NCBI GenBank assembly: GCA_009829735.1
Contig: CM020618.1
Location: 28,186,894 to 28,250,893 of the forward strand
Direction: 5' to 3'
Length of the DNA stretch: 64,000 bases
From: Pyropia yezoensis
Taxonomy: Eukaryota; Rhodophyta; Bangiophyceae; Bangiales; Bangiaceae
Shown: piece by piece, positions 1 to 64,000 of the stretch
Position numbering within the stretch: position 1 is the stretch's first letter
Layout of the letters: every line of letters starts with the position of its first letter
Program-made: the position numbers and the translations under genes
Notes under the pieces: model-generated
The model's input: only the letters and a program-made list of their open reading frames with translations
The model's database searches: none
Told to the model about the DNA's origin: nothing

Positions 1-2366
1 ACCAGACGATAAGCACCTGACGGCATTTACGTGCCATAAGGGCATATGGCAATGTACGCGGCTGCCCTCTGAGCTCTGCAACGCTCCAGCAACGTTCTAG
101 AGAGCTATGGATATAATCCTGGCTGGTGTGAAGTGGCAGACCTGCCTCGTGTATTTAGACGATGTCATCGTCTTTTCTCATTCTGACGAGGAGCACCTGC
201 ACCACTTGGAACACGTTTTGGGTCTCCTCAAGGAGAACGGCGTGTCGCTGAAGGCGTCCAAGTGCCACCTCTTTCAGAGCGAGGTCGAATATTTGGGACA
301 TGTCATCCGCCCAGGGCGGGTGTCCGTGAATGAGAAGAATACCGAAGCCCTGAAGGGGTTGCATTATCCACGTACACAGACGCAGCTGAAGAGCTTCTTG
401 GGCATGTGTGGGGTACACCGAAGGTTTGTCTCGAATTTCGCCCGTATCGCTCGACTGCTGAACGTGCTGACTAGTACACAATCAGCCAAGGAACTACCCT
501 CCTCCGACGGAGGAGACTTAATCGGCGTCCGAGGATCTTCGCGACTGCATCTTGAAGCCTTCTATTTAGGCCAACCCTCGGAAGGGAGCCCACTTCATTG
601 TGGAGGTGGACGCCAGCCATGAGCAACTGGGCTGTGCCTTGCTGCAACAATAAGAGGACGGGGAGTATCTCCCCGTAGGGTATTTTAGTCGGGGTCTATC
701 CCCGGCCGAGCGGAACAACTGTGCCACAGAAATTGAGGCACTCGGAGTGGCTTGGTCAGTGACCTACCTGCGTTCCTTCTTGGAAATATCCGAATTTCTG
801 GTACGCTGTGACCATTCTGCCCTCAATTCTGTGATGACAAGCAATAGCCCTAATCGACGCCTTACGGGCTGGAGGCTCCGCTTGGCGGAATTCTCGTACC
901 AAATTTAGCACAAACCGGGGAAGGACCACAAAATGGCTGATGCCCTGTCTCGCCTTCCTACGGATGGCTTGGATAGGACACCTTTAGATGACCAGATACC
1001 CTGGAAATTTATCATGACGCGCCTGCGGCGGGTCATCCGGGTTCCCGGAAGATGTACAGGACGATGCGCCAGTATTTTTATTGGCCCGCCCTAGTGGCGA
1101 ATGTATACGGGTATGTCTATAACTGCCCAGGATGCACCAAGAACCGCATATCGGATAGGAGGCATAAGTCTCCTATGAAGCTATTCCCCGACCATGAGCC
1201 ATTGCGATCGGTGGCCATGGATTTGCTGGGTCCCCTTCCGAAGACGGAGAATGGGCACACCATGCTCCTGGTGATGTGCGCCCGGTTCACCGAACTGGTG
1301 AGGGCGGTCCCACTATCGGACACGACTGCCCTTGGGGTAGCCTCTGCATTTATCGATCATTGGGTGGCTGCCTATGGCATCCCGGATTCCACTCTGACGG
1401 ACAACGGATTTCAGTTCGCGGCCATCTATTTCCAAGGACTCATGGGGCTCCTAGCGATACACAAACTATACGACTCCGTATCACCCACAGACCAACGGTC
1501 ATGTGGAATAGTATAACAAGACAATCATGCGGCAGCTACGGACGTATTCGTCCGAGCACCCGCGGGAATGGGATCGCTATGTGTCCCTCCTGACGACTGC
1601 ATATAATATGCAGGTACATTCGAGCACTGAGGTAGCCCCAATGACTTTTGTGAGCCCTCGGCGCTTGCAAGCCTCGAATATTGAGCGCTTACTTAAAGTA
1701 CGCTCTGTGGACACGGAAGATCCTGACGCCGACACGGCGGCGGTTCAATATGTGAAGGAAATGCGCCACCTAGTCCCCCGGATTAGGAAGAATTTGGATA
1801 AGGCCCAAGAATCCTACAAACGCGTTTATGACGCAGGTATACAACAAGATAAAGAGACTATGTCTCAAGGGGATTGGGTTTATGTAAAATCCTATTCTAA
1901 GGGGGGGACGAAAATGTTGTCTAGGTCGAAGGGACCGTATATGGTGGTACGCACAGACGGGCAACGGTTTCTTATTGAAACACCTACGGGAGAGCAGACC
2001 CAGAGTAAAGACAATATCACACGTGCTCCCCCGCCTAAGGCAGGGGACCCAGTGTGGATGCGGGCACGGGAAGCCCGGGACGCAAACGAATGCCCCGAGG
2101 AATTCCCGGGGAAGGACGTGTTCGAACAGATTGTCGGCCACCAGTGGGTGGAGGATGAAGACGGGAAGCCCGACTTCGACTTCCGGGCGCGGTGGTTTGG
2201 CCACGGTCCCGAAGGGGATACTTGGCATCCCAAGAAGGGTGTGCCACGGGCGGCTCTGCTGAAGTATGCCCGAAGGCACACGCTCCCCATCAGGGGACGG
2301 GACCAAGGGTCCCGACTATTCCCCCAAGCGGGGACGGAAGAAGAAGAATTGCAACGAACTCCCTAA
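1..2366 (+). mobile_element. Ty3/gypsy chromovirus A, 3' part of pol (broken)
   Basis: The sequence enters the element inside reverse transcriptase, so its 5' end lies outside the window. Parts in order: end of RT with the LVYLDDVIVF catalytic strand (about 149-178), RNase H remains (about 620-990), integrase zinc finger and core (about 1050-1700, with MDLLGPLP and HWVAAYGIPDSTLTDNG), integrase C-terminal domain, and a chromodomain (about 2115-2290, with RWFG and DTWHP), which places it among chromoviruses. Its RT and integrase resemble family D at 39-55 kb more than B or C. It is a fossil with at least three breaks. No LTR could be assigned to it with confidence. Confidence 0.9.
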
Positions 2367-4485
2367 GGGAGTGCCTGCAGAATTTGGATGAGTTCACAAT
2401 GCGCTCCAAGTGCACTGTGTCAGAGAAGGCTGCGCGAAGCACAGTGGGTTAGGCCTTTGCCCAATATTGGCGAGGTCGCCGGTTTCAAAGTTGGAGGTGT
2501 GTCCTCTTCAGTGGCGTCCGTACCGGTATTGGTGTGGAGGGGGTCGACGTCGACGGGGAACGGTGACGAAAGGCCGCCCTCTTCCCGCGCGTCCTGTTCG
2601 GATATTTTGTTTGCCGGACCCCCATGGGGTCCGCTGCACGGGGGTACCCCGAGCATGCCTTACAGATGACGGATACACTGGCAACTCGGTGCCAGTATGG
2701 CTCCAGGGGGACCCTAGGGGCCATCTGCACGGACGAGAGTACCCGATACTTGGGCGCAGAGATGAAGCGTGACCATCGGTCACCCTTGTGGAGGTCCCTT
2801 GGTCACCTCGGGATTTCCTTGTGGGAGCCTTAGACCCCAAGCCTTACCTTGAGCCCTATGCTGGAACTGGTCGCCACCCTTGAGATGGTTGACGTCTTGC
2901 CTACATGTCACCCATAGGGTGACGGGTAGTTGCGCCGAAGCGGCAGGGAAGAAGGAAGGGGGCCAGGCCCCTCCGAGTCCGCCAGCTGTGGTGCAGGTAC
3001 CTCGACCGGCGAAGCCGGACCGGCATCACCCCGGCCGCTCCCGGCGTCGTCCAAAAGGACGTCGCCCGGAGCGGCGGGTGGCATCCGCGTGGCCAGAAGG
3101 CCACGGGGAGAGGAAGAAGCCGACAGGGATACGGGTCCGCCGCCGTCACCCATGGTGGCGTTGTGGTCCGATGGCCCCAATGGGGAAGCCATGACTGGCC
3201 GCTCTCCACAGGAGACGAAGAGGGGAAGTACGTGGATGCCACCCCCACCCTTAGGGTGAGGAAGAGGGGGACACGCGCAGACCGTTCGCAGCGAGAGGCA
3301 GCGAAGGAGGGGAGGAGACGGTGGCCGCCCTCGCGGCGAGCACCCGTTGCCACCCCTCCCGCTCCGATCCAACCCTTACGGGTTGGCAGGCGGCCTTCTT
3401 CTACCCCTCGGCCCCCAATCACAGGGCTGAGGGGTGTGCACAGAAGGCCCCCCCAACCCCTCGCTCCCGGCTATGCCAGGAGAGCCAGTCCCCTCACGTC
3501 CCCACCCTTTGCGTGCAGGGCTGTGGGAGGCGACGGGCCCTATCCTTGCTGCGTCCCCCACCCCTCGGGTGGTGGTTTGACGGGGATGTCTCCACGTATC
3601 CCCCCCTGTCGCTCGACGGGGGCGGCCACGATTGTCTCCCCAAGGGGGAAAAATATGGGGCCGAGCTGACCCGGTGTCATCCACCCCTCCCCATGGGATG
3701 GGTGCACTCGGCGGTGGGGACGGCATGTTGCCAAGTGGCATTGCCTTTGCCGCCCGTTGGGCTCCCGGGAGATTTTTGCCCCGGTGTCAGGGTCGCGGGT
3801 CGCAACCCCCTGGAGGTGTGGGAAGTGTAGGGACCGCATGGGCCCTCCACGTGCGGGGACCCCGTAGAGATCGCGTCGCACCCCTGTGCCCACCTTCCTA
3901 GTGAGGAGGACGGGGCCGATTTGGCCCCTTGGGATTTTACTGGCTTCCGATTGGTCCGCTCCTATGGAGATGGGACCGGGTCGCCATTGGTTCTGGAGCC
4001 CATATTGGGATTACCAGTGTATGGGAATTTCCCCTGACCGGAATTGGCCATTGGTCAATATTCCGGGATGGGATGCATTTGGGGTTTGGATTTTGATTGT
4101 GTATTTTGCGTGATTGTGAGATTGGGGAGATCCTGAGTGTTGGCACCAATGTCCGGCGGGGCTCCTCTTCCCCGTATCTTGGAGGTTCCCGCCCCGCCGG
4201 AGGGAATGATCTGTGGGGGAGGGGGCCCTCCGGACATGTTGGAGGGTTCTTGTTGGCCCGCACGTGGCCCGGTGTGGAGGGTTGCTGGGTGTGGGTGAGA
4301 GAGGGTAAGAGTGTGCGTGGGGGTGCGCGTTGCTTCCCCCTTCGAAAGAAAACAGACTTGCGTGTGCCTGAACACTGTCGTCTTGGTCGCGGATCCCCGC
4401 GTGATCCAGCCAGGCGGTCGGCGGTTCGGTATCTCTCCTGTCTCCCCGCGTTCTTGGTGGGTTGTTTCTCTGTGTGTTCTGTGTG
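2367..4485. other. Gene-free GC-rich stretch after element A
   Basis: I see no confident gene in these 2.1 kb. Open stretches on the minus strand between about 2485 and 3420 are Pro/Ser/Arg-rich and could be the worn remains of an antisense frame like those of elements B, C and D, but this is weak. Between about 3940 and 4130 there are several CCAAT/ATTGG boxes in AT-richer DNA, which may be an old LTR or promoter. I found no paired repeat that would prove an LTR. Confidence 0.4.
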
Positions 4486-4995
4486 CTACGCGCCTAAGAC
4501 ACGTAAAACCACTACATCCTCCTCATATTCAACACCATGCTCTCCAATACAGGAGAAGTACACCATACGTACATCGGACCACTTCGACTTCAGGGTTTCA
4601 CCAGTGCGGATGTGAGGGTGCGAATTAGGATCGGCGCCCCCATCGGCACACTCGGTAGGTACGTCAAATGATGAAGAGCCGTTAAACATCGGGGCCACAA
4701 CGACAACCCAAGCAGCCCCTCGAGAGCTCCTGGCATCTTGCTGCTGGCAAGACATCACCCGCAGTAACGTGACAATTCCTGCCGCCACCTCCGGGGTGCA
4801 CAGCACGTGCGCCAGGCGGGCCTTCTCATGCTCGGTGCAGGCGGGGGCCCGAGGCGTCGACGCCCTTCCGGTGTGGGGGTTGAACGCACCCCTCGGACTA
4901 GGGGCATCCCTCTTCAGGGGGAGGCGGATCGCGGCGACCCCTGCCCCTGACCAATAGGGGGCAGGTGGTGGTCGCTCATCCCTCGGGAGGGGCAC
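4486..4995 (-). CDS. Hypothetical protein segment, possible exon of the SAP-domain gene
   Basis: The best coding part runs from about residue 55 (EHEKARLAHVLCTPEVAAGI) through a DPNSHPHIRTG segment to LKSKWSDV. A helical start followed by an His/Pro/Arg patch and a KSKW motif looks like a conserved DNA-binding or transposon-associated domain. I recall similar layouts in oomycete and algal proteins but cannot name the family. A GTACGT sequence right after KSKWSDV could be a splice donor, in which case the last 20 or so residues are intronic. It lies on the same strand as, and downstream of, the SAP-domain frame at 5432-5971, with 436 bp between them. It may be exon 2 of the same gene or an independent remnant. 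The N-terminal 45 residues are Pro/Arg-rich and may not be coding. Confidence 0.45.
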   Translation of the reverse strand: MPLPRDERPPPAPYWSGAGVAAIRLPLKRDAPSPRGAFNPHTGRASTPRAPACTEHEKARLAHVLCTPEVAAGIVTLLRVMSCQQQDARSSRGAAWVVVVAPMFNGSSSFDVPTECADGGADPNSHPHIRTGETLKSKWSDVRMVYFSCIGEHGVEYEEDVVVLRVLGA

Positions 4996-5431
4996 GCCAC
5001 GTCATCCTCGCTGGATCCCCCCATGAATGGGGGGGGTAAGATACGAACATATCGGGTAGAGCGATTACGCCCGCCCGATTGGAATTGGCCTTCTGGCCAG
5101 TGAAGGGAAGCTATCTAGGGCGGGCTACTTCCGCCCCAATCTGGCCGAGATTTAGTGAGATCCCTCCACTGAGCGTGTATTGCGTGGAGAGATGTGTTGG
5201 AGGGCTCTAAGTGTTTTGATTGGGTGTTTAGTGTAGAGAGTGTTGGCCCGCACTCCGGGGCCCCACAGCGGGCCCTGGACCGGCGGGCCAAAGAGGGATA
5301 TCTGCGCGTGGGGCTGTGCCCGTTGCTTCCCCCTCACAAACAGTCAACCTGGCGTTACCCTCGTGTTCCCCGTCCCGGACGCTTCCATCTTCGCGTGGAG
5401 CTTTACGTTCCGGCGGTTCTGACTCCAGGGT
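4996..5431. other. Region between the two minus-strand coding stretches
   Basis: This 436-bp stretch may be an intron of the SAP-domain gene or inserted DNA. A segment near 5245-5345 (GTTGGCCCGCAC ... GTTGCTTCCCCCT) loosely resembles 4253-4340, so a diverged short repeat may be present on both sides. No protein-coding signal was seen. Confidence 0.3.
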
Positions 5432-5971
5432 TTATTCCCCGGGCTCCCCACCATCTCCTTCAAGAGGATAAGGTACCCCGTTGGTGTGGGCTTGCGCCGA
5501 GACAAGCACCACACCCGAATCCCACGGCCTGGCCGACCCCACCAGAAATGCCGCAGTGATGCCTGACAGGGTCCCAGTTGGAAGCGCAGTCGACGATGCA
5601 GCCGCTTCGGGTTGGGCAGCGGCCGCAGTTACGCCGCCCAGGTCGGAAGGAGCATTAGGCGGTACCGCCAGCATCGGCTCGTCGTTTAGCTGGCCCGATG
5701 TGGGGGGTGCCTGTCCAGGGGGTTTGGCAGCGGCCTCCGCCCCAGCGGCCGCCACCCCCGCTCCTGTGGCCGCTGCCCCTACGGCCGCCGCCCCTGTCGC
5801 CGCAGCCCCTGCCGCCGCAGCCCCTGCGGGGGCCGGGCGGTCAGCGTTGGCCCGAAGCGCCACGCCATTCGTGCGGCAGCGTTCGATGAGGGCCGGCTTG
5901 AAGCCGACGGTAGAAAGGCTACGTTCGCCCAGCAACATGCGGAGCATCTCAACGGTAATGCGAGACGCCAT
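5432..5971 (-). CDS. SAP-domain protein, N-terminal exon or fragment
   Basis: Residues about 4-38 match the SAP motif, a short helix-turn-helix that binds AT-rich DNA: ITVEMLRMLLGERSLSTVGF followed by KPALIERC. A low-complexity Ala/Gly/Pro linker follows (about residues 45-90), then a less repetitive segment. The ATG at 5971 is placed one residue before the usual start of such domains and fits well. SAP domains normally sit on nuclear, chromatin-linked or transposon proteins, so a nuclear role is inferred. The frame stops at 5432; a GGTACC near 5483 could serve as a donor to the coding stretch at 4486-4995. The start faces the protease/NB-ARC gene across 475 bp, so the two may share a promoter region. 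It could instead be part of a mobile element. Confidence 0.55.
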   Translation of the reverse strand: MASRITVEMLRMLLGERSLSTVGFKPALIERCRTNGVALRANADRPAPAGAAAAGAAATGAAAVGAAATGAGVAAAGAEAAAKPPGQAPPTSGQLNDEPMLAVPPNAPSDLGGVTAAAAQPEAAASSTALPTGTLSGITAAFLVGSARPWDSGVVLVSAQAHTNGVPYPLEGDGGEPGE

Positions 5972-6229
5972 GATGGTCCGAAGTTGGCAGGGATATGGTT
6001 AAGGGTTAGGGAAAGGTCTGTACGATGGCTCAGCGGAGGTGACCGACGGGAGGTTGCGGACAAGTGTGGAGTGGAGTGAGGACGCTGGCGCCGACGTCGA
6101 GCCCTACGAGAAATTAAAAGAAATGGCGACTGATCGAGGACTACTTGGGAGGCGTCGAAATGACTTAAATGGCTCAATTATTGTTTTCTGGCACTTACGC
6201 CAGTGCACCCCGGCGAGGCCCCGCGAGTG

Positions 6230-6256
6230 AACATACGCGGCGTCGCCGCGTATGTT
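6230..6256. promoter_or_regulatory. Perfect 12-bp inverted repeat in a divergent promoter region
   Basis: AACATACGCGGC at 6230-6241 is followed by a 3-bp spacer and its exact complement at 6245-6256. It sits in the 475 bp between the SAP frame (start 5971, minus) and the protease gene (start 6447, plus). A dimeric transcription-factor site or an RNA hairpin in the 5' leader are both possible. The rest of 5972-6446 shows only an AT-richer stretch near 6105-6190. Confidence 0.45.
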
Positions 6257-6446
6257 GAGGTGCCGGGATGCACCGCGGGCGCCATCCGTTCATTTCATGT
6301 GCGAGCCTGTCCACGAGCGCCTTGCCAGCGTGCACCAACAGATTGCCAACGAAGACAAGGGCCAAGGAGGGGGAGCGCCGCTCTGTGAAGCTTTGGACGG
6401 TGACCGGGACAACAGCCTCTGCGGCGTCGAACAGTAGGTGTGAAAC

Positions 6447-7160
6447 ATGGACGGCCGTCCCGGGCGCTTGTCGGCGGGCGACTCTGCCGGCGGCTCATGC
6501 ACGGATCCCCTCAACGAGCAGTGGACGTGGAAGGTCGAAGCCTGCAAGGATTCGGTATGTCTTTTGACGGTCGTTCACGGAAACGGCGAGATTTGGAAGG
6601 GCACGGGCTGGGTGGTGCGCAACGACGGAATAGTTGCGGCGCTCGTGTCGGCCCGCCATGTCTTCCGGTATGCATTGGCTGTCGAGGACAAAGGAGCTGG
6701 GATGGCTCTTACGGGTACCGTATCAGCCACCTTCGGTAGCGGTGAGACGGTGGATTTGTCCAACGCGCGCGCCTTGCTGGCCCCAGAGAACTCGGATGAC
6801 GGGGCATCCCGGCAGCCCGACGTAGCAGTCTTAGTCCTGCCGCCGGGGCGAAGCTTCCCGGCTCGGCCTGTTCCATGCCTGGTGGATACGACGCGCGCCT
6901 CCGAGGTCAGCGGTGGCGGTAAATGCTCGTTGTTGCACTATCCTGCGGGAGCCACACAAGTCGTGCTGGAGCCCCATGGGCAGCTGGATATCAACGAGTT
7001 GTCCGGTTCTAACTTGTCGCCGCCATGGGAGGTGCGGTTCCAGGCGCGGACGGCGCCAGGCTCCTCTGGCGGCATGCTCCTTGATGCCGACTGCCGAGGT
7101 ACGAAGAAGAGAGATTGGGTCAGCAGGGAGGGGCAAGAGCGTGTCGCGGACGTTCATTGA
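6447..7160 (+). CDS. Trypsin-like serine protease module (probable first exon of NB-ARC/TPR gene)
   Basis: This is a trypsin-fold serine protease of the kind found at the N terminus of NLR/STAND proteins. The catalytic triad can be read: His71 in VSARHVF, Asp125 in QPDVAVLVLP and Ser207 in the APGSSGGM oxyanion loop. YPAG (about residues 165-168) is typical of the family. The ATG at 6447 has a good AAACATGG context. After GGMLLDADC the frame drifts and stops at 7160, which is too early for the last strand of the fold. A donor GTACGA at 7099 and an acceptor CAG ending at 7414 are in matching phase and would lead into LLSVVHGRLGD, a good last beta strand. I therefore infer an intron at about 7099-7414 and one gene with the next entry. 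The product is probably cytoplasmic, with the protease as effector released on activation. Confidence 0.75.
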   Translation: MDGRPGRLSAGDSAGGSCTDPLNEQWTWKVEACKDSVCLLTVVHGNGEIWKGTGWVVRNDGIVAALVSARHVFRYALAVEDKGAGMALTGTVSATFGSGETVDLSNARALLAPENSDDGASRQPDVAVLVLPPGRSFPARPVPCLVDTTRASEVSGGGKCSLLHYPAGATQVVLEPHGQLDINELSGSNLSPPWEVRFQARTAPGSSGGMLLDADCRGTKKRDWVSREGQERVADVH

Positions 7161-7299
7161 TGTTGCAGAACCATGAACGTCTCGATCGCAGATGCTGTAT
7201 GATGGCCGGGGCGTAGAGTACACGGTGGCCTGTCGTGTGGGCACATGTCGACTAACCACCAGCCGTTGTCTCCCTTAGGCTGCTTGCGTTGGATGCCGG

Positions 7300-10266
7300 T
7301 TGCCTTTGCCTCTGCTACGTATGTCATTTGGTCTACACCTCTATTTGCTTATTTTGCCATCAGCGTTTGCGGTGCATGTGCGCGCCAAGGGCGCCAGTGG
7401 AGTTAGGCGCGCAGTGCTGCTGTCCGTAGTCCACGGTCGGCTGGGAGACGCGTCTCCGTGGCACGACGTTGCGCCGGTCGAGCACCAGAGGGTGCGGGCC
7501 TTCCACCTTCCGCAGGTGTCTGACTTTTTCATCGGTCGCAGAGAGGCGTTGAAGAAGTTGACGCAAAAAGTTCGGGAGAAGGGCGCGGCGGTGGTGGCGT
7601 CGACGGGTCTCCCCGGTGTCGGGAAGAGCTTTCTTGCAATTAAGTGGGCACACACACAGCGCCAGATGGGCGTCTACAGCGTCATCGCGTGGCTCCGTGC
7701 GGAGCGCATCCGCGACCTGGAGGCTGACTTGGTCACCCTTGGCAAGTGGCTGGGCTTCATCACGGCCAGCGCAGGCCAGTCTAGGCGCAACCGGGCGCTC
7801 TCCATCACGGCCCACTTGGAGGCGCGTCCCGGCGTCGGCACGCTTCTGGTGTTCGATAACGCTCGGTCCTTCCAGGACCTGGAAGAGTTTGTGCCAAAGG
7901 GCGACGGTTGCAACTCGCTCTTCACCGCGCGGGACAGCAATCTGTTCCCCACCAGCGCCTTGCTGCCGCTGTGTCCGTTTACCATGAAGGAGTCGCTGGC
8001 GCTGCTGCGGGTGGTCAGTGGGATGGAACTGGACGGCGCCTCTGAGCTGCATGCGATGGAATTGTGCGATGAGGTCGGTCACCTTCCTTTGGCGGTTCAC
8101 TTCTTGGCAACCTACGCCGCGCGAAGCGGCCTGGAGTTTGCGGAGGTGCTCAAGCGCGTACAGGGCAAAGTGATGTTGGCCCGACCGTTGACTGTAGAGG
8201 GGCAACTTGATTACGCTGGTCGCAAGTCGGTGGTTGGCGCCGTGCAACTAGTTCTTGACCAGCTCGATGACGCTAACCGCGCTTCGCTCAACCGACTGAC
8301 CATGTTGGCCCCGGACCGGGTGCCGCAGGATGCACTGCTCCGCGGGGCCGAGACTGACCGACTACTGGACTTCTCGATCGTTTCCTACCCCGATGTCGGT
8401 TTTATCAGCATTCACCGGCTGGTACAAAGTGTTGCTTTGGGGCGGATGCCGCGGCATGTGCGGAAGCAAGTAGCTAATGAGTTGCTTGACTCAATGCTAG
8501 AGTTCACCAAGGACTTTTCTGACGCGAATCAAGAGTCGTGGGAGCCGGTCCGGGTCATCTCGACGCACGCCGAGGCTCTGCTACGGAAGATGGACGTCGA
8601 AACACGAGATGAATCCGCCGAACGAACAAGCAGTAGCGCACGGTGGGACTTGGTCGAACGCTTACGCAAGTACTTCATTGCCACAGCTGCTTTCGACCCG
8701 GCTGCGCTTGAAGCAGCGTTGCGTTGGTCGCGCTTTCTGATGTCGGAGATGAGCGCCCTTCTTGGGCCTCGACACAGCGGGTCGATCAGTGCCGTGATGA
8801 CTACCGCCGGGGTGCTCGAGAGCTGCGGCCAATTTGTCGAGGCGGAGGAGCTGTACCGGGCGGTGGAGAGGTCAAACGTGGAGTCACTCGGCGACGACCA
8901 TCCAAGTGTGGCTACGACGCGTCGCAGCATTGCAGACTTACTTGTGAAGACGGGAAAATTTGATGAGGCGCTGGTGCTGTACCAGAGAGTCGAGAAGGCC
9001 GAGGTTGCGGCGCTCGGCGATGACCACCCAAACGTGGCCACGACCCGGGACGGCACTGCACGCTTGTTGGTGGAAACGGGCAGGCTTGATGAGGCTTTGA
9101 TGCTGTATCGGGCAGTCGAAAGGACTCAGGTGGCGGCGCTCGGCCACGGACACTCAAGTGTTGCAACTACGAGGCTGGGCATCGCCGGCGTCCTGGCTGA
9201 TATGGGCAAGTTAGACGAGGCACTCGTGCTGTACCGGGTGGTCGAGGAGGCTGAGGTGGTGGCGCTCGGTGACGGCCACCCGACCCTGGCATCCACGCGC
9301 AACAAGATTGCAGGCGTGCTGGCGAATATGGGTAAGTTCGAGGAGGCGCTGGTGCTGTACCGGGCGGTCGAGATTGTCAAGATGGCGGAGCTCGGTGACG
9401 TCCACCCGGCCGTGGCTTCCACGTGCTACAACATTGCAGGCGTGCTGGCGGATATGGGCAAGTTAGACGAGGCGCTCGTGCAGTACCGGGTGGTCGAGGA
9501 GGCTGAGCTGGCGGCGCTGGGTGACGGCCACCCGGCCGTGGCTTCCACGCGCTACAACATTGCTTGCGTGCTGGCGGATACGGGCAAGTTCGAGGAGGCG
9601 CTGGTGCTGTACCGGGTGGTCGAGGAGGCTGAGGTGGCGGCGCTCGGTGACGGCCACCCGTCCGTAGCAACCACACGCCACAACATTGCTGGCGTGCTGG
9701 CGAATATGGGCAAGTTCGAGGAGGCGCTGGTGCTGTACCGGGCGGTCGAGAATGTCAAGGTGGCGGCGCTCGGTGACGGCCACCCGTCCGTAGCAACCAC
9801 GCGCCACAACATTGCTGGCGTGCTGGCGAATATGGGCAAGTTCGAGGAGGCGCTCGTGCTGTACCGGGTGGTCGAGGAGGCTGAGGTGGCGGCGCTCGGT
9901 GACGGCCACCCGTCCGTAGCATCCACGCGCCACAACATTGCAGGCGTGCTGGCGAATATGGGCGAGTTCGAGGAGGCGCTGGTGCTGTACCGGGCGGTCG
10001 AGAATGTCAAGGTGGCGGCGCTCGGTGACGGCCACCCGTCCGTAGCAACCACGCGCCACAACATTGCAGGCGTGCTGGCGGATACGGGCAAGTTAGATGA
10101 GGCGCTCGTCCTGTACCGGGTGGTCGAGGAGGCTGAGCTGGTGGAGCTCGGTGACGGCCACCCGACCCTGGCATCCACGCGCAACAAGATTGCAGGCGTG
10201 CTGGCGAAGATGGGTGAGCAAGTTCGAGGAGGCGCTGGTGCTGTTCCGGGGGGTCGAGGAGGCTGA
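7300..10266 (+). CDS. NB-ARC ATPase with tandem TPR repeats (NLR/STAND-like protein)
   Basis: This is an NLR-type signalling ATPase. Numbering from the first in-frame ATG at 7300: linker with FIGRREAL (77-84), P-loop GLPGVGKS (103-110), Walker B/kinase-2 strand TLLVFDNA (181-188), an RNBS-B-like Arg strand (204-214), GHLPLAV (the GLPL motif, 260-266), then a winged-helix and linker region (about 300-500). From residue 511 a kinesin-light-chain-type TPR array has eleven 42-residue units plus a twelfth in another frame. Residues 1 to about 38 look intronic, so the true exon probably begins at 7415 and continues the protease at 6447. By analogy the TPRs sense or scaffold, the ATPase oligomerises, and the protease acts. 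Unit 12 is shifted by a 4-bp GAGC insertion at 10216-10219. In the shifted frame coding-like sequence runs to a TAA at 10337-10339, where AATAAA overlaps the stop. Either this is a recent mutation or the C-terminus is truncated. Confidence 0.8.
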   Translation: MPLPLLRMSFGLHLYLLILPSAFAVHVRAKGASGVRRAVLLSVVHGRLGDASPWHDVAPVEHQRVRAFHLPQVSDFFIGRREALKKLTQKVREKGAAVVASTGLPGVGKSFLAIKWAHTQRQMGVYSVIAWLRAERIRDLEADLVTLGKWLGFITASAGQSRRNRALSITAHLEARPGVGTLLVFDNARSFQDLEEFVPKGDGCNSLFTARDSNLFPTSALLPLCPFTMKESLALLRVVSGMELDGASELHAMELCDEVGHLPLAVHFLATYAARSGLEFAEVLKRVQGKVMLARPLTVEGQLDYAGRKSVVGAVQLVLDQLDDANRASLNRLTMLAPDRVPQDALLRGAETDRLLDFSIVSYPDVGFISIHRLVQSVALGRMPRHVRKQVANELLDSMLEFTKDFSDANQESWEPVRVISTHAEALLRKMDVETRDESAERTSSSARWDLVERLRKYFIATAAFDPAALEAALRWSRFLMSEMSALLGPRHSGSISAVMTTAGVLESCGQFVEAEELYRAVERSNVESLGDDHPSVATTRRSIADLLVKTGKFDEALVLYQRVEKAEVAALGDDHPNVATTRDGTARLLVETGRLDEALMLYRAVERTQVAALGHGHSSVATTRLGIAGVLADMGKLDEALVLYRVVEEAEVVALGDGHPTLASTRNKIAGVLANMGKFEEALVLYRAVEIVKMAELGDVHPAVASTCYNIAGVLADMGKLDEALVQYRVVEEAELAALGDGHPAVASTRYNIACVLADTGKFEEALVLYRVVEEAEVAALGDGHPSVATTRHNIAGVLANMGKFEEALVLYRAVENVKVAALGDGHPSVATTRHNIAGVLANMGKFEEALVLYRVVEEAEVAALGDGHPSVASTRHNIAGVLANMGEFEEALVLYRAVENVKVAALGDGHPSVATTRHNIAGVLADTGKLDEALVLYRVVEEAELVELGDGHPTLASTRNKIAGVLAKMGEQVRGGAGAVPGGRGG

Positions 10267-10339
10267 GGTGGCGGCGCTCGGCGCCGGCCATCCGGACGTG
10301 GGCGTTACGCGGCAGATTATCGCCCTGCTGCGTAAATAA
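8830..10339 (+). repeat. 126-bp TPR repeat array with a 252-bp higher-order unit
   Basis: Eleven in-frame 126-bp units (42 residues, K-F/L-D/E-EALVLYR ... NIAGVLANMG) run from 8830 to 10215, and a twelfth follows at 10220. Units 7 and 9 share RVVEEAEVAAL while units 8 and 10 share RAVENVKVAAL, so the recent copies arose as 252-bp pairs. Units 7 and 9 differ at about 4 of 126 bases by my count. The early units (1-3) are clearly more diverged. Confidence 0.9.
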
Positions 10340-10588
10340 ATGCAGGACACGTAGTCGGGTCGACCGCTTGCGGTCTTCACCAGCGAGACTTTCCATGGTG
10401 AGTGGTGTCTGCCTGTGTGGGTCTGTGTGCCGTGCTCTACCCGCCGTAGACGTAGGGTGCTTACAATGGGCCTGCTGGCTTCGGTGGGAGACGCCGTGCG
10501 GTGTGGCACGCATGCCCTGCTCGTATGCCGTGCCGGAAATTGGCTACGGCACAGGCGACGCTGGTGGCAGCTGTTGACACCCCGGCTG
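10340..10588. other. 3' flank of the NB-ARC/TPR gene
   Basis: Short intergenic stretch after the TPR gene. No gene or repeat was recognised before the tandem repeats begin at about 10589. Confidence 0.4.
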
Positions 10589-12039
10589 CTACGATGCGTC
10601 CACAACAAGTCAGGATACGCTGCTGCCGAAACACGTCATTCTGTGTGTTAGCTACCCAATTGATCGGACAATAGTTCAAACCGCTCCTCGCAGTGGCTAA
10701 GTGTAGCTCTGCTGTTGTGTACATATCATCTGCTGTTTTTTCGCATGCTCAAGTTTTGTGGAGCATGGCTGCTGGGCACGACATGAAATCTCGTCCTAGA
10801 CGAACATTATGATTGTAAATTGGACACGTCGCGTATTGATCCGAATCAAACGTTGTCGATCAATAGTCCAGATCATGGGTGGCTGGCATGTAAAACAATC
10901 GTAGCAGATGCCAGTATCGCCCGAGCGGAGCAGATGCGTCCATAGCAGGTCACGATACGCTGCTGCATGGCCAGGATGTGTGGAGCGTGGCTGCTGGGCA
11001 CGACGTGAAAGCTCGTGCTGGACGAATATTATGATTGTAAATCATACACGTCGCGTGTTGATCCGAAACAAACGTTGTTGTTCAACAGTTCAGATCATGA
11101 GTGGCAGGCATGTAAAATCTTCGTAGCAAACTCCAGTATCGCCCAATCGGAGCAGATGCGTCCATATCCGGTAACGATCCGCTGCTGCCGGTACACGTCA
11201 TTCTGTGTGTACGTTACCCAACTGATCTGATAATGGTTCAAGCCACTTCTCGCAGTGGGAGCGTGTAGCTCTGCAGTTTTATACACATCATCTGCTGTTT
11301 TTTCGCATGCTCAAGTTGTGTGGAGCATTGCTTCTGGGCACGACATGAAATCTCGTGCTGGACGAATATTTTTTATGATAGTAAATTGGACACGTCGCGT
11401 ATTGATCCGAAACAAACGATGTGGTTCAATAGTTCAGATCATGAGTGGCAGGCATTTAAAGTCTTCGTAGCAAACTCCAGTATCGCCCAATCGGAGCAGA
11501 TGCGTCCATATCCGGTAACGATCCGCTGCTGCCGATACACGTCATTCTGTGTGTACGTTACCCAACTGATCTGACAATGGTTCAAGCCACTTCTCGCAGT
11601 GGGAGCGTGTAGCTCTGCTGTTTTATACACATCATCTGCTGTTTTTTCGCATGCTCAAGTTGTGTGGAGCATTGCTTCTGGGCACGACATGAAATCTCGT
11701 GCTGGACGAATATTTTTTATGATAGTAAATTGGACACGTCGCGTATTGATCCGAAACAAACGATGTGGTTCAATAGTTCAGATCATGAGTGGCAGGCATT
11801 TAAAGTCTTCGTAGCAAACTCCAGTATCGCCCAATCGGAGCAGATGCGTCCATATCCGGTAACGATCCGCTGCTGCCGATACACGTCATTCTGTGTGTAC
11901 GTTACCCAACTGATCTGACAATGGTTCAAGCCACTTCTCGCAGTGGGAGCGTGTAGCTCTGCAGTTTTATACACATCATCTGCTGTTTTTTCGCATGCTC
12001 AAGTTGTGTGGAGCATTGCTTCTGGGCACGACATGAAAT
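10589..12039. repeat. 344-bp tandem repeat (satellite-like), five copies
   Basis: Copies C (11255-11598) and D (11599-11942) are almost identical with a period of 344 bp. A partial copy E runs from 11943 to about 12039. Two older, shorter and more diverged copies lie upstream (about 10589-10930 and 10931-11250). The unit is AT-richer than its surroundings, contains TTTTTTCGCATGCTCAAGTT and CGTATTGATCCGAA segments, and shows no convincing coding potential. The array stops abruptly at about 12039. Confidence 0.9.
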
Positions 12040-12166
12040 GACCCTTCTCGGCGACGGGGGTGGCTGGGGCGGCATCGTCCCCAGAATTCCACTCTGGTTT
12101 GTCCGGGGTATGCGTGAGCCAACTACGTTACGGTGGTGAGGGAGAAACTTGTGTGTGCGTTGCCAG

Positions 12167-12494
12167 TGTGGATTATTTGTTACCCAATAAAAGGATATGG
12201 GACCGACCGGCGCCCGGAAGGCAAAGAGGGAGCTATTACCGTAAAGGCAAAGAAGACACACCTTTAGCTCCAGGACGTTCGATGGGGAGCAAGCCGGCCA
12301 AACGGCAGCGGCGAGCCCCCACGTCGCCTCGCTCGATCCCTCCAAAGCAAGGACAGATAAACAATGCAAAACAAAAGTAGTCCCCCAAAGGGCGAGCCAC
12401 GAGCGGACCCAGACCAACAAGGCTGGGACCACCAGTCAAGGGGGCTACTTGACCGTAAATACCGGAAATCGGTACGGTGGGCGGATATACTACA
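12167..12494 (-). repeat. 3' LTR of element B
   Basis: Direct repeat of 21604-22011. In element direction it begins TGTAGTATATCCGCC and ends CCACA, with TG...CA ends. It is about 80 bp shorter than the other LTR. The outer flank is the GCCAG target-site repeat. Confidence 0.9.
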
Positions 12495-13061
12495 TACCCC
12501 CGTTGGCAGCTTCGAGCCGTCCCGGCGAGGTCCGGGTGGGTGCAACGTAAGGGCTTCGCGCGCCCAGTTGGGCGGGGTCGTGGCGCGGCCGCCTGCAATC
12601 TTGCGGGGGGTCGCGCCAGCACCGGTCGGTGTAGCTGTTGAAGCGTCGGTCCGCCGCGCGCGCGGCGTGGTACCCTCTCGGGTGTGCGGCGGGGCCGTGT
12701 GGCCGGGGCGGTTACGCGGGCTCGCGTGGGCCGACTCGTGGCTGGGCTACGCCAGCCGGTACTCGTGCCGCGGCCGGCCGGCCTCTGGCGCGTGGCGTCC
12801 GGGTGGGGGTCGGCGTTGTTGCCGTTGACCGTAGTGGTCGACGCGCGCGTCCGGGAAGGGGAGAGGGATTGCCGGCTAGCACTTGTGCTCCACCTTAGCC
12901 ACCTGGCGTCTCGGGCCGTTTGGCATCACGCTTGAGTTGAGTCGCCCGGTGGCCAGTTGGCCTTCCCGCGCGTCGGTCGACGCGCGATTTACCGGGCGAG
13001 TCATCCTCGGCCCGTCGGCCCGTTGCACGCGTTCGCCGGTTGGCACACTTGGCCTGTTGGC

Positions 13062-13206
13062 GGCCAAGGCGACAAGGGCGGCCAAGGCGACAAGGGCGGC
13101 CAAGGCGGCGCGGGTGGCCAAGGCGGCAAGGGCGGCCAAGGCGACAAGGGCGGCCAAGGCGGCGCGGGTGGCCAAGGCGGCGCGGGTTGCCAAGGCGGCC
13201 AGGGCG
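13062..13206 (+). repeat. 18-bp minisatellite, collagen-like if translated
   Basis: About eight units built on GGCCAAGGCGACAAGGGC, upstream of the antisense ORF of element B. In one plus-strand frame it reads as Gly-Gly-X triplets, in another as Lys-Ala-Thr/Arg-Ala repeats. It may belong to an upstream exon of the antisense gene or may be non-coding. Confidence 0.75.
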
Positions 13207-13240
13207 CGGCGCGGTGCCCATAAGGCTGAGCCGGTCTTAA

Positions 13241-15121
13241 GGTGGTGCCATTCTGGCCGACGAGGTGGCTCCCGCCGTGCCGGCGGCTACCCCGGAGGTG
13301 GACTGCTCGGAGGCCGAGCGGCCGGTGCGCGGGTTTTACCGTAGCCCGCAGGCGACCTACATGGTCGATGGTGTCGGCTTCGTGGCGGATGCGCCGTTGT
13401 TGGAGGCGGCGCGTTCCAACCGCTTGTTGGCGCTGCAGCGCATCCGTGACGCGCGGTGGGCAGCGTTGCCTAAGTTCCGGGACGTGTCCGTTGGCGGGGC
13501 GTTTCACGCAGGCGAGTCCGTCTCGGATGTGCACGGGGATGCCGACTTTGGCCGACAAGGCCCGGAGCGGCAGGCGTACGAGGTCTTGTCGTTGAGCAAC
13601 GAGTTGTTGCGGTACGCGTCCACCGGTGCTCTGCACGTGTATCACCGGCGCCTTTACGCCTGGGCACTGCGGTTCCGGGTTGGGAGCACCGAGACCTTCG
13701 TGGTCGCTGCCAATAACTTTGGGCGGCTGCGTCGCTTATGGACGTGTGCGGTGTTCCTTGCACGCGACTTGGCCGATCGGCTGGACGTCCCGATCGCCGA
13801 GGATCCTGGCATGGAGGGGTACTTGACCATGCTGGCCGACAAGGCGTACCCCGGCAACCCTCCGCCTGTCCTCGACTTTGGTCCGTCGTTGTGCGACCTC
13901 CCGCAGCCCTTCCGGGCGCCGACGACGTCCATTCGGTTCCGTCGGTCGAACGACCTCGCGTCGATTGAGCGTCGGGGCTTGCTGGCCCCTGCCTGGGCCT
14001 CGAGTCTGGTCCGTGCGCGACCGTTCCTCGACTTGAAGCGTTGCCTTCCGTGTCGCCTGTCCTGGTGGACCGAGTATGGTCCATACATGGAGACGCCGGT
14101 GGCGCTGTCTAACGTTGCCACTCGGCTGACGGAGGCGGATAGCGCGGCGTGGGGCATCGTTTTCGACGAGTTCTTCTGCTTCCTGCTTGCCGCGTGGGTA
14201 CACTGGTTGGTCCACGACGGACTGTTTTGCCGGTTGAGTGACCAAGTGGTCGGGTGGTTGGACGGCTTGAGCGTAAGCCACCTGGCTGACGGCCCCGGCG
14301 GTGACGAGCGTCTGTTGACGTACCAGCGTATGCGGGAGGCGCACTCCGTCTTTCCTTGGACCACCGTGGTCGCGGACGTTCGTCGTCGTGACTACCACAC
14401 GAAGGCCGCTCTTGAGGTGTATGTCAAGCTTGACCCGTCGGCCAAGTATGGCTTTGCTCTTCGACAGCCGTGCGGCTCGTTCGACTGGAAGTACGATGCC
14501 ACTTCGGCGGAGTCGCCCGGTGTGGGTTGGTCGGTCGACCGTGGAGGTCGTGATGCGGGTCGTCGAGTGCGTGATCGCACTCGTTCGCCTTCGCCGCAGG
14601 CGGTTGGTGGGTCACGTGGCCGTGCTGCTGAGCCGTCGACGTGCCGCGGTGGCGATGAGCCGATGTGGCCGTCCGACTGGGCTCGCGTGGGAACGGTTGC
14701 CCTGTTGAGCGCGAAGCACGTTGATGCCTTGGCTGGCCGTAGTGTGCCTCGCGGTGCGACGGCCGGTGCCTTGGCAGTTGCGTGGTCGTGCCAGACCGTC
14801 GAGATGGAGGACGTTATCCGTCGGGTTGGTGGTATGACCGAGTCTCAGGCGGTGGAGGAGCTTCTCCTGGCCATGTCCCGCATGGCGGACCCCTCTCGGA
14901 TTCGAGACAGCGTGCTCGCTGAGCTGCGTCACGCTCCCGTGGTGGAGGCGCGGGGTGAGAATTCTCGTCGCGTCGACGTCAATGCCATTCTTGGCCGGCG
15001 CCGGCGGCCCGTGTCGGACGACGAGGAGGAGCCGGCTACTCCGGCGCCGGTTTGCCACGTGCGTTCGCGCAGTCCGTCATACGACGAGGACGCGCGTGGT
15101 CGTTACCGTCGTGGTACTTGA
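13241..15121 (+). CDS. Antisense ORF of element B, unknown function
   Basis: A 1.9-kb open frame on the strand opposite gag-pol, lying between the end of pol (15168) and the 3' LTR and ending tail-to-tail with pol 46 bp away. The frame opens at 13241. The first in-frame ATG is at 13361, but coding-like sequence (RPVRGFYRSPQAT) precedes it, so an upstream exon is possible. I do not recognise the protein. It has a roughly 400-residue globular body with aromatic-rich stretches (FFCFLLAAWVHWLVHDG), a hydrophilic Arg/Asp linker, a helical segment (GTVALLSAKHVDALAG ... AVEELLLAMSRM) and an acidic then Arg/Ser tail ending RSRSPSYDEDARGRYRRGT. The tail suggests nuclear or RNA binding. Compare 24128-25552 (C) and 52269-54248 (D). 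Antisense frames in this position are known in some plant Ty3 elements. Confidence 0.7.
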   Translation, partial: GGAILADEVAPAVPAATPEVDCSEAERPVRGFYRSPQATYMVDGVGFVADAPLLEAARSNRLLALQRIRDARWAALPKFRDVSVGGAFHAGESVSDVHGDADFGRQGPERQAYEVLSLSNELLRYASTGALHVYHRRLYAWALRFRVGSTETFVVAANNFGRLRRLWTCAVFLARDLADRLDVPIAEDPGMEGYLTMLADKAYPGNPPPVLDFGPSLCDLPQPFRAPTTSIRFRRSNDLASIERRGLLAPAWASSLVRARPFLDLKRCLPCRLSWWTEYGPYMETPVALSNVATRLTEADSAAWGIVFDEFFCFLLAAWVHWLVHDGLFCRLSDQVVGWLDGLSVSHLADGPGGDERLLTYQRMREAHSVFPWTTVVADVRRRDYHTKAALEVYVKLDPSAKYGFALRQPCGSFDWKYDATSAESPGVGWSVDRGGRDAGRRVRDRTRSPSPQAVGGSRGRAAEPSTCRGGDEPMWPSDWARVGTVALLSAKHVDALAGRSVPRGATAGALAVAWSCQTVEMEDVIRRVGGMTESQAVEELLLAMSRMADPSRIRDSVLAELRHAPVVEARGENSRRVDVNAILGRRRRPVSDDEEEPATPAPVCHVRSRSPSYDEDARGRYRRGT

Positions 15122-15167
15122 GGGGTTGTTTGACGATGTGTCGAGTGTTGTGCCTATTGGCGTCTTG

Positions 15168-18100
15168 TCAGTCTAGCTTTGTCTTGCATTGCCGACTGGC
15201 GTGTTTGTTTCTTGTGCGTTTGCATTGAAAGTGGAAGGCAGTCTTTGCCCATTGTGTTGACACCGAGTCGTGGTGTGATGTCGGATTCAAGAGTATGTAC
15301 TCGCAGCAAAGCCGTTTGGCCTTTGTAAACCAGGCGGCGTTTTCCCAGCGGGGAGTGACCAAGAGTGTGTCCGTTGGATTAATTTGCAGGTCTGTGACCA
15401 CTTGGTCGAGGGTGTGTACTAGGGGTATTCTCAGGCGTGTGCCTTTTGAGTGAGGTTGCTCAGTGGTGGTGACGCCTGTACCTGCGTGGTATACCAAGGG
15501 ACGGTACCGCCGGGTGAGCTCCGGTAGCTCCCTGTGTTGGCCATGTATGGGGAAGGTAAAGTTACGACTTGCCGATGGCAATGTTGCCTTCATGTAGTAG
15601 ACAGGGATGCTCTCCGTAATGGAGCGGTCTGCGTTGTCCCATTGGACAATAGCCTGTATCACCCCCCATGGGTCGACGAAGACCGCCATGATGGTGGGGT
15701 CCCATGACTTAGTCGTCACAGTCTTGATGTCCGCAACACTTGTTGCGAAAGTTACTCGAGCCGATGTCTTTGTGGTTTTTCGCCACGTGTATCCTGTTAT
15801 TTCTACCTTTTTGGAACGCAGGTGTCTTATCACCAAGTTACGTGGCAAGTTCTCCACCGGTTCCCAGGTGTCATCCTTAGGGATATAATCATACCATCGG
15901 ACTTTGAATTCGTAAGAATCCCCGCACCGTCGATGGGACATGAGCTTGTCGATGACGTATTCGTCGTGGATGGTTGGCTCCGGCCGTGGTTTGTCAAACC
16001 CATCGAGAAGTGGATGTGGAGTGGACTCGTCACAGTCGTCCGGGCGCGGTGCCGCTGTGGCGTGGTCGCTGTTGATGCGCTTCTCGATGCCATCGACGTC
16101 GATGACGAACGTAGACTCGTCAGCGTCGACGACGATGAATGGCCCTACGGCCTTGCTCTGCAGCTTGTTGTCTCGTTGGTGGTTTGTCGTATAGACATAG
16201 TCGGCGATCTTAATCTTGCGACTGCGTTCCCTATTGTGGGCATCGAAGTTACGCTTGTAACGTTGCTGAGTTTTGGCGAGGGCCTCGACGACGGCCGGGA
16301 GCTGCAACCGCAGTCGGGCCATGGACTCGCGCTTCCTCGCGAGCGGCGAGCCGTCGTTGAGGGTTCCTCGTTGGGCTACCGACGTACCGGGTGGCAGGTT
16401 ACGGACCGATAGGTTCGGGATTCGTCGTGGAATGACAAGTTCGAAGGGTGCTAGTCCAGTGGACCGGTGTGGTTGGCTGTTGTAAGCCATCGTGAGGACG
16501 GGCAGCAGCTCGTCCCAGCGCTTGGGGTCCTCGGTCACGTAATGACGTAGTTGCGTCGCAATGGTACGATTGTACCGCTCGACTTGACCGTTGGTCTGAG
16601 GATGGTACGCGGTGGTGCGTACCGTCTCCACTCCGAGCACCGTCATCACGGCAATGAAAAAGTTCGACATGAACTGGGGTCCTTGGTCGGACAAGATCTT
16701 GTCCGGTGGGCCATAGCAGGCTATCCAATGTTCAATAACAGCGGAGGAGACGGAGATGGCCGTGATGGTCTTAAGTGCTATGCACTTAGTTAGCTTTGCA
16801 AAGCGGTCGGTAATGACCAAGATGAAGCGGTTGCCGCTTTTGCTTGCCGGCAAGGGACCGAGGATGTCAATTGACAATTCCGTCAGCAGTTCCGACGCAG
16901 GGAACAAGGTCAGCGGCGTCGTGTGCTTACGCAACACCAGGCGGTTCTGGGCACAAGTGGTGCAGTTGGTAATGGTGTTGTGGATATCCGATATCATGGA
17001 TGGCCAGAAGAACTTTGTTCGCATTGTGAAGTACATCTTGTTCATGCCCGGGTGGGCGGCCGTGGTGGCCATGTGTTGGAGCTTCAAGATGACATCTTGT
17101 TGCAACTTGGGGATGACCAGTTGGTCTCCATACGCAGTCTTGCGACGTATCGCGTTGTTCTCATCGAGGTAGAATGACTTGTGGCCTCCGTTTGCGACAC
17201 TGTCGATGATCGACTTGCAGAAATCATCCGATTGTTGTTTGTCAATGACTTCATAGAAGTCAAGGGGTTCGGGATCCGTTGTGCCCGTGTACCTGTCCGT
17301 TTGGACGCCGTGTGCTGTCTGGGCCACCGCTAGACATGGAATGTCATCGTTGACCGTGTCGCTCATCGCGTTGTTGTCCGCGCGAGAGAGGAAGTCTGGG
17401 AGGTGGTGACTGGCACCTGGCTTGTACTTTAGTTCGAAGTTGAACTCAGAGAGGCGCATACGCCATCTCATCAAGCGACCGCTGGAGTCAGCGGTGCTGT
17501 ATATCCAGCTCAAGCTTTGATGGTCCGATCGGATGATGAAGTGTTGTCCTCCGAGAAAGTGCCTCAACTTGAGGACGGCCCACACTATGCCAAGGCATTC
17601 TCTCTCCGTTGTGGAGTAGTTGAGCTCTGCCGCGTTGAGGGCGCTGCTCCAGTAGCCTAGTGGCTGTGCCTTGCCATCATCGTCCGCTTGGAGCAATGTG
17701 CAGCCGAGCTGGTAAGCACTTGCGTCGACGTCGAGCGTCAGCTCGCGACCTGCCTTAGGTAAGGCTAAGATTGGTGGGTGCACCAAGGCGTCGCGCAAGT
17801 CTTCAAAGGCTGCCGTCTTCCCTGTGGAGGGTGGTGGCAGGTCCGGTGGGACGTCCTTCTTTGTAAACGCGTTGAGCGTACTTGCCCTCTTGGTAAAGTC
17901 TACTACGAATCGTCGATAGACGTTGCACATGCCGAGAAAACTTTTGAGTTGAGTCTTGGTCTTGGGGAACGTCGCTTGACGAAGGGCGTCGGTGTTCTTG
18001 GTAAGAACGTGGAGCATACCAGGCGTTATGCTGTGGCCGAGGTACTCCACCTCGTTGGAAAACCACTTGCACTTCTCAAGATTGAGAGTCACGCCAGCCT

Positions 18101-19055
18101 CCCGTAGTCGGGTAAGGACCTTGTCCACATCATGGATGTGTTGTTTGGCGTTTGCCGAGAATATGATAACGTCGTCTAAATAGACGAGGCAGACCTGCCA
18201 CTTGAGTCCGGAGAGGATAATATCCAGGGCACGTTGGAACGTCGCCGGGGCATTGGTCAAGCCAAACGGCATAGTTGTCCAGTCGAAGATGCCATAGTGC
18301 GTGGTGATCGCCGTCTTTTCTTGGTCCTCTTGCCGCAATGGCACTTGCCAGTACCCAGCGGTACAGTCGAGAGATGTGAAGACCTTGGCGTCTCCAAGAA
18401 GGTCGGGGCAGTCCTCCATGCGCGGGAGGGGGTACGCGTCCTTGTTGGTGATGCTGTTGAGCCGTCGATAATCGACGCAGAATCGGGCCTTCCCATTTAT
18501 CTGGGGGATGATAACGACCGGACTGGCCCAGTCACTGTGACTTGGTTGAATAATCTTGAGCTTCAACATCTTGTTGATTTGATCGACAATGATCGCACGT
18601 TTGAACGCGCCGGTCCGGTAGGGCTGGGCCCTTATAGGGGCAACCCCAGGTGGAGTGACGATGGCGTGCTCTGTAGCGTGGATGACCCCGAGGGTCCCGT
18701 CCCACATCCTGCCATGCTTGGCCAACATCGACTTGATTTGCGCATGCAAATGTTGGGGTGCCCCGTCGAGTTTGATGTCATCAAGAGACGGTTTGGGTTG
18801 CTCGGTCTCCGGGTCGGATGACCCCTTATCCTCCGTCGGGGCGGCGAGGACTCGCCCAAGGTGGGGCTCGGCAAACGCGAGGACGCACCCCTTTCGCAGG
18901 ATGGCCGTGTCTGGCCCGAAGTGGCACACCTTAACCAGGAATGGTTCGTCAGGCTTGACGGTGGCCGGTCCGCGCGCGACTGCCATGGTCTTGTGTCGGC
19001 ACAATCGTGCGTTTGGTTGGAGAGTAACCAGTCCCGGAGTGTCACAAGTGACCAT
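15168..19055 (-). CDS. pol: Element B pol: RT, RNase H, integrase, chromodomain
   Basis: A long open pol frame of 1295 codons. Order: spacer, RT (with YPLPRM, GYWQVPL, MPFGLTNAPATFQRA and the YLDD box near 18180), RNase H (TLDVDAS, ERECLGIVWAV, IIRSDHQSL), integrase zinc finger (H-H-C-C around HPGMNK ... CTTCAQNR) and core (ELSIDILGPLP, ILSDQGPQF, TAYHPQTNGQVERYNRT), then a chromodomain near 15860-15990 (FKVRWYDY, DTWEPVENLP), and an unusual tail of about 150 residues past the chromodomain. The chromodomain is expected to steer integration to marked chromatin. This is a fossil-class element that appears largely intact here. The C-terminal extension is longer than in typical chromoviruses. Confidence 0.92.
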   Translation of the reverse strand: MVTCDTPGLVTLQPNARLCRHKTMAVARGPATVKPDEPFLVKVCHFGPDTAILRKGCVLAFAEPHLGRVLAAPTEDKGSSDPETEQPKPSLDDIKLDGAPQHLHAQIKSMLAKHGRMWDGTLGVIHATEHAIVTPPGVAPIRAQPYRTGAFKRAIIVDQINKMLKLKIIQPSHSDWASPVVIIPQINGKARFCVDYRRLNSITNKDAYPLPRMEDCPDLLGDAKVFTSLDCTAGYWQVPLRQEDQEKTAITTHYGIFDWTTMPFGLTNAPATFQRALDIILSGLKWQVCLVYLDDVIIFSANAKQHIHDVDKVLTRLREAGVTLNLEKCKWFSNEVEYLGHSITPGMLHVLTKNTDALRQATFPKTKTQLKSFLGMCNVYRRFVVDFTKRASTLNAFTKKDVPPDLPPPSTGKTAAFEDLRDALVHPPILALPKAGRELTLDVDASAYQLGCTLLQADDDGKAQPLGYWSSALNAAELNYSTTERECLGIVWAVLKLRHFLGGQHFIIRSDHQSLSWIYSTADSSGRLMRWRMRLSEFNFELKYKPGASHHLPDFLSRADNNAMSDTVNDDIPCLAVAQTAHGVQTDRYTGTTDPEPLDFYEVIDKQQSDDFCKSIIDSVANGGHKSFYLDENNAIRRKTAYGDQLVIPKLQQDVILKLQHMATTAAHPGMNKMYFTMRTKFFWPSMISDIHNTITNCTTCAQNRLVLRKHTTPLTLFPASELLTELSIDILGPLPASKSGNRFILVITDRFAKLTKCIALKTITAISVSSAVIEHWIACYGPPDKILSDQGPQFMSNFFIAVMTVLGVETVRTTAYHPQTNGQVERYNRTIATQLRHYVTEDPKRWDELLPVLTMAYNSQPHRSTGLAPFELVIPRRIPNLSVRNLPPGTSVAQRGTLNDGSPLARKRESMARLRLQLPAVVEALAKTQQRYKRNFDAHNRERSRKIKIADYVYTTNHQRDNKLQSKAVGPFIVVDADESTFVIDVDGIEKRINSDHATAAPRPDDCDESTPHPLLDGFDKPRPEPTIHDEYVIDKLMSHRRCGDSYEFKVRWYDYIPKDDTWEPVENLPRNLVIRHLRSKKVEITGYTWRKTTKTSARVTFATSVADIKTVTTKSWDPTIMAVFVDPWGVIQAIVQWDNADRSITESIPVYYMKATLPSASRNFTFPIHGQHRELPELTRRYRPLVYHAGTGVTTTEQPHSKGTRLRIPLVHTLDQVVTDLQINPTDTLLVTPRWENAAWFTKAKRLCCEYILLNPTSHHDSVSTQWAKTAFHFQCKRTRNKHASRQCKTKLD

Positions 19056-19239
19056 GATCTATTCCTCGGTTTTGCCCTTGAGGCGTGTTTGCTTACAAGC
19101 ACGGACCTTAGTCGACCCCCCGGTCCATTGAGGTTCCATAACATTGTTGTACTGGATGCCCAAGATGGAAGAGTGAGCCGTCGAACGATCGTTCGCGGAT
19201 TGCCAAACGATACGTTTGAGTCGGGGCCAGATGACTCCA

Positions 19240-19603
19240 CGTGCTTGTCCGTAAACTCGGTCCCGAGTATGCACTTGACCGACAGGTTGGGGGTAACGTA
19301 AAAACGTTCAAAGGCCTGAACCCCCCCGGTATCGATGAACAAGTGGATGGCTTGTAGAGCCTCGATCGTTTGCCCGTTGGCATCAACAATGCGCGGTGCA
19401 CTGGTTAACGTGTCGGCGTAGTCGCGCCAATGTGGCGGTAGGACGTCCGGCCGGATAACGTTGACGCCAGCTCCGGTGTCGAGGATGGGTCTCATACTGC
19501 GCGTAATCGCGAGCTCCGTGCCTATAAAGGCAGCGATCTCATAGTGTCGGTGAGCCTTGCTCAGTATCTTGGTGACCTGAGGTCTAGCTTGTCGGGCAGG
19601 CAA
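19240..19603 (-). CDS. Element B aspartic protease region
   Basis: Retropepsin-like segment with the active-site strand PILDTGAGVNVIRPD near 19460-19490 and the second hydrophobic-Gly strand CILGTEF near the end. It sits between gag and RT in a frame different from RT. Ty3 elements commonly bridge such steps by programmed frameshift or read-through. Confidence 0.75.
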
Positions 19604-19638
19604 GGATGCGTCGGGGAGACTGCCCGTCGGTCCTCGAC

Positions 19639-21270
19639 TTACTCGTTTTTTGAGTCGGCCTTGCCGTCGCCGGTGTCGACGCGTCCGACGTCATCGTCCT
19701 CCGAGTCCGGCAGGACTTCATTCTCGACGATCGCGTTGATCTGCTTGCGGACCGAGTCGTCGATGAGTGCCATCACTCGTGCCTGACGTCGTTCACGACG
19801 GCTCTTAGGGCATTGAGGGGCAAAGTGCCCGCGCTCGTTACAGTTGTAACAGATGTCGTTAGCTCGCGGGTTTGGCGTGTCCGTGCGGACAGCCTTAACG
19901 GGGTCGAATGGTCGATCGACCGTGCGCGCTTGGGGCCCCGGGGTAGTGTTAACTTGACTAACCTTGATCATGGCAGGCCGGCTGGCCTTGATGGACTGCC
20001 GCAGGCGAGTGGCGCCCTCCCAAAATCCTTGGGCAGCTGCCACTGTGTCCGCCATTGGGCGATCGGGGAATTGACTGTCCAGGACGCGGACGTTTGGCTT
20101 CATGAGGTCTGAAAGACCGTTGATGAAGACGTCCTTTACGTCTTGAGCGGAGAACAGGCCGCAGAGGCGATCGCACGCCGCCTCCACGCGGGAGGCAAAC
20201 ACGCGCGGGACCTCCGCGTCCACTTGAGTCATCGTAATGATGTCGTGATAGGCTGTTGCCAGGCCGGCGTGAGTTGCGTACTTCTTGAGAAGCCAGTTGA
20301 CTCCTTCACCATAGGTGGTGAGCTCGTAGTGCTTGCCACTAACAATCGTGTTGGCCGCGCTGGCGAATGCGCGCTTGGCGGCTCCCGCCAGCTGGAAGGC
20401 GATCAAGAAGAACGCCCGGCCGTGGGTCAGCCCTGCCGCGTCGCAAGCTCTGCGAAAGGTGGTGAGGAAGGTGAAGACACCGAGGGGGTCGCCACCGTTA
20501 AAGGCCTCTTGACCTTGGAACGCGCCGTCAAGGCGCTTGTTCATCTTGCTCGCGTCCTTCACCATGGATGGTGTGTACTTGGTGCTCCATCGGAGCAGGA
20601 AGCAGGTCCGGTAATCCAGGAGTGACTTGAAGCGGCTGTTGCCGGGTCGAACGACCAACTGTCGGTCACCCAACTCCGTGAGAACAGCGGCGGGCGCCGG
20701 TCGGCGCCGGTGACGACGCGCACGTCGACGGTGTGCGTCCGAGCTGTTCGTAACGGACTCACTGCTCGATGAGCTTGGGCTTGACGGCGGGGAAGGGTCC
20801 CAACGACCGTCATCAGTTTCGTCCGAAGACGAGGAAGACGAGGACGACGAGTTGTCGGATGACATCCCGTCCTCAGCAGATGATGAGCCTCCCTCCCGTG
20901 CGTTCGAACGCTTAGTCGAGGCCTTGACCTTAAGGTCATCGACTTGGCGCTCCAACACGCGGATCCGACGGTTCTTCATCTGAAGATTGCCAATCGGCAG
21001 GCTGGCGTGGGACGCCCCTGGGGCAGGTCCCCGGGCCATCTTGCCCACCGACTGTCGGTTCGACGTCGTCCGTTGACGAAACGCCTCATTTGAGGTTGGC
21101 TTTCTCAGCTCCTCAAGAGTGGTCACCAGCTTGGTGTTGGACTTCTCCAACTCCTTGTTGGCGGCCTCTTGGGCCTCAAGACGGGCATGAAGTGCCTCCA
21201 CCACCGCCTTCAAGCTCTCCAACTTGAAGGTAGTGACATCCTCCGAGTCAGGGCTCGGGGGGGGTAGCAT
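19639..21270 (-). CDS. gag: Element B gag with zinc knuckle
   Basis: A 543-residue capsid/nucleocapsid protein. It starts at an ATG with a Ser/Pro/Asp-rich leader, then a coiled coil (about residues 15-60, LKAVVEALHARLEAQEA), a Ser/Asp/Glu stretch (about 125-165), the retrotransposon gag core (about 240-420) and one CCHC zinc knuckle (CYNCNERGHFAPQC, about residues 488-501). It ends acidic. It lies 330 bp downstream of the primer site, which fits a leader and packaging region. Confidence 0.88.
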   Translation of the reverse strand: MLPPPSPDSEDVTTFKLESLKAVVEALHARLEAQEAANKELEKSNTKLVTTLEELRKPTSNEAFRQRTTSNRQSVGKMARGPAPGASHASLPIGNLQMKNRRIRVLERQVDDLKVKASTKRSNAREGGSSSAEDGMSSDNSSSSSSSSSDETDDGRWDPSPPSSPSSSSSESVTNSSDAHRRRARRHRRRPAPAAVLTELGDRQLVVRPGNSRFKSLLDYRTCFLLRWSTKYTPSMVKDASKMNKRLDGAFQGQEAFNGGDPLGVFTFLTTFRRACDAAGLTHGRAFFLIAFQLAGAAKRAFASAANTIVSGKHYELTTYGEGVNWLLKKYATHAGLATAYHDIITMTQVDAEVPRVFASRVEAACDRLCGLFSAQDVKDVFINGLSDLMKPNVRVLDSQFPDRPMADTVAAAQGFWEGATRLRQSIKASRPAMIKVSQVNTTPGPQARTVDRPFDPVKAVRTDTPNPRANDICYNCNERGHFAPQCPKSRRERRQARVMALIDDSVRKQINAIVENEVLPDSEDDDVGRVDTGDGKADSKNE

Positions 21271-21584
21271 CGGGTGCCGGACGGCGGCTTGTTCCGCTCA
21301 CACCGCCGGGTGGCGTGTAACCCGAAGGCCGGGCAATCCCCTTACCCTTCGAGCGCCGAGCGCCATCAGGGGCTCCCGAAGCCATATCGCAACCCGACGT
21401 ACTCGCGTCGGCGCGCCCTGCGTCGCCGACCAAAAGGTCCTCGTGGCACGACGACCGGCGTCGTCCAGCCTTCACCGATCGGTGATGTCGCCCGGCAACA
21501 CCCAATCAAGCGATCGTCAACACAACTGCCACAAGGCACCAAGGAACACGTACGAGTGTACGGCAGCGCCGCACACGAGCAGTA

Positions 21585-21602
21585 TCCCCTGCTGCTCCAC
21601 CA
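21585..21602 (-). other. tRNA primer-binding site of element B
   Basis: The plus strand reads TCCCCTGCTGCTCCACCA, the 3' end of a tRNA including CCA, one base from the inner LTR end. The same 18 nt lie at 44449-44466 (D), with one mismatch at 32755-32772 (C). Confidence 0.85.
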
Positions 21603-21603
21603 A

Positions 21604-22011
21604 TGTGGAATATGTGTTACCCAATAAAAGGATATGGGACCGACCGGCGCCCGGAAGGCAAAGAGGGAGCTATTACCGTAAAGGCAAAGAAGACAGACCT
21701 TTAGCTCCAGGACGTTCGATGAGGAGCAAGCCGGCCAAACGGCAGCGGCGAGCCCCCACGTCGCCTATACCGGGCGAAACAATTATGCCCGTCGAGCGAC
21801 CGAGCGAAGGCCGGACGGCCGATCGCTACGAGCATAGCAAACAATATAAAAGATCCCTCCAAAGCAAGGACAGATAAACAATGCAAAACAAAAGTAGTCC
21901 CCCAAAGGGCGAGCTACAAGCGGACCCAGACCAACAAGGCTGGGACCACCAGTCAAGGGGGCTACTTGACCGTAAATACCGGAAATCGGTACGGTGGGCG
22001 GATATGCTACA
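21604..22011 (-). repeat. 5' LTR of element B
   Basis: A 408-bp LTR next to the primer site. It begins TGTAGCATATCCGCC in element direction and ends CCACA. The outer flank is GCCAG, matching the other end. Confidence 0.9.
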
Positions 22012-22016
22012 GCCAG

Positions 22017-23180
22017 GATTGCCTTGGGTTGGTCGCGTGACTCATGACCGCGATACTTCTTCTTGGTGGTGAGAAGAAGTCTGACGGCAAACGCAGAGTG
22101 GCTTTGGCTGTCGCCCACGAACCAGTCTGCGAAAATGTTAGCTCGGGTGCTTGTGCGGCCCGCCTTCTGACTGTACGTCTCGCTTGCTCGTCCCACCGTC
22201 ACTCGCGATGTTTTTCCTTCTCTTTTGTGAGACCTGCGCTCTATCTCCTGACTCTCCCCCTTAAAGCGCTCGCCGACGAGATTGAGCTCGCTCCCTCGTC
22301 GACGAGCGAACTACCGGGGCCGTCGCCGCCGCAGTCGCGGCTACCGCAGCTGCGGCTCTCGCAGTCACCCGTGCGGACGCTGATGCACTCCGCAAGCGCG
22401 GCCGCTTTCCTCACCCGACGGCGGCAGTGACGCCGCCGATGGGTCGCGCAGCAGGTATCCGGCGCGGTAGAGGCGGCGGCGCCTAGTGCCAGCAGGCGGC
22501 GGGCACCTGCCGGGGTGTGCGGAGCGGACGCTGCTCAGAGTTGGACGACGCCGTCGCCGTTGGGTTAGGTGACTCGAAACACTTCTCAGAGACGCCGTTT
22601 ATTGTCTGGGCCAATGCGTCAGAGGCATTGGCGTCGGACCGCAGCTCTTTCTCGAGCGAACACTGCACGGAGACTGGCGATAGCGGGGTGGCGCAGCCTC
22701 TCTTCGAAACGCCAGCGAAATCATTGGCACGCACGTCAGCCCGGTCCACCCTGCCCGTGATAAGCGAAAATGAGGTGCGTAAGCTGCTCATAGAGGCGCT
22801 CTCCATGGGCGCCCTCAAACCGGAGTGGACCCGCTCCCGCTACCTGAAACGGCGGGACTATGTGGCGGCGGCGCTCACCCACGTGACCGACAGAGTGACG
22901 GGCGCGTTGCGGCTGGCCCAGTCAGGCGCGTGGCCCGCTCACGTTGTCGACGCCCTCCGCAGCCGCCTGCATTTCACGATTTAGGAGGCGCTCCGGATCG
23001 AAGACCTGGAAAGGTGCGACACGTGCTGTCGTCAGCGGTTCCTCTTCTCCTTTGTGCGCGTATCTGGCAGGCGCTACAAGTCAAGCGGTCACTAGCCAAC
23101 GCCGATTGCCTTCACGGTGGGCGCAGAGGAGGTGCTCGCGGCCATGCCGGGGCAGCCAGCGAAACGGGCGATCAGGGTGT
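22017..23180 (+). pseudogene. Remains of an unknown gene, interrupted by element C
   Basis: Coding-like plus-strand stretches: an Ala-rich part (about 22318-22480), a better frame at 22517-22984 (ENEVRKLLIEALSMGALKPE ... TDRVTGALRLAQSGA), then after an in-frame TAG at 22982-22984 the same frame reads EALRIEDLERCDTCCRQRFL to a stop near 23094. A further open stretch from about 23096 (AFTVGAEEVLAAMPGQPAKR) runs into element C and resumes in frame beyond it at 33125-33198 (SLVHNETPPDAVAVVTSDRS). I do not recognise the product; the Cys cluster CDTCC may bind metal. At least one nonsense change and the element make it a probable pseudogene, although introns could explain some frame changes. Confidence 0.45.
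22055..22080. other. Short stem-loop
   Basis: ACTTCTTCT at 22055-22063 and its complement AGAAGAAGT at 22072-22080 around an 8-base loop. No link to a gene or terminator is shown. Confidence 0.3.
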
Positions 23181-23542
23181 TGTAGCACAGTAGGTATCCG
23201 CTGCACGTCCACTCTCAGGGAACACTCACCAAGGGGGATCGGCACCAACGTCACCGGGAGGCCAAGGTTGCTGTCCTTGGAGCGCAAGCCACGGGACCAA
23301 GACGGGAGCCCAAATGGGAGGGGTTTGTTGTTCTACCATGGCCGGCGTTGGATTCGCCGCCAGCCTCCTCGTCATAAACCCTCGGAGACTCTACTAACTA
23401 CCCTCCACCCCAAGATGCAAGTCCCTCTGGCCATACGTAAATTATAGACACCGTGACTAATACGGACTCCCAAATTGAAAGGTAAGGGTTAGAAGTAGCT
23501 CCCCTGTATTAGGGTCGCAATACGGTCATACATATTCCTACA
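23181..23542 (-). repeat. 3' LTR of element C
   Basis: A 362-bp LTR with TGTAG...CTACA ends, a direct repeat of about 32773-33119 and related to the solo LTR at 33966-34328. The outer flank is GGTGT. Confidence 0.88.
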
Positions 23543-24127
23543 CATCCCCTTCTTAGATTTGGCCCGTCCTCGGGTCGAGTTGCACTCGGGTTTCCGAATG
23601 TAAGTGGGTCGCGCGACCGTTTACCAGTCGGGTGGGGCTTTGCGCCCTGTCGCGACAGACACGCATTTTCGGGGTTGTCTGAGGGGGGTGCCCCCCGTTA
23701 TGTGGTACACACACAATCCGTTTTCCGGACCGTTGAATTCCCGATGCGGGTTTCTGTTCACGACCCCCCTTTCCGAGGGGTTGTGCGAGCGGATCCGCCA
23801 CCAGGCGCCTGGTGGTAGGGGGGCCTTTCTCGTGTGGACGAGTGTGTGGGGGCGGGCGCTGCCCGCGTTGCGTGTGGGCGGTTGCGGGGTGACCCCCCTT
23901 AATTACCCCGTGTGGGGGTGTGGCTCCGACCCAGGTGCCTGGGTGGAGCGAGCTCGTAGCTCGGCTGGCGCGGGTCGTCCAGCGCTGCCGTATCGCTCGG
24001 GCTGAGCTGTGTGGTTATAAGCGCGGGTGCCCGCGCTTCCCTGGCTCGTCCCCGAGCGTTCCTTGTACCGGGTCGAGCCGGCTGCGGCTTTCTTGGCACG
24101 GGGCGGCCCTGCCACCCCGGATCCACC
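23543..24127. other. Leader between the 3' LTR and the antisense ORF of element C
   Basis: Non-coding stretch upstream of the antisense ORF. A related copy in the opposite direction lies at about 33199-33645, sharing GAGGGGTTG/CCTGGTGGC and GGAAGCGCGGGCACCCGCGC blocks. It probably carries the antisense promoter and 5' UTR. Confidence 0.5.
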
Positions 24128-25552
24128 ATGTCGGACCCCCAGGTGCCCGGGGGCGAGGACAACCTCCTGCTTGAGGAGGAGAAGGTGATGCAGGACGACG
24201 TTCCCGTCTCCGCCACCGCTGCCGAGTGCTTCCTGGCAAGCTTGTCGGACGATGACGATCGGGTGACCGTCCGTGTGGCTGCGGCGGGCGCGCCGGGTGG
24301 GTTGTCGTCCGATTGCAGCAGCGCGACGGCTCCGTCGGGGGGCGGTCAACCGCGTGTGGCGGCCTCTTTCGTTACTCCTCCGGCGGCCCGGATGGCTCCT
24401 GTCGCCGGTGCCGGCGTGGCCCTTCCTCAAGAAGGTGCAGCCGGTGCTTCTGACAGTCGTGGCGGCACACCGGCCGGGACGGCGGGTCAAGACGGCGCGG
24501 GTTCCTGCCCGGTTGGTGGTCCGTCCGCGGGCGTGGTTAACGGGCCTGCCCCCTCCGTCCCCGTTGTGCCTTCGTCGGGCCCGGGTGGCGACGGCGCTCT
24601 TCCCGCGGTGCCGCGGGCGACAGGTGGTCAGGATGTGTCTTCTCCGATGGCGGTGGACTCCGGAAGCTACTCCGGGCGGGCGCCCGCCCTTCTTCTTCCT
24701 CCTCGCCCCCGTGCGCCTTCGGCGCCGGCCCATCAGCCGGTGGGGCTTCCCCCGGCGCCGCCGATTCTTCCTGAGCCCGCCCGGAATGCCTCGCTGGGTG
24801 GCGGCGTCGCATTGGCGGCGGGCCACCCCCCTCTGACAGTGACCGACTTGGTGGCTCGGGTTCGAGGCCTCACCGTACAAGATTCCATGGACTCCGCTTG
24901 GCGGATGCGGGTGGACTTATACCCACCGAGCCACCGTGAAGGGTCCTCGCGGCGTATCAAGTTGGACCCGAGTTGGGAGCGGGAGTTGGCGCGGCTGGTC
25001 TACCAGCCCAATGCGGTCCGGGTGGAGCATCATTGGATCCTGAGTCAGCCGGACGACCGGCATGCGCAGCTCTGGCGCACCCGGGTCGGGCGCGGTGAAG
25101 TCTTTCTCATCCCCGCCTTCGGGATATGCGACTTGGTTGCCCCCGCGTCGCCGCGGGAGGTTGACTACCCGGCTAGTGCTCGGGCGGTTACGGCTGCTGT
25201 GGCCCCTCTTGCGTTCGGGCAGACGGTGGCCGATACCGGCCGGTATCCCGGGTTTGAGTACTTCCTGGGTGTATCCCCGTATCTGACGTTGACGGCTCCG
25301 TACCCGCCCATGGCGGGGCTGAAGTCGGCGTCGAGCTGGCGACGGAACCATGGTGTCATGGCGGATGCGTTCCGCACCGATATATCGTGCGCGTTGCAGA
25401 CCGGTAACGGTCGCGCGCCGGTGTACACTCCAGTGCGCCCGCCTCTGTGGCAGGAGGGGTGGGAGCCCGCCCCGGATCTCCGGTTTGACACCGGCTCCTG
25501 TCTCCGATACTTCGGTAGGGTGTTGGCATCCCGGAGGGTCCACCCGTTGTAG
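24128..25552 (+). CDS. Antisense ORF of element C, unknown function (broken copy)
   Basis: Open frame opposite gag-pol, between pol and the 3' LTR. The ATG at 24128 has a CCACCATGT context. The N-terminal 60 residues are acidic (LLLEEEKV, SLSDDDDRV). A long Ala/Pro/Gly/Ser-rich region follows to about residue 240, then a folded-looking part (LTVTDLVARVRGLTVQDS, RVEHHWILSQPDDRHAQLWR, GYPGFEYFLG-type aromatic stretch). I do not recognise the protein. Coding-like sequence continues beyond this frame to about 26005, so the copy is judged broken. Position and orientation match the antisense ORFs of B and D; sequence similarity to them is not obvious by eye. Confidence 0.6.
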   Translation: MSDPQVPGGEDNLLLEEEKVMQDDVPVSATAAECFLASLSDDDDRVTVRVAAAGAPGGLSSDCSSATAPSGGGQPRVAASFVTPPAARMAPVAGAGVALPQEGAAGASDSRGGTPAGTAGQDGAGSCPVGGPSAGVVNGPAPSVPVVPSSGPGGDGALPAVPRATGGQDVSSPMAVDSGSYSGRAPALLLPPRPRAPSAPAHQPVGLPPAPPILPEPARNASLGGGVALAAGHPPLTVTDLVARVRGLTVQDSMDSAWRMRVDLYPPSHREGSSRRIKLDPSWERELARLVYQPNAVRVEHHWILSQPDDRHAQLWRTRVGRGEVFLIPAFGICDLVAPASPREVDYPASARAVTAAVAPLAFGQTVADTGRYPGFEYFLGVSPYLTLTAPYPPMAGLKSASSWRRNHGVMADAFRTDISCALQTGNGRAPVYTPVRPPLWQEGWEPAPDLRFDTGSCLRYFGRVLASRRVHPL

Positions 25553-26005
25553 AGGACCTTCACCCTCGAGGTTACCCTCGGGCAGGCTTCCTCCTTTTTG
25601 CTGTCTGTCCGTCGGCAGGGGCGGCTGTTTCATCTTCCCACGGGTAACCGTCGGCATATCGGGCAGCTGGGCGTAGACATGATTGCTGCCAAGACCGGGT
25701 TGGCCCGGGAGTTCGAGGCCCTGCTGGCCGTTCACGATGCCGTGAACTGGGCTGGGGTGTTGACCCTTCCCCCGTACCGGGATCCGCAGGCTGGGGCTGC
25801 CCCCTTGCCTTGTCACTCGTTGCGCATCCGGCGTACTGGCCGGGTGAGCCCACTTTCCGTGGGTGGGCGTCCACCGAGGCTGTTCCTGACCTGGGTATTC
25901 CCAGAGATTATCCATGACCCTCTCCAGGTCTTGGACCCGTGGTTCTCTAACCCGATACCTGTAGGTAATGGCCGTCGTCCCCGAGAGTGGGACTCTACGG
26001 GTTAG

Positions 26006-26957
26006 GAGCGTGAGGTGTCCCGTCGCCGGGCGAAGTCCTGCCGGGTTTACGGCGGTGCCCCCTCCGTGGGGTCCTACCGGACATCGTATCGGGCGGCACC
26101 GGCTCCGGTAGTAGCCTATCGGCTCCTGTGGCTCCTCTGGCTGCGCCAGTGTCACCTTCCGTCCCTGTCATGCCTGACGAGGGTCCCCGTCTATGGTAAG
26201 AGGGCGTTGACGCCCTCATTGCCCGCGAGCTGCGGAAGGGTCTCTCTGTTAGCTGGTAAGATATCCGCCCAGGTGCGGCGCTAGGTGGTTCCGCGCGTTG
26301 CTTCGGTGGGGTGCTGAACCGCCTCCATATAGCTCTGGAAGAATTGGAGGCTGGCCGCAGCACCCTCGTAAAGCTATGCACTGAGGTAACTCAGGCGATT
26401 GACCGTCGCGAGATTGCCGACCGGTGGAGCATGGAGGTGTACGCGTCTACGCGTGAGTGGCCTCCCTCGGGCAGCGGGGGTACCCCCTGAGGAGTGCTGC
26501 TCTTATGAAGGAGAGGAACCCGATGACCCCTATGGTGGCCGGGTAGTAGTGAGTATAAACTCCTCCCCCGCTTGGGCGTTTGCATGATACCGATCCTGCC
26601 TTTGGGTAGTTCCCCGTCTGCCATAGCAGTGGCTTGCCTTGGTTTTTCTCGCGCCCCCAACCCATCCTGGTTGGTTAATACTCGTGAAGGTCAACATTCC
26701 TCGGTCCGTCACTTGCCCCATGGATGAAGGCTTACCTTGGTGTAAGCCTCAGGTTATTTTGAGATTATCGGAGTTAGTCATCTCCTTCAAGTAAACTTGT
26801 AAAAGTCAGTCGCTTACTTAGTTTGCCTAAGTCCGCTCCAACTTAGTGAACCTAAGTCTTGCCGAGTCCATGTGACACCCTACTTAGTAGGTCTAAGCCT
26901 CACCCCCCAACAGCCGAAGTCGGTGTCGGTTGGGTTGTTACAGTAGGCGTCGTCGCC
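26006..26957. other. Degraded 3' part of element C with three short hairpins
   Basis: No clear reading frame. Three related inverted motifs of the form CTTAG ... CTAAG lie at 26814-26833, 26840-26858 and 26881-26899. They could be a small repeat or a structured RNA segment. Confidence 0.4.
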
Positions 26958-29030
26958 TCATGTAGGGCATGAGAAGTTGGCGGGGTATATTCGGTCGGAA
27001 GCCCAACGTGGTTCGATACCGAACCTGCCCATGACCTTAGTGCAGAATGCTGACGTAAGGGTTGCTCCGTTGTCGGAAAGGAGTTGCTTCATTACTCTGT
27101 AAGCTCTGAACCAGCGGTCAACCACTGCGTTCATGATCGTGCAGGTCGTGTCGTTCGGGATCACTACTGCTCGTGACAGCTTAGTACAGCGGTCCGACAT
27201 GACCAGGATGTACCTGTTCCCTTCTTCCGTTACCGGAAGTGGCCCGAGCATGTCGATAGCGACTTGCTCGTTGGGTCCATCGGGTGGGAATAGTTTCATA
27301 GCGGATGCCCGCCGATGAAGACTCGTACGATTCCGTGCACACGGGTGGCATCCCCGCACGTGGTCGACTACGTCGACGGCCATTGCTGGCCAGGAGAAGA
27401 ACCTCCGCATTGCTGCGAACATGCGCGAACACCCCGGGTGTCCGGCTGTAGGGTTCTCGTGTTCTCGGTCCATGACGGCTTGTCGTAGGGACATGTGAAC
27501 CACGACTTGATGTTGTCCATCGGCGGGTGCCCGCCGGTATATGAGTCCGTCCTCATTCTCGGACAAGATGCCGGCCGTTCCGACCAGGAGGATAGCGCGA
27601 CGGCGTGTACAGTCATCGTCATTGGCCTGTGCCTCGCGGAATTTCGCGAGGGTTAATGGGCACGCAAGGTGTGCCATGGTATGGTCAACCATACCTTGGG
27701 TGGCGTTACCCACCATGTAAACTGGTACCACCGGGATGTCCTCGTCCCTTTGTCGGGTATCCCCGCTCGGTGTATCGAGTCGCGACAGCGCGTCTCCCAG
27801 ATGATGGGTAGAGCCGGCCTTATATATGGTCCGGTAGTCGTGCTCGGCCATCTTCAGCCTCCACCGGGCTAGCCTCCCATGGCTGTCGGAATCCTTGTCA
27901 CCAAGGTTGAGAAGCCATCGTAAAGGTTCGTTGTCGGACCTTACGATGAACCTGGAACCTTGCAGGTATGGCCGGAGCAGTTGCACTGCCCATATGACTC
28001 CGAGGCACTCGCGCCCGGTGGCACTATAGTTACGCTCAGCCGGGTTGAGTGTCCGGCTGAAGTACCCTACCGGATCTAGGTCCGGGATAGCATTACCGGT
28101 ACCGATGATGGTCTCACATTGTAACAGGGTGCATCCCACTTGGGTATCGCAGGCATCGACGTCGATGACGAAGGTCCCGCGTCTATGCGGCAACGCAAGC
28201 ACGGGTGGGGCTAGCAGAGCTTGCTTGAGCAGCTCGAAGGCCTCTCCCTCGCTGGGCGAGGGAGGTTGGAGTACCTTTGGCAAGGCGCTGCTCGTCAGAA
28301 CCGTTAGGGGTTTGGCTATACGAGCAAAGTCCTTGACGAACCGTCGGTATACGTTGCACATCCCCAGGAAGCTTTTCAGCTGGGTCTGGGTGGTTGGGTA
28401 TCGCACATCCCGAAGTGCCCGGGTATTAGCTTCGAGCACTCCCAGTTTACCTGGTGTGATCTGGTGACCCAGATACTCGACGGTGTGCTGGAAGAAGGCG
28501 CACTTCTTGAGGCGCAGGGTTACCCCGGCGTTCCGCAAGAGGGTGAGTACCTCATCGACATGTTGCACATGGTCATCCATGTTACGCGAGAAGACGATGA
28601 CGTCGTCTAAGTACACCAGGCAGTTACACCACTTTACTCCCGACAGCATAATGTCGATGGCCCGCTGGAATGTGGCGGGGGCGTTGGACAATACCAAGGG
28701 CATCCTTAGGAACTCGTACACGCCACTGTGACAGACTATTGCCGTCTTGGGGATATCCTCCTCCGCAACGGGGATCTGCCAGTACCTGGCATTGCAGTCG
28801 ATAGTGGTAAACACTGTGGCTTCCCCCAGGGAGTCGATACAATCGTCCATCCTTGGTAAAGGGTATGAGTCTTCCTTGGTAACCAAGTTGAGGCGTCGAT
28901 AATCGATGCAAATCCGAGGGGTTCGATCCTTCTTCGGTACGATAACGACTAGGGCGCCCCACTCCGACATCGAAGGTCGGCTCACCTTAGCTTCGCTCAT
29001 CCTCTTCACTGCTCCATCAACGATCCCCAT
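26958..29030 (-). pseudogene. pol: Element C pol: RT, RNase H, integrase (broken)
   Basis: RT (YPLPRM, YWQIPV, NAPATFQRAID, YLDD box near 28605), RNase H (FVIDVDACDTQVGCTLL, GRECLGVIWAVQLL, IVRSDNEPL), integrase zinc finger (HPGCSRM ... CHPCARNR) and core (VAIDMLGPLPVTEEGN, LLSDNGATL). The integrase is incomplete and no chromodomain follows. This is a fossil. Confidence 0.88.
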
Positions 29031-29649
29031 CGAAGATCTCTCGTTTCATAGGTCCCGCGCGATGCGGTCGCGACTGCGCTGGTCGTGCACCTGTTACCAG
29101 GTCTATACGGCGTTGGGCTGCCCCAATGGTACCCAGAGCCCCGCCGGTCAACATGAAGTCATGCTTTCTTTGCATTCGTCGTACCTCTTCGGCTACCGAA
29201 GGGGGAAAGTGGTCGAGGTCAGCCTCGGCCAGTGCCTTCAAGGCTTCTTGGTCCCTTGGCTAAATGTCCGCCGGAGCTGTTGATTGGTTAGGTTTCCCGG
29301 CGTCGGGTTCCTTCAGCTCGGTGGTCTCGGTTACCGCCAGTACCTCAAGTGGATCCACTTGACCTTCCTTGTCAGAGGTTAGGATATCTCCTTCGTAGAG
29401 CTCAGCAATCCCGAGGATAGTTCCCTTTGGGAGGGTGACTGCCTTACGCCGATAGTTCGCCATCACGAGCAGTGATGACCCCCCCGCTGGGAGGTCCACG
29501 ATACCGTTGGCCATGGTCAACCCATGGCGCTAGTAGGTTCGAAGGTTTGACTGGACTCTCCAGATGCCTGCGAGGTCACAGTTAACCGGGAGGACTGTCT
29601 CCGATAACGGCTCAAAGCGAGTCCGCTTGGCCAGCCGGAGTGTCTTCGG

Positions 29650-30288
29650 TTATACGCTTGCGTATACCTCAGCCACGTTAACGTGGCTCCCTTGTAGCGT
29701 CAGGTCCCTGACGATAGCTGTCTGTCCTCTCTTCGCCCCGTCGGCTTCTTGCAACTCGACGGTCCTCCGGCCCGGCCGGATTGCATCAACGTGAACGTTG
29801 ATGAAGGTGCACCCCAGTATGCAGGGCGCAGATAGAGTCTCACACACCAGGAAGTCAACTTCCGTAGTGAGCTCCCCGATGGTGACCTGCAGCGACATCG
29901 CTGCGGTCGTACAAAAGAGACGACCATTGGCATCCTTGATCGTGGGTCCCCGAGTGACTCTGACTCGCGGGAGCCACTTGTCCGGAAGGGTATCCTTCCG
30001 GATAGGGTTCGGCCCAGCCCCTGTATCCAGCACAGGATAATACGATCGTGTCGACTGGGGGTCAACCCCCAGTGTGGCTGATACCTTGAAGTTCTCCAAG
30101 TTGAACAGTACGTGGCCTACACCGATATCCGGTGTAGCTCGGGCATCCTGGACAGGGCCCTTGTCTGGCTCAACGTGACGGGTTTTCCCGTCCTCTCCTC
30201 CCAACCTTAGAGGGTGGTCATCAAATCCCTGACGCCGTGTCGTCGGGGCCGGAAGGTGTACCCGGGGATCGATGCGGCGTCGGCTCAA
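29650..30288 (-). CDS. Element C aspartic protease region
   Basis: Retropepsin-like domain with active-site strand PVLDTGAGPNPIRKD and the second strand CILGCTFIN. It lies between gag and RT. Further spacer-like sequence (VDLPAGGSSLLVMANYRRKA) lies at about 29260-29520. Part of a fossil element. Confidence 0.7.
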   Translation of the reverse strand: MSRRRIDPRVHLPAPTTRRQGFDDHPLRLGGEDGKTRHVEPDKGPVQDARATPDIGVGHVLFNLENFKVSATLGVDPQSTRSYYPVLDTGAGPNPIRKDTLPDKWLPRVRVTRGPTIKDANGRLFCTTAAMSLQVTIGELTTEVDFLVCETLSAPCILGCTFINVHVDAIRPGRRTVELQEADGAKRGQTAIVRDLTLQGSHVNVAEVYASV

Positions 30289-30371
30289 ACGCGCTCTTCG
30301 TGGGGCTTTCCCCGCGGCGGTCCGGAGTGGCTAGCTAGGGTTGCCCCAGCGACCCCGTGTCGTCCTTCCTC

Positions 30372-32246
30372 TTACTTGCTTCCCGTGTTCGGCCGGGTAC
30401 AGTCTTCCGAAATATTTGGGAGAGGAGGTGCCTCCTCGACTGCCAGTACTCCTCCTGGAGTTTGCTGCCTACCCGGGGCAGGTGCTCTGGCGGGATGCCC
30501 CCCGATGGATGCCTTGCATTGCGCCGCTTCCCGCCGAGACTCCTCCGGGATGAGCGGGCATGAGGATACCCAGTGTTGGGGGTCTCCGCACAACATACAA
30601 CCGAAAGTACTAGCCGTCCCGGGCGTCCGCGTCGGGTTGGCTCCATTGATCCGGTTGCCTGCTTCGGGCGCCCGAGTGCCTGCCCATTGGTTGGCCCTTG
30701 GTCCTTTTACCAAACGGAACATGGACTCCCCCAGCCGGTTGGTTCTACTAGCGATGTGCGGAGGTGCCTCCGTACGCACCGCCCATGACGGCAGGGGTTG
30801 GTGGGGGTTACCCGTAACCGGGGCATACTTCGTAGTCCGTACATACGGGACGCGCCGACTCGCTCCCTCGTTGACCTGAAACTAGGTCGCAGCCGGGATG
30901 ATGTACGCTACCGTACCATTCTCATCAATCCCCGGCGTCGCCGGTAGAAGCCGGTGGCCCTGTTGGTCGACTAGAGGTTAATCCTCACACGTGGGAGCAT
31001 ACGCGGTCTCCACCAGTACTGGTGCGGCCTTACGTGCCACCTTCTCTTGCCTCGGTACCGGGGTAAGATTAGGTTTGCATCCCTCAACCTTGGGCTCCGG
31101 GGCCAAGGCACATTCCGGGTGTAGCACCTGGTAGGCGTCCCCCAGGGACTTGCGCATGTGCATCAGTCGACTGAAGTTCGTCCGAGCCGTATTGGCTCCC
31201 CGTGCGGATATCCGCACATAGTTGTGTACTCCTGCGAACAGGATGGCCCGCAGCTCCCCTTCGCCGAGGAGCTTCCCCAGTTCGTAGTCGAGCTCTTGGA
31301 TGCGGCGTCCGAACATCTCCTCATCCTCCCAGGACTGGGCGGTGGCGGTGCGAAGGGCCCGAAAGGGGTCTCCGCACTTGTCCTCACTGAAATAGCTGCT
31401 AAGCAGCTCCTTGAGAATCCCACGGTAATCCATGGGGGTGGCTACGACCCTCATTCCCGGCATCGGGCATGCCTGGCGGAGGATGCCTCGGACCCGTTCA
31501 TCAACAAAGATCGGGAGGATCTCCAGAGCTAGCCCCTCGTTAAGGAGTGCCTTGTCTGCGGCTGCCTTGAAGCTAGTCAGAAAGCCAATGACTGCCAACG
31601 GGCGTCCGGTCGGGCCCCCGAACATAGGGACTCCCTTCATAAGGGTCTGCATAGAGCGGATAGCTCGGTGCGAGGTAGTACGCATCGATTTCGATACGGT
31701 AGTGGATCGGTTTTCCAAACGATAACGTTCAGGAGTCAGTACCGACCTGAAGACTTTGTTGACAATCACCGTGTCAGCGTCCTGGATATACAGTCGCTTG
31801 GCCAGTTGATGAGTAAACTCATCGGACTCCATCCGCTTCAGTAAGCTCGCAGTAGCCTGCGCTGTCATCGCTCGCACCAGTGACGATGGGACTTCCGGCG
31901 TCGGCGCTTCGGGTACCCGAGTTGCTTGGCTTCCGTCGTCGAGGGGGTACTGCGATACGGTACCGCCCCCCCCCATCGCCGACTCTGTTCCGGCGTCAGT
32001 ATCCGCCGGACCATGTCCGCGGAGACCGCTCTGGGTGCTCCGAGCGTAGTGCTCTGCATGGCTAAGTTCCAACTTGGCTGACGGGTCGGATCCATAGCCC
32101 GGCGTGTCCGGGGGTTGTCCAGGAGTAGCAACACCGGGGTCGACCCTGGTGGACTCCGAAAGTAGTCCGGCCGGTTCGAACCGTACCGGTGTGGGAGGAA
32201 CACGACGGGGTACCGTCGTGTGGCGTGTTGACATCAGCAAAGCCAT
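30372..32246 (-). pseudogene. gag: Element C gag region with zinc knuckle (broken)
   Basis: Gag core at 30978-32246 (422 codons) with a Pro/Thr/Gly-rich N-terminal part and a helical capsid-like part from about residue 140 (SSLVRAMTAQATASLLKRME). A CCHC zinc knuckle (CMLCGDPQHWVSSC) is readable near 30560-30610. The region is broken. Confidence 0.75.
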
Positions 32247-32754
32247 TGCGTCCTCCGTACGCTCCTGACGGGCGTCGAGTCCGGTGACCGGGCCTTGATG
32301 CGCGCCAATAATGCCATCAGGGAGTCCCCTGGTGAAGGTGGCGGCGGAGTGAGGTCAGCAGAGGACGGTTGAGGCGGTCCGCCGCCCCCGGCCGTCCGTG
32401 CCGTACCAAACGTCAATCCGGCACCGGAGTGCATCGGCGTCTCAATGTTGTCGATCGGGTTACCGATCCCGGTTCCCGGGTTCAGCTCCGGGGTCGGCGT
32501 CGACGCCGATCCGTCATCTTGAACGTTTCCCGTCTCTTGAGTGGACATAGTCACAATTAGTCAACTGACGTAACAGTCACCACGATTAAGAGAGCAAGGG
32601 TGTAGTTTGGGGAGAGTAACTGTTGATCGCAGTCAAACGCAACCACTCAACACAATAAACCAGATCGCACCACCATGAGTACAAGAAAAGGACCGGATCC
32701 TTATGCGTGTGACAAGGTCGAAGACGGCGTCACCACAAGGGTGACGGAAGCCCG

Positions 32755-32772
32755 TCCCCTGCTGCTCCATCA
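32755..32772 (-). other. tRNA primer-binding site of element C
   Basis: TCCCCTGCTGCTCCATCA on the plus strand, one mismatch from the site in B and D, directly next to the inner LTR end. Confidence 0.75.
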
Positions 32773-33119
32773 ATCCGCTGCACGTCCACTCTCAGGGAGC
32801 ACTCACTAAGGGGGATTGGCACCAACGTCACCGGGAGGCCAAGGTTGCTGTCCTTGGAGCGCAAGCCACGGGACCAGGATGGGAGCCTAAATGGGAAGGG
32901 TTTGTTGTTCTACCATGGCCGGCGTTGGATTCGCCGCCGGCCCCCTCGTCATGAACCCTCGGAGACACTACTAACTACCCTCCACCCCAAGATGCAAGTC
33001 CCTCTGGTCATACGTAACTTATAGATACCGTGACCAATACGGACTTCCGAATGGAAAGTTCAGGGTTAGAAGTAGTCCCCCTGTATTAGGGTCATAATAC
33101 GGTCATCCATATTGCTACA
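32773..33119 (-). repeat. 5' LTR of element C
   Basis: Direct repeat of 23181-23542 with outer end TGTAGCAATATGGATGACC in element direction. The outer flank is GGTGT. Confidence 0.88.
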
Positions 33120-33198
33120 GGTGTCTTTAGTGCACAACGAGACTCCGCCCGACGCGGTGGCGGTTGTAACGAGCGACAGAAGCGACAGCGGTGGGGAT

Positions 33199-33645
33199 GT
33201 CCGACATGATGACCGGGGTAGCAGGGGCGCCCCGTGCAGAAAAGCCGTCGACGGCTACGACCCGGTACGGTGGGACAACCGGGACGAGCCAGGGAAGCGC
33301 GGGCACCCGCGCTTATGACAACAAACGGCCACGAGAAGCGCCGCAGGCACGCGGGTCGACCCGCGCTCCACGAGGCTACGAACGGGCTCCACCCAGGCAC
33401 CTGGGCGGGCCGGGGCCACACCCCCGTACGGGGCAACGAAGAGGGGTTCACCCCGAAACCGCCCCCGCGAAAAGCGGGAGCGGCCGCCCCCATTCACTCG
33501 GTAACACGAGAGGGGCTCCCCTACCACCAGACACCTGGTGGCGGATCCGCTTGCACCACCCCTCGGAAAGGGGGGTCGTGAACAGAAACCCGCATCGGGA
33601 AACTAACGGTCCGGGAATCGGATCGTGTGTGTACCACACACGCCG
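33199..33645 (+). mobile_element. Fragment of a second C-family element (antisense leader region)
   Basis: About 450 bp resemble, in reverse complement, the leader and first codons of the antisense ORF of element C (about 23700-24135). The antisense start codon lies on the minus strand at 33205-33207, so this fragment is oriented opposite to C. It begins only 75 bp past C's right target-site repeat. Confidence 0.7.
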
Positions 33646-34615
33646 GGGGAAGGGCTTACTCGCCCGCCGACACAGCCGGCCACGCCGGGGGAGGGGCGTA
33701 CGCCCCCGACCACACAGCCGCCGACGCCAACACGGACCAGCTGGCGCCCGCCGCCACAGATGGCCACGCCGGGGGAGGGGCGTACGCGCCTACCTGGGGA
33801 GGGGCGTACGCCCCTGCCGGGAGGGGGGCGTACGCAGAACACGGCAGCACGGCAGAGGCGGGGGCCGGCACCGCGGCACGGACGGGGGCCGGCACCACGG
33901 AAAGGGCGGGGGCCGGCGCCATCGCAGGGGCGGGGGCCAGCAAAGCGGCAGGGGCGGGGGCTGGCTGTAGCAATATGGTTGGCCGTATTGTGACCCTAAT
34001 ACTAGGGGGGCTACTTCTAATCCTTGGCTTTCAATTTGAGAGTCCGTACTGGTCACGGTATCTATAAGTTACGTATGACCAGAGGGACTTGCATCTTGGG
34101 GTGGAGGGTAGTTAGTAGTGTCTCCGAGGGTTTATAACGAGGGGGCCGGCGGTGAATCCACCGCCAGCCCAGGCAGAACAACAAACCCCTCCCATTAGGG
34201 CTCCCATCTTGGTCCCGTGGCTTGCGCTCCAAGGACAGCAACCTTGGCCTCCCGGTGACGTTGGTGCCGATCCCCCTTGGTGAGTGTTCCCTGAGAGTGG
34301 ACGTGCGACGGATTCCTATTGTGCTACACTGGCACCGCGGCAGGGGCGGGCACCGGCACCGCGGCAGGAGCGGGGGCCGGCACCGCGGCAAGGGCGGGGG
34401 CCGGCGCCATGGCAGGGGCGGGGGCCAGCACCGCGGCAGGGGCGGGGGCCGGCACCGCGGCAGGAGCGGAAGCCGGCGCCAAGCCAGACGTCGAACGCGC
34501 GTGGCGGGCCTCGCGATCCCATACCAAAAACTTTTGGTACTCCGCTTTTAGGACCGCCGGCGTCAGCTCAGGCCGCCCTGCATTCCCCATCGCCATGGCA
34601 AAAAGGGGATGGTGA
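33646..34615 (+). pseudogene. Ala/Gly-rich reading frame interrupted by a solo LTR
   Basis: Plus-strand frame with Gly-Gly-Ala-Tyr-Ala-Pro repeats (AGGGAYAPDHTAADANTDQL, about 33680-33740), then a 24-bp minisatellite giving Ala-Gly repeats on both sides of an inserted LTR, then a less repetitive end (KPDVERAWRASRSHTKNFWY) stopping at 34613-34615. The sequence before and after the LTR reads in one frame. I do not recognise a product. It may be a low-complexity host protein, or simply GC-rich minisatellite DNA that happens to be open. Confidence 0.4.
33966..34328 (+). mobile_element. Solo LTR of the C family
   Basis: A 363-bp LTR starting TGTAGCAATATGG and ending GTGCTACA, flanked by CTGGC at 33961-33965 and 34329-34333. 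It is related to the LTRs of element C but in the opposite direction and more diverged. No internal sequence remains, as expected after LTR-LTR recombination. Confidence 0.85.
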
Positions 34616-35531
34616 CAGGATGGGTAGGGTGAAGGGGAAGGCAACGGGGACCGAGGCGGAGACGGGGACGGAGAGGGGGGGAGGGGGCTTGGATGGGAAC
34701 GAAAGGGTGGGCGGGGACGGGCGGCGGCAGGGGACGGAGGGCGGAAGAGATCAGGGGGCGGAAGGGGGCGGGGGGCGGAAGATGAAGGGAAGCGGAAGAG
34801 GACGGAGGGGGTCGGGGGACGGCCAACCAGCCAGCGATAAGCGCGCAGCCTGGAAGAGAAAAAGAGGGGGAGAGTGGGGAGGGGCGCGAATGCAAGGGGA
34901 GAGAGTAAGAGAGGGGAGGGGATAAGAGCGAAGGGTAGGGGACGGCTGTAGTCCAGGTAGCGTGCAGCTCACCTACACGCCCGTGCAGCTCACCCACACG
35001 CCCCCCCCCCCCCCCCCCCCCCCAAACAAGAGTACAAACCGAAACGGAGAACCAGGACGAGTACAGCTTCCCCAGCTCGCCACGCTACCCCCGCTCCCTC
35101 CCCCGGGGGGAGATCCCATTAAGTGAAGGGCGTGGTGGGGAAATGGGGGGGGGGGTGGAGGCGTGGCGGGGAAATGGGGGGGGGGTGGGGGGGGAGGAGC
35201 GGGCGGAGGGAAGGTAGGCAGGCTCCCTCGCCCCCCTCCTGCCCATCTCTCGTCTTTCCCCCCCCCCCCCCCTTCTAGGCTCCTGACGTCGCACGGGCCT
35301 GGCTCCCTCGCCCCCCTCCTTCCCATCTCTCGTCTTCCCTCCCCCCCCCCCCCCCAAGGCTTCTGACGTTGCACGGGCCTGGCTCCCTCGCCCCCCTCCT
35401 TCCCATTTCTCGTCTTCCCCCCCCCCCTCCCCCCTCTTCACGCTTTTGTGGACGTCGGGACGGGCAAAAGCCGACGCTGCAGGGGCGAGGCGCGCCGGGG
35501 AAAGAGTTGGTCTGTGACCAAGTCTGGTTGA
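34616..35531. other. G-rich then poly(C)-rich stretch, no gene seen
   Basis: Purine/G-rich to about 34930, then C-rich with runs of up to 23 C (35001-35023). A block near 35215-35425 is repeated three times around GGCTCCCTCGCCCCCCTCCT, with period roughly 70-90 bp. Such DNA can form quadruplex or i-motif structures and is prone to assembly error. Confidence 0.6.
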
Positions 35532-37061
35532 AGCCACTCCGTCAGTGTCGGTAGTGAGGGTCCTAGCGGTGGCGGCAGCTTTGGAGAGAGCAGCTACACC
35601 ACCTGGTCCGAGGAGTCTACGTTAGGCACCTCACCAGCGACTGCTGCAGCGGCGGCGGCCGCGGCCGCTGCTGCAACCGCCGCCGCTGCCACGCCGCCAG
35701 AGGCCGGCGACGGTGCCGCTGGTCCGAGCGCTGCCACCGCTGCTGCGGCGGCCGCGGCCGCTGCTGCTACCGCCGCCGCCGCCCCGCCGCCAGAGGCCGG
35801 CGGCGGTGCCGTTGATCCGAGCGCTGCCGCCGCTGCTGCGGCAGCCGCGGCCGCTGCTGCTACCGCCGCCGCCGCCTCGCAGCCAGAGAACGGCGGCGGT
35901 GGGACGTTGACAGTTGCAGACGACGGCGGTTGGGCGGCGGGCCTACACGCCCGGTGCATCAACTTGAATAAGACTCGCCCAACCGATCCTGACGAGGTGC
36001 CCCACCTGGAGGACGTGCGCGCGGACGCCCTCGGCCAGGTGGAGGCCGCAGTGGAGGGGCTGGCGCAGTGCTTCGGCGAGACTGGCTGGGGCGTGGGGCC
36101 TAAACGCGTGGATGAAATGCGACTGGCCGCATCCTCGGCGAATTTCGTCTACTTGTTGGTTGGCTATGCCGCGGGGGCCACCAGAGGCAAGGGCCACAAG
36201 GCCGTCCCGGCCGGTAATTGCCTCTCTGAGTGCGGCCTTTTTTCTTGGTTCACGCGGATGCGGAGCCGGTACGCGGGCGTGCTCACTCGGGAAGGCTGGG
36301 GGGGGCTGACTGTCGACCTGGACGCGTCGTCCGTGACGCTGATGCGCGTTTGGGCGCTGCCCGCAGATGTCGCCTTTACGTCAGTCGCGGACGTGGCCCA
36401 GGAGGTCGCCGAGGACTGCGCCATCCGCACGCGCGGGCAGCGGTACGCTGAAGAAGACCTGCGCTACGGTAGTGTGCTGAATAAGTCTCGGGCTTCGCGG
36501 AAGCTATCTGTGTGTGGGTTCGGGAGCTTTTTTGGCGCTCGTAGTCGTCTGTTTTCTGTGGCCGTGCACATGTATCAAGCAGAGCAGGGCCACTGCGAGC
36601 CGACGAATGGCGAGGAGAACTACGGGTATCGCGGTAACTTCGCGTTCGACGCGCGGATGAACCGCGCCCATGAGCATGTTGTGCGGAGGGACTCTGTTTA
36701 CGGGCGGGGGCTGACACTGATGGGGTACACATCCAGAAGGGTGGCCTGGAGAGAGCGCGGGGAGGGAGCGGGGGTAGAAGACGTGGGGGGAGAAGACAAC
36801 GGGGGGGACGCAGACGGGAGTGAGGATTCAGCGCGTACACGTAAATGCGTCTGCTTATTCACACACAGCCGCGTCGGCGGGGTGGTGTCGGCAACTACCC
36901 CCTTTGTCTGTGGTTGGTGTTGTTGGTGGAAGTGGTGGGGGTCTGGTCCTGGGCAGCGGCGGGGCGCGGCCGAGCCTCGTCTGCCCGCCAAGACGGGAGG
37001 GACCCGACAGAGACTGGGTGGCGGGGGGGGGGGATGGGCGGTGCGCGCTGCACTGCAATAG
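35532..37061 (+). CDS. Unrecognised protein with poly-Ala N-terminal repeats
   Basis: The frame is open from 35532 with no early ATG, so an upstream exon or a non-ATG start is implied; the first internal Met is near 36114. It starts with three 93-bp (31-residue) repeats of poly-Ala plus PPEAGGGA. A balanced, coding-like body follows from about 35907 (ADDGGWAAGLHARCINLNKT, DEMRLAASSANFVYLLVGYA, SVADVAQEVAEDCAIRTRGQ, NYGYRGNFAFDARMNRAHEH), then an acidic Gly/Asp stretch near 36780. The last 70 residues, rich in Trp and Gly, are probably not coding, and a real end or intron near 36700-36850 is likely. I cannot assign a family. It is the only convincing gene candidate between 34.6 and 39.3 kb. 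Confidence 0.5.
   Translation, partial: SHSVSVGSEGPSGGGSFGESSYTTWSEESTLGTSPATAAAAAAAAAAATAAAATPPEAGDGAAGPSAATAAAAAAAAAATAAAAPPPEAGGGAVDPSAAAAAAAAAAAAATAAAASQPENGGGGTLTVADDGGWAAGLHARCINLNKTRPTDPDEVPHLEDVRADALGQVEAAVEGLAQCFGETGWGVGPKRVDEMRLAASSANFVYLLVGYAAGATRGKGHKAVPAGNCLSECGLFSWFTRMRSRYAGVLTREGWGGLTVDLDASSVTLMRVWALPADVAFTSVADVAQEVAEDCAIRTRGQRYAEEDLRYGSVLNKSRASRKLSVCGFGSFFGARSRLFSVAVHMYQAEQGHCEPTNGEENYGYRGNFAFDARMNRAHEHVVRRDSVYGRGLTLMGYTSRRVAWRERGEGAGVEDVGGEDNGGDADGSEDSARTRKCVCLFTHSRVGGVVSATTPFVCGWCCWWKWWGSGPGQRRGAAEPRLPAKTGGTRQRLGGGGGGWAVRAALQ
35608..35886 (+). repeat. Three 93-bp poly-Ala coding repeats
   Basis: The CCGCCAG landmark recurs at 35694, 35787 and (diverged) 35880, exactly 93 bp apart. 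The units keep the reading frame. Confidence 0.8.
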
Positions 37062-39302
37062 TAGGTACCCCAGCGCACGTGTGGACAAACTCAACATACT
37101 TGCAGAAGGAACAAAGGCCACCACCCCCCTCGCCCCCCCCGGCGGCGGCGGCGTCGGCAGCAGCGACGGCCGCGGCGACGGCGGCGGCGGCGGTGCACGG
37201 CGGAGGGCCGCCACCTCACCGGCAGCTGCACGTGCGCGGGTGGTGGCGCGCTCTGGCTCCCACGGGCGGCGGGCGTCTGGCAGAGAGCGGGCAGCGGGCC
37301 GGGGGAGGGGGGGCGGGTTGTAGGGTGGGGCTGCCGCACCTGCACACGCACGCGGCCCCAGCGCGCGCTGCGCGCAGAGGGGGGGGGGGGGGGGGGATGC
37401 GCCGGCCGTCACGCGCGACCCGGTGGTCCGCGACCCGCACGCCGCCGTGCAGGGGGGTGGCCGGCGCTGCCCTGGGCTGCTCGCGCCGGCTCGGCTGCAC
37501 CGCCGCCGCCGCCGCCGCCCGTGCGCGTCGCGCCGCGCGCGCATAGGAAGGGGGGCGCGCCCGCTCTCGGCCGCGGGTGGGGAAGACCCGGCGGCGTCGG
37601 CCGTGGCGCGCCGGTTGTGGTGCCCAAGGCCGCCGTGCACAGGGCGGCCGGGGACACGTGGACACGACGAAGCGGCCACAGGGCGACCGAGCGACCGGAG
37701 GACTGGCGATTGGCAACTGGCGACCTGCGGCAGGTGGCAGGCGGGTGGTCGGGCGGCGGGCGGCGGCGGACGGCGGCACGACCTGTGCACGTCCACTTTT
37801 TTACGGGACGCACAATGCGATCCCACCTACACCCGCGGATCCGCGGGTGGTGAATCTTTTTCCGCGGAATTGTATGCATGGACCGGCCCCCGGCCTGCAC
37901 GCGCCCTCCCTCGCCCCCCCGTCCCCATGCAATGGTGGCCGGTTGCGTGGTCCCGGTAATGAATCCGTTCCTCTCTTATGCATACGAGCCCCTCCCCCCT
38001 GCCACTCGCCACCTCCCTCCTCCCCAAACCCCTCTGCACGGCCCCGGCCCGTGTGGGGAGGGGCCCCACACGCGCCCCCCCCCCCCCCCCCCCCCCCCCA
38101 CGCCCACAACGAAGGCGGCTGGGGCTCGATGCAAACACTGTCAGGCCCCGACCGCACGCCGGTTGGAAGAGGGCCGGTGGAGCCGCGCACAGGGGAGGGG
38201 GGGGGGCTAACAAAAACATACGGTGGCGACAGAGGTGGGGGGAACCGCCCGCGCGGGTCGGGCCACGCGCACGGGACACAGCCCTCGCACGCCGACGACC
38301 CGCCCAACCCACCCCCCCCCCCCTCCCCCCCACTCCCACTCCTCCACCGACTCTGCACCCTTGCCCTTGCGCAGCGGGGCCCATCCCGACAAAAAAAAAA
38401 AAACGTGTCCCTTTTGGAAGCGGCAGCGCGCGCCCGCGGCTGCGTCCGCGGCAGTCCCGCCCACTCCCCCCCCCCCCCCCGCGGGGACACCCTATAGCAC
38501 TACACCTCCTCACCCGCCGCCGCCGCCGCTGCCCGCGGCGCCGCGGCGTGCAAGACCACCCCCCCCCCCCCCCCCCCACGCGCCTCCCCCGTCTCCACGT
38601 GCCGCCCACCGTGCCCTCTCCTCTGCGTCGTGGGCGGGGGCGGTGGTGGGGCCCGAAAGCCCACCACAGGGTGGACTTAAGTACTCGTTTGCCCCCGTGG
38701 GTGTATCTTTTGTGCCAGCCGCCACCCCCCCCCCCACCTCCATAGTGGGGTCTACGGGGGGGGGGGGGAACGCTGCCGCCCACGTGCACCCGCTGCGCGC
38801 TGAGTGCGGTGGGGGGGGGGGAGGGGTGCTCCCGCCACCCCCGCGCGGGTGGATTGCGCTGCGCTGCCCCTGTGGGTGGACGGCGCTGCGCACTGCCACC
38901 GTGGGGGGGACGGGCGCTGCGCTTTGGTCGGCGGCTCACCCTCCCCCCCCCCCCCCCCCCCCCCCCCCTCCTCTGGCCCCCGTCCGTCCACACCGCTTGG
39001 CCCTCCAGCCTCCACCCGTCGGCACCCCCCCGCTGACCGTCGTCGTTGCACCCCACCACGCCGACGCCGCTCCCCGTCGTGTCGTTTATCAAGCGGCCAC
39101 GCCCACGCCGTCGGCACAACCATCCCCCCCCCCCCCCCTACCCCCCCCCCCTGCCCGCCCGCCCCCCGCTGCCGCTTCCCTGCCCTGCTCTCCCATTTTC
39201 TCCTCGGGCCGTTTCTCTTTTCCTCTCTCCTCCTTGCTCCTCCTCCTCCATTCTACTCCCCCCTCTGCGTCGCCGTCGCCCGCCTCCTGTATTTTGGCAC
39301 CA
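37062..39302. other. Extreme poly(C)/poly(G) region, no confident gene
   Basis: At least ten homopolymer C or G runs longer than ten, the largest about 26 C at 38943-38968, among GCC/GGC trinucleotide stretches. Open frames on both strands are Pro/Arg/Gly artefacts. One short motif at 37787-37812 matches the terminal repeat of the small element at 56067-56176. Confidence 0.7.
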
Positions 39303-41348
39303 TGGATGAAGGCGTTGTGTGCGGAACGAACTTGCGCTTTGTCCATCTCAGCCCTGACGTTAGGGATGAGTTTTTTTAGCCTAGCAGCCTGACACGACCG
39401 ACATGGCCGTGATCTCTGCCAGTGGGATCGCTCGCGTAAGTTTCGTGAAGCGATCACAGATGACCAGGAGGTACTGGTTACCATCCTGGGTCACTGGCAG
39501 TGGCCCAAGGATGTCCATTGCCAACGCGGCAAAGGACTCCTTGGCCGGGAACAGTAACATAGCCGTAGTAGGCCGCCGTTCCATCAGACGGTTCTGCGCA
39601 CAACTTGTGCAGGCAGCCACCCAACTATAGATGTCCACCACCATGGACGGCCAGTAGTACCTGGTCCTCAGGGTCTGGTAGAGTTTACTAGACCCCAGGT
39701 GTCCACCTGTGGGAGCGTTGTGCTCCCTCTGAAGAATACTGTCCTTGAGAGATGCGGGGACGACAAGTTGTTCGGTCCCCTGGAATACCCCCCTCCTCAA
39801 GAGGAGGCCATCGTCTCCGATAAAGAACCGCGTCTCCGCCACCGTATCCAGCGTGTCCCTCTGCGACTTGCAGAAGGGGTCCTCGGCTTGGGCCATCACC
39901 ACCTCGTCCAGCGACAGGGGCAAGTACTTCTTGTTCCCTGGCGCCTCGGGGTCCGGTGCCTGACCCGAGCGCGTGACGACCCCCACGATGGGGATGTCCT
40001 CATCGACTGAGTTAGTGTCCAGCCCCTCGGTAGGTACCCGAGAAAGGCCGTCGGCAAGGGCATGTTGCCTGCCGCGACGGTACTCGACATCAAAGTTGAA
40101 TGGTGCTAGTCGCACCCTCCACCTGTTGAGACGAGTGTTCGTGCAATCCGTCTTAAAGATGAACTGCAACGCGCGCTGGTCACAGCGGATGAGGAACTTC
40201 TCACCCTCTAGGTAATGACGAAGTGACGTCACCGCCCACACCACTGCGAGTCCTTCCAACTCGGTGACTCCATAGTTCTTCTCAGCCGAGTTCAGCCCCT
40301 TGCTCAAGTGTCCTACCGGCAAGTACTCCTTGACCGGCTGCTGCTGAATCAACACACAACCATGTTGGTCGTAGTTAGTATCCACGTCTAAGATGTTGTG
40401 GCCTCCCAACCTGGGAATAGCCAGCATAGGGGGCTTCAGCAGTAGATCCCGACGAGTCTCAAAGGATTCCTGCTCCACCCGACTTGGGGGAGGCAGGTGC
40501 CTCGGTAGCCTTGAGCTAACTAGCTCTTTCAATGGCTTCGCCAACTTGGCGAAGCCCTTGGTGAAACATCGGTATACGTTACACATCCCGAGGAAGCTCC
40601 TCATCTGGGTCTGGATCCGGGGGTACTGAGCCTTACGGATGGCCCTCAAGTTATTCTCGCTGACACTGAGGCGCCCCGGACGGACAACATGTCCCAAGTA
40701 TTCCACCTCCTGAGTGAAGAGGTGGCACTTACTCGCCTTCAGTGACACACCGGCGTCAGCAAGCAGCTTGAACACCTGGCCAAGATGGCCAATGTCCTCC
40801 TCCGGACTTCGGGAGAACACAATGATATCGTCTAGGTACACAAGACAGATCTGCCACCGTACTCCGGCCAGAATCATGTCCATGGCGCGCTGGAAAGTTG
40901 CCGGCGCGATGCACAGTCCAAACGGTAGTCGCTTGCACTGGTAGGTACCACAGTGACAGGTAAAGGTAGTTTTATGCCTGTCTTCCGGGGCAATGGGAAT
41001 TTGCCAGTACCCCGCGTTACAGTCTAGGGTGGAGAACACGTTTGCCTCACCCAGAGAGTCCAGAAAGTCGTCCATCCTAGGTAGGGGATAACTATCCTTC
41101 ACCGTGCTCTCGTTGAGCTTACGGTAGTCGATGCAGAGCCGTGGGGTCCCATCAACTTCGGGGACAATAACCACCGGACTCGCCAACTCGGCGTTGCTGG
41201 CCTCGATCACATCGAGGGCCTCCATACGAGCGACTTGCTCCTTAACAATGGCCCTTGAACGGGGAGCTCCCCTATATCGTTGTTGGCGTATAGGGGGTGC
41301 ACCAGGTTTCAACTCGATCCGGTGTTGGGTGGCTCTCATGAGTCCCAA
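39303..41348 (-). pseudogene. pol: Element D left copy pol (RT, RNase H, partial integrase)
   Basis: RT with DSYPLPRMDD, GYWQIPIA, CIAPATFQRAMD and the YLDD box near 40840, RNase H (ILDVDTNYDQHGCVLI, LEGLAVVWAVTSL, IRCDQRALQ), integrase zinc finger (HLGSSK ... CTSCAQNR) and the first part of the core (LAMDILGPLPVTQDGN). Incomplete fossil. Confidence 0.88.
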
Positions 41349-42272
41349 TTAACCATCCCACAACTTGTGATATTGGTCCAAGAGGCGTTCAACTTGAACC
41401 CTCAACCTGGGTGGAACACTCTCCATGTTCACATGGGGCCGAGGAGAGGCGGCCGACTTGGCTTGGTGTTTCTCCTTCCCGGACTTCGAATCGCTACTCG
41501 CGCCCGCATTGAGGGTGACCGCTACTACCGGTCCCTCATGTTGGTCGATATAGCCGAACTTGGCTCCCGACTTGAAGTACTTGGGCGACGAGCTCAGGTT
41601 CATGACCTGGATCCTCCACGGGACTCCGGCTTTGGAGTCCATCGTGCCAAGAGCAACATGCACTTGGTGCTTGCGAGCAAGACGGGGGTGAGGGTGCACC
41701 AACCCGTTCCCCGAATAATCAGTTACAACGTCAACGTGCGCCACCGAGTTGGGGGGCAACGTGACTTTACGGGCTAACCGCAGGGTAGCAGTAAACCCTT
41801 CTATCACAGAGCAAACAGGCTTCAACTGTGAGACTTTCACAGGAGCCACAGACTTTCCCTTACCAAGGATGGGGATGGTCTCCCCAATCATCAACTTGAC
41901 CCAATACTCAGGGCCACAAATCAAAGGCACTTGTGTTACAACATAAGGGGTAGCCAGAAGCAGGGGTACCGATATATTCTCGACTAGTCCATAGGTCACG
42001 TTGACCTCGGGGCACCCCAACCTAGTTGGTAGGGTTACGGCACCATTAATGGGAAGTATCTCACCATTGGTGTCGATCATAGGGTCGGCCTTGGACCTCC
42101 AACGTTGGAGCTTCACCTCCTTGGGTAATAGCGACTTGCGTATCAAAGAGGCGCCTGAACCAGAATCAAGTACGATACGGGCACAACAGGCACGGCCGGG
42201 GGCTAGTTGCACCCGGCCAGCCACCTGGAAGTTCTCACCCGTCAGCACCGCGATGACCCGACATGGTTTACG
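39389..42272. repeat. Left arm of a 2.9-kb inverted repeat
   Basis: 2,884 bp complementary to 48310-51193. I found only about five differences, so identity is about 99.8%. It covers protease, RT, RNase H and part of integrase of family D. Confidence 0.92.
41349..42248 (-). CDS. Element D left copy protease region
   Basis: About 300 codons. Retropepsin active site in RIVLDSGSGASLIRKS (DSG instead of DTG), followed by the linker to RT. The stop of this frame lies immediately before the RT frame. The same layout and almost the same sequence occur at 48334-49233. Confidence 0.75.
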   Translation of the reverse strand: MLTGENFQVAGRVQLAPGRACCARIVLDSGSGASLIRKSLLPKEVKLQRWRSKADPMIDTNGEILPINGAVTLPTRLGCPEVNVTYGLVENISVPLLLATPYVVTQVPLICGPEYWVKLMIGETIPILGKGKSVAPVKVSQLKPVCSVIEGFTATLRLARKVTLPPNSVAHVDVVTDYSGNGLVHPHPRLARKHQVHVALGTMDSKAGVPWRIQVMNLSSSPKYFKSGAKFGYIDQHEGPVVAVTLNAGASSDSKSGKEKHQAKSAASPRPHVNMESVPPRLRVQVERLLDQYHKLWDG

Positions 42273-42402
42273 TTCTTGGGGAGTCGTACCCGAGGTGGGC
42301 GGACTCCCTTAGGTCGCCGCAGTGTCCGGCAGGGTTGGTTCGTCCTCTTGACCCACTTGGTCGAGGCTGCCGTTGTGAGCTTAGGACGGCCAGCTCCAAC
42401 GG

Positions 42403-44373
42403 TCATTCTTTTCCCGCCGACTTGTCGTCTGAATCCGAGGCCGAAGCGGAAAACGACGAGTCCGAGGACGACGTGTCCGCCCCTTTCGCCCAGGGTGCGG
42501 CGACCGCCACTATTGGTCGAGGCCCACCCTCGCGGCGTGAACGTACTTCGTCCGAGGCCGACTTCTTACTCGCATTCTTAACAAGTTGTTGAATGCGTTT
42601 ACTCAACTTGGGGCAATCATATGCACAGTGTCCATCGGAGTTGCAGTTCCAACACCGATTGTCAGTTCCCAGAGGAGTCATCCCGACTTGGGAAGCCGAT
42701 CAGGTACCCTGGGAAGTTCCCACGGCAGCTACTACCTTACCCTTGCGGATTCGGCGTGCCTCTCTCAGCTCTCTGGCCTGGCGCGCCTCCTCGCGTTCCT
42801 TGGCCAACTCGCCCTGACGCTCCTGGCGTTGTTCCTCCCGCAACTTGCGATAGGCCTGACCCCTGCGGTAGGCGATCCTGGCCAACTCGGCTAGAGTCTC
42901 CCAGGCAGTATTATGCTCCCGGGTCTCCATACGGACTGACCAATGGAGTCCCTCCACAAACCGACACTTCACCACAGCTTGTGGATGAAGAAAGCCACAA
43001 AGATTGTTGAGCTTACGGACCCGCTCCGCAAAGGACAACTCGTCCTCAGCCTCTTCCTGGTGAGCTTGGGTACACTCCTTAACTTGAGAAGCCAACGCTG
43101 CTTCATCCACCATAGCTCTCAACAACCAGTTGACGAGCTCCAAATAGGACGTCACCCCACCAGCGCCTCCACTTGAGGAACTGGGCATGACGGACATGAG
43201 TTCTGTCCGTAGGTCGCCCTTGGAAGACCCTGGTAGCATGTAAAAAGCCATGCCTTTACTTATGGCATTGTCGTCACAGGCTTTTGTAAAACGACGTAGA
43301 GATTCAAACACACGGAGGGGGGGAGCTCCATCCCACTCCGCTTTGTGCCCAAAAGAGTGAAGTGCATTCTTCTTGGCACGGCCCATGGCTCGGGCCTGGT
43401 CAGGACCATACGCCACCGACTTGTTGTGGTGGGCGTAGGTCTCACAGTCAAATATCCTTTGGTAGACCGGGTTGGCTACCTGGATCTTGGGCGGCACCTC
43501 ACGTTGAGTGAACAGCCGCTGTGGCACTGGGGTAAGTTGACCCGCACTGCCTGTCGTCTGTCGCGGTAAGCTTGGTGTAGCCGCCGGCGTTTCCGAGGGG
43601 AACTCCCCCGTGAGGGGCGTACGCCCCACCGAGAATGGTGTGGCTCCCTCGTTGGGAGTCACAGGGGTCGCCCCCTGTTCGGGACGACCCGAGATAGGCG
43701 TGAGGAGGGATTCCCCCTGCGCCTGCGGGCTCGAAAGCCCCAATCCGGTCTGAACATTGAGGCCATCAGGCAAACTCGCCACAATCTGATTCAAAATAGT
43801 ATTCGTCATCGTGACCACCAGGTCCGGCAAAGTCTGCCGTAACACATTGGTCGCCACCCGACGGACAGTTTCCGCGAGGAGTGGATTGTCGACTCCAGTT
43901 GAGTCTCGGTCCGCCTCCGGGAGTCCACCTGAGGGGTAACCACGATCCTCAGGGGTCTCAACCGGGGGCATAGGCGCGAGCCCATCGCCGACCAACGGAG
44001 GTCCGCCGTCCTCCGAAAGCCTAGTTGGCGACGGCTCCAAGCCAAAGTTGGCTCCAACCCGAGTGGAACCCGCGGGGACAGTCCTCTCACCTTGGGACGT
44101 CCCCGTTGAGTGTACCACACGGTGGCCAGACTTCGGCCCACCCACATCAGAAGTGTCACCCGAGTGAACTCCCGACTGAGTCGGGGTGGCCTGTTGCCCG
44201 CCCGCACTTCCAGTCCTGCTGGCTTGAGGGACCTCCAGTCCCTCTGCGACCCCAGGTACACCTACCTGTGTCTCACCAGTATTCGAAGGCACTGAAGTAC
44301 GTGCGTCACCCGTGTACTCCCCAGACGACGGGGGGTCCGAACTAGCCATGTTGGCTAACGATCCGTATGACAC
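42403..44373 (-). pseudogene. gag: Element D gag with zinc knuckle
   Basis: Main frame 42700-44373 (557 codons) with Ser/Thr/Gly/Pro-rich N-terminal half, then a capsid-like helical part (NPVYQRIFDCETYAHHNKSV, VTSYLELVNWLLRAMVDEAA) and an Arg/Glu-rich helix. A CCHC knuckle (CWNCNSDGHCAYDC) follows near 42620-42660 in a different frame. Only the left copy keeps gag. Confidence 0.8.
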
Positions 44374-44448
44374 GGTCCAAGTCCACCGTTCCTATGAGAA
44401 AGAGGGCCCCCTACACCCGAGTGCACCCGGAGGTAAAGATTACCTCTA

Positions 44449-44466
44449 TCCCCTGCTGCTCCACCA
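44449..44466 (-). other. tRNA primer-binding site of element D
   Basis: TCCCCTGCTGCTCCACCA, identical over 18 nt to the site in element B, two bases from the inner LTR end. Confidence 0.85.
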
Positions 44467-44468
44467 AA

Positions 44469-44937
44469 TGTGGCGAAAACCTCTCGCACACGCGACACCC
44501 AAGTTGGGGCGGTGTACAAGGGCTGCCTCCCGTGTCGGGGGAACCGGAAGAAGTGCAAGTCGCACACACTCTGTCCCTGTTGTGGGGCAAACCCCCCACG
44601 GACAAACAAGAGGATGGTGTGTGGTCCAACAGTTTCTTCGTCGGGACGGGGAAGCGAGGCCAAGCCCCGCTGTCCCTCCCCTTATCCCCCCAGGGTCCCC
44701 TCAGAATCTCGCCACTCAGAATCTCCCACCCCAGCACCTGCCCACCGGGCCACACGACAATTCAAGACGATAAATGCAGAAAACCCTCAAATCCAAGTTG
44801 GATTTACTACTAGGCTGACTATCCCAAACTTAGGGAATATGGACCCAAATGCAGGGGGAGGAACGGGTCAGGCTAGTGGCCTGGCGCCCCTTGCATGGCA
44901 CGTGTTGCCCCCCTACCTGGGCGTGAATACTACCACA
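44469..44937 (-). repeat. 5' LTR of element D (left)
   Basis: 469 bp, TGTGG ... CCACA in element direction. It matches 54586-55054 with about 12 differences by my count. The outer flank is GTTGG on the plus strand (CCAAC in element direction). Confidence 0.9.
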
Positions 44938-45017
44938 GTTGGCACTGCCCACGTGGCAGGTCTGCGGAGGCGCGCGCGTCGAGCGGGCGTGTCGAGCCCT
45001 GCACTTCCTGAAAGTCT

Positions 45018-48000
45018 GTAACGATCTAAAAAACGTTCCAGATTCGGACCTAGACTCTCAAAATGGATTGGGACTCGTCAGCGGAACAAAAAAGACTACT
45101 ATCCTCTTTGTGAGACCCAGAGCGTTTGAGACTTCCCGGCCACCAGTCTTTTCTGTGGCAATGAGGGCAGAAACAGTATCAGACTTACGGCCTACAACTG
45201 GCCGTGGATCCGTGCAGTACGGGCGGCCAACGTACGTGCGCACCCCAGACACAGAACTTCCAGAGTCCTTCTTCTTTGTCTTCGTTCAGGCTCTCCGCGC
45301 CATCACCCCCCTCGAGCGCCGTGCCAACGCTCATGTAGAGGTGGCACAGGCGCCCCACGCCCGGGGTACGCACGCGCGCCCACACGGGCACCCGTGCACG
45401 CATGGCCCCCAGATGCACGCAGGTGGACCCACACGGGCACGCCCGGGCCAAGCCCCCCCTTCTCGTGCACGAACTAAAAACGCAGGTGCGCGCACGCAAC
45501 GAGTCCCGTATGCACTCGAGCGACGCCCTCCACACACGTCCCCGACAGCCCGGCCAGCACGCCTCGGGAACGCCAATCAGCCACCCGTGTGACACGCAAC
45601 CACGGACGTCGCGCAATGTCACTGACTCATCGGTCCGCATGTGACACCGCATGACCGCGGCCGCCAGCACACTGCAGCCGCCTTGGAATTAGCCACACTC
45701 CCCCCTATCGGCTTCAGAGGGCTTGGGGGCCGCGGCATCAGGGATGATCTATTGCTGGACGGGGTTGTTGTCCTCCTCCGTGGTCAGGATGGGCTCGAGC
45801 GCAGTGCAGTGGTGTGGTTTCGTTAGCTCGTCAGACGCGTTGTACTCGGACTTGATCAGGCCGACGCTAGGGATCTCCTGGTCGCTGTAGGCCTCTCGAA
45901 CCGCCGCTACGTCAATCATAAGTCGTCTTTTCCGTTGGGTGCGACGCCCGCGTGATGACGTCAAACAGCTGCTTGGAGTCGGTCAGCATGATGAGCGGGA
46001 TGTGCTGCTGGTTGACAGGCTGCAAGTCATGCTTGATGACAAACGCCTCGTCAAACGCGTTGGCAATCGCGCACACCGCGCCCGCCATCATGGAGCGCAC
46101 CACTCGGCGTGACTACTTGCTCGAGTAGGACAGCACGTGACAGGCGCAGCGGTCGTCGCACAGGAGGATCAGGTAGCCCAGCTGGGACGACTCGTCATCG
46201 TTGGACGCAAAGGACGCATCCGCGTACACCTTGAGGCGCGTTGATCCACGTCGGAGGGGCCGGTAAATCAACGCCCAATCACTGGTGTTCTTAGCTTTCT
46301 TGATGGCCTTATTGAGCTGACGGATGTGTCGCTCACAGAGCGACTTGGGGGTAGCTTGAGCTGCACGGTTGATCGCGCGACGCAGGTCCGGCCTGGTGTG
46401 CGACAGCCATGCGACAGCGGCGTGCACAGATGCGAACTTGTCGTACGTGGCCGACAACTTCAGGGGGCTCAGGGCTGCAACATAGTTCGCCTGGTTCATT
46501 CATCTTAACCGACCAATCAGCGCCGCGGGTTGAAGCGATGGTGACGCCAAGACTCTCAAAGCTGTCCCGCTGCCGGGGTTTGGCGTCAAACTGACGAAGA
46601 GTTGCCCCCGTGAGCACCTGGATGGTCTCGTTGCCGTCGAGGATGCTGTCGTCCACATAGGTGCCCAGCAAACCATCCACACCATCCATGCCATCCCGCA
46701 CGTAAAGTGCAGGGTCCCCCGTCGTAGGTACCATGCCCAGGTCGTCCTCCACGTGGGCACTGAATGTGGCAACCCAGTAGACGCCAGCGTCGCAGATCCC
46801 ATATAGCGGCCGCACGAGCTGCAACACCTCGTCCTCACCAATCCCATAGTATTCTCTGTCCGCCGCCCTTGGCTGCAGGTATACGTCACGGGTCATCTTC
46901 TCCACGCTCTGGACGTAGGACTGGTTGACGTCGTGCGCAAAAATTCGAAACCCACGAACCGCACTGGTGGACATAACCATCCTGGTCGAGCGCTGCCGCA
47001 ACGTCGACAGATTGTGAACAACGAACCGCTTCTCCCGGTCCTTGTGACCCTGTGCAATGCAGCGTGACTTCGGCCGCTCCTCGGGGGATCCGACGTGCTT
47101 CTGGGTATGGACGAGGCGTCCACCAACAATGTTTGCCCCCTCAGGCAAGGAGCGCTTCTTGACCACCTTCATCGCGCCGGGCCCCATCAGCCCGTCCACC
47201 TCCTCTTGAGTCGACGCCCGGAACGGCTCCGGCAGGACGCGCACGTTGTTCTCCTTGAGCACCTCAGTGATCAGTGCTTCACACGTAGGAAGGATGTGCT
47301 CAGGAGGAGCGTCGGTTCGTGAGAAGGCGTGCAGCCCGACACAGACGTCGAACAGAAGCTGCTCCCCCTTGCGCATGGTGTCCATCAGCTGGTCAAGCTC
47401 CCCGTCGCCCATCTCGCGAACAGATAGCTCCCCATTGTCTGGCAGAGGGGGTACAATTTTGTCATGTCCGGTCGGAGAGGTGGGCTCAATCTCACCTCCC
47501 TCAGCTTCCGGCACGGTGCCGTGACGGTACCGCTTTATGTTATTAATGGAGAAAATCTTGGCGGTGCCGTCCACGTCGAGCCAGACGTCTTTGCCAACCG
47601 CCTTGACGACCGAGTAGGGCCCCACCCAGCCGCTGACCGGTTTCTCTTGGAACACAAGCACGGCTATGCCGGCGGCATTGTCAACATCGGTGGCCCGCGG
47701 CACTCTCATGCGCAGAGCTCTTCGCAATCGGGCTCGCGCAATGGTCCGCAGCATCTCGTTCCGTGCCGTCCTCATCGCCTCTAGTCGCAATTTCTGCTCC
47801 GGCAGGTCAACAGGACTAACCGGCGTGCGTGGCACGATGCCAAACACAAGAAGGGCCGGCACGAGCCCAGCATGTCCAGCGATATTCATTGCAAAGACGG
47901 CCAGGGAGAGCGCGTAGTCCGCGGCGAGAGTTGGGTGGTCCGCCCGCACGCGGCGATATATCTGCCGCAAGTAGGCGTGATAGCGCTCACCAGATCCAAG

Positions 48001-48279
48001 AGCGTTGCGCGATTCAATGCCCGACCCAATATGCTTCGTGCCCACCGCTGGCAGCAGTGCTCGCACGGCAGCGGTGGCCGCCGTCGCCGTCGCCGTTGCC
48101 GCCGCCGCTGCCGCCGCGGCCGCTTCCGCCGCGGCAGCGCGGTCGCGGTCGCGCTGGGCGGCGGCCAGGGCGGACCGCAGGTGCGCCACCTCTGCCTGCA
48201 GGTCGGAAATGACCCGCCGCGCGCCAGCGGCGGCGGCCGCCACGGGGTCACTGTCCAGCGAGTCGGATTCCGTCCCGCT
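45018..48279 (-). mobile_element. Ty1/copia element remnant (broken)
   Basis: Minus-strand Ty1/copia pol: end of integrase, RT and RNase H (45749 to about 48290). A purine-rich tract (ATAGGGGGGAG) at about 45698-45708 is followed by TGTGGCTAATTCC, so a 3' LTR may run from 45697 down to about 45018 (ending GATCGTTACA); no second LTR copy exists in the window to prove it. The 5' half (gag, protease, most of integrase) is missing, and at 48279 the sequence passes into the right copy of element D. Broken, with at least three breaks. Confidence 0.8.
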
Positions 48280-48294
48280 TGTGGCAGTATTGAC
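45749..48294 (-). pseudogene. pol: Ty1/copia pol: integrase end, RT, RNase H
   Basis: From its N-terminal side: a coiled-coil/poly-Ala stretch (VISDLQAEVAHLRSALAAAQ), an integrase end (YLRQIYRRVRADHPTLAADY, VFQEKPVSGWVGPYSVVKAV, ISINNIKRY-type motif), RT (MKVVKKRSLPEGANIVGGRL, KSRCIAQGHKD, IFAHDVNQSYVQS, GTYVDDSILDG with YVDD near 46655) and RNase H pieces down to 45749 (ADASFASNDDESSQLGY, EYNASDELTK). The long coiled coil upstream of the integrase end is unusual. Copia-like elements with comparable integrase ends are known in algae, but I cannot assign a clade. Fossil, broken. Confidence 0.82.
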
Positions 48295-48301
48295 CCCCAG
48301 G
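48280..48301 (+). repeat. LTR stub of family D
   Basis: TGTGGCAGTATTGACCCCCA and the next two bases match the start of the LTR at 54586. The sequence then jumps to the region just before protease. Confidence 0.75.
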
Positions 48302-48309
48302 GAAAGGTG

Positions 48310-51193
48310 CGTAAACCATGTCGGGTCATCGCGGTGCTGACGGGTGAGAACTTCCAGGTGGCTGGCCGGGTGCAACTAGCCCCCGGCCGTGCCTATTGTG
48401 CCCGTATCGTACTTGATTCTGGTTCAGGCGCCTCTTTGATACGCAAGTCGCTATTACCCAAGGAGGTGAAGCTCCAACGTTGGAGGTCCAAGGCCGACCC
48501 TATGATCGACACCAATGGTGAGATACTTCCCATTAATGGTGCCGTAACCCTACCAACTAGGTTGGGGTGCCCCGAGGTCAACGTGACCTATGGACTAGTC
48601 GAGAATATATCGGTACCCCTGCTTCTGGCTACCCCTTATGTTGTAACACAAGTGCCTTTGATTTGTGGCCCTGAGTATTGGGTCAAGTTGATGATTGGGG
48701 AGACCATCCCCATCCTTGGTAAGGGAAAGTCTGTGGCTCCTGTGAAAGTCTCACAGTTGAAGCCTGTTTGCTCTGTGATAGAAGGGTTTACTGCTACCCT
48801 GCGGTTAGCCCGTAAAGTCACGTTGCCCCCCAACTCGGTGGCGCACGTTGACGTTGTAACTGATTATTCGGGGAACGGGTTGGTGCACCCTCACCCCCGT
48901 CTTGCTCGCAAGCACCAAGTGCATGTTGCTCTTGGCACGATGGACTCCAAAGCCGGAGTCCCGTGGAGGATCCAGGTTATGAACCTGAGCTCGTCGCCCA
49001 AGTACTTCAAGTCGGGAGCCAAGTTCGGCTATATCGACCAACATGAGGGACCGGTAGTAGCGGTCACCCTCAATGCGGGCGCGAGTAGCGATTCGAAGTC
49101 CGGGAAGGAGAAACACCAAGCCAAGTCGGCCGCCTCTCCTCGGCCCCATGTGAACATGGAGAGTGTTCCACCCAGGTTGAGGGTTCAAGTTGAACGCCTC
49201 TTGGACCAATATCACAAGTTGTGGGATGGTTAATTGGGACTCATGAGAGCCACCCAACACCGGATCGAGTTGAAGCCTGGTGCACCCCCTATACGCCAAC
49301 AACGATATAGGGGAGCTCCCCGTTCAAGGGCCATTGTTAAGGAGCAAGTCGCTCGTATGGAGGCCCTCGATGTGATCGAGGCCAGCAACGCCGAGTTGGC
49401 GAGTCCGGTGGTTATTGTCCCCGAAGTTGATGGGACCCCACGGCTCTGCATCGACTACCGTAAGCTCAACGAGAGCACGGTGAAGGATAGTTATCCCCTA
49501 CCTAGGATGGACGACTTTCTGGACTCTCTGGGTGAGGCAAACGTGTTCTCCACCCTAGACTGTAACGCGGGGTACTGGCAAATTCCCATTGCCCCGGAAG
49601 ACAGGCATAAAACTACCTTTACCTGTCACTGTGGTACCTACCAGTGCAAGCGACTACCGTTTGGACTGTGCATCGCGCCGGCAACTTTCCAGCGCGCCAT
49701 GGACATGATTCTGGCCGGAGTACGGTGGCAGATCTGTCTTGTGTACCTAGACGATATCATTGTGTTCTCCCGAAGTCCGGAGGAGGACATTGGCCATCTT
49801 GGCCAGGTGTTCAAGCTGCTTGCTGACGCCGGTGTGTCACTGAAGGCGAGTAAGTGCCACCTCTTCACTCAGGAGGTGGAATACTTGGGACATGTTGTCC
49901 GTCCGGGGCGCCTCAGTGTCAGCGAGAATAACTTGAGGGCCATCCGTAAGGCTCAGTACCCCCGGATCCAGACCCAGATGAGGAGCTTCCTCGGGATTTG
50001 TAACGTATACCGATGTTTCACCAAGGGCTTCGCCAAGTTGGCGAAGCCATTGAAAGAGCTAGTTAGCTCAAGGCTACCGAGGCACCTGCCTCCCCCAAGT
50101 CGGGTGGAGCAGGAATCCTTTGAGACTCGTCGGGATCTACTGCTGAAGCCCCCTATGTTGGCTATTCCCAGGTTGGGAGGCCACAACATCTTAGACGTGG
50201 ATACTAACTACGACCAACATGGTTGTGTGTTGATTCAGCAGCAGCCGGTCAAGGAGTACTTGCCGGTAGGACACTTGAGCAAGGGGCTGAACTCGGCTGA
50301 GAAGAACTATGGAGTCACCGAGTTGGAAGGACTCGCAGTGGTGTGGGCGGTGACGTCACTTCGTCATTACCTAGAGGGTGAGAAGTTCCTCATCCGCTGT
50401 GACCAGCGCGCGTTGCAGTTCATCTTTAAGACGGATTGCACGAACACTCGTCTCAACAGGTGGAGGGTGCGACTAGCACCATTCAACTTTGATGTCGAGT
50501 ACCGTCGCGGCAGGCAACATGCCCTTGCCGACGGCCTTTCTCGGGTACCTACCGAGGGGCTGGACACTAACTCAGTCGATGAGGACATCCCCATCGTGGG
50601 GGTCTTCACGCGCTCGGGTCAGGCACCGGACCCCGAGGCGCCAGGGAACAAGAAGTACTTGCCCCTGTCGCTGGACGAGGTGGTGATGGCCCAAGCCGAG
50701 GACCCCTTCTGCAAGTCGCAGAGGGACACGCTGGATACGGTGGCGGAGACGCGGTTCTTTATCGGAGACGATGGCCTCCTCTTGAGGAGGGGGGTATTCC
50801 AGGGGACCGAACAACTTGTCGTCCCCGCATCTCTCAAGGACAGTATTCTTCAGAGGGAGCACAACGCTCCCACAGGTGGACACCTGGGGTCTAGTAAACT
50901 CTACCAGACCCTGAGGACCAGGTACTACTGGCCGTCCATGGTGGTGGACATCTATAGTTGGGTGGCTGCCTGCACAAGTTGTGCGCAGAACCGTCTGATG
51001 GAACGGCGGCCTACTACGGCTATGTTACTGTTCCCGGCCAAGGAGTCCTTTGCCGCGTTGGCAATGGACATCCTTGGGCCACTGCCAGTGACCCAGGATG
51101 GTAACCAGTACCTCCTGGTCATCTGCGATCGCTTCACGAAACTTACGCGAGCGATCCCACTGGCAGAGATCACGGCCATGTCGGTCGTGTCAG
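48310..51193. repeat. Right arm of the 2.9-kb inverted repeat
   Basis: Complement of 39389-42272 with about five differences over 2,884 bp. The arms are separated by 6,037 bp (42273-48309). Confidence 0.92.
48334..49233 (+). CDS. Element D right copy protease region
   Basis: Retropepsin-like, active site RIVLDSGSGASLIRKS. The stop is immediately before the RT frame at 49234. Sequence upstream of 48310 in this frame belongs to the copia remnant, not to D. Confidence 0.75.
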   Translation: MLTGENFQVAGRVQLAPGRAYCARIVLDSGSGASLIRKSLLPKEVKLQRWRSKADPMIDTNGEILPINGAVTLPTRLGCPEVNVTYGLVENISVPLLLATPYVVTQVPLICGPEYWVKLMIGETIPILGKGKSVAPVKVSQLKPVCSVIEGFTATLRLARKVTLPPNSVAHVDVVTDYSGNGLVHPHPRLARKHQVHVALGTMDSKAGVPWRIQVMNLSSSPKYFKSGAKFGYIDQHEGPVVAVTLNAGASSDSKSGKEKHQAKSAASPRPHVNMESVPPRLRVQVERLLDQYHKLWDG

Positions 51194-52157
51194 CCTTCCT
51201 AGATCACTGGGTTGCCGCGTATGGCATCCCGGACAGTACACTCTCGGACAATGGGCCCAATTTGCGTCTGTACTGTTCCAGGGAGTGCTGGATATGTTGG
51301 GGGTTAAGGCAAACTATGCCACCCCCTAACACCCACAAACTAATGGGCAGGTGGAGCGCTTCAACAAAACTATTGTTCGGCAGCTGCGCCACTATGTGAG
51401 TGAGCACGTGAAAACGTGGGACCAATACTTTTCTATTCTTACCAATGCCTACAATTCGCAGGTTCACTCATCTACCGGGGAAGTACCCCTCGCTTTTGTG
51501 ACCCCCCGTCGCGTGCGGTCTATTGCCGTGCGGCGGCCGCTCCCAACTAGGGAGGATGGTAGCAGTACGCCTACTCCTACTGAGAGTAAGGTGGAGTTCG
51601 CTGCTAGGCTTGAAAAACTCATCCCTGAAGTCAGGGCTGAGATGGACAAAGCACAAAAGCGCTACAAGCGTACCTTTGACAAAAAGGTGCGCAATGCTAA
51701 GCATGTCCCCGAGCAGGGTGACTGGGTACTGGTTCACTCACACACCCCAACTGGGGGTAAGCTGGTATTCCAGACGAAAAGGCCGTGCCAGGTCCTTCGT
51801 ACTGATGGGCGGCGCTTCACCATCGAAAGTGACGATGGAGTCCGCACAGTAAACGGACAACACGTGGTAAAGGTTGCACCACCGCCTGCAGGCGACCCAG
51901 CTTGGGCGCGTGCGTTAGGAGCGTGGCGCCTGCCCTCGCTGCCTGCGGCCAAACATGGCCCGCAGGACTACGTGTTCGATAAGTTCATCGACCACGGCTG
52001 GGAAGAGGACACTAACCGCCTCATGTTGAGGGTGCGTTGGTTCGGATACAAAGCCAAGGATGATACGTGGGAATATGTGGAGGACCTTCCCGCTGGGAAG
52101 GTCCGGGCATACTGTGCCCGGAATGATATAGACCCTGACAGCCCCCCCTCAACGTGA
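49234..52157 (+). pseudogene. pol: Element D right copy pol with chromodomain
   Basis: RT (YLDDIIVF near 49745), RNase H, integrase zinc finger and core (LAMDILGPLPVTQDGN, HWVAAYGIPDSTLSDNG), integrase C-terminal domain (GDWVLVHSHTPTGGKLVF, KVAPPPAGDPAWARALG) and a chromodomain at about 51960-52130 (DYVFDKFIDHGWEED, VRWFGYKAKDDTWEYVED). About one break is apparent. This is the more complete pol of family D in the window. Confidence 0.9.
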
Positions 52158-52268
52158 GGGAAGGCCGAGTAACAGTGCCTAAAGAGTGCTTCAAGTCGAA
52201 GTGGTACGCAGAGTGGCTTTTAACTACAGCCCTAACCCTCACACTCTCACAACAAAGGCAGCTGCCAA

Positions 52269-54248
52269 CTAGACATGCATGCTAGACTCTCCAACCCCAC
52301 GGCCCTTGCCCTCACGTGGAGGCGAGCGGCGAGACCCACGCCGATAACCTTCCCCACCCGTCGGCGGGGGCGGCAGCTTCAAGTCGGAACAGTCGCGCCC
52401 CTCACGGTGGCGCAAATGGCGACGACCGCGGCCACCCTTCTGCTTCGTCTTGCGCGCAAGTTGGCGACGCAGACGCCGGACCGGCTCCGACTCTGACGGC
52501 GTAGAGGACTCCGAGACGGAATAAGACAACTTGTCTTCCGACACGGAGGGAGAACGCCGCGAGCGTTGGCGACGACGGCGAGGAGGCGAGTATGCCCGGC
52601 TCGCCCAACGTTTGCCACGCCCAAGTGGGGCTGGCTGGGGCACAATAGTCCCTATGCGAGCCAACTCGGCCGTCATAAACTCCGCCACCGACTCGCAACT
52701 CGCGGTCGCCACCGCAGTACGAACGCGCTCCTCAAGTTGAGGAGTCTCGGAAACTTGAAGGGATGCGGTTGACGCGGCCAACCAGGAAATGGTGCGCACC
52801 AACGTGGTGATCATCGTGACCGGTAACACCAACTTAGGATATACCGTCAGGAGAGTGGCCCCCAAGTTGGGGGACACCGGGGTGGACGACTCAACGGCCA
52901 CGCTTACCCGGATGTCCCCGTGCGCCTGGTAGGGGACAGGAGGAAGCGGAGGGGCACGCCGAGGTGGCGGTGCCCGAGTGTAACTGCGACCCCTACTCGG
53001 GGCCCCCGCAGTAGGTTTAGTCATATGGTCATCGTGAGAGGGCACGGCCATCACTATGGCCTTGTCCGGGGGCGGCGCAGTGTGGCGATCCACCCCCGGG
53101 GCATACGGGTAGTCCCCGATGCCCAGCCCCTCTCGTAGTACCATACGGCCGTCGTGAAGATCACGAGCGACCCATACGACCTGGCGAAGTGCGCCATCGT
53201 CCTTCGGCCCGCGGGTGGGGCGGCGCAACTTGTGCTCGATGCTCTCCCACTCAATGAACTTGTGGAGGCGGAACATCTCCTCAAGTAGAGTGAGTTGTCC
53301 TGATGAGCACCCCTCAGCAACTCGGAACATCTCCTCAAGTAGAGTGAGTTGTCCTGATGAGCACCCCTCAGCAACTAACTGAGGGGTGAGCCGTTCCAAA
53401 CCTTGGATAAGCCGAAGGGGAAGATGCCAGAGCATCCCCCGCCGCTGGACACAAGACACCCAGGTCGACATCACCTCGAGGAGCCACTGGGTTGCCAGCA
53501 TGGCCCACACCAGGTGATCCGGGCTAGCCGTCAACATGACGGAGCCGAAGTGGTCGAGCAACCGTGGTAGCAACGCAGGGAACCCGTAGGGGACCTCAAC
53601 CTGAGGCCACCACTCGGGCTTCTTGGGGTAGCACTGCTCCTTACTAGCTGCGGACTGCTGCGGAAACTCAAGTTGAGCCGAGGTCACCAAGTAGGGACCT
53701 CGCCGGAAGTCCTTCTCCATCCGCACATCAAAGTGATGAGTGTGCGAATCGGCCTCGTGAAGGTACGGGGGGCGAGTTGCCACCGCGTCCCAAGTAGAGG
53801 TCGGCAAGTCGCCCGGACCCGGGATAGTTCCCCCGCGGTCCACCATGGCCTTGGCCCGCTGTACGTCTTCGACTTCCTCATCGTCCAGGAAGGCAAACTG
53901 GTCCGTCCTGAAGCCGGCAGGGAACCCGATCCTACGGGGATACTTCTCCCGTAGGCGGTCCCATACCCGACTCATCGCTGTGCCAAGTCGACCACAGCGA
54001 AGAACAGTCAACCCTTCCTCATACAGAGGCCAATCGGGGTAAAACCACCGCCCCAAGGCCTCACGTGGGAAGACGCGGCTTGCCTCCGGGGGAGATCCCG
54101 CCGCCAACCCAAAGCCGGGTGACGCGGGAGTCCCATCCCCCGGAGCAACCGCGGAGCCCCCGCCGGAAGTCCCGGCGGGCGCTACACCGTAGGAGGTGTC
54201 CTCCATACGTTCATCAAGAGAGTCCGTCTCCACCCCCGGGGTCACCAT
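52269..54248 (-). CDS. Antisense ORF of element D, unknown function
   Basis: Long minus-strand frame between the chromodomain (ends 52157) and the 3' LTR (54586), tail-to-tail with pol. I take the ATG at 54248 (GCCATGGTC); the frame is open up to 54419. The product is about 659 residues. An acidic start (METDSLDERMED-like) leads to a globular body with aromatic and Trp-rich segments (LGRWFYPDWPLYEEGLTVLR, HLVWAMLATQWLLEVMSTWV, RQVVWVARDLHDGRMVLREG). Then come a Pro/Arg linker, a hydrophobic-helical part (VYPKLVLPVTMITTLVRTIS, VAEFMTAELARIGTI) and a strongly basic Arg/Ser tail (SPPRRRRQRSRRSPS, RRLRRQLARKTKQKGGRGRR). The tail suggests nuclear or RNA binding. The plan parallels the antisense ORF of element B. 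One internal 54-bp duplication is present. Confidence 0.72.
   Translation of the reverse strand: MVTPGVETDSLDERMEDTSYGVAPAGTSGGGSAVAPGDGTPASPGFGLAAGSPPEASRVFPREALGRWFYPDWPLYEEGLTVLRCGRLGTAMSRVWDRLREKYPRRIGFPAGFRTDQFAFLDDEEVEDVQRAKAMVDRGGTIPGPGDLPTSTWDAVATRPPYLHEADSHTHHFDVRMEKDFRRGPYLVTSAQLEFPQQSAASKEQCYPKKPEWWPQVEVPYGFPALLPRLLDHFGSVMLTASPDHLVWAMLATQWLLEVMSTWVSCVQRRGMLWHLPLRLIQGLERLTPQLVAEGCSSGQLTLLEEMFRVAEGCSSGQLTLLEEMFRLHKFIEWESIEHKLRRPTRGPKDDGALRQVVWVARDLHDGRMVLREGLGIGDYPYAPGVDRHTAPPPDKAIVMAVPSHDDHMTKPTAGAPSRGRSYTRAPPPRRAPPLPPVPYQAHGDIRVSVAVESSTPVSPNLGATLLTVYPKLVLPVTMITTLVRTISWLAASTASLQVSETPQLEERVRTAVATASCESVAEFMTAELARIGTIVPQPAPLGRGKRWASRAYSPPRRRRQRSRRSPSVSEDKLSYSVSESSTPSESEPVRRLRRQLARKTKQKGGRGRRHLRHREGRDCSDLKLPPPPTGGEGYRRGSRRSPPREGKGRGVGESSMHV
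53271..53378 (-). repeat. 54-bp tandem duplication inside the antisense ORF of D
   Basis: GAACATCTCCTCAAGTAGAG recurs at 53271 and 53325. The duplication adds 18 residues (VAEGCSSGQLTLLEEMFR) in frame, with no difference seen between the copies. Confidence 0.9.
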
Positions 54249-54585
54249 GGCTCTCCCCAAGTTAGGGAGAAACGCCCTGGCTGCAGCGGCACGAGACCCG
54301 CCTCGAGTTGAGGGGGGCTCGGATCGTGGGTAGATGGGTGGCCTCCCCAGCGTGGGACGGCTTAGGGAAAGGTGAAGGGGATGTGTTGGTGGGGGCGAAG
54401 TGAGAACCGGAGAGAGCAAGCTGCCGAGTGGGCAAGCTTGAGGAGAGGGGCGGTCAACGTGACCGCCTCCACGTCCACGTTACGTACTCGAGGGGGGACA
54501 GCAAGTCGCGCCCCCAACGCCGGACGTGCGTTTACACGCCCCCTCGCAGGGCCGACCGGGTCGGTCGAAACTGAGGAGAGGGGAG

Positions 54586-55054
54586 TGTGGCAGTATTGAC
54601 CCCCAGGTAGGGGGGCAACACGTGCCATGCAAGGGGCGCCAGGCCACTAGCCTGACCCGTTCCTCCCCCTGCATTTGGGTCCATATTCCCTAAGTTTGGG
54701 ATAGTTAGCCTAGTAGTAAATCCAACTTGGATTTGAGGGTTTTCTGCATTTATCGTCTTGAATTGTCGTGTGGCCCGGTGGGCAGGTGCTGGGGTGGGAG
54801 ATTCTGAGTGGCGAGATTCTGAGGGGACCCTGGGGGGATAAGGGGAGGGACAGCGGGGCTTGGCCTTGCTTCCCTGTCCCGACGAAGAAACTGTTGGACC
54901 ACACACCATCTTCTTGTTTGTCAGTGGGGGGATTGCCCCAAAACAGGGATAGAGTGTGTGCGACTTGCACTTCTTCCGGTTCCCCCGACACGGGAGGCAG
55001 CCCTTGTACACCGCCCCAACTTGGGTGTCGCGTGTGCGAGAGGTTTTTGCCACA
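54586..55054 (+). repeat. 3' LTR of element D (right)
   Basis: 469 bp, TGTGG ... CCACA, matching 44469-44937 with about 12 differences. The outer flank is CCAAC. Confidence 0.9.
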
Positions 55055-56066
55055 CCAACTGGCGCAGTTGCTCGACGGCGCGGTAACGCTCAGCCGCAGA
55101 GCCCCGGCTCTACCCCGGCGGGGACCGGCCCGTGTGCCCCCTCGTCTCCCATCAGAGGGCCGCCCCCCTCTTGCGGGGGGCGTGGTGGGGGGGCGCTGCC
55201 GTCGGCCGCCGCGCTGGACCCCAGCCCAGCCCGGCCCCCCGGCCCCCCCGCACTAAGCGCGCGTTGCGTCCACTGGAATATCTCGTATGGAGGTAAAGTT
55301 GTGCTGCACGCCTGCTTTTGGGCGGCGTGCAGGCGTGACACGCCTAAAATACGCCTAGTGCACGCCGCCAGAACTAGATCACGCCGATCACGCCGCTCAA
55401 GTAGCCCCCAGTAGAATGTAATTGTATACCACTTTCAGAGGGCCGCCGCAGGCCTCGCTGGCGCCATCCGGTTGCCAGCTGGCACCATTGGAGTGGAAAG
55501 AGCGACAGCAGTGAGGGCGCCACAAGGTCGGCAGCCGGCGCGCGGCGGGGGGGAGCGATTGCGGCCGGGCAGTCCATTCAGGGTCCCTGGAAGCGGAGGA
55601 CAGTCCTCCTGACAGGCTTGCCTGACAATGCACAGCCCCACGGACACCTCTGAGGCCGCAAACGAGGGCCGCTGCCATCCAGCCCTGCTCGATAGCTCTG
55701 GCCCGACGTGGACGAAGCCGTTGAACTTCCGCCCAATAATGTATCCACAGTTCAGGTCCATATCCGGATATATGCGCTCCAGTTATATGGCACCCTGCCA
55801 TATAAGTGGGAGGATCGCGATCGCGCGACGGTCGCAACAAGCGGATCGCGTCGCACGAAGGCATCTCATTGGCCCCATTTCATGGAACAGAGGAAGTAGC
55901 CCCAAAATGAGAAAATTATCCCCTGAAACGAGGGGTACAGCAGTGTAGGACGCCCATGGCGAAAGGGTGCCATACAGTATAAGCGCATATTGACTGTACA
56001 GCATTGTCGCGGAGCATGCTTCCACCGGTCCGCTGTCCAGGGCCTCGACGTCCAAGCCATTCTATT
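55055..56066. other. Intergenic stretch with a TGCACGCC inverted-motif cluster
   Basis: GC-rich to 55260, then AT-richer. At about 55312-55400 several TGCACGCC / GGCGTGCA and CACGCCG motifs form short inverted repeats; a similar cluster lies at 61089-61180. Minus-strand open stretches at 55397-55864 are not convincing as genes. Confidence 0.5.
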
Positions 56067-56176
56067 GTGCGTCCCATAAAAAGTGGACGTGCACGGGTCC
56101 TGCAGTGTGGGCTTGATTGGTCCAGTGGCCGATATTTGATCACGACACGAGCACGTCCACTTTTTACAGGATGCAC
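56067..56176. mobile_element. 110-bp MITE-like element with 26-bp terminal inverted repeats
   Basis: The ends at 56067-56092 and 56151-56176 are inverted copies (GTGCGTCCCATAAAAAGTGG / CCACTTTTTACAGGATGCAC at their outer parts) with about four mismatches. The 58-bp core has an ATTGG box. A single terminal-repeat copy lies at 37787-37812. No target-site duplication is clear. Confidence 0.6.
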
Positions 56177-56944
56177 TGTTGCAGTTTTCCGAATTTTGTC
56201 CCATGTGGACAGGAGCAAGAGCAAGTGTACAAGAGCAAGGGCCAATCGCATGCTCGCAGCTGAGGGCTTGCCAATGGCGTGCTGCATCACGTCTGTCAGA
56301 AGAACCTGATGGTTGGCTATGGCCACAACTGCTCTCGCAACGAACGCTGGTTGGTCAAAACACGTTTGTTTTTTCATCGGATCTCGCCGGTTGGCCCTTT
56401 TTCTCTGGTCATCTCTCTCAAGAACAGTCCGAAGCGCTCAGCCGGTGCTTGTTCTGCCCTCGAAGTGGTCAGAAATCCCGAGAGAACCCCCGCTCGAGAT
56501 GTGGAAACCACAGCATCGCGGATCTCCGACTTCCTTCGCAAGAGCTCGCGAAGGTAGTGTGCGGATTCGCGAAGGAACATCAGCCGATGGGATGTGTGCT
56601 CAAGAGGTGTCTATTGAGCATATATGCCGGCAGTTACTAGCACTATTGTACATGTGATACTGTCTACTTTAATCTCTACGATCGTTGCACGACTGCCAGT
56701 CGGTCGACAGCTGAAGTCCTCTGGCGGATTTGGAGCAGTCAGCATATTTATCACCGAAATTATACCCACATACGGATTTAGCTCGGAAGAGACATGCGCT
56801 ACAAGGGGCTCTGGGGGGGGTGTAGGGAGAAGAGCAAGCACGCCATGCCGAGAGTGTGCGCGGGCGAAACAGGCAACAGGCAACGGAAATGAGGTCTCCT
56901 TCATGGGGACATCACAGCCCTGTGCTGCCCGCACCCGAACAGAG
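56177..56944. other. CCAAT-rich promoter-like module and weak ORFs
   Basis: On the minus strand, 56178-56320 holds ATTGG boxes and GTCCCATGTGGAC in the same relative order as the plus-strand module at 60895-61000. A minus-strand open stretch at 56374-56580 (FLRESAHYLRELLRRKSEIR) has a helical, coding-like composition but is too short to call a gene. Confidence 0.35.
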
Positions 56945-57046
56945 GCGGGAAGGTAGCAGTAACTGCAGGTACTAAAGCAGCTGATAACAAAGGGAACAGC
57001 TGTTCCCTTCTGTTTAGTAACTGCATGTTACCAAGCCCTTCCCGCT
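56945..57046. mobile_element. Hairpin element around a 20-bp perfect palindrome
   Basis: GCGGGAAGGTA ... at 56945 pairs imperfectly with ... CCCTTCCCGC ending 57045. The centre, AAGGGAACAGCTGTTCCCTT at 56990-57009, is a perfect palindrome, and TTTAGTAACTGCATG pairs with GCAGTAACTGCAGG-type sequence. Probably a small foldback or MITE relic. Confidence 0.5.
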
Positions 57047-57230
57047 GTAGCCAGACCATAAAATTGTAGAGCCTGGGTGCGCATCATGCGTACAGTATGA
57101 TGCCGTACAAAAAAAAGTCAGTGGTGTTGGTCGCCAAACCGGTGGTGTCGAAGGTGTCTATAGGCGCTCATAAGGGGACCTTGGGGGGGGTTCTCCGAAA
57201 GTAGCAACGACCCCCTCAAGGCGACCATGG

Positions 57231-57968
57231 TTGAGGGTCGTTTTCTCTGCTCTCTGGCAGTGCCTTGATGGACTTCGTCTCTTCCTCTCTCGACAGGTCT
57301 TTTTTCTGGCCTATTTATTGAGCAGAAGGTCCGTCAGCCCCCCGTGTCCACCTCACACACCCTCCCCCTCCATCCGCGCCACAGCCGCTTATCACCGGCC
57401 GCACCGCAACCACTGCGGGGCTTACAAGGGGGCCTGTCTGGCCGCCGCTTCTTCCATTACAGCCCTAGCCGCCGACGCCACGGCCGCCACGGCCGCTGCG
57501 GTCAACGGCAGCAGCGACAGGTGCAGAGACGTCAACAGCATCGACGGGGGCGGAGAGAGCCGCCCCAGCAGCGCAACAGCTGACAGGAGGCGGAAAGGGC
57601 GAAGCGGTACAGCTAAAAAGTTCGCTGCTGCCATCACGCCCGCTTCTGTCGCCGCCGCTGCGGCCCCCGTTTCCCACTGTCTAATCGCTCTTCCTGCCGT
57701 GGTCATGGCCGCCAGTGTCCCAGCCGCTGCTGCCACCACTGCATCCGCCGTCACTGTCGCCGCTACTGGTGCCACTCCGGTTTCATCCACAGCCGCCACC
57801 GCCGCCAGTGCTCTGGGCTTGCGACAAGAAAGGTATATGATGGTCCGCACCCGCGCACCCAGCTCGCCCGCCCGTATGCCCAAGAGCCAGGGGACGGTGC
57901 CCCCCCCGTCTCTCCGCTCCGTAGCCCCAGCAGCGAGATGGGCACCCGCCCCCATCGCGCTGCGCTGA
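57231..57968 (+). CDS. Candidate Ala-rich protein, unrecognised
   Basis: Open plus-strand frame (245 codons, non-ATG first codon, so the start is uncertain). GCN codons with C/T in third position fit a plus-strand coding sequence better than the minus-strand frame that overlaps it. Content: a Ser/Asp/Arg-rich block (SSDRCRDVNSIDGGGESRPS), TADRRRKGRSGTAKKFAAAI, then long Ala/Val/Thr stretches. A TATTTATT sequence near 57310 and a CT-rich leader precede it. Low-complexity GC-rich DNA could produce such frames without a gene. Confidence 0.3.
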   Translation: MRVVFSALWQCLDGLRLFLSRQVFFLAYLLSRRSVSPPCPPHTPSPSIRATAAYHRPHRNHCGAYKGACLAAASSITALAADATAATAAAVNGSSDRCRDVNSIDGGGESRPSSATADRRRKGRSGTAKKFAAAITPASVAAAAAPVSHCLIALPAVVMAASVPAAAATTASAVTVAATGATPVSSTAATAASALGLRQERYMMVRTRAPSSPARMPKSQGTVPPPSLRSVAPAARWAPAPIALR

Positions 57969-60230
57969 CTGCTCGATCGCCGCGTTCGCGACAGCCGCGG
58001 CGAGGGCGCGCTCGTACCACGCGCCGCGGGCGGAAGCGGCGGCGGTGGGCGCGGTTGTGGTCTCGGCAGGGGAGGACAGCCCCTTGTCGTCGGCGTCACT
58101 GTCGGCGGTGGCGCCCGCGTCCGCCCCCCCGCCCCCCCCCCCCCCCCCCCGGGGCGGCGATCAGCAAGCAGAGGCGGAGGCCGCCAGCGCGGGACGGCGG
58201 TGACAGCGGCGGCTCGCCGGCACCGGCGGTGGCTGTCCTGTCGCCGCCAGTGCCGCCACCCCCCTCACCACCCATATCCCCCCTCCGGGTCAGTGCCCGC
58301 CGCCACGGCGTCCCCGCCTCCACCGGCCACCGCCACACCCACCAGCGCCTTCGTCACGCCCCTCCGTCGCCGCAGCGGCTCCCCATCCCGCCGACGCCCA
58401 TCCGCCGCCGCGGTGGCAGCAGCGGCGGCGAAAACGGGCGACACCCGCGCGGCGGCCTCCGTGTCTGCAAAGGCGCAGCGGTCGCCCGCCACAGCGGCCG
58501 CCGCCGACTCCGCCGCGACTGCGGCAGTGTGGGCGGCCACGAGCACTGAGGGCTAGCTGCGAATGGCGAGGTTCGCCGAAGGGGCGGCGGCGGCGGCGGC
58601 GGTGACGGCGGCGGTAATCGGCCAGCCGGTCGCGGTGGCGACCTCCGCCGCGGCAGCCGCCCCGACGGCATGCCGCACCGGCAGCGCCGCCGCGTCAGGG
58701 AAGCGCGTCTGCAGCGCCGCCACGCACGATCGGGTCGCGGCGGTGGCGACACCAGGCGCAGCAGTGCCCGAACTGGCGCGGCGGCTAAGGAGGCCGCCGC
58801 GGTGGCAGCGTGGCTGGGCGCCAGCGCCAGGGGGGAGAGAGGGCGGGGGGAGCGACATCGACTCTGCCCCGGTCACCGCCCCCACCGGCGCCTGCAGCGG
58901 CGGCTGCGGCGGCGGCGGCCACCGCGGCGGCGGCGGCCGCCCCTTCGGCCTGGTGGACGCGCTCGCGCGGGACCATCCGTCGTAGGGCGCCCAGCTGGCG
59001 CAGCAGCGCCGCCGCATGTTGGCCACCCACCACAGCAGCCGGCGCGGAGGCCGGCGCCGTCGCCGCGGCCCGCCGCTGTGTCCCGCGCGCCGCCTGGGCG
59101 CTAGGCCGGCTACCCCCCCGCCCCCCCCCCCCCGACTTCTCCCGCTGGATCCTCACCCCACCCCCCCCTCCCATATGTGGCGACCACCGCTGGCAGCCAC
59201 CGCCGCACCGCGCCCAGCGGCGCGAGCACCCCCTCCACCCCCCCCCACCCGGCGCCTACATCGCGGGCGCCGCAGCTGCGTCAGCAAACGGGGACTCACC
59301 CAACGCTTTCTCGCCCTGCGGATGGCAGCCCCTCCCCCGCCGCCGCGAAGGGTGGCAGGCGCCCGCCGGGCAGGCAGACGGCCACCGGGCAAGCGGCCGC
59401 CGCCCGCAGCGTGGGGACGCCCGCCCGCGTCCGCGCCGATGAGCGGCAGCCGCGACGACGCCGTCTCGCGGCCGTCACCACGGGGACGTACCCCCCCCCC
59501 CCCCCCCCCATAGGCGCCGCGCCCACCCCCCCTCCCCCCTAAGCGTCGCCGCTTTGGCGGTCGCCCGGACCATCGCCACCGACACGGCCGCCGCCGCCGC
59601 CACCGCGGCCACCGCCACAGGGGCCGTAGTGAGCGTGGAGAACAGCACTCGCGTGGGGCGACTGAGACCGAGCCTCCACATAGGTGGGGAGGTACAGCCG
59701 CGGCGCGGCGCGCTTGCAGGCTGTCGGTCCCGGCGGTGGCGGTCAGCGGCTGCGGCGCCCGACGCCAACGGGTGCCACTGGCCAAAGGTGGCGGGAGGGC
59801 CGCCCCTGCCGCTGCCGCCGCCGTCACCGCCGCCCTGCCACTACCGCCGCCGCCGCCGCCGCTGACGCCGCTGCCGCCGCCGCCGCCGCCGGGGCTGACG
59901 AGAGGAATCACGCCTCTGGCCCAGCCGCCGGCGCCGGCGCCGGCGCCGCTGCCGTCCCATTGCTGGAACCTCTCAAGCAAGAACCTTCACCGAGAAGATG
60001 TCGCGCTCCTCGCGGGTCATAGACAGGCTCAGGCGACCGCTGCCAGCGACCCACCAACCCGCCCGAGGCCGTCAGGAGGGTCGCATCGATCGCCTAGACG
60101 ATCACTACGATGTGTTTCAGTAACTGGCATGCATTACACCGTCACAACTCGAGTTACTAAACGCAGGGAACGCTCGCGAAGCTGTGGTTTCCCTGGTTGC
60201 CCGATCACACTCTTCGTACAGTCAGTACAT
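57969..60230. other. GCC/GGC-rich low-complexity region with candidate frames
   Basis: Trinucleotide-rich DNA with poly(C) runs at about 58130-58150, 59115-59131 and 59490-59509. Plus-strand frames at 58200-58556 (ends AAVWAATSTEG) and 58563-58985 (starts ATG, MARFAEGAAAAAAVTAAVIG) are Ala-rich. On the minus strand an ATG at 60021 reads MTREERDIFSVKVLA before a stop, and a frame shifted by one continues LERFQQWDGSG; this looks like a real N-terminus with a frame change or sequence error. No family can be assigned. Confidence 0.35.
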
Positions 60231-60675
60231 TCTTTCTCCATTGTTGGGCACCCTTTGTGGCGACCGTAAGCCCAAGGATTGTAACTTGATTCCGCCCTCT
60301 GATTGGTCGGTGACAACGATCGAATGCTGACACATGTGTTGATCGCACCGTAGAGGTCGGTCGACCTGCATTCGTTACTAGACACCGTGCCCATGAAAGG
60401 ATGTCACAGCAATGGAGAAAGACTGTACAGTACAGTACTGTACAGTCTTTCTCCATTGATGTGACATTCTTTCTGTACAGTCCTTCTCCATTGATGTGAC
60501 ATCCTTTCTTGGGCACGGTGTCTAGTGACCAATGCAGGTCGACCGACCTCTACGGTGCGATCAACGCATGTGTCAGCATTCGATCGTTGTCACCGACCAA
60601 TCAGAGGGCGGCATCAAGTTACAATCCTTGGGCTTACGGTCGCCACAAAGGGTGCCCAACAATGGAGAAAGACTT
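60231..60675. mobile_element. Foldback (long inverted-repeat) element
   Basis: Two arms of about 185 bp (from CTTTCTCCATTGTTGGGCAC at 60232, and its complement ending near 60672) are about 96% identical by my count. The centre holds a perfect 22-bp inverted repeat with a 3-bp spacer (60411-60457) and two or three copies of TTCTCCATTGATGTGACAT. No coding capacity. It would fold into one long hairpin as RNA. Confidence 0.8.
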
Positions 60676-60894
60676 TATTGGGCATTGTCCCGGGCTGTGG
60701 CACGGCTGACAGAACTGTATGACTTGCCGCGGCCTCTGCTACTTTTAGCAATGATCGGCGATTCTCGCAGTGCAGATCCATGTGTAAGACCAGGATAGTC
60801 GATCGATTGTGACTGAGTGTTGTCACGGACGTGACAATATCCAGTCAAGCAATACCCAATACAGACTGTACAACAACGGACCCTCATGCAGAGC

Positions 60895-61073
60895 AGTCAT
60901 TGGCCAGAGAGGCAGCATCTGAGTCATATCATTGGTCAAACACAGTTTGCTCCTGCTCTTGTCCACATGGGACAAAACTGGGAGAACTGCAATATAAGCC
61001 TACTCTCTCTTGTCGTCGCGGTCATGAGTTCCGAGCTTCGGCACAGAAGTTCCAACTGTTTCTGGGTGTAAGT
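60895..61073 (+). promoter_or_regulatory. Candidate promoter, short first exon and splice donor
   Basis: CATTGG boxes at 60899 and 60930, a TATA-like AATATAAG at 60991, an ATG at 61024 (MSSELRHRSSNCFWV) and a good donor GTAAGT at 61068-61073. Spacing between TATA and ATG (about 30 bp) is short, so transcription may start just before the ATG. The next exon was not found; the region beyond 61195 is an inserted inverted-repeat element. Confidence 0.35.
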
Positions 61074-61194
61074 ACAGGATCGCGCCGTACTGCACGCCGT
61101 GAAGAGCGCGGCGTGCAGGCGTGCTACCCCGTAAGTCACGCCGTTAGAGCAGGCCGTGTGACACGCCGCCGGCGTGCAGCCCAACCCTATCTAC

Positions 61195-62467
61195 CCGTCT
61201 GACACCAGTTTTTTACAACTCGCGTATGAGATAAGGTTCCCAGGCTGCGTTTTTCTCTAAAAATATATAAGCGGACTCGGCAGCAGCTCAGGCGTCCGAC
61301 CGTCTTGTCTGTTTCTGCGGGCAATGCCTGGTTGCTGAGGAAGAAAAATGCACCCTCGTTTGGGGGGGTACACCAGTTTTTTACAACTCTCGTCTACATA
61401 CCAGGGCAGCCATCTGGGGCACTTCTTAGATACAGAGATTCAGCAGAAAAAACTTGATTGTATTTGTCGTCGTGGAGCATCTTTTCGCGTCCGTCGACCA
61501 ATGAGAGCTGAAGCAGCATGGCCCCTTCGCGATCGTGACGTTCGGCATCACAGCCCGTGAGCTCCAAAAAGCATCCCCGCCTCCTCGGGGGTGGTTACGT
61601 CCCCCCCCCCGCCCCCCGACAACGACAGAGATCGCTGGTACTTGCGGCTGGTAGAGATGCTCGCCTGCTCCACGGGTAGTGCTTTGCGTCTGAAAGAACG
61701 CGGGAGCAGATGCTCTTTCCGCACTTGAATGAGCCTGAAGATAGCTCCTATCTCGCCCCTCGCTGACTGCGACGCGTCCGTGAGGGGGGGTGGACGTGCT
61801 GGGGAAAGCGTGGGGCAGACTATTGTTGTGCAGCGGTGTGGGGCGCGCCTGCTGGCTCCCGCCAACACCCTATCGAGAACAGCCGGGGGGGTTCAAGGGG
61901 GGAAGGTGGGGTGGGTGAGGGCACGCTGGAAGAGGCGCTTGCGCCACCGTCAGCCCACTGCAGCAAAGAGAGAGGTACTGATAGGCCGGGACAGGCTCAC
62001 AGACGTGTTCTACTTTTCTGGTGACTCTGCCAAGGTGCTCAAACCCGGGATAGGAGGAGGAAGAGGGCAGCCGGGCACAGGTGGGGCGACCGGACGCACG
62101 GATGCGTTGCAAAGAAGTCGAATTCGGGCCAACAATCAGTCAGATGAGCGTTCCGGGGCGGTAATTAGAACCAATTTGACCTGGGCAGAAGCGCTCTCTT
62201 TTCCGCCCGTGAGGCTACGGTCGCGCACCTGTGCTCCTAATTTTTCTTCTTTTTATCGTTGAAGAGCCTGTGAGCTGGCGCACCCAACGGTGCGACTCAC
62301 GTACACCCCCTCGCACTAGATCATATTTTAGCACGAGTTGCCTTGCGGCTGCCGCCGACTTCTGCGGCCGTTCGGAAGGGGTTCTCGTATGTGAACACTG
62401 TGGGTTTTCTATGTAAGGGGAAGCTGTGAAAAACTGGTGTCACTTGTGAAAAACTGGTGTCAGACGG
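61195..62467. mobile_element. 1.27-kb DNA element with doubled terminal inverted repeats
   Basis: The left end CCGTCTGACACCAGTTTTTT (61195-61214) is inverted at the right end (62446-62467, ... AAAAACTGGTGTCAGACGG). A second copy of the CACCAGTTTTTTACAAC motif lies inside each end (61370-61387 and 62425-62442). No transposase was recognised; inner frames are short, so it is probably non-autonomous. A TATA-like AAATATATAAGCGG at about 61258-61272 lies inside. The target-site duplication is unclear (possibly TA). Confidence 0.6.
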
Positions 62468-62589
62468 ATATATGGAGAAGAGGAGGGTGGGGGTGGCGGG
62501 GGGGGTGCCGCTGCCCGCAAGCACCTCGTCCACCAACCACACCCCACCACGCGCCACCCGCCCCACCCTTCCCCACACACGGCACTTCC

Positions 62590-62726
62590 TGAAAATCGCG
62601 AAAAGTACAGATGAGATATCCGTGGCGGGAGAATTTGAAAACGTCTTGCCACCAGCCTTCAAAGATACCCTACTAAAGGATATGAGGGAGCGGAGAGAAA
62701 AAGAGATCTTGAGAAGAGTGTTCTGA
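62590..62726 (+). CDS. Candidate C-terminal exon, unrecognised
   Basis: The last 45 codons of an open plus-strand frame have a balanced, coding-like composition: KIAKSTDEISVAGEFENVLP followed by FKDTLLKDMRERREKEILRR and VF-stop. Upstream the frame passes through Pro/Thr-rich sequence and the terminal repeat at 62446-62467, which is unlikely to be coding, so an exon starting after an AG near 62600 is more plausible. No family recognised. Confidence 0.35.
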
Positions 62727-63665
62727 AGACTCCTGGGCTGTTGTCCGGGATAGGTCATTGATGGACAGACACCACTTTATTTACATGTCTAATTACCAGT
62801 GTTCAGTACGCTGACTCAGCACCACCGAACCCGCCTCCACGGGAAGAAGGGGCCGAAGTGATCCACTAGGAAGGGGGGAGAGGGTGGCGAGATGACGGTG
62901 GACAGAGTGGTGGAAGACAGGCAGCAGACAGCAGGCAGAAGAAGCAGGATGCAGAGGAACAATCATGGCAAGCAGCGAGTAAAGGGAGGAGCGTCAAAAA
63001 GAGTCCTTCATATCGCGCCAAGTTCTTGTGCCGTACAGTGGTCTTGACAACTTTCCTGCCTACCGATCGGCCACTCCCCCTAACTTCTTGACCGCTCGCC
63101 TGCATACCGATACCCGCCCCCCACACTCACGAGGGCGTGGTGGTTGGCGACTGCAGCGGCGGCTGCCGTGGCGGCCAGCGACAGGGGGGACGAGTCGATG
63201 GTGGTAGTAGCTGTGGAGGTGGGTGGGGGCGGACGGGGCTAGCGGGGGAGCGCGCAATACGGTCAAGTCGATGGCCAACGACGTGACCGCGTCGGAAGGC
63301 GGGTCACGCGGCTTGGGTACGCGATAATCGCCGTGCAACTACTCCATACCTGGGATAGATGTCCCGAAATGTGAGGCGCGCGCGGCAGAATCGGTCGTCG
63401 TGCGCAAGAGGAATGGGGAGTTGCGGCACTAGAGTCAGCATCGGAAAGTCACAAATTGCGTCGGAAAATCACAATTACAGAACGTAGGAATCGCGAGACG
63501 AGGAAAGAAGAATAAGAAGAATAAGAGCGCAGGGGCCGTGTGTCGCAACAAAACTACGCGGGAACTGAAGCACTCGATACATCACACACACCACGATGCC
63601 CTGTAAGGGCCTCGACTGCAATTGCGCTGCCCTTGCAGGCAGGGCACTGCCGAAAGAGGGCACAC
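62727..63665. other. Gene-free stretch
   Basis: No convincing coding frame, repeat or RNA gene was seen. Composition is GC-rich with short purine tracts. Confidence 0.4.
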
Positions 63666-63995
63666 TCACAGACGACCCACCCCCCCCACCCCCCTGTGCT
63701 CTTTCTTCTCACACACACGGCAAATGCGCCCCACGCGAGCCGCCGCATTCTCGGACCTCTTCTTGGTCTTCTCCTCCCGTCGCTGGACGCGCACAATGGC
63801 CCTTTCCGCCACTTCTTTCTTCTTCTGGAGCCGGTCCGCCGTGCGCTGCTTGTCTTGGGCGAGGAGGGCCGCCGGGGAGTGCACAATACCCCGCTGTACG
63901 GCAGCCTTTCCAGTCCTCACCGCCCCGGCGGCTGCTACCATCCTCTCCCGTGACGCCTGCATGACCTCCGACGCCGCCACTCGCATCTGGTCCAT
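63666..63995 (-). CDS. Partial coiled-coil protein at the window edge
   Basis: Minus-strand frame of about 110 codons running off the right edge. Residues 1-75 form a strongly helical, Ala/Arg/Glu/Lys-rich stretch (SEVMQASRERMVAAAGAVRT, RLQKKKEVAERAIVRVQRRE), followed by CRVCEKKE and a Gly/Val/Arg end. It looks like the C-terminal coiled coil of a larger nuclear or transposon-derived protein whose earlier exons lie beyond 64000. Whether it belongs with SAP-type proteins such as that at 5432-5971 cannot be told. Confidence 0.45.
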   Translation of the reverse strand: MDQMRVAASEVMQASRERMVAAAGAVRTGKAAVQRGIVHSPAALLAQDKQRTADRLQKKKEVAERAIVRVQRREEKTKKRSENAAARVGRICRVCEKKEHRGVGGVGRL

Positions 63996-64000
63996 GGCAG

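Follow-up and report, generated by a model that had tools for sequence, protein, structure and literature searches.

In a window of 64,000 nucleotides from the red alga Pyropia yezoensis, three Ty3 elements (designated B, C and D) each carry an accessory gene, which lies between the end of pol and the 3' LTR and is read on the strand opposite to gag-pol. That this is an antisense protein gene and that its products constitute one superfamily is, in our judgement, nearly certain. Judged from their sequences, the antisense frames are real protein genes, which are under purifying selection in B and the related lineage B2, in C, and in D.

The siting of the three frames, with pol on one side and the 3' LTR on the other, is as the first-pass annotation had claimed, and the coordinates it had given for them were all borne out (Table 1). 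It had further described the genes as lying tail-to-tail with pol. This applies to B (46 bp) and D (111 bp), but not to C, for which a distance of 478 bp was found in the one full-length arrangement measured (L046/L050); the corresponding gaps in the two further families E and F are 155 bp and 128 bp. Frame lengths of 1.4-2.0 kb are correct for the window as it reads, but not for the C gene, whose three full-length copies elsewhere encode 787-789 aa from the ATG within open frames of 823-864 aa. The window copies have individual defects. B reads LAD- in place of MAD-, the start methionine being kept in L003, L004, L039, and L040. The C frame is open from 23960 with an ATG at 24128; it stops inside the region common to the superfamily, and similarity continues past this early stop to about 26484. 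The D frame on the reverse strand is open over 52269-54479 with the ATG at 54248, and contains a 54-nt in-frame duplication, which is absent from the other three of the four rows aligned; the D element of the window is 5'-truncated.

Table 1. Features of elements B, C and D in the window.
Feature	Positions	Strand	Description	Evidence
B 3' LTR	12163..12494	-	direct repeat, 97-98% identical; partner 21600-22011 with indel	
18/54-bp GGCGGCCAAGGC tandem repeats	13059..13206	.	interval from B 3' LTR to antisense gene	TRF
B antisense gene	13241..15121	+	626-codon open frame; start methionine of related copies lost here	
B core piece	13958..14560	+	conserved WW/helical region common to D, F, E	hhalign; model mean pLDDT 57
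B antisense/pol gap between stops	15122..15167	.	46 bp	
B pol	15168..19058	-	RT, RNase H, integrase, chromodomain	Pfam PF00078, PF17917, PF17921, PF00665, PF00385
B gag	19639..21297	-	CCHC zinc knuckle	PF00098
C 3' LTR	23196..23542	-	partner 32773-33119, 92.5%	
C antisense gene	24128..25552	+	window copy shortened by stop; further matching stretch ~26122-26484	
C pol, RT to integrase core	26958..29045	-	frame ends inside integrase here; core complete in L050	
C gag-like frame	30978..32354	-	named from position; without Pfam match	
D pol, RT to integrase	49234..51399	+		Pfam
D pol, integrase C-terminal part	51330..52157	+	shifted frame	PF00385 22.0 bits, cut-off 25.1
D pol/antisense gap between stops	52158..52268	.	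111 bp; 3/111 positions differ from L012	
D antisense gene	52269..54248	-	659 codons from ATG; 18-codon tandem duplication	
D 3' LTR	54586..55054	+	97.4% to inverted copy at 44469-44937	

The elements themselves are strongly different, as had been stated: in pairwise comparisons over 591 complete columns, the pol sequences of B, C and D share 44% identity. Pfam searches detected Ty3-type RT, RNase H and integrase in pol of B, C, D, E, and F, and LTR pairs were found for B and C. The best PDB match of B pol is Ty3; its PF00665 match scores 30.1 bits, which is below the cut-off of 32.6. With respect to the chromodomain (PF00385, cut-off 25.1 bits), B is above the cut-off with 33.2 bits, whereas D (22.0), E (19.3) and F (17.0) are below it; in C (L050) it is absent from the matches at E 0.01, and a similar stretch is recognisable by eye. 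Since the end of the integrase is missing both from the C copy of the window and next to L044, C at first seemed to be a non-autonomous family devoid of integrase; the complete integrase core in L050 excludes this.

The antisense arrangement recurs outside the window. The end of pol adjoins the frame on the opposite strand at 7 of 8 B loci and at all 20 D loci, and the same arrangement is present in L039, in the C loci L046/L050, and in E and F, whose antisense homologues occupy the same place. Among the matches listed, which comprise copies related to each other, many frames are without internal stop: 22 of the 36 B matches that span no fewer than 590 of the 626 residues (72 B matches are listed), 51 of 90 for C over the 474-residue query, 58 of 67 for D, and 59 of 64 for F (query P0015, about residues 28-393). 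Homologues from other sources are 38-56% identical, and Pyropia vietnamensis possesses homologues of both the B and the C product.

A profile search indicated that the products have a common profile, which agrees with the proposal that a number of Ty3 lineages in this GC-rich genome carry the same antisense gene. The B profile matched the one of D+F with E 1.8e-6 (score 59.7; the best of 40 shuffles reached 24.0), and D+F matched C with E 6.7e-8 (69.3 versus a maximum of 23.0 in 39 shuffles). In 21 control comparisons of the three profiles with the unrelated gag and pol proteins, the highest score was 23.9. Match probabilities were 90-95%, short of 99%. B additionally matched E (E 4e-18), and B and D are linked by BLASTP (2e-5). 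A direct profile match of B and C was not found (E 0.21, within the range of the shuffles); their kinship therefore rests on D. By sequence, B, B2, C, D, E, and F thus belong to one superfamily, and the region common to B, C, D, E, and F is its core. This core is the part of the plan proposed for B and D that stood; the basic Arg/Ser tail did not stand as a family feature. According to an inspection of the products by eye, B, D, and E clearly possess the tail, whereas it is missing in C and F; where present, it is the main hint of a protein that may be directed to the nucleus or may bind nucleic acids. A C-terminal helical domain, which by eye appeared likely in all families, was not retained as a feature of them all: only the pair B-E exceeded its shuffles (32.1 versus 22.3), five other pairs did not.

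The trees of the antisense gene and of pol have the same topology for the six lineages, namely (E,(B,B2),(C,(D,F))). For two tips the sequences stem from different copies: pol of C and D was taken from the window, and the antisense genes from L044 and L011, respectively.

A codon-level analysis indicated that the frames are neither missing nor neutral in other copies; between diverged copies, dN/dS is 0.15-0.32. The values are 0.20-0.23 for B versus the B2 copies L039, L040, and L041, 0.146 for L039 versus L040, 0.24-0.32 for three full-length C pairs, and 0.18-0.30 for six D pairs; the mean for D is 0.164 (20 sequences). These values are close to those of pol, for which the controls gave 0.173 (B versus L039), 0.319 (D pol end), and 0.106-0.332 (C). 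An excess at third codon positions was significant for B versus L039 (binomial p 3e-26), for two C pairs (2.6e-8 and 8.5e-14), and for two D pairs (2.5e-8 and 4.5e-10). In three B/B2 pairs, all six frames were compared, and the annotated one has the lowest dN/dS. Recent B copies are near neutral (0.56-1.01), as are L040 and L041 (0.54); this is what dead copies would show, and in themselves these pairs lend no support to selection. For F, the two copies have too few differences for a selection test.

These data bear on the question of how the frames arose. In a GC-rich genome, long open frames may occur by chance or as mirror images of coding strands without giving rise to a product; indeed, we counted 34 mechanical frames of at least 250 aa between positions 8000 and 60000, and long opposite frames also run across C. 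However, it is just the annotated frame that has the excess of changes at third positions and a dN/dS that is both the lowest and well below 1, homologues from other sources exist at 38-56% identity, and a core is shared across lineages whose pol sequences are only 44% identical. Because the substitution pattern is frame-specific, we consider the chance explanation as already refuted. Alternatively, each family could have captured a host gene or a foreign element separately, as LTR elements are able to capture accessory genes; moreover, Pfam and fold searches of the products disclosed no known origin. Against this stands the finding of one superfamily, at the same place in six lineages, with a tree identical to that of pol. 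In addition, no single-copy host relative was recognised among the matches listed, a minority of which was viewed singly. Separate capture is thus quite improbable, and descent together with pol is the reading we adopt.

With respect to the function of the gene, two further alternatives have to be weighed. In Ty1 copy-number control, an antisense RNA limits the sense RNA, and the antisense RNA rather than a protein might likewise be the functional product here. The antisense position in all families seen is compatible with this idea, as is the D gap, which is unusually conserved with 3 differences in 111 positions at a dS of 0.15. Selection acts plainly on codons, though, which makes a role of the RNA instead of the protein hardly probable; both roles may coexist. 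A protein could, on the other hand, be an accessory to structure or replication, such as a component of the particle or one resembling an envelope. The core is predicted to be helix-rich by a model of middling quality, the products, with 580-800 aa, would be large as regulators, and selection is similar to that on pol. However, antisense encoding separates the product from gag-pol expression, env-like genes are encoded in sense orientation, and Pfam searches of the products detected no capsid or envelope family. We regard a structural role as unlikely, albeit worth keeping in view. More generally, seven of eight products had no match in Pfam up to E 10, and the eighth, P0002, gave only two weak rows (E 0.17 and 0.38); at E 0.1, no family was assigned to the three products of the window. 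Among the eight products, bZIP was not detected up to E 10, and a search for PF04195 (Transposase_28) in these products and the whole genome, at E 10 and with the sensitivity of HMMER, was without match. Fold searches with low-confidence models (mean pLDDT 38 and 57) yielded no match. The suggestion of the first-pass annotation that the product acts in the nucleus to control sense transcription or transposition is a conjecture, to which no family model, solved structure, or confident fold lends support.

The explanation we favour as a whole, and rate as somewhat more probable than its alternatives taken together, is an old accessory gene of bangialean chromovirus-like Ty3/gypsy elements that serves as a family-specific regulator. 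At least six lineages (B, B2, C, D, E, F) would have inherited the gene together with pol, on the strand opposite to gag-pol. Its transcription would start from a promoter close to the 3' LTR, and its product would be translated on its own; the product may then feed back on the elements of its family, be it as an activator, an anti-silencing factor, or a regulator of sense expression, in analogy to what has been proposed for TRP28 of Retand elements and is known for HBZ of HTLV-1. Selection on the protein while copies multiply implies that it mainly helps the encoding copies or their family, and for this reason family-specific regulation is preferred to a general host function. The function is probably to control how the element itself is expressed or silenced; for the specific mechanism, in which the product acts on elements of its own family, we see an even chance. 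A more far-reaching proposal is tentative, and we hold it to be possible rather than probable: a superfamily that, as far as a short literature search goes, may be previously undescribed would have resided in red-algal Ty3 chromovirus-like elements since before the lineages split, and it would be an independent counterpart of TRP28 and HBZ, with the role of an activator or anti-silencing factor specific to its family. If this is true, LTR retroelements would have arrived at an antisense regulator next to the 3' LTR on more than one occasion. For the study of what antisense genes do, the alga offers a testable case, with a small genome, many open copies, and clear selection. A warning concerns annotation: in records of Pyropia vietnamensis, genes akin to those of the retroelements are entered as hypothetical proteins.

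A comparison with known systems indicates both likenesses and differences. VANC-type anti-silencing proteins belong to plant VANDAL transposons; they may serve as a working analogy for an accessory protein from which its own family profits, although VANDAL is a DNA transposon, unlike the algal Ty3 elements. HBZ is a small spliced bZIP protein, whereas the algal products comprise 580-800 aa, do not overlap pol, and have no bZIP match. HBZ of HTLV-1 and APH-2 of HTLV-2 nevertheless resemble the algal case in being antisense protein genes that an LTR retroelement carries at its 3' end, as outlined in PMC11963269. Env-like third ORFs in Ty3 elements likewise lie after pol and before the 3' LTR (PMC11963269). 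These are encoded in sense orientation, in contrast to the algal frames. The antisense gene of Grande is reportedly transcribed from its own promoter. According to PMC11963269, antisense accessory genes have been described from a small number of retroviruses and from a single Ty3 lineage of flowering plants, Retand (Grande, RIRE2, Retand), whose recently active elements contain ORFs of this orientation in the interval from pol to the 3' LTR; 97% of the clusters in that work encode TRP28 in such an ORF, and some elements have tandem repeats in this region. The function of TRP28 is given there as unknown, DNA-binding is proposed, and the Grande product is described as nuclear (PMC11963269). The likeness to RIRE2 and Grande that the first-pass annotation had drawn is a good one with respect to position; the search with PF04195, at the sensitivity of HMMER, disclosed no kinship to TRP28. 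Retand is, by that account, a non-chromovirus lineage of flowering plants whose protein contains PF04195; the algal genes reside in a red alga, and the chromodomain of the algal pol (clear in B, below the cut-off in D, E, and F) speaks, in B, against a non-chromovirus RT lineage. An algal family without detected link to the known antisense genes holds the same slot as the Retand genes, in other Ty3 elements and in a very distant host, which suggests that the antisense slot from the end of pol to the 3' LTR recurs among LTR elements.

Several lineages of Ty3/gypsy elements in this genome carry, on the strand opposite to pol and between the end of pol and the 3' LTR, an antisense gene which is real and conserved, and apparently old. 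In the window, the coordinates proposed for the antisense frames of elements B, C and D hold, and each frame lies opposite to its adjoining pol. According to Pfam, all three pol genes contain RT, RNase H and integrase; a chromodomain at the pol end is clear in B and below the cut-off in D. A Pfam search with the three antisense products matched no family. B and C are each bounded by a pair of LTRs; the D gene belongs to a 5'-truncated element whose sole LTR is the 3' LTR. The first-pass annotation described all three frames as tail-to-tail with pol, which is true of B and D (46 bp and 111 bp between the stops) but not of C, where antisense stop and pol are 478 bp apart in the one arrangement measured (L046/L050, C copies elsewhere in the genome). 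The window copy of C is ended early by the stop at 25552: three full-length relatives comprise 787-789 residues from the ATG, and the C-matching stretch continues to about 26484. The D gap differs from that of L012, a further D copy, at 3 of 111 positions and is better conserved than the antisense gene is at its synonymous sites, where dS is about 0.15; possibly the gap contains an RNA-end or other cis signal.

Location of the antisense frames and of further features (window positions unless a contig is named)
Feature	Position	Strand	Remarks
B antisense frame	13241-15121	+	opposite to B pol
C antisense frame, window copy	24128-25552	+	opposite to C pol
D antisense frame	52269-54248	-	opposite to D pol
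D gap	52158-52268		
D-type pol copies	39386-42272 and 48310-51196		inverted; complementarity given as 100% along 2887 nt
Ty1/copia-type RT frame	46333-48375	-	RVT_2, PF07727, E 4.7e-14; between the two D copies, overlapping the start of the second
Open frame with repeats	7279-10266		995 codons; ten 126-bp (42-codon) repeats
344-bp tandem repeats	10593-12058		just ahead of B 3' LTR
Third C LTR copy	33966-34328		inverted; 91% to 3' LTR; just beyond C element
Family E element	C2:13761500-13769300		pol with RT, integrase, weak chromodomain
B2-type array (G000)	C3:4072926-4100653		four antisense frames, three spaced 7.8 kb

The LTR copies of the two inverted D elements are 97.4% identical, whereas their pol copies match completely; this suggests a recent conversion or duplication.

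Two further families were reached with homologous database proteins as queries. A Pyropia vietnamensis (Bangiales) protein, P0002, led to family E, a distant relative of B (4e-18 against the B profile), in which the antisense frame is open, lies on the strand opposite to pol and is separated from the pol end by 155 bp. With P0015, at least 64 matches of family F were listed, 59 of these 64 without a stop over query residues 28-393 or so; two F copies were inspected. In L051, 128 bp lie between the antisense gene and an opposing open pol frame of 1169 codons, which continues as far as the limit of the sequence examined. Past its weak chromodomain, the E pol (L047, 3-3299) matches the Dam model PF05869 of N6-adenine methyltransferases at residues 950-1019 (E 8.3e-7, 29.3 bits, cut-off 28.1); a similar-looking C-terminal extension of the B pol gave no Dam match in Pfam.

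Judged by sequence profiles, the antisense products of B, C, D, E and F constitute one superfamily, B and C being linked via D; the proposal of one accessory gene common to several Ty3 lineages is thereby upheld and widened by E and F. In BLASTP, B and D have a 113-residue match (2e-5). The window C product matched neither, because it stops before the shared region is complete; once full-length C copies were used, the D-C profile match was 3.7e-5. After the profiles had been widened with database homologues and family F, B matched D+F with E 1.8e-6 (159 columns, score 59.7; maximum of 40 shuffles 24.0), and D+F matched C with E 6.7e-8 (229 columns, score 69.3; maximum of 39 shuffles 23.0). Reversed profiles of B, D and C, without F, scored at most 16.8, and gag and pol proteins at most 23.9 in 21 comparisons with three profiles. 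Merged profiles preceding F were weaker (B against D+C, 7e-5; B+D against C, 0.002), and a direct B-C profile match was absent (E 0.21).

Copies were searched in the 107.5-Mb genome containing the window, the listings holding the best candidates. For B, at least 72 matches were listed; 36 of them cover 590 or more of the 626 residues, 22 of these being free of stops by our count. Among the listed matches, 58 of 67 for D and 51 of 90 for C (474-residue query) are free of stops. A pol end adjoins the frame on the opposite strand at 20 of 20 D loci and seven of eight B loci. The eighth, L008, has no detectable pol end; about 1 kb from its B-type frame, and in the same orientation, there is part of a C-type antisense frame, and we read the locus as nested or recombined elements. 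Since B and D pol probes detected no pol end at ten C loci (L029-L038), the evidence for the C arrangement comes from the window and L046/L050. The array of frames of B2, a B subfamily, suggests tandem elements.

Codon-level selection was found between subfamilies of B and within C and D, but not among recent B copies, whose ratios are near neutral (0.56-1.01, six pairs; mean over eight close sequences 0.74), as for dead insertions. Between B subfamilies the substitutions follow a protein pattern: B against L039, L040 and L041 gave dN 0.20-0.21, dS 0.90-1.05 and ratios of 0.20-0.23, and L039 against L040 (both B2-type) gave 0.146. The other five frames gave 0.29-2.9 in three B pairs, the low values stemming from the opposite-strand frame that has third positions in common. 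Ratios were 0.18-0.30 for six D pairs (mean over 20 sequences 0.164) and 0.24-0.32 among three full-length C copies, with a peak in the Pro/Ala-rich N-terminus (0.36-0.59) and lower values in the core and C-terminal parts; the mean over ten C sequences, decayed ones included, was 0.46. The two F copies differ at eight sites, too few for this test. For pol, the ratios were 0.17 (B against L039), 0.32 (D C-terminus, window against L012) and 0.11-0.33 (three C pairs); the antisense gene is therefore constrained about as much as pol.

Between lineages, identity is 44-62% for pol (591 columns) and 14-33% for the antisense protein (372 columns); for B/B2 it is 94% and 74%, respectively. The FastTree trees of the two genes agree in their unrooted topology, (E,(B,B2),(C,(D,F))), support values being 0.97-1.0, and inheritance of the antisense gene together with pol is the simplest reading of these trees of six tips each. 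Along B against L039 (window 15168-19058, L039 4115-8815), most of pol has a dS of 0.24-0.48; the value climbs to 0.67 and 0.84 at the pol end and is 0.90 for the antisense gene. This rise hints at past recombination by which B-type elements exchanged their 3' part.

The products comprise 580-800 residues, with a core predicted as helical by a model of middling quality; fold searches gave no match. Arg/Ser-rich tails occur in B, D and E and are absent from C and F. Given these missing tails and the lack of a fold match, the suggested role as a nuclear factor rests on analogy. We favour, with doubt and confidence about balanced, a family-specific regulator, either an activator or an anti-silencing factor: the gene would have its own promoter near the 3' LTR, its transcript would be translated, and the product would act on the element's own family. 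That the product is a structural accessory seems rather unlikely.

With HBZ, the red-algal gene shares its antisense position as sole feature. The nearest known case is found among the Ty3 elements of flowering plants, in the Retand lineage (PMC11963269), where 97% of clusters are described as having the antisense gene TRP28 in the same slot between pol and 3' LTR; the Grande product is said there to be nuclear. Retand is a non-chromovirus lineage without chromodomain, whereas here B at least possesses one. Because of this chromodomain, and because the TRP28 domain PF04195 (Transposase_28) was found neither in the antisense products nor in the whole genome, the red-algal gene is by these tests not a member of the Retand gene family; it is placed like the Retand gene and, by analogy, may work likewise.
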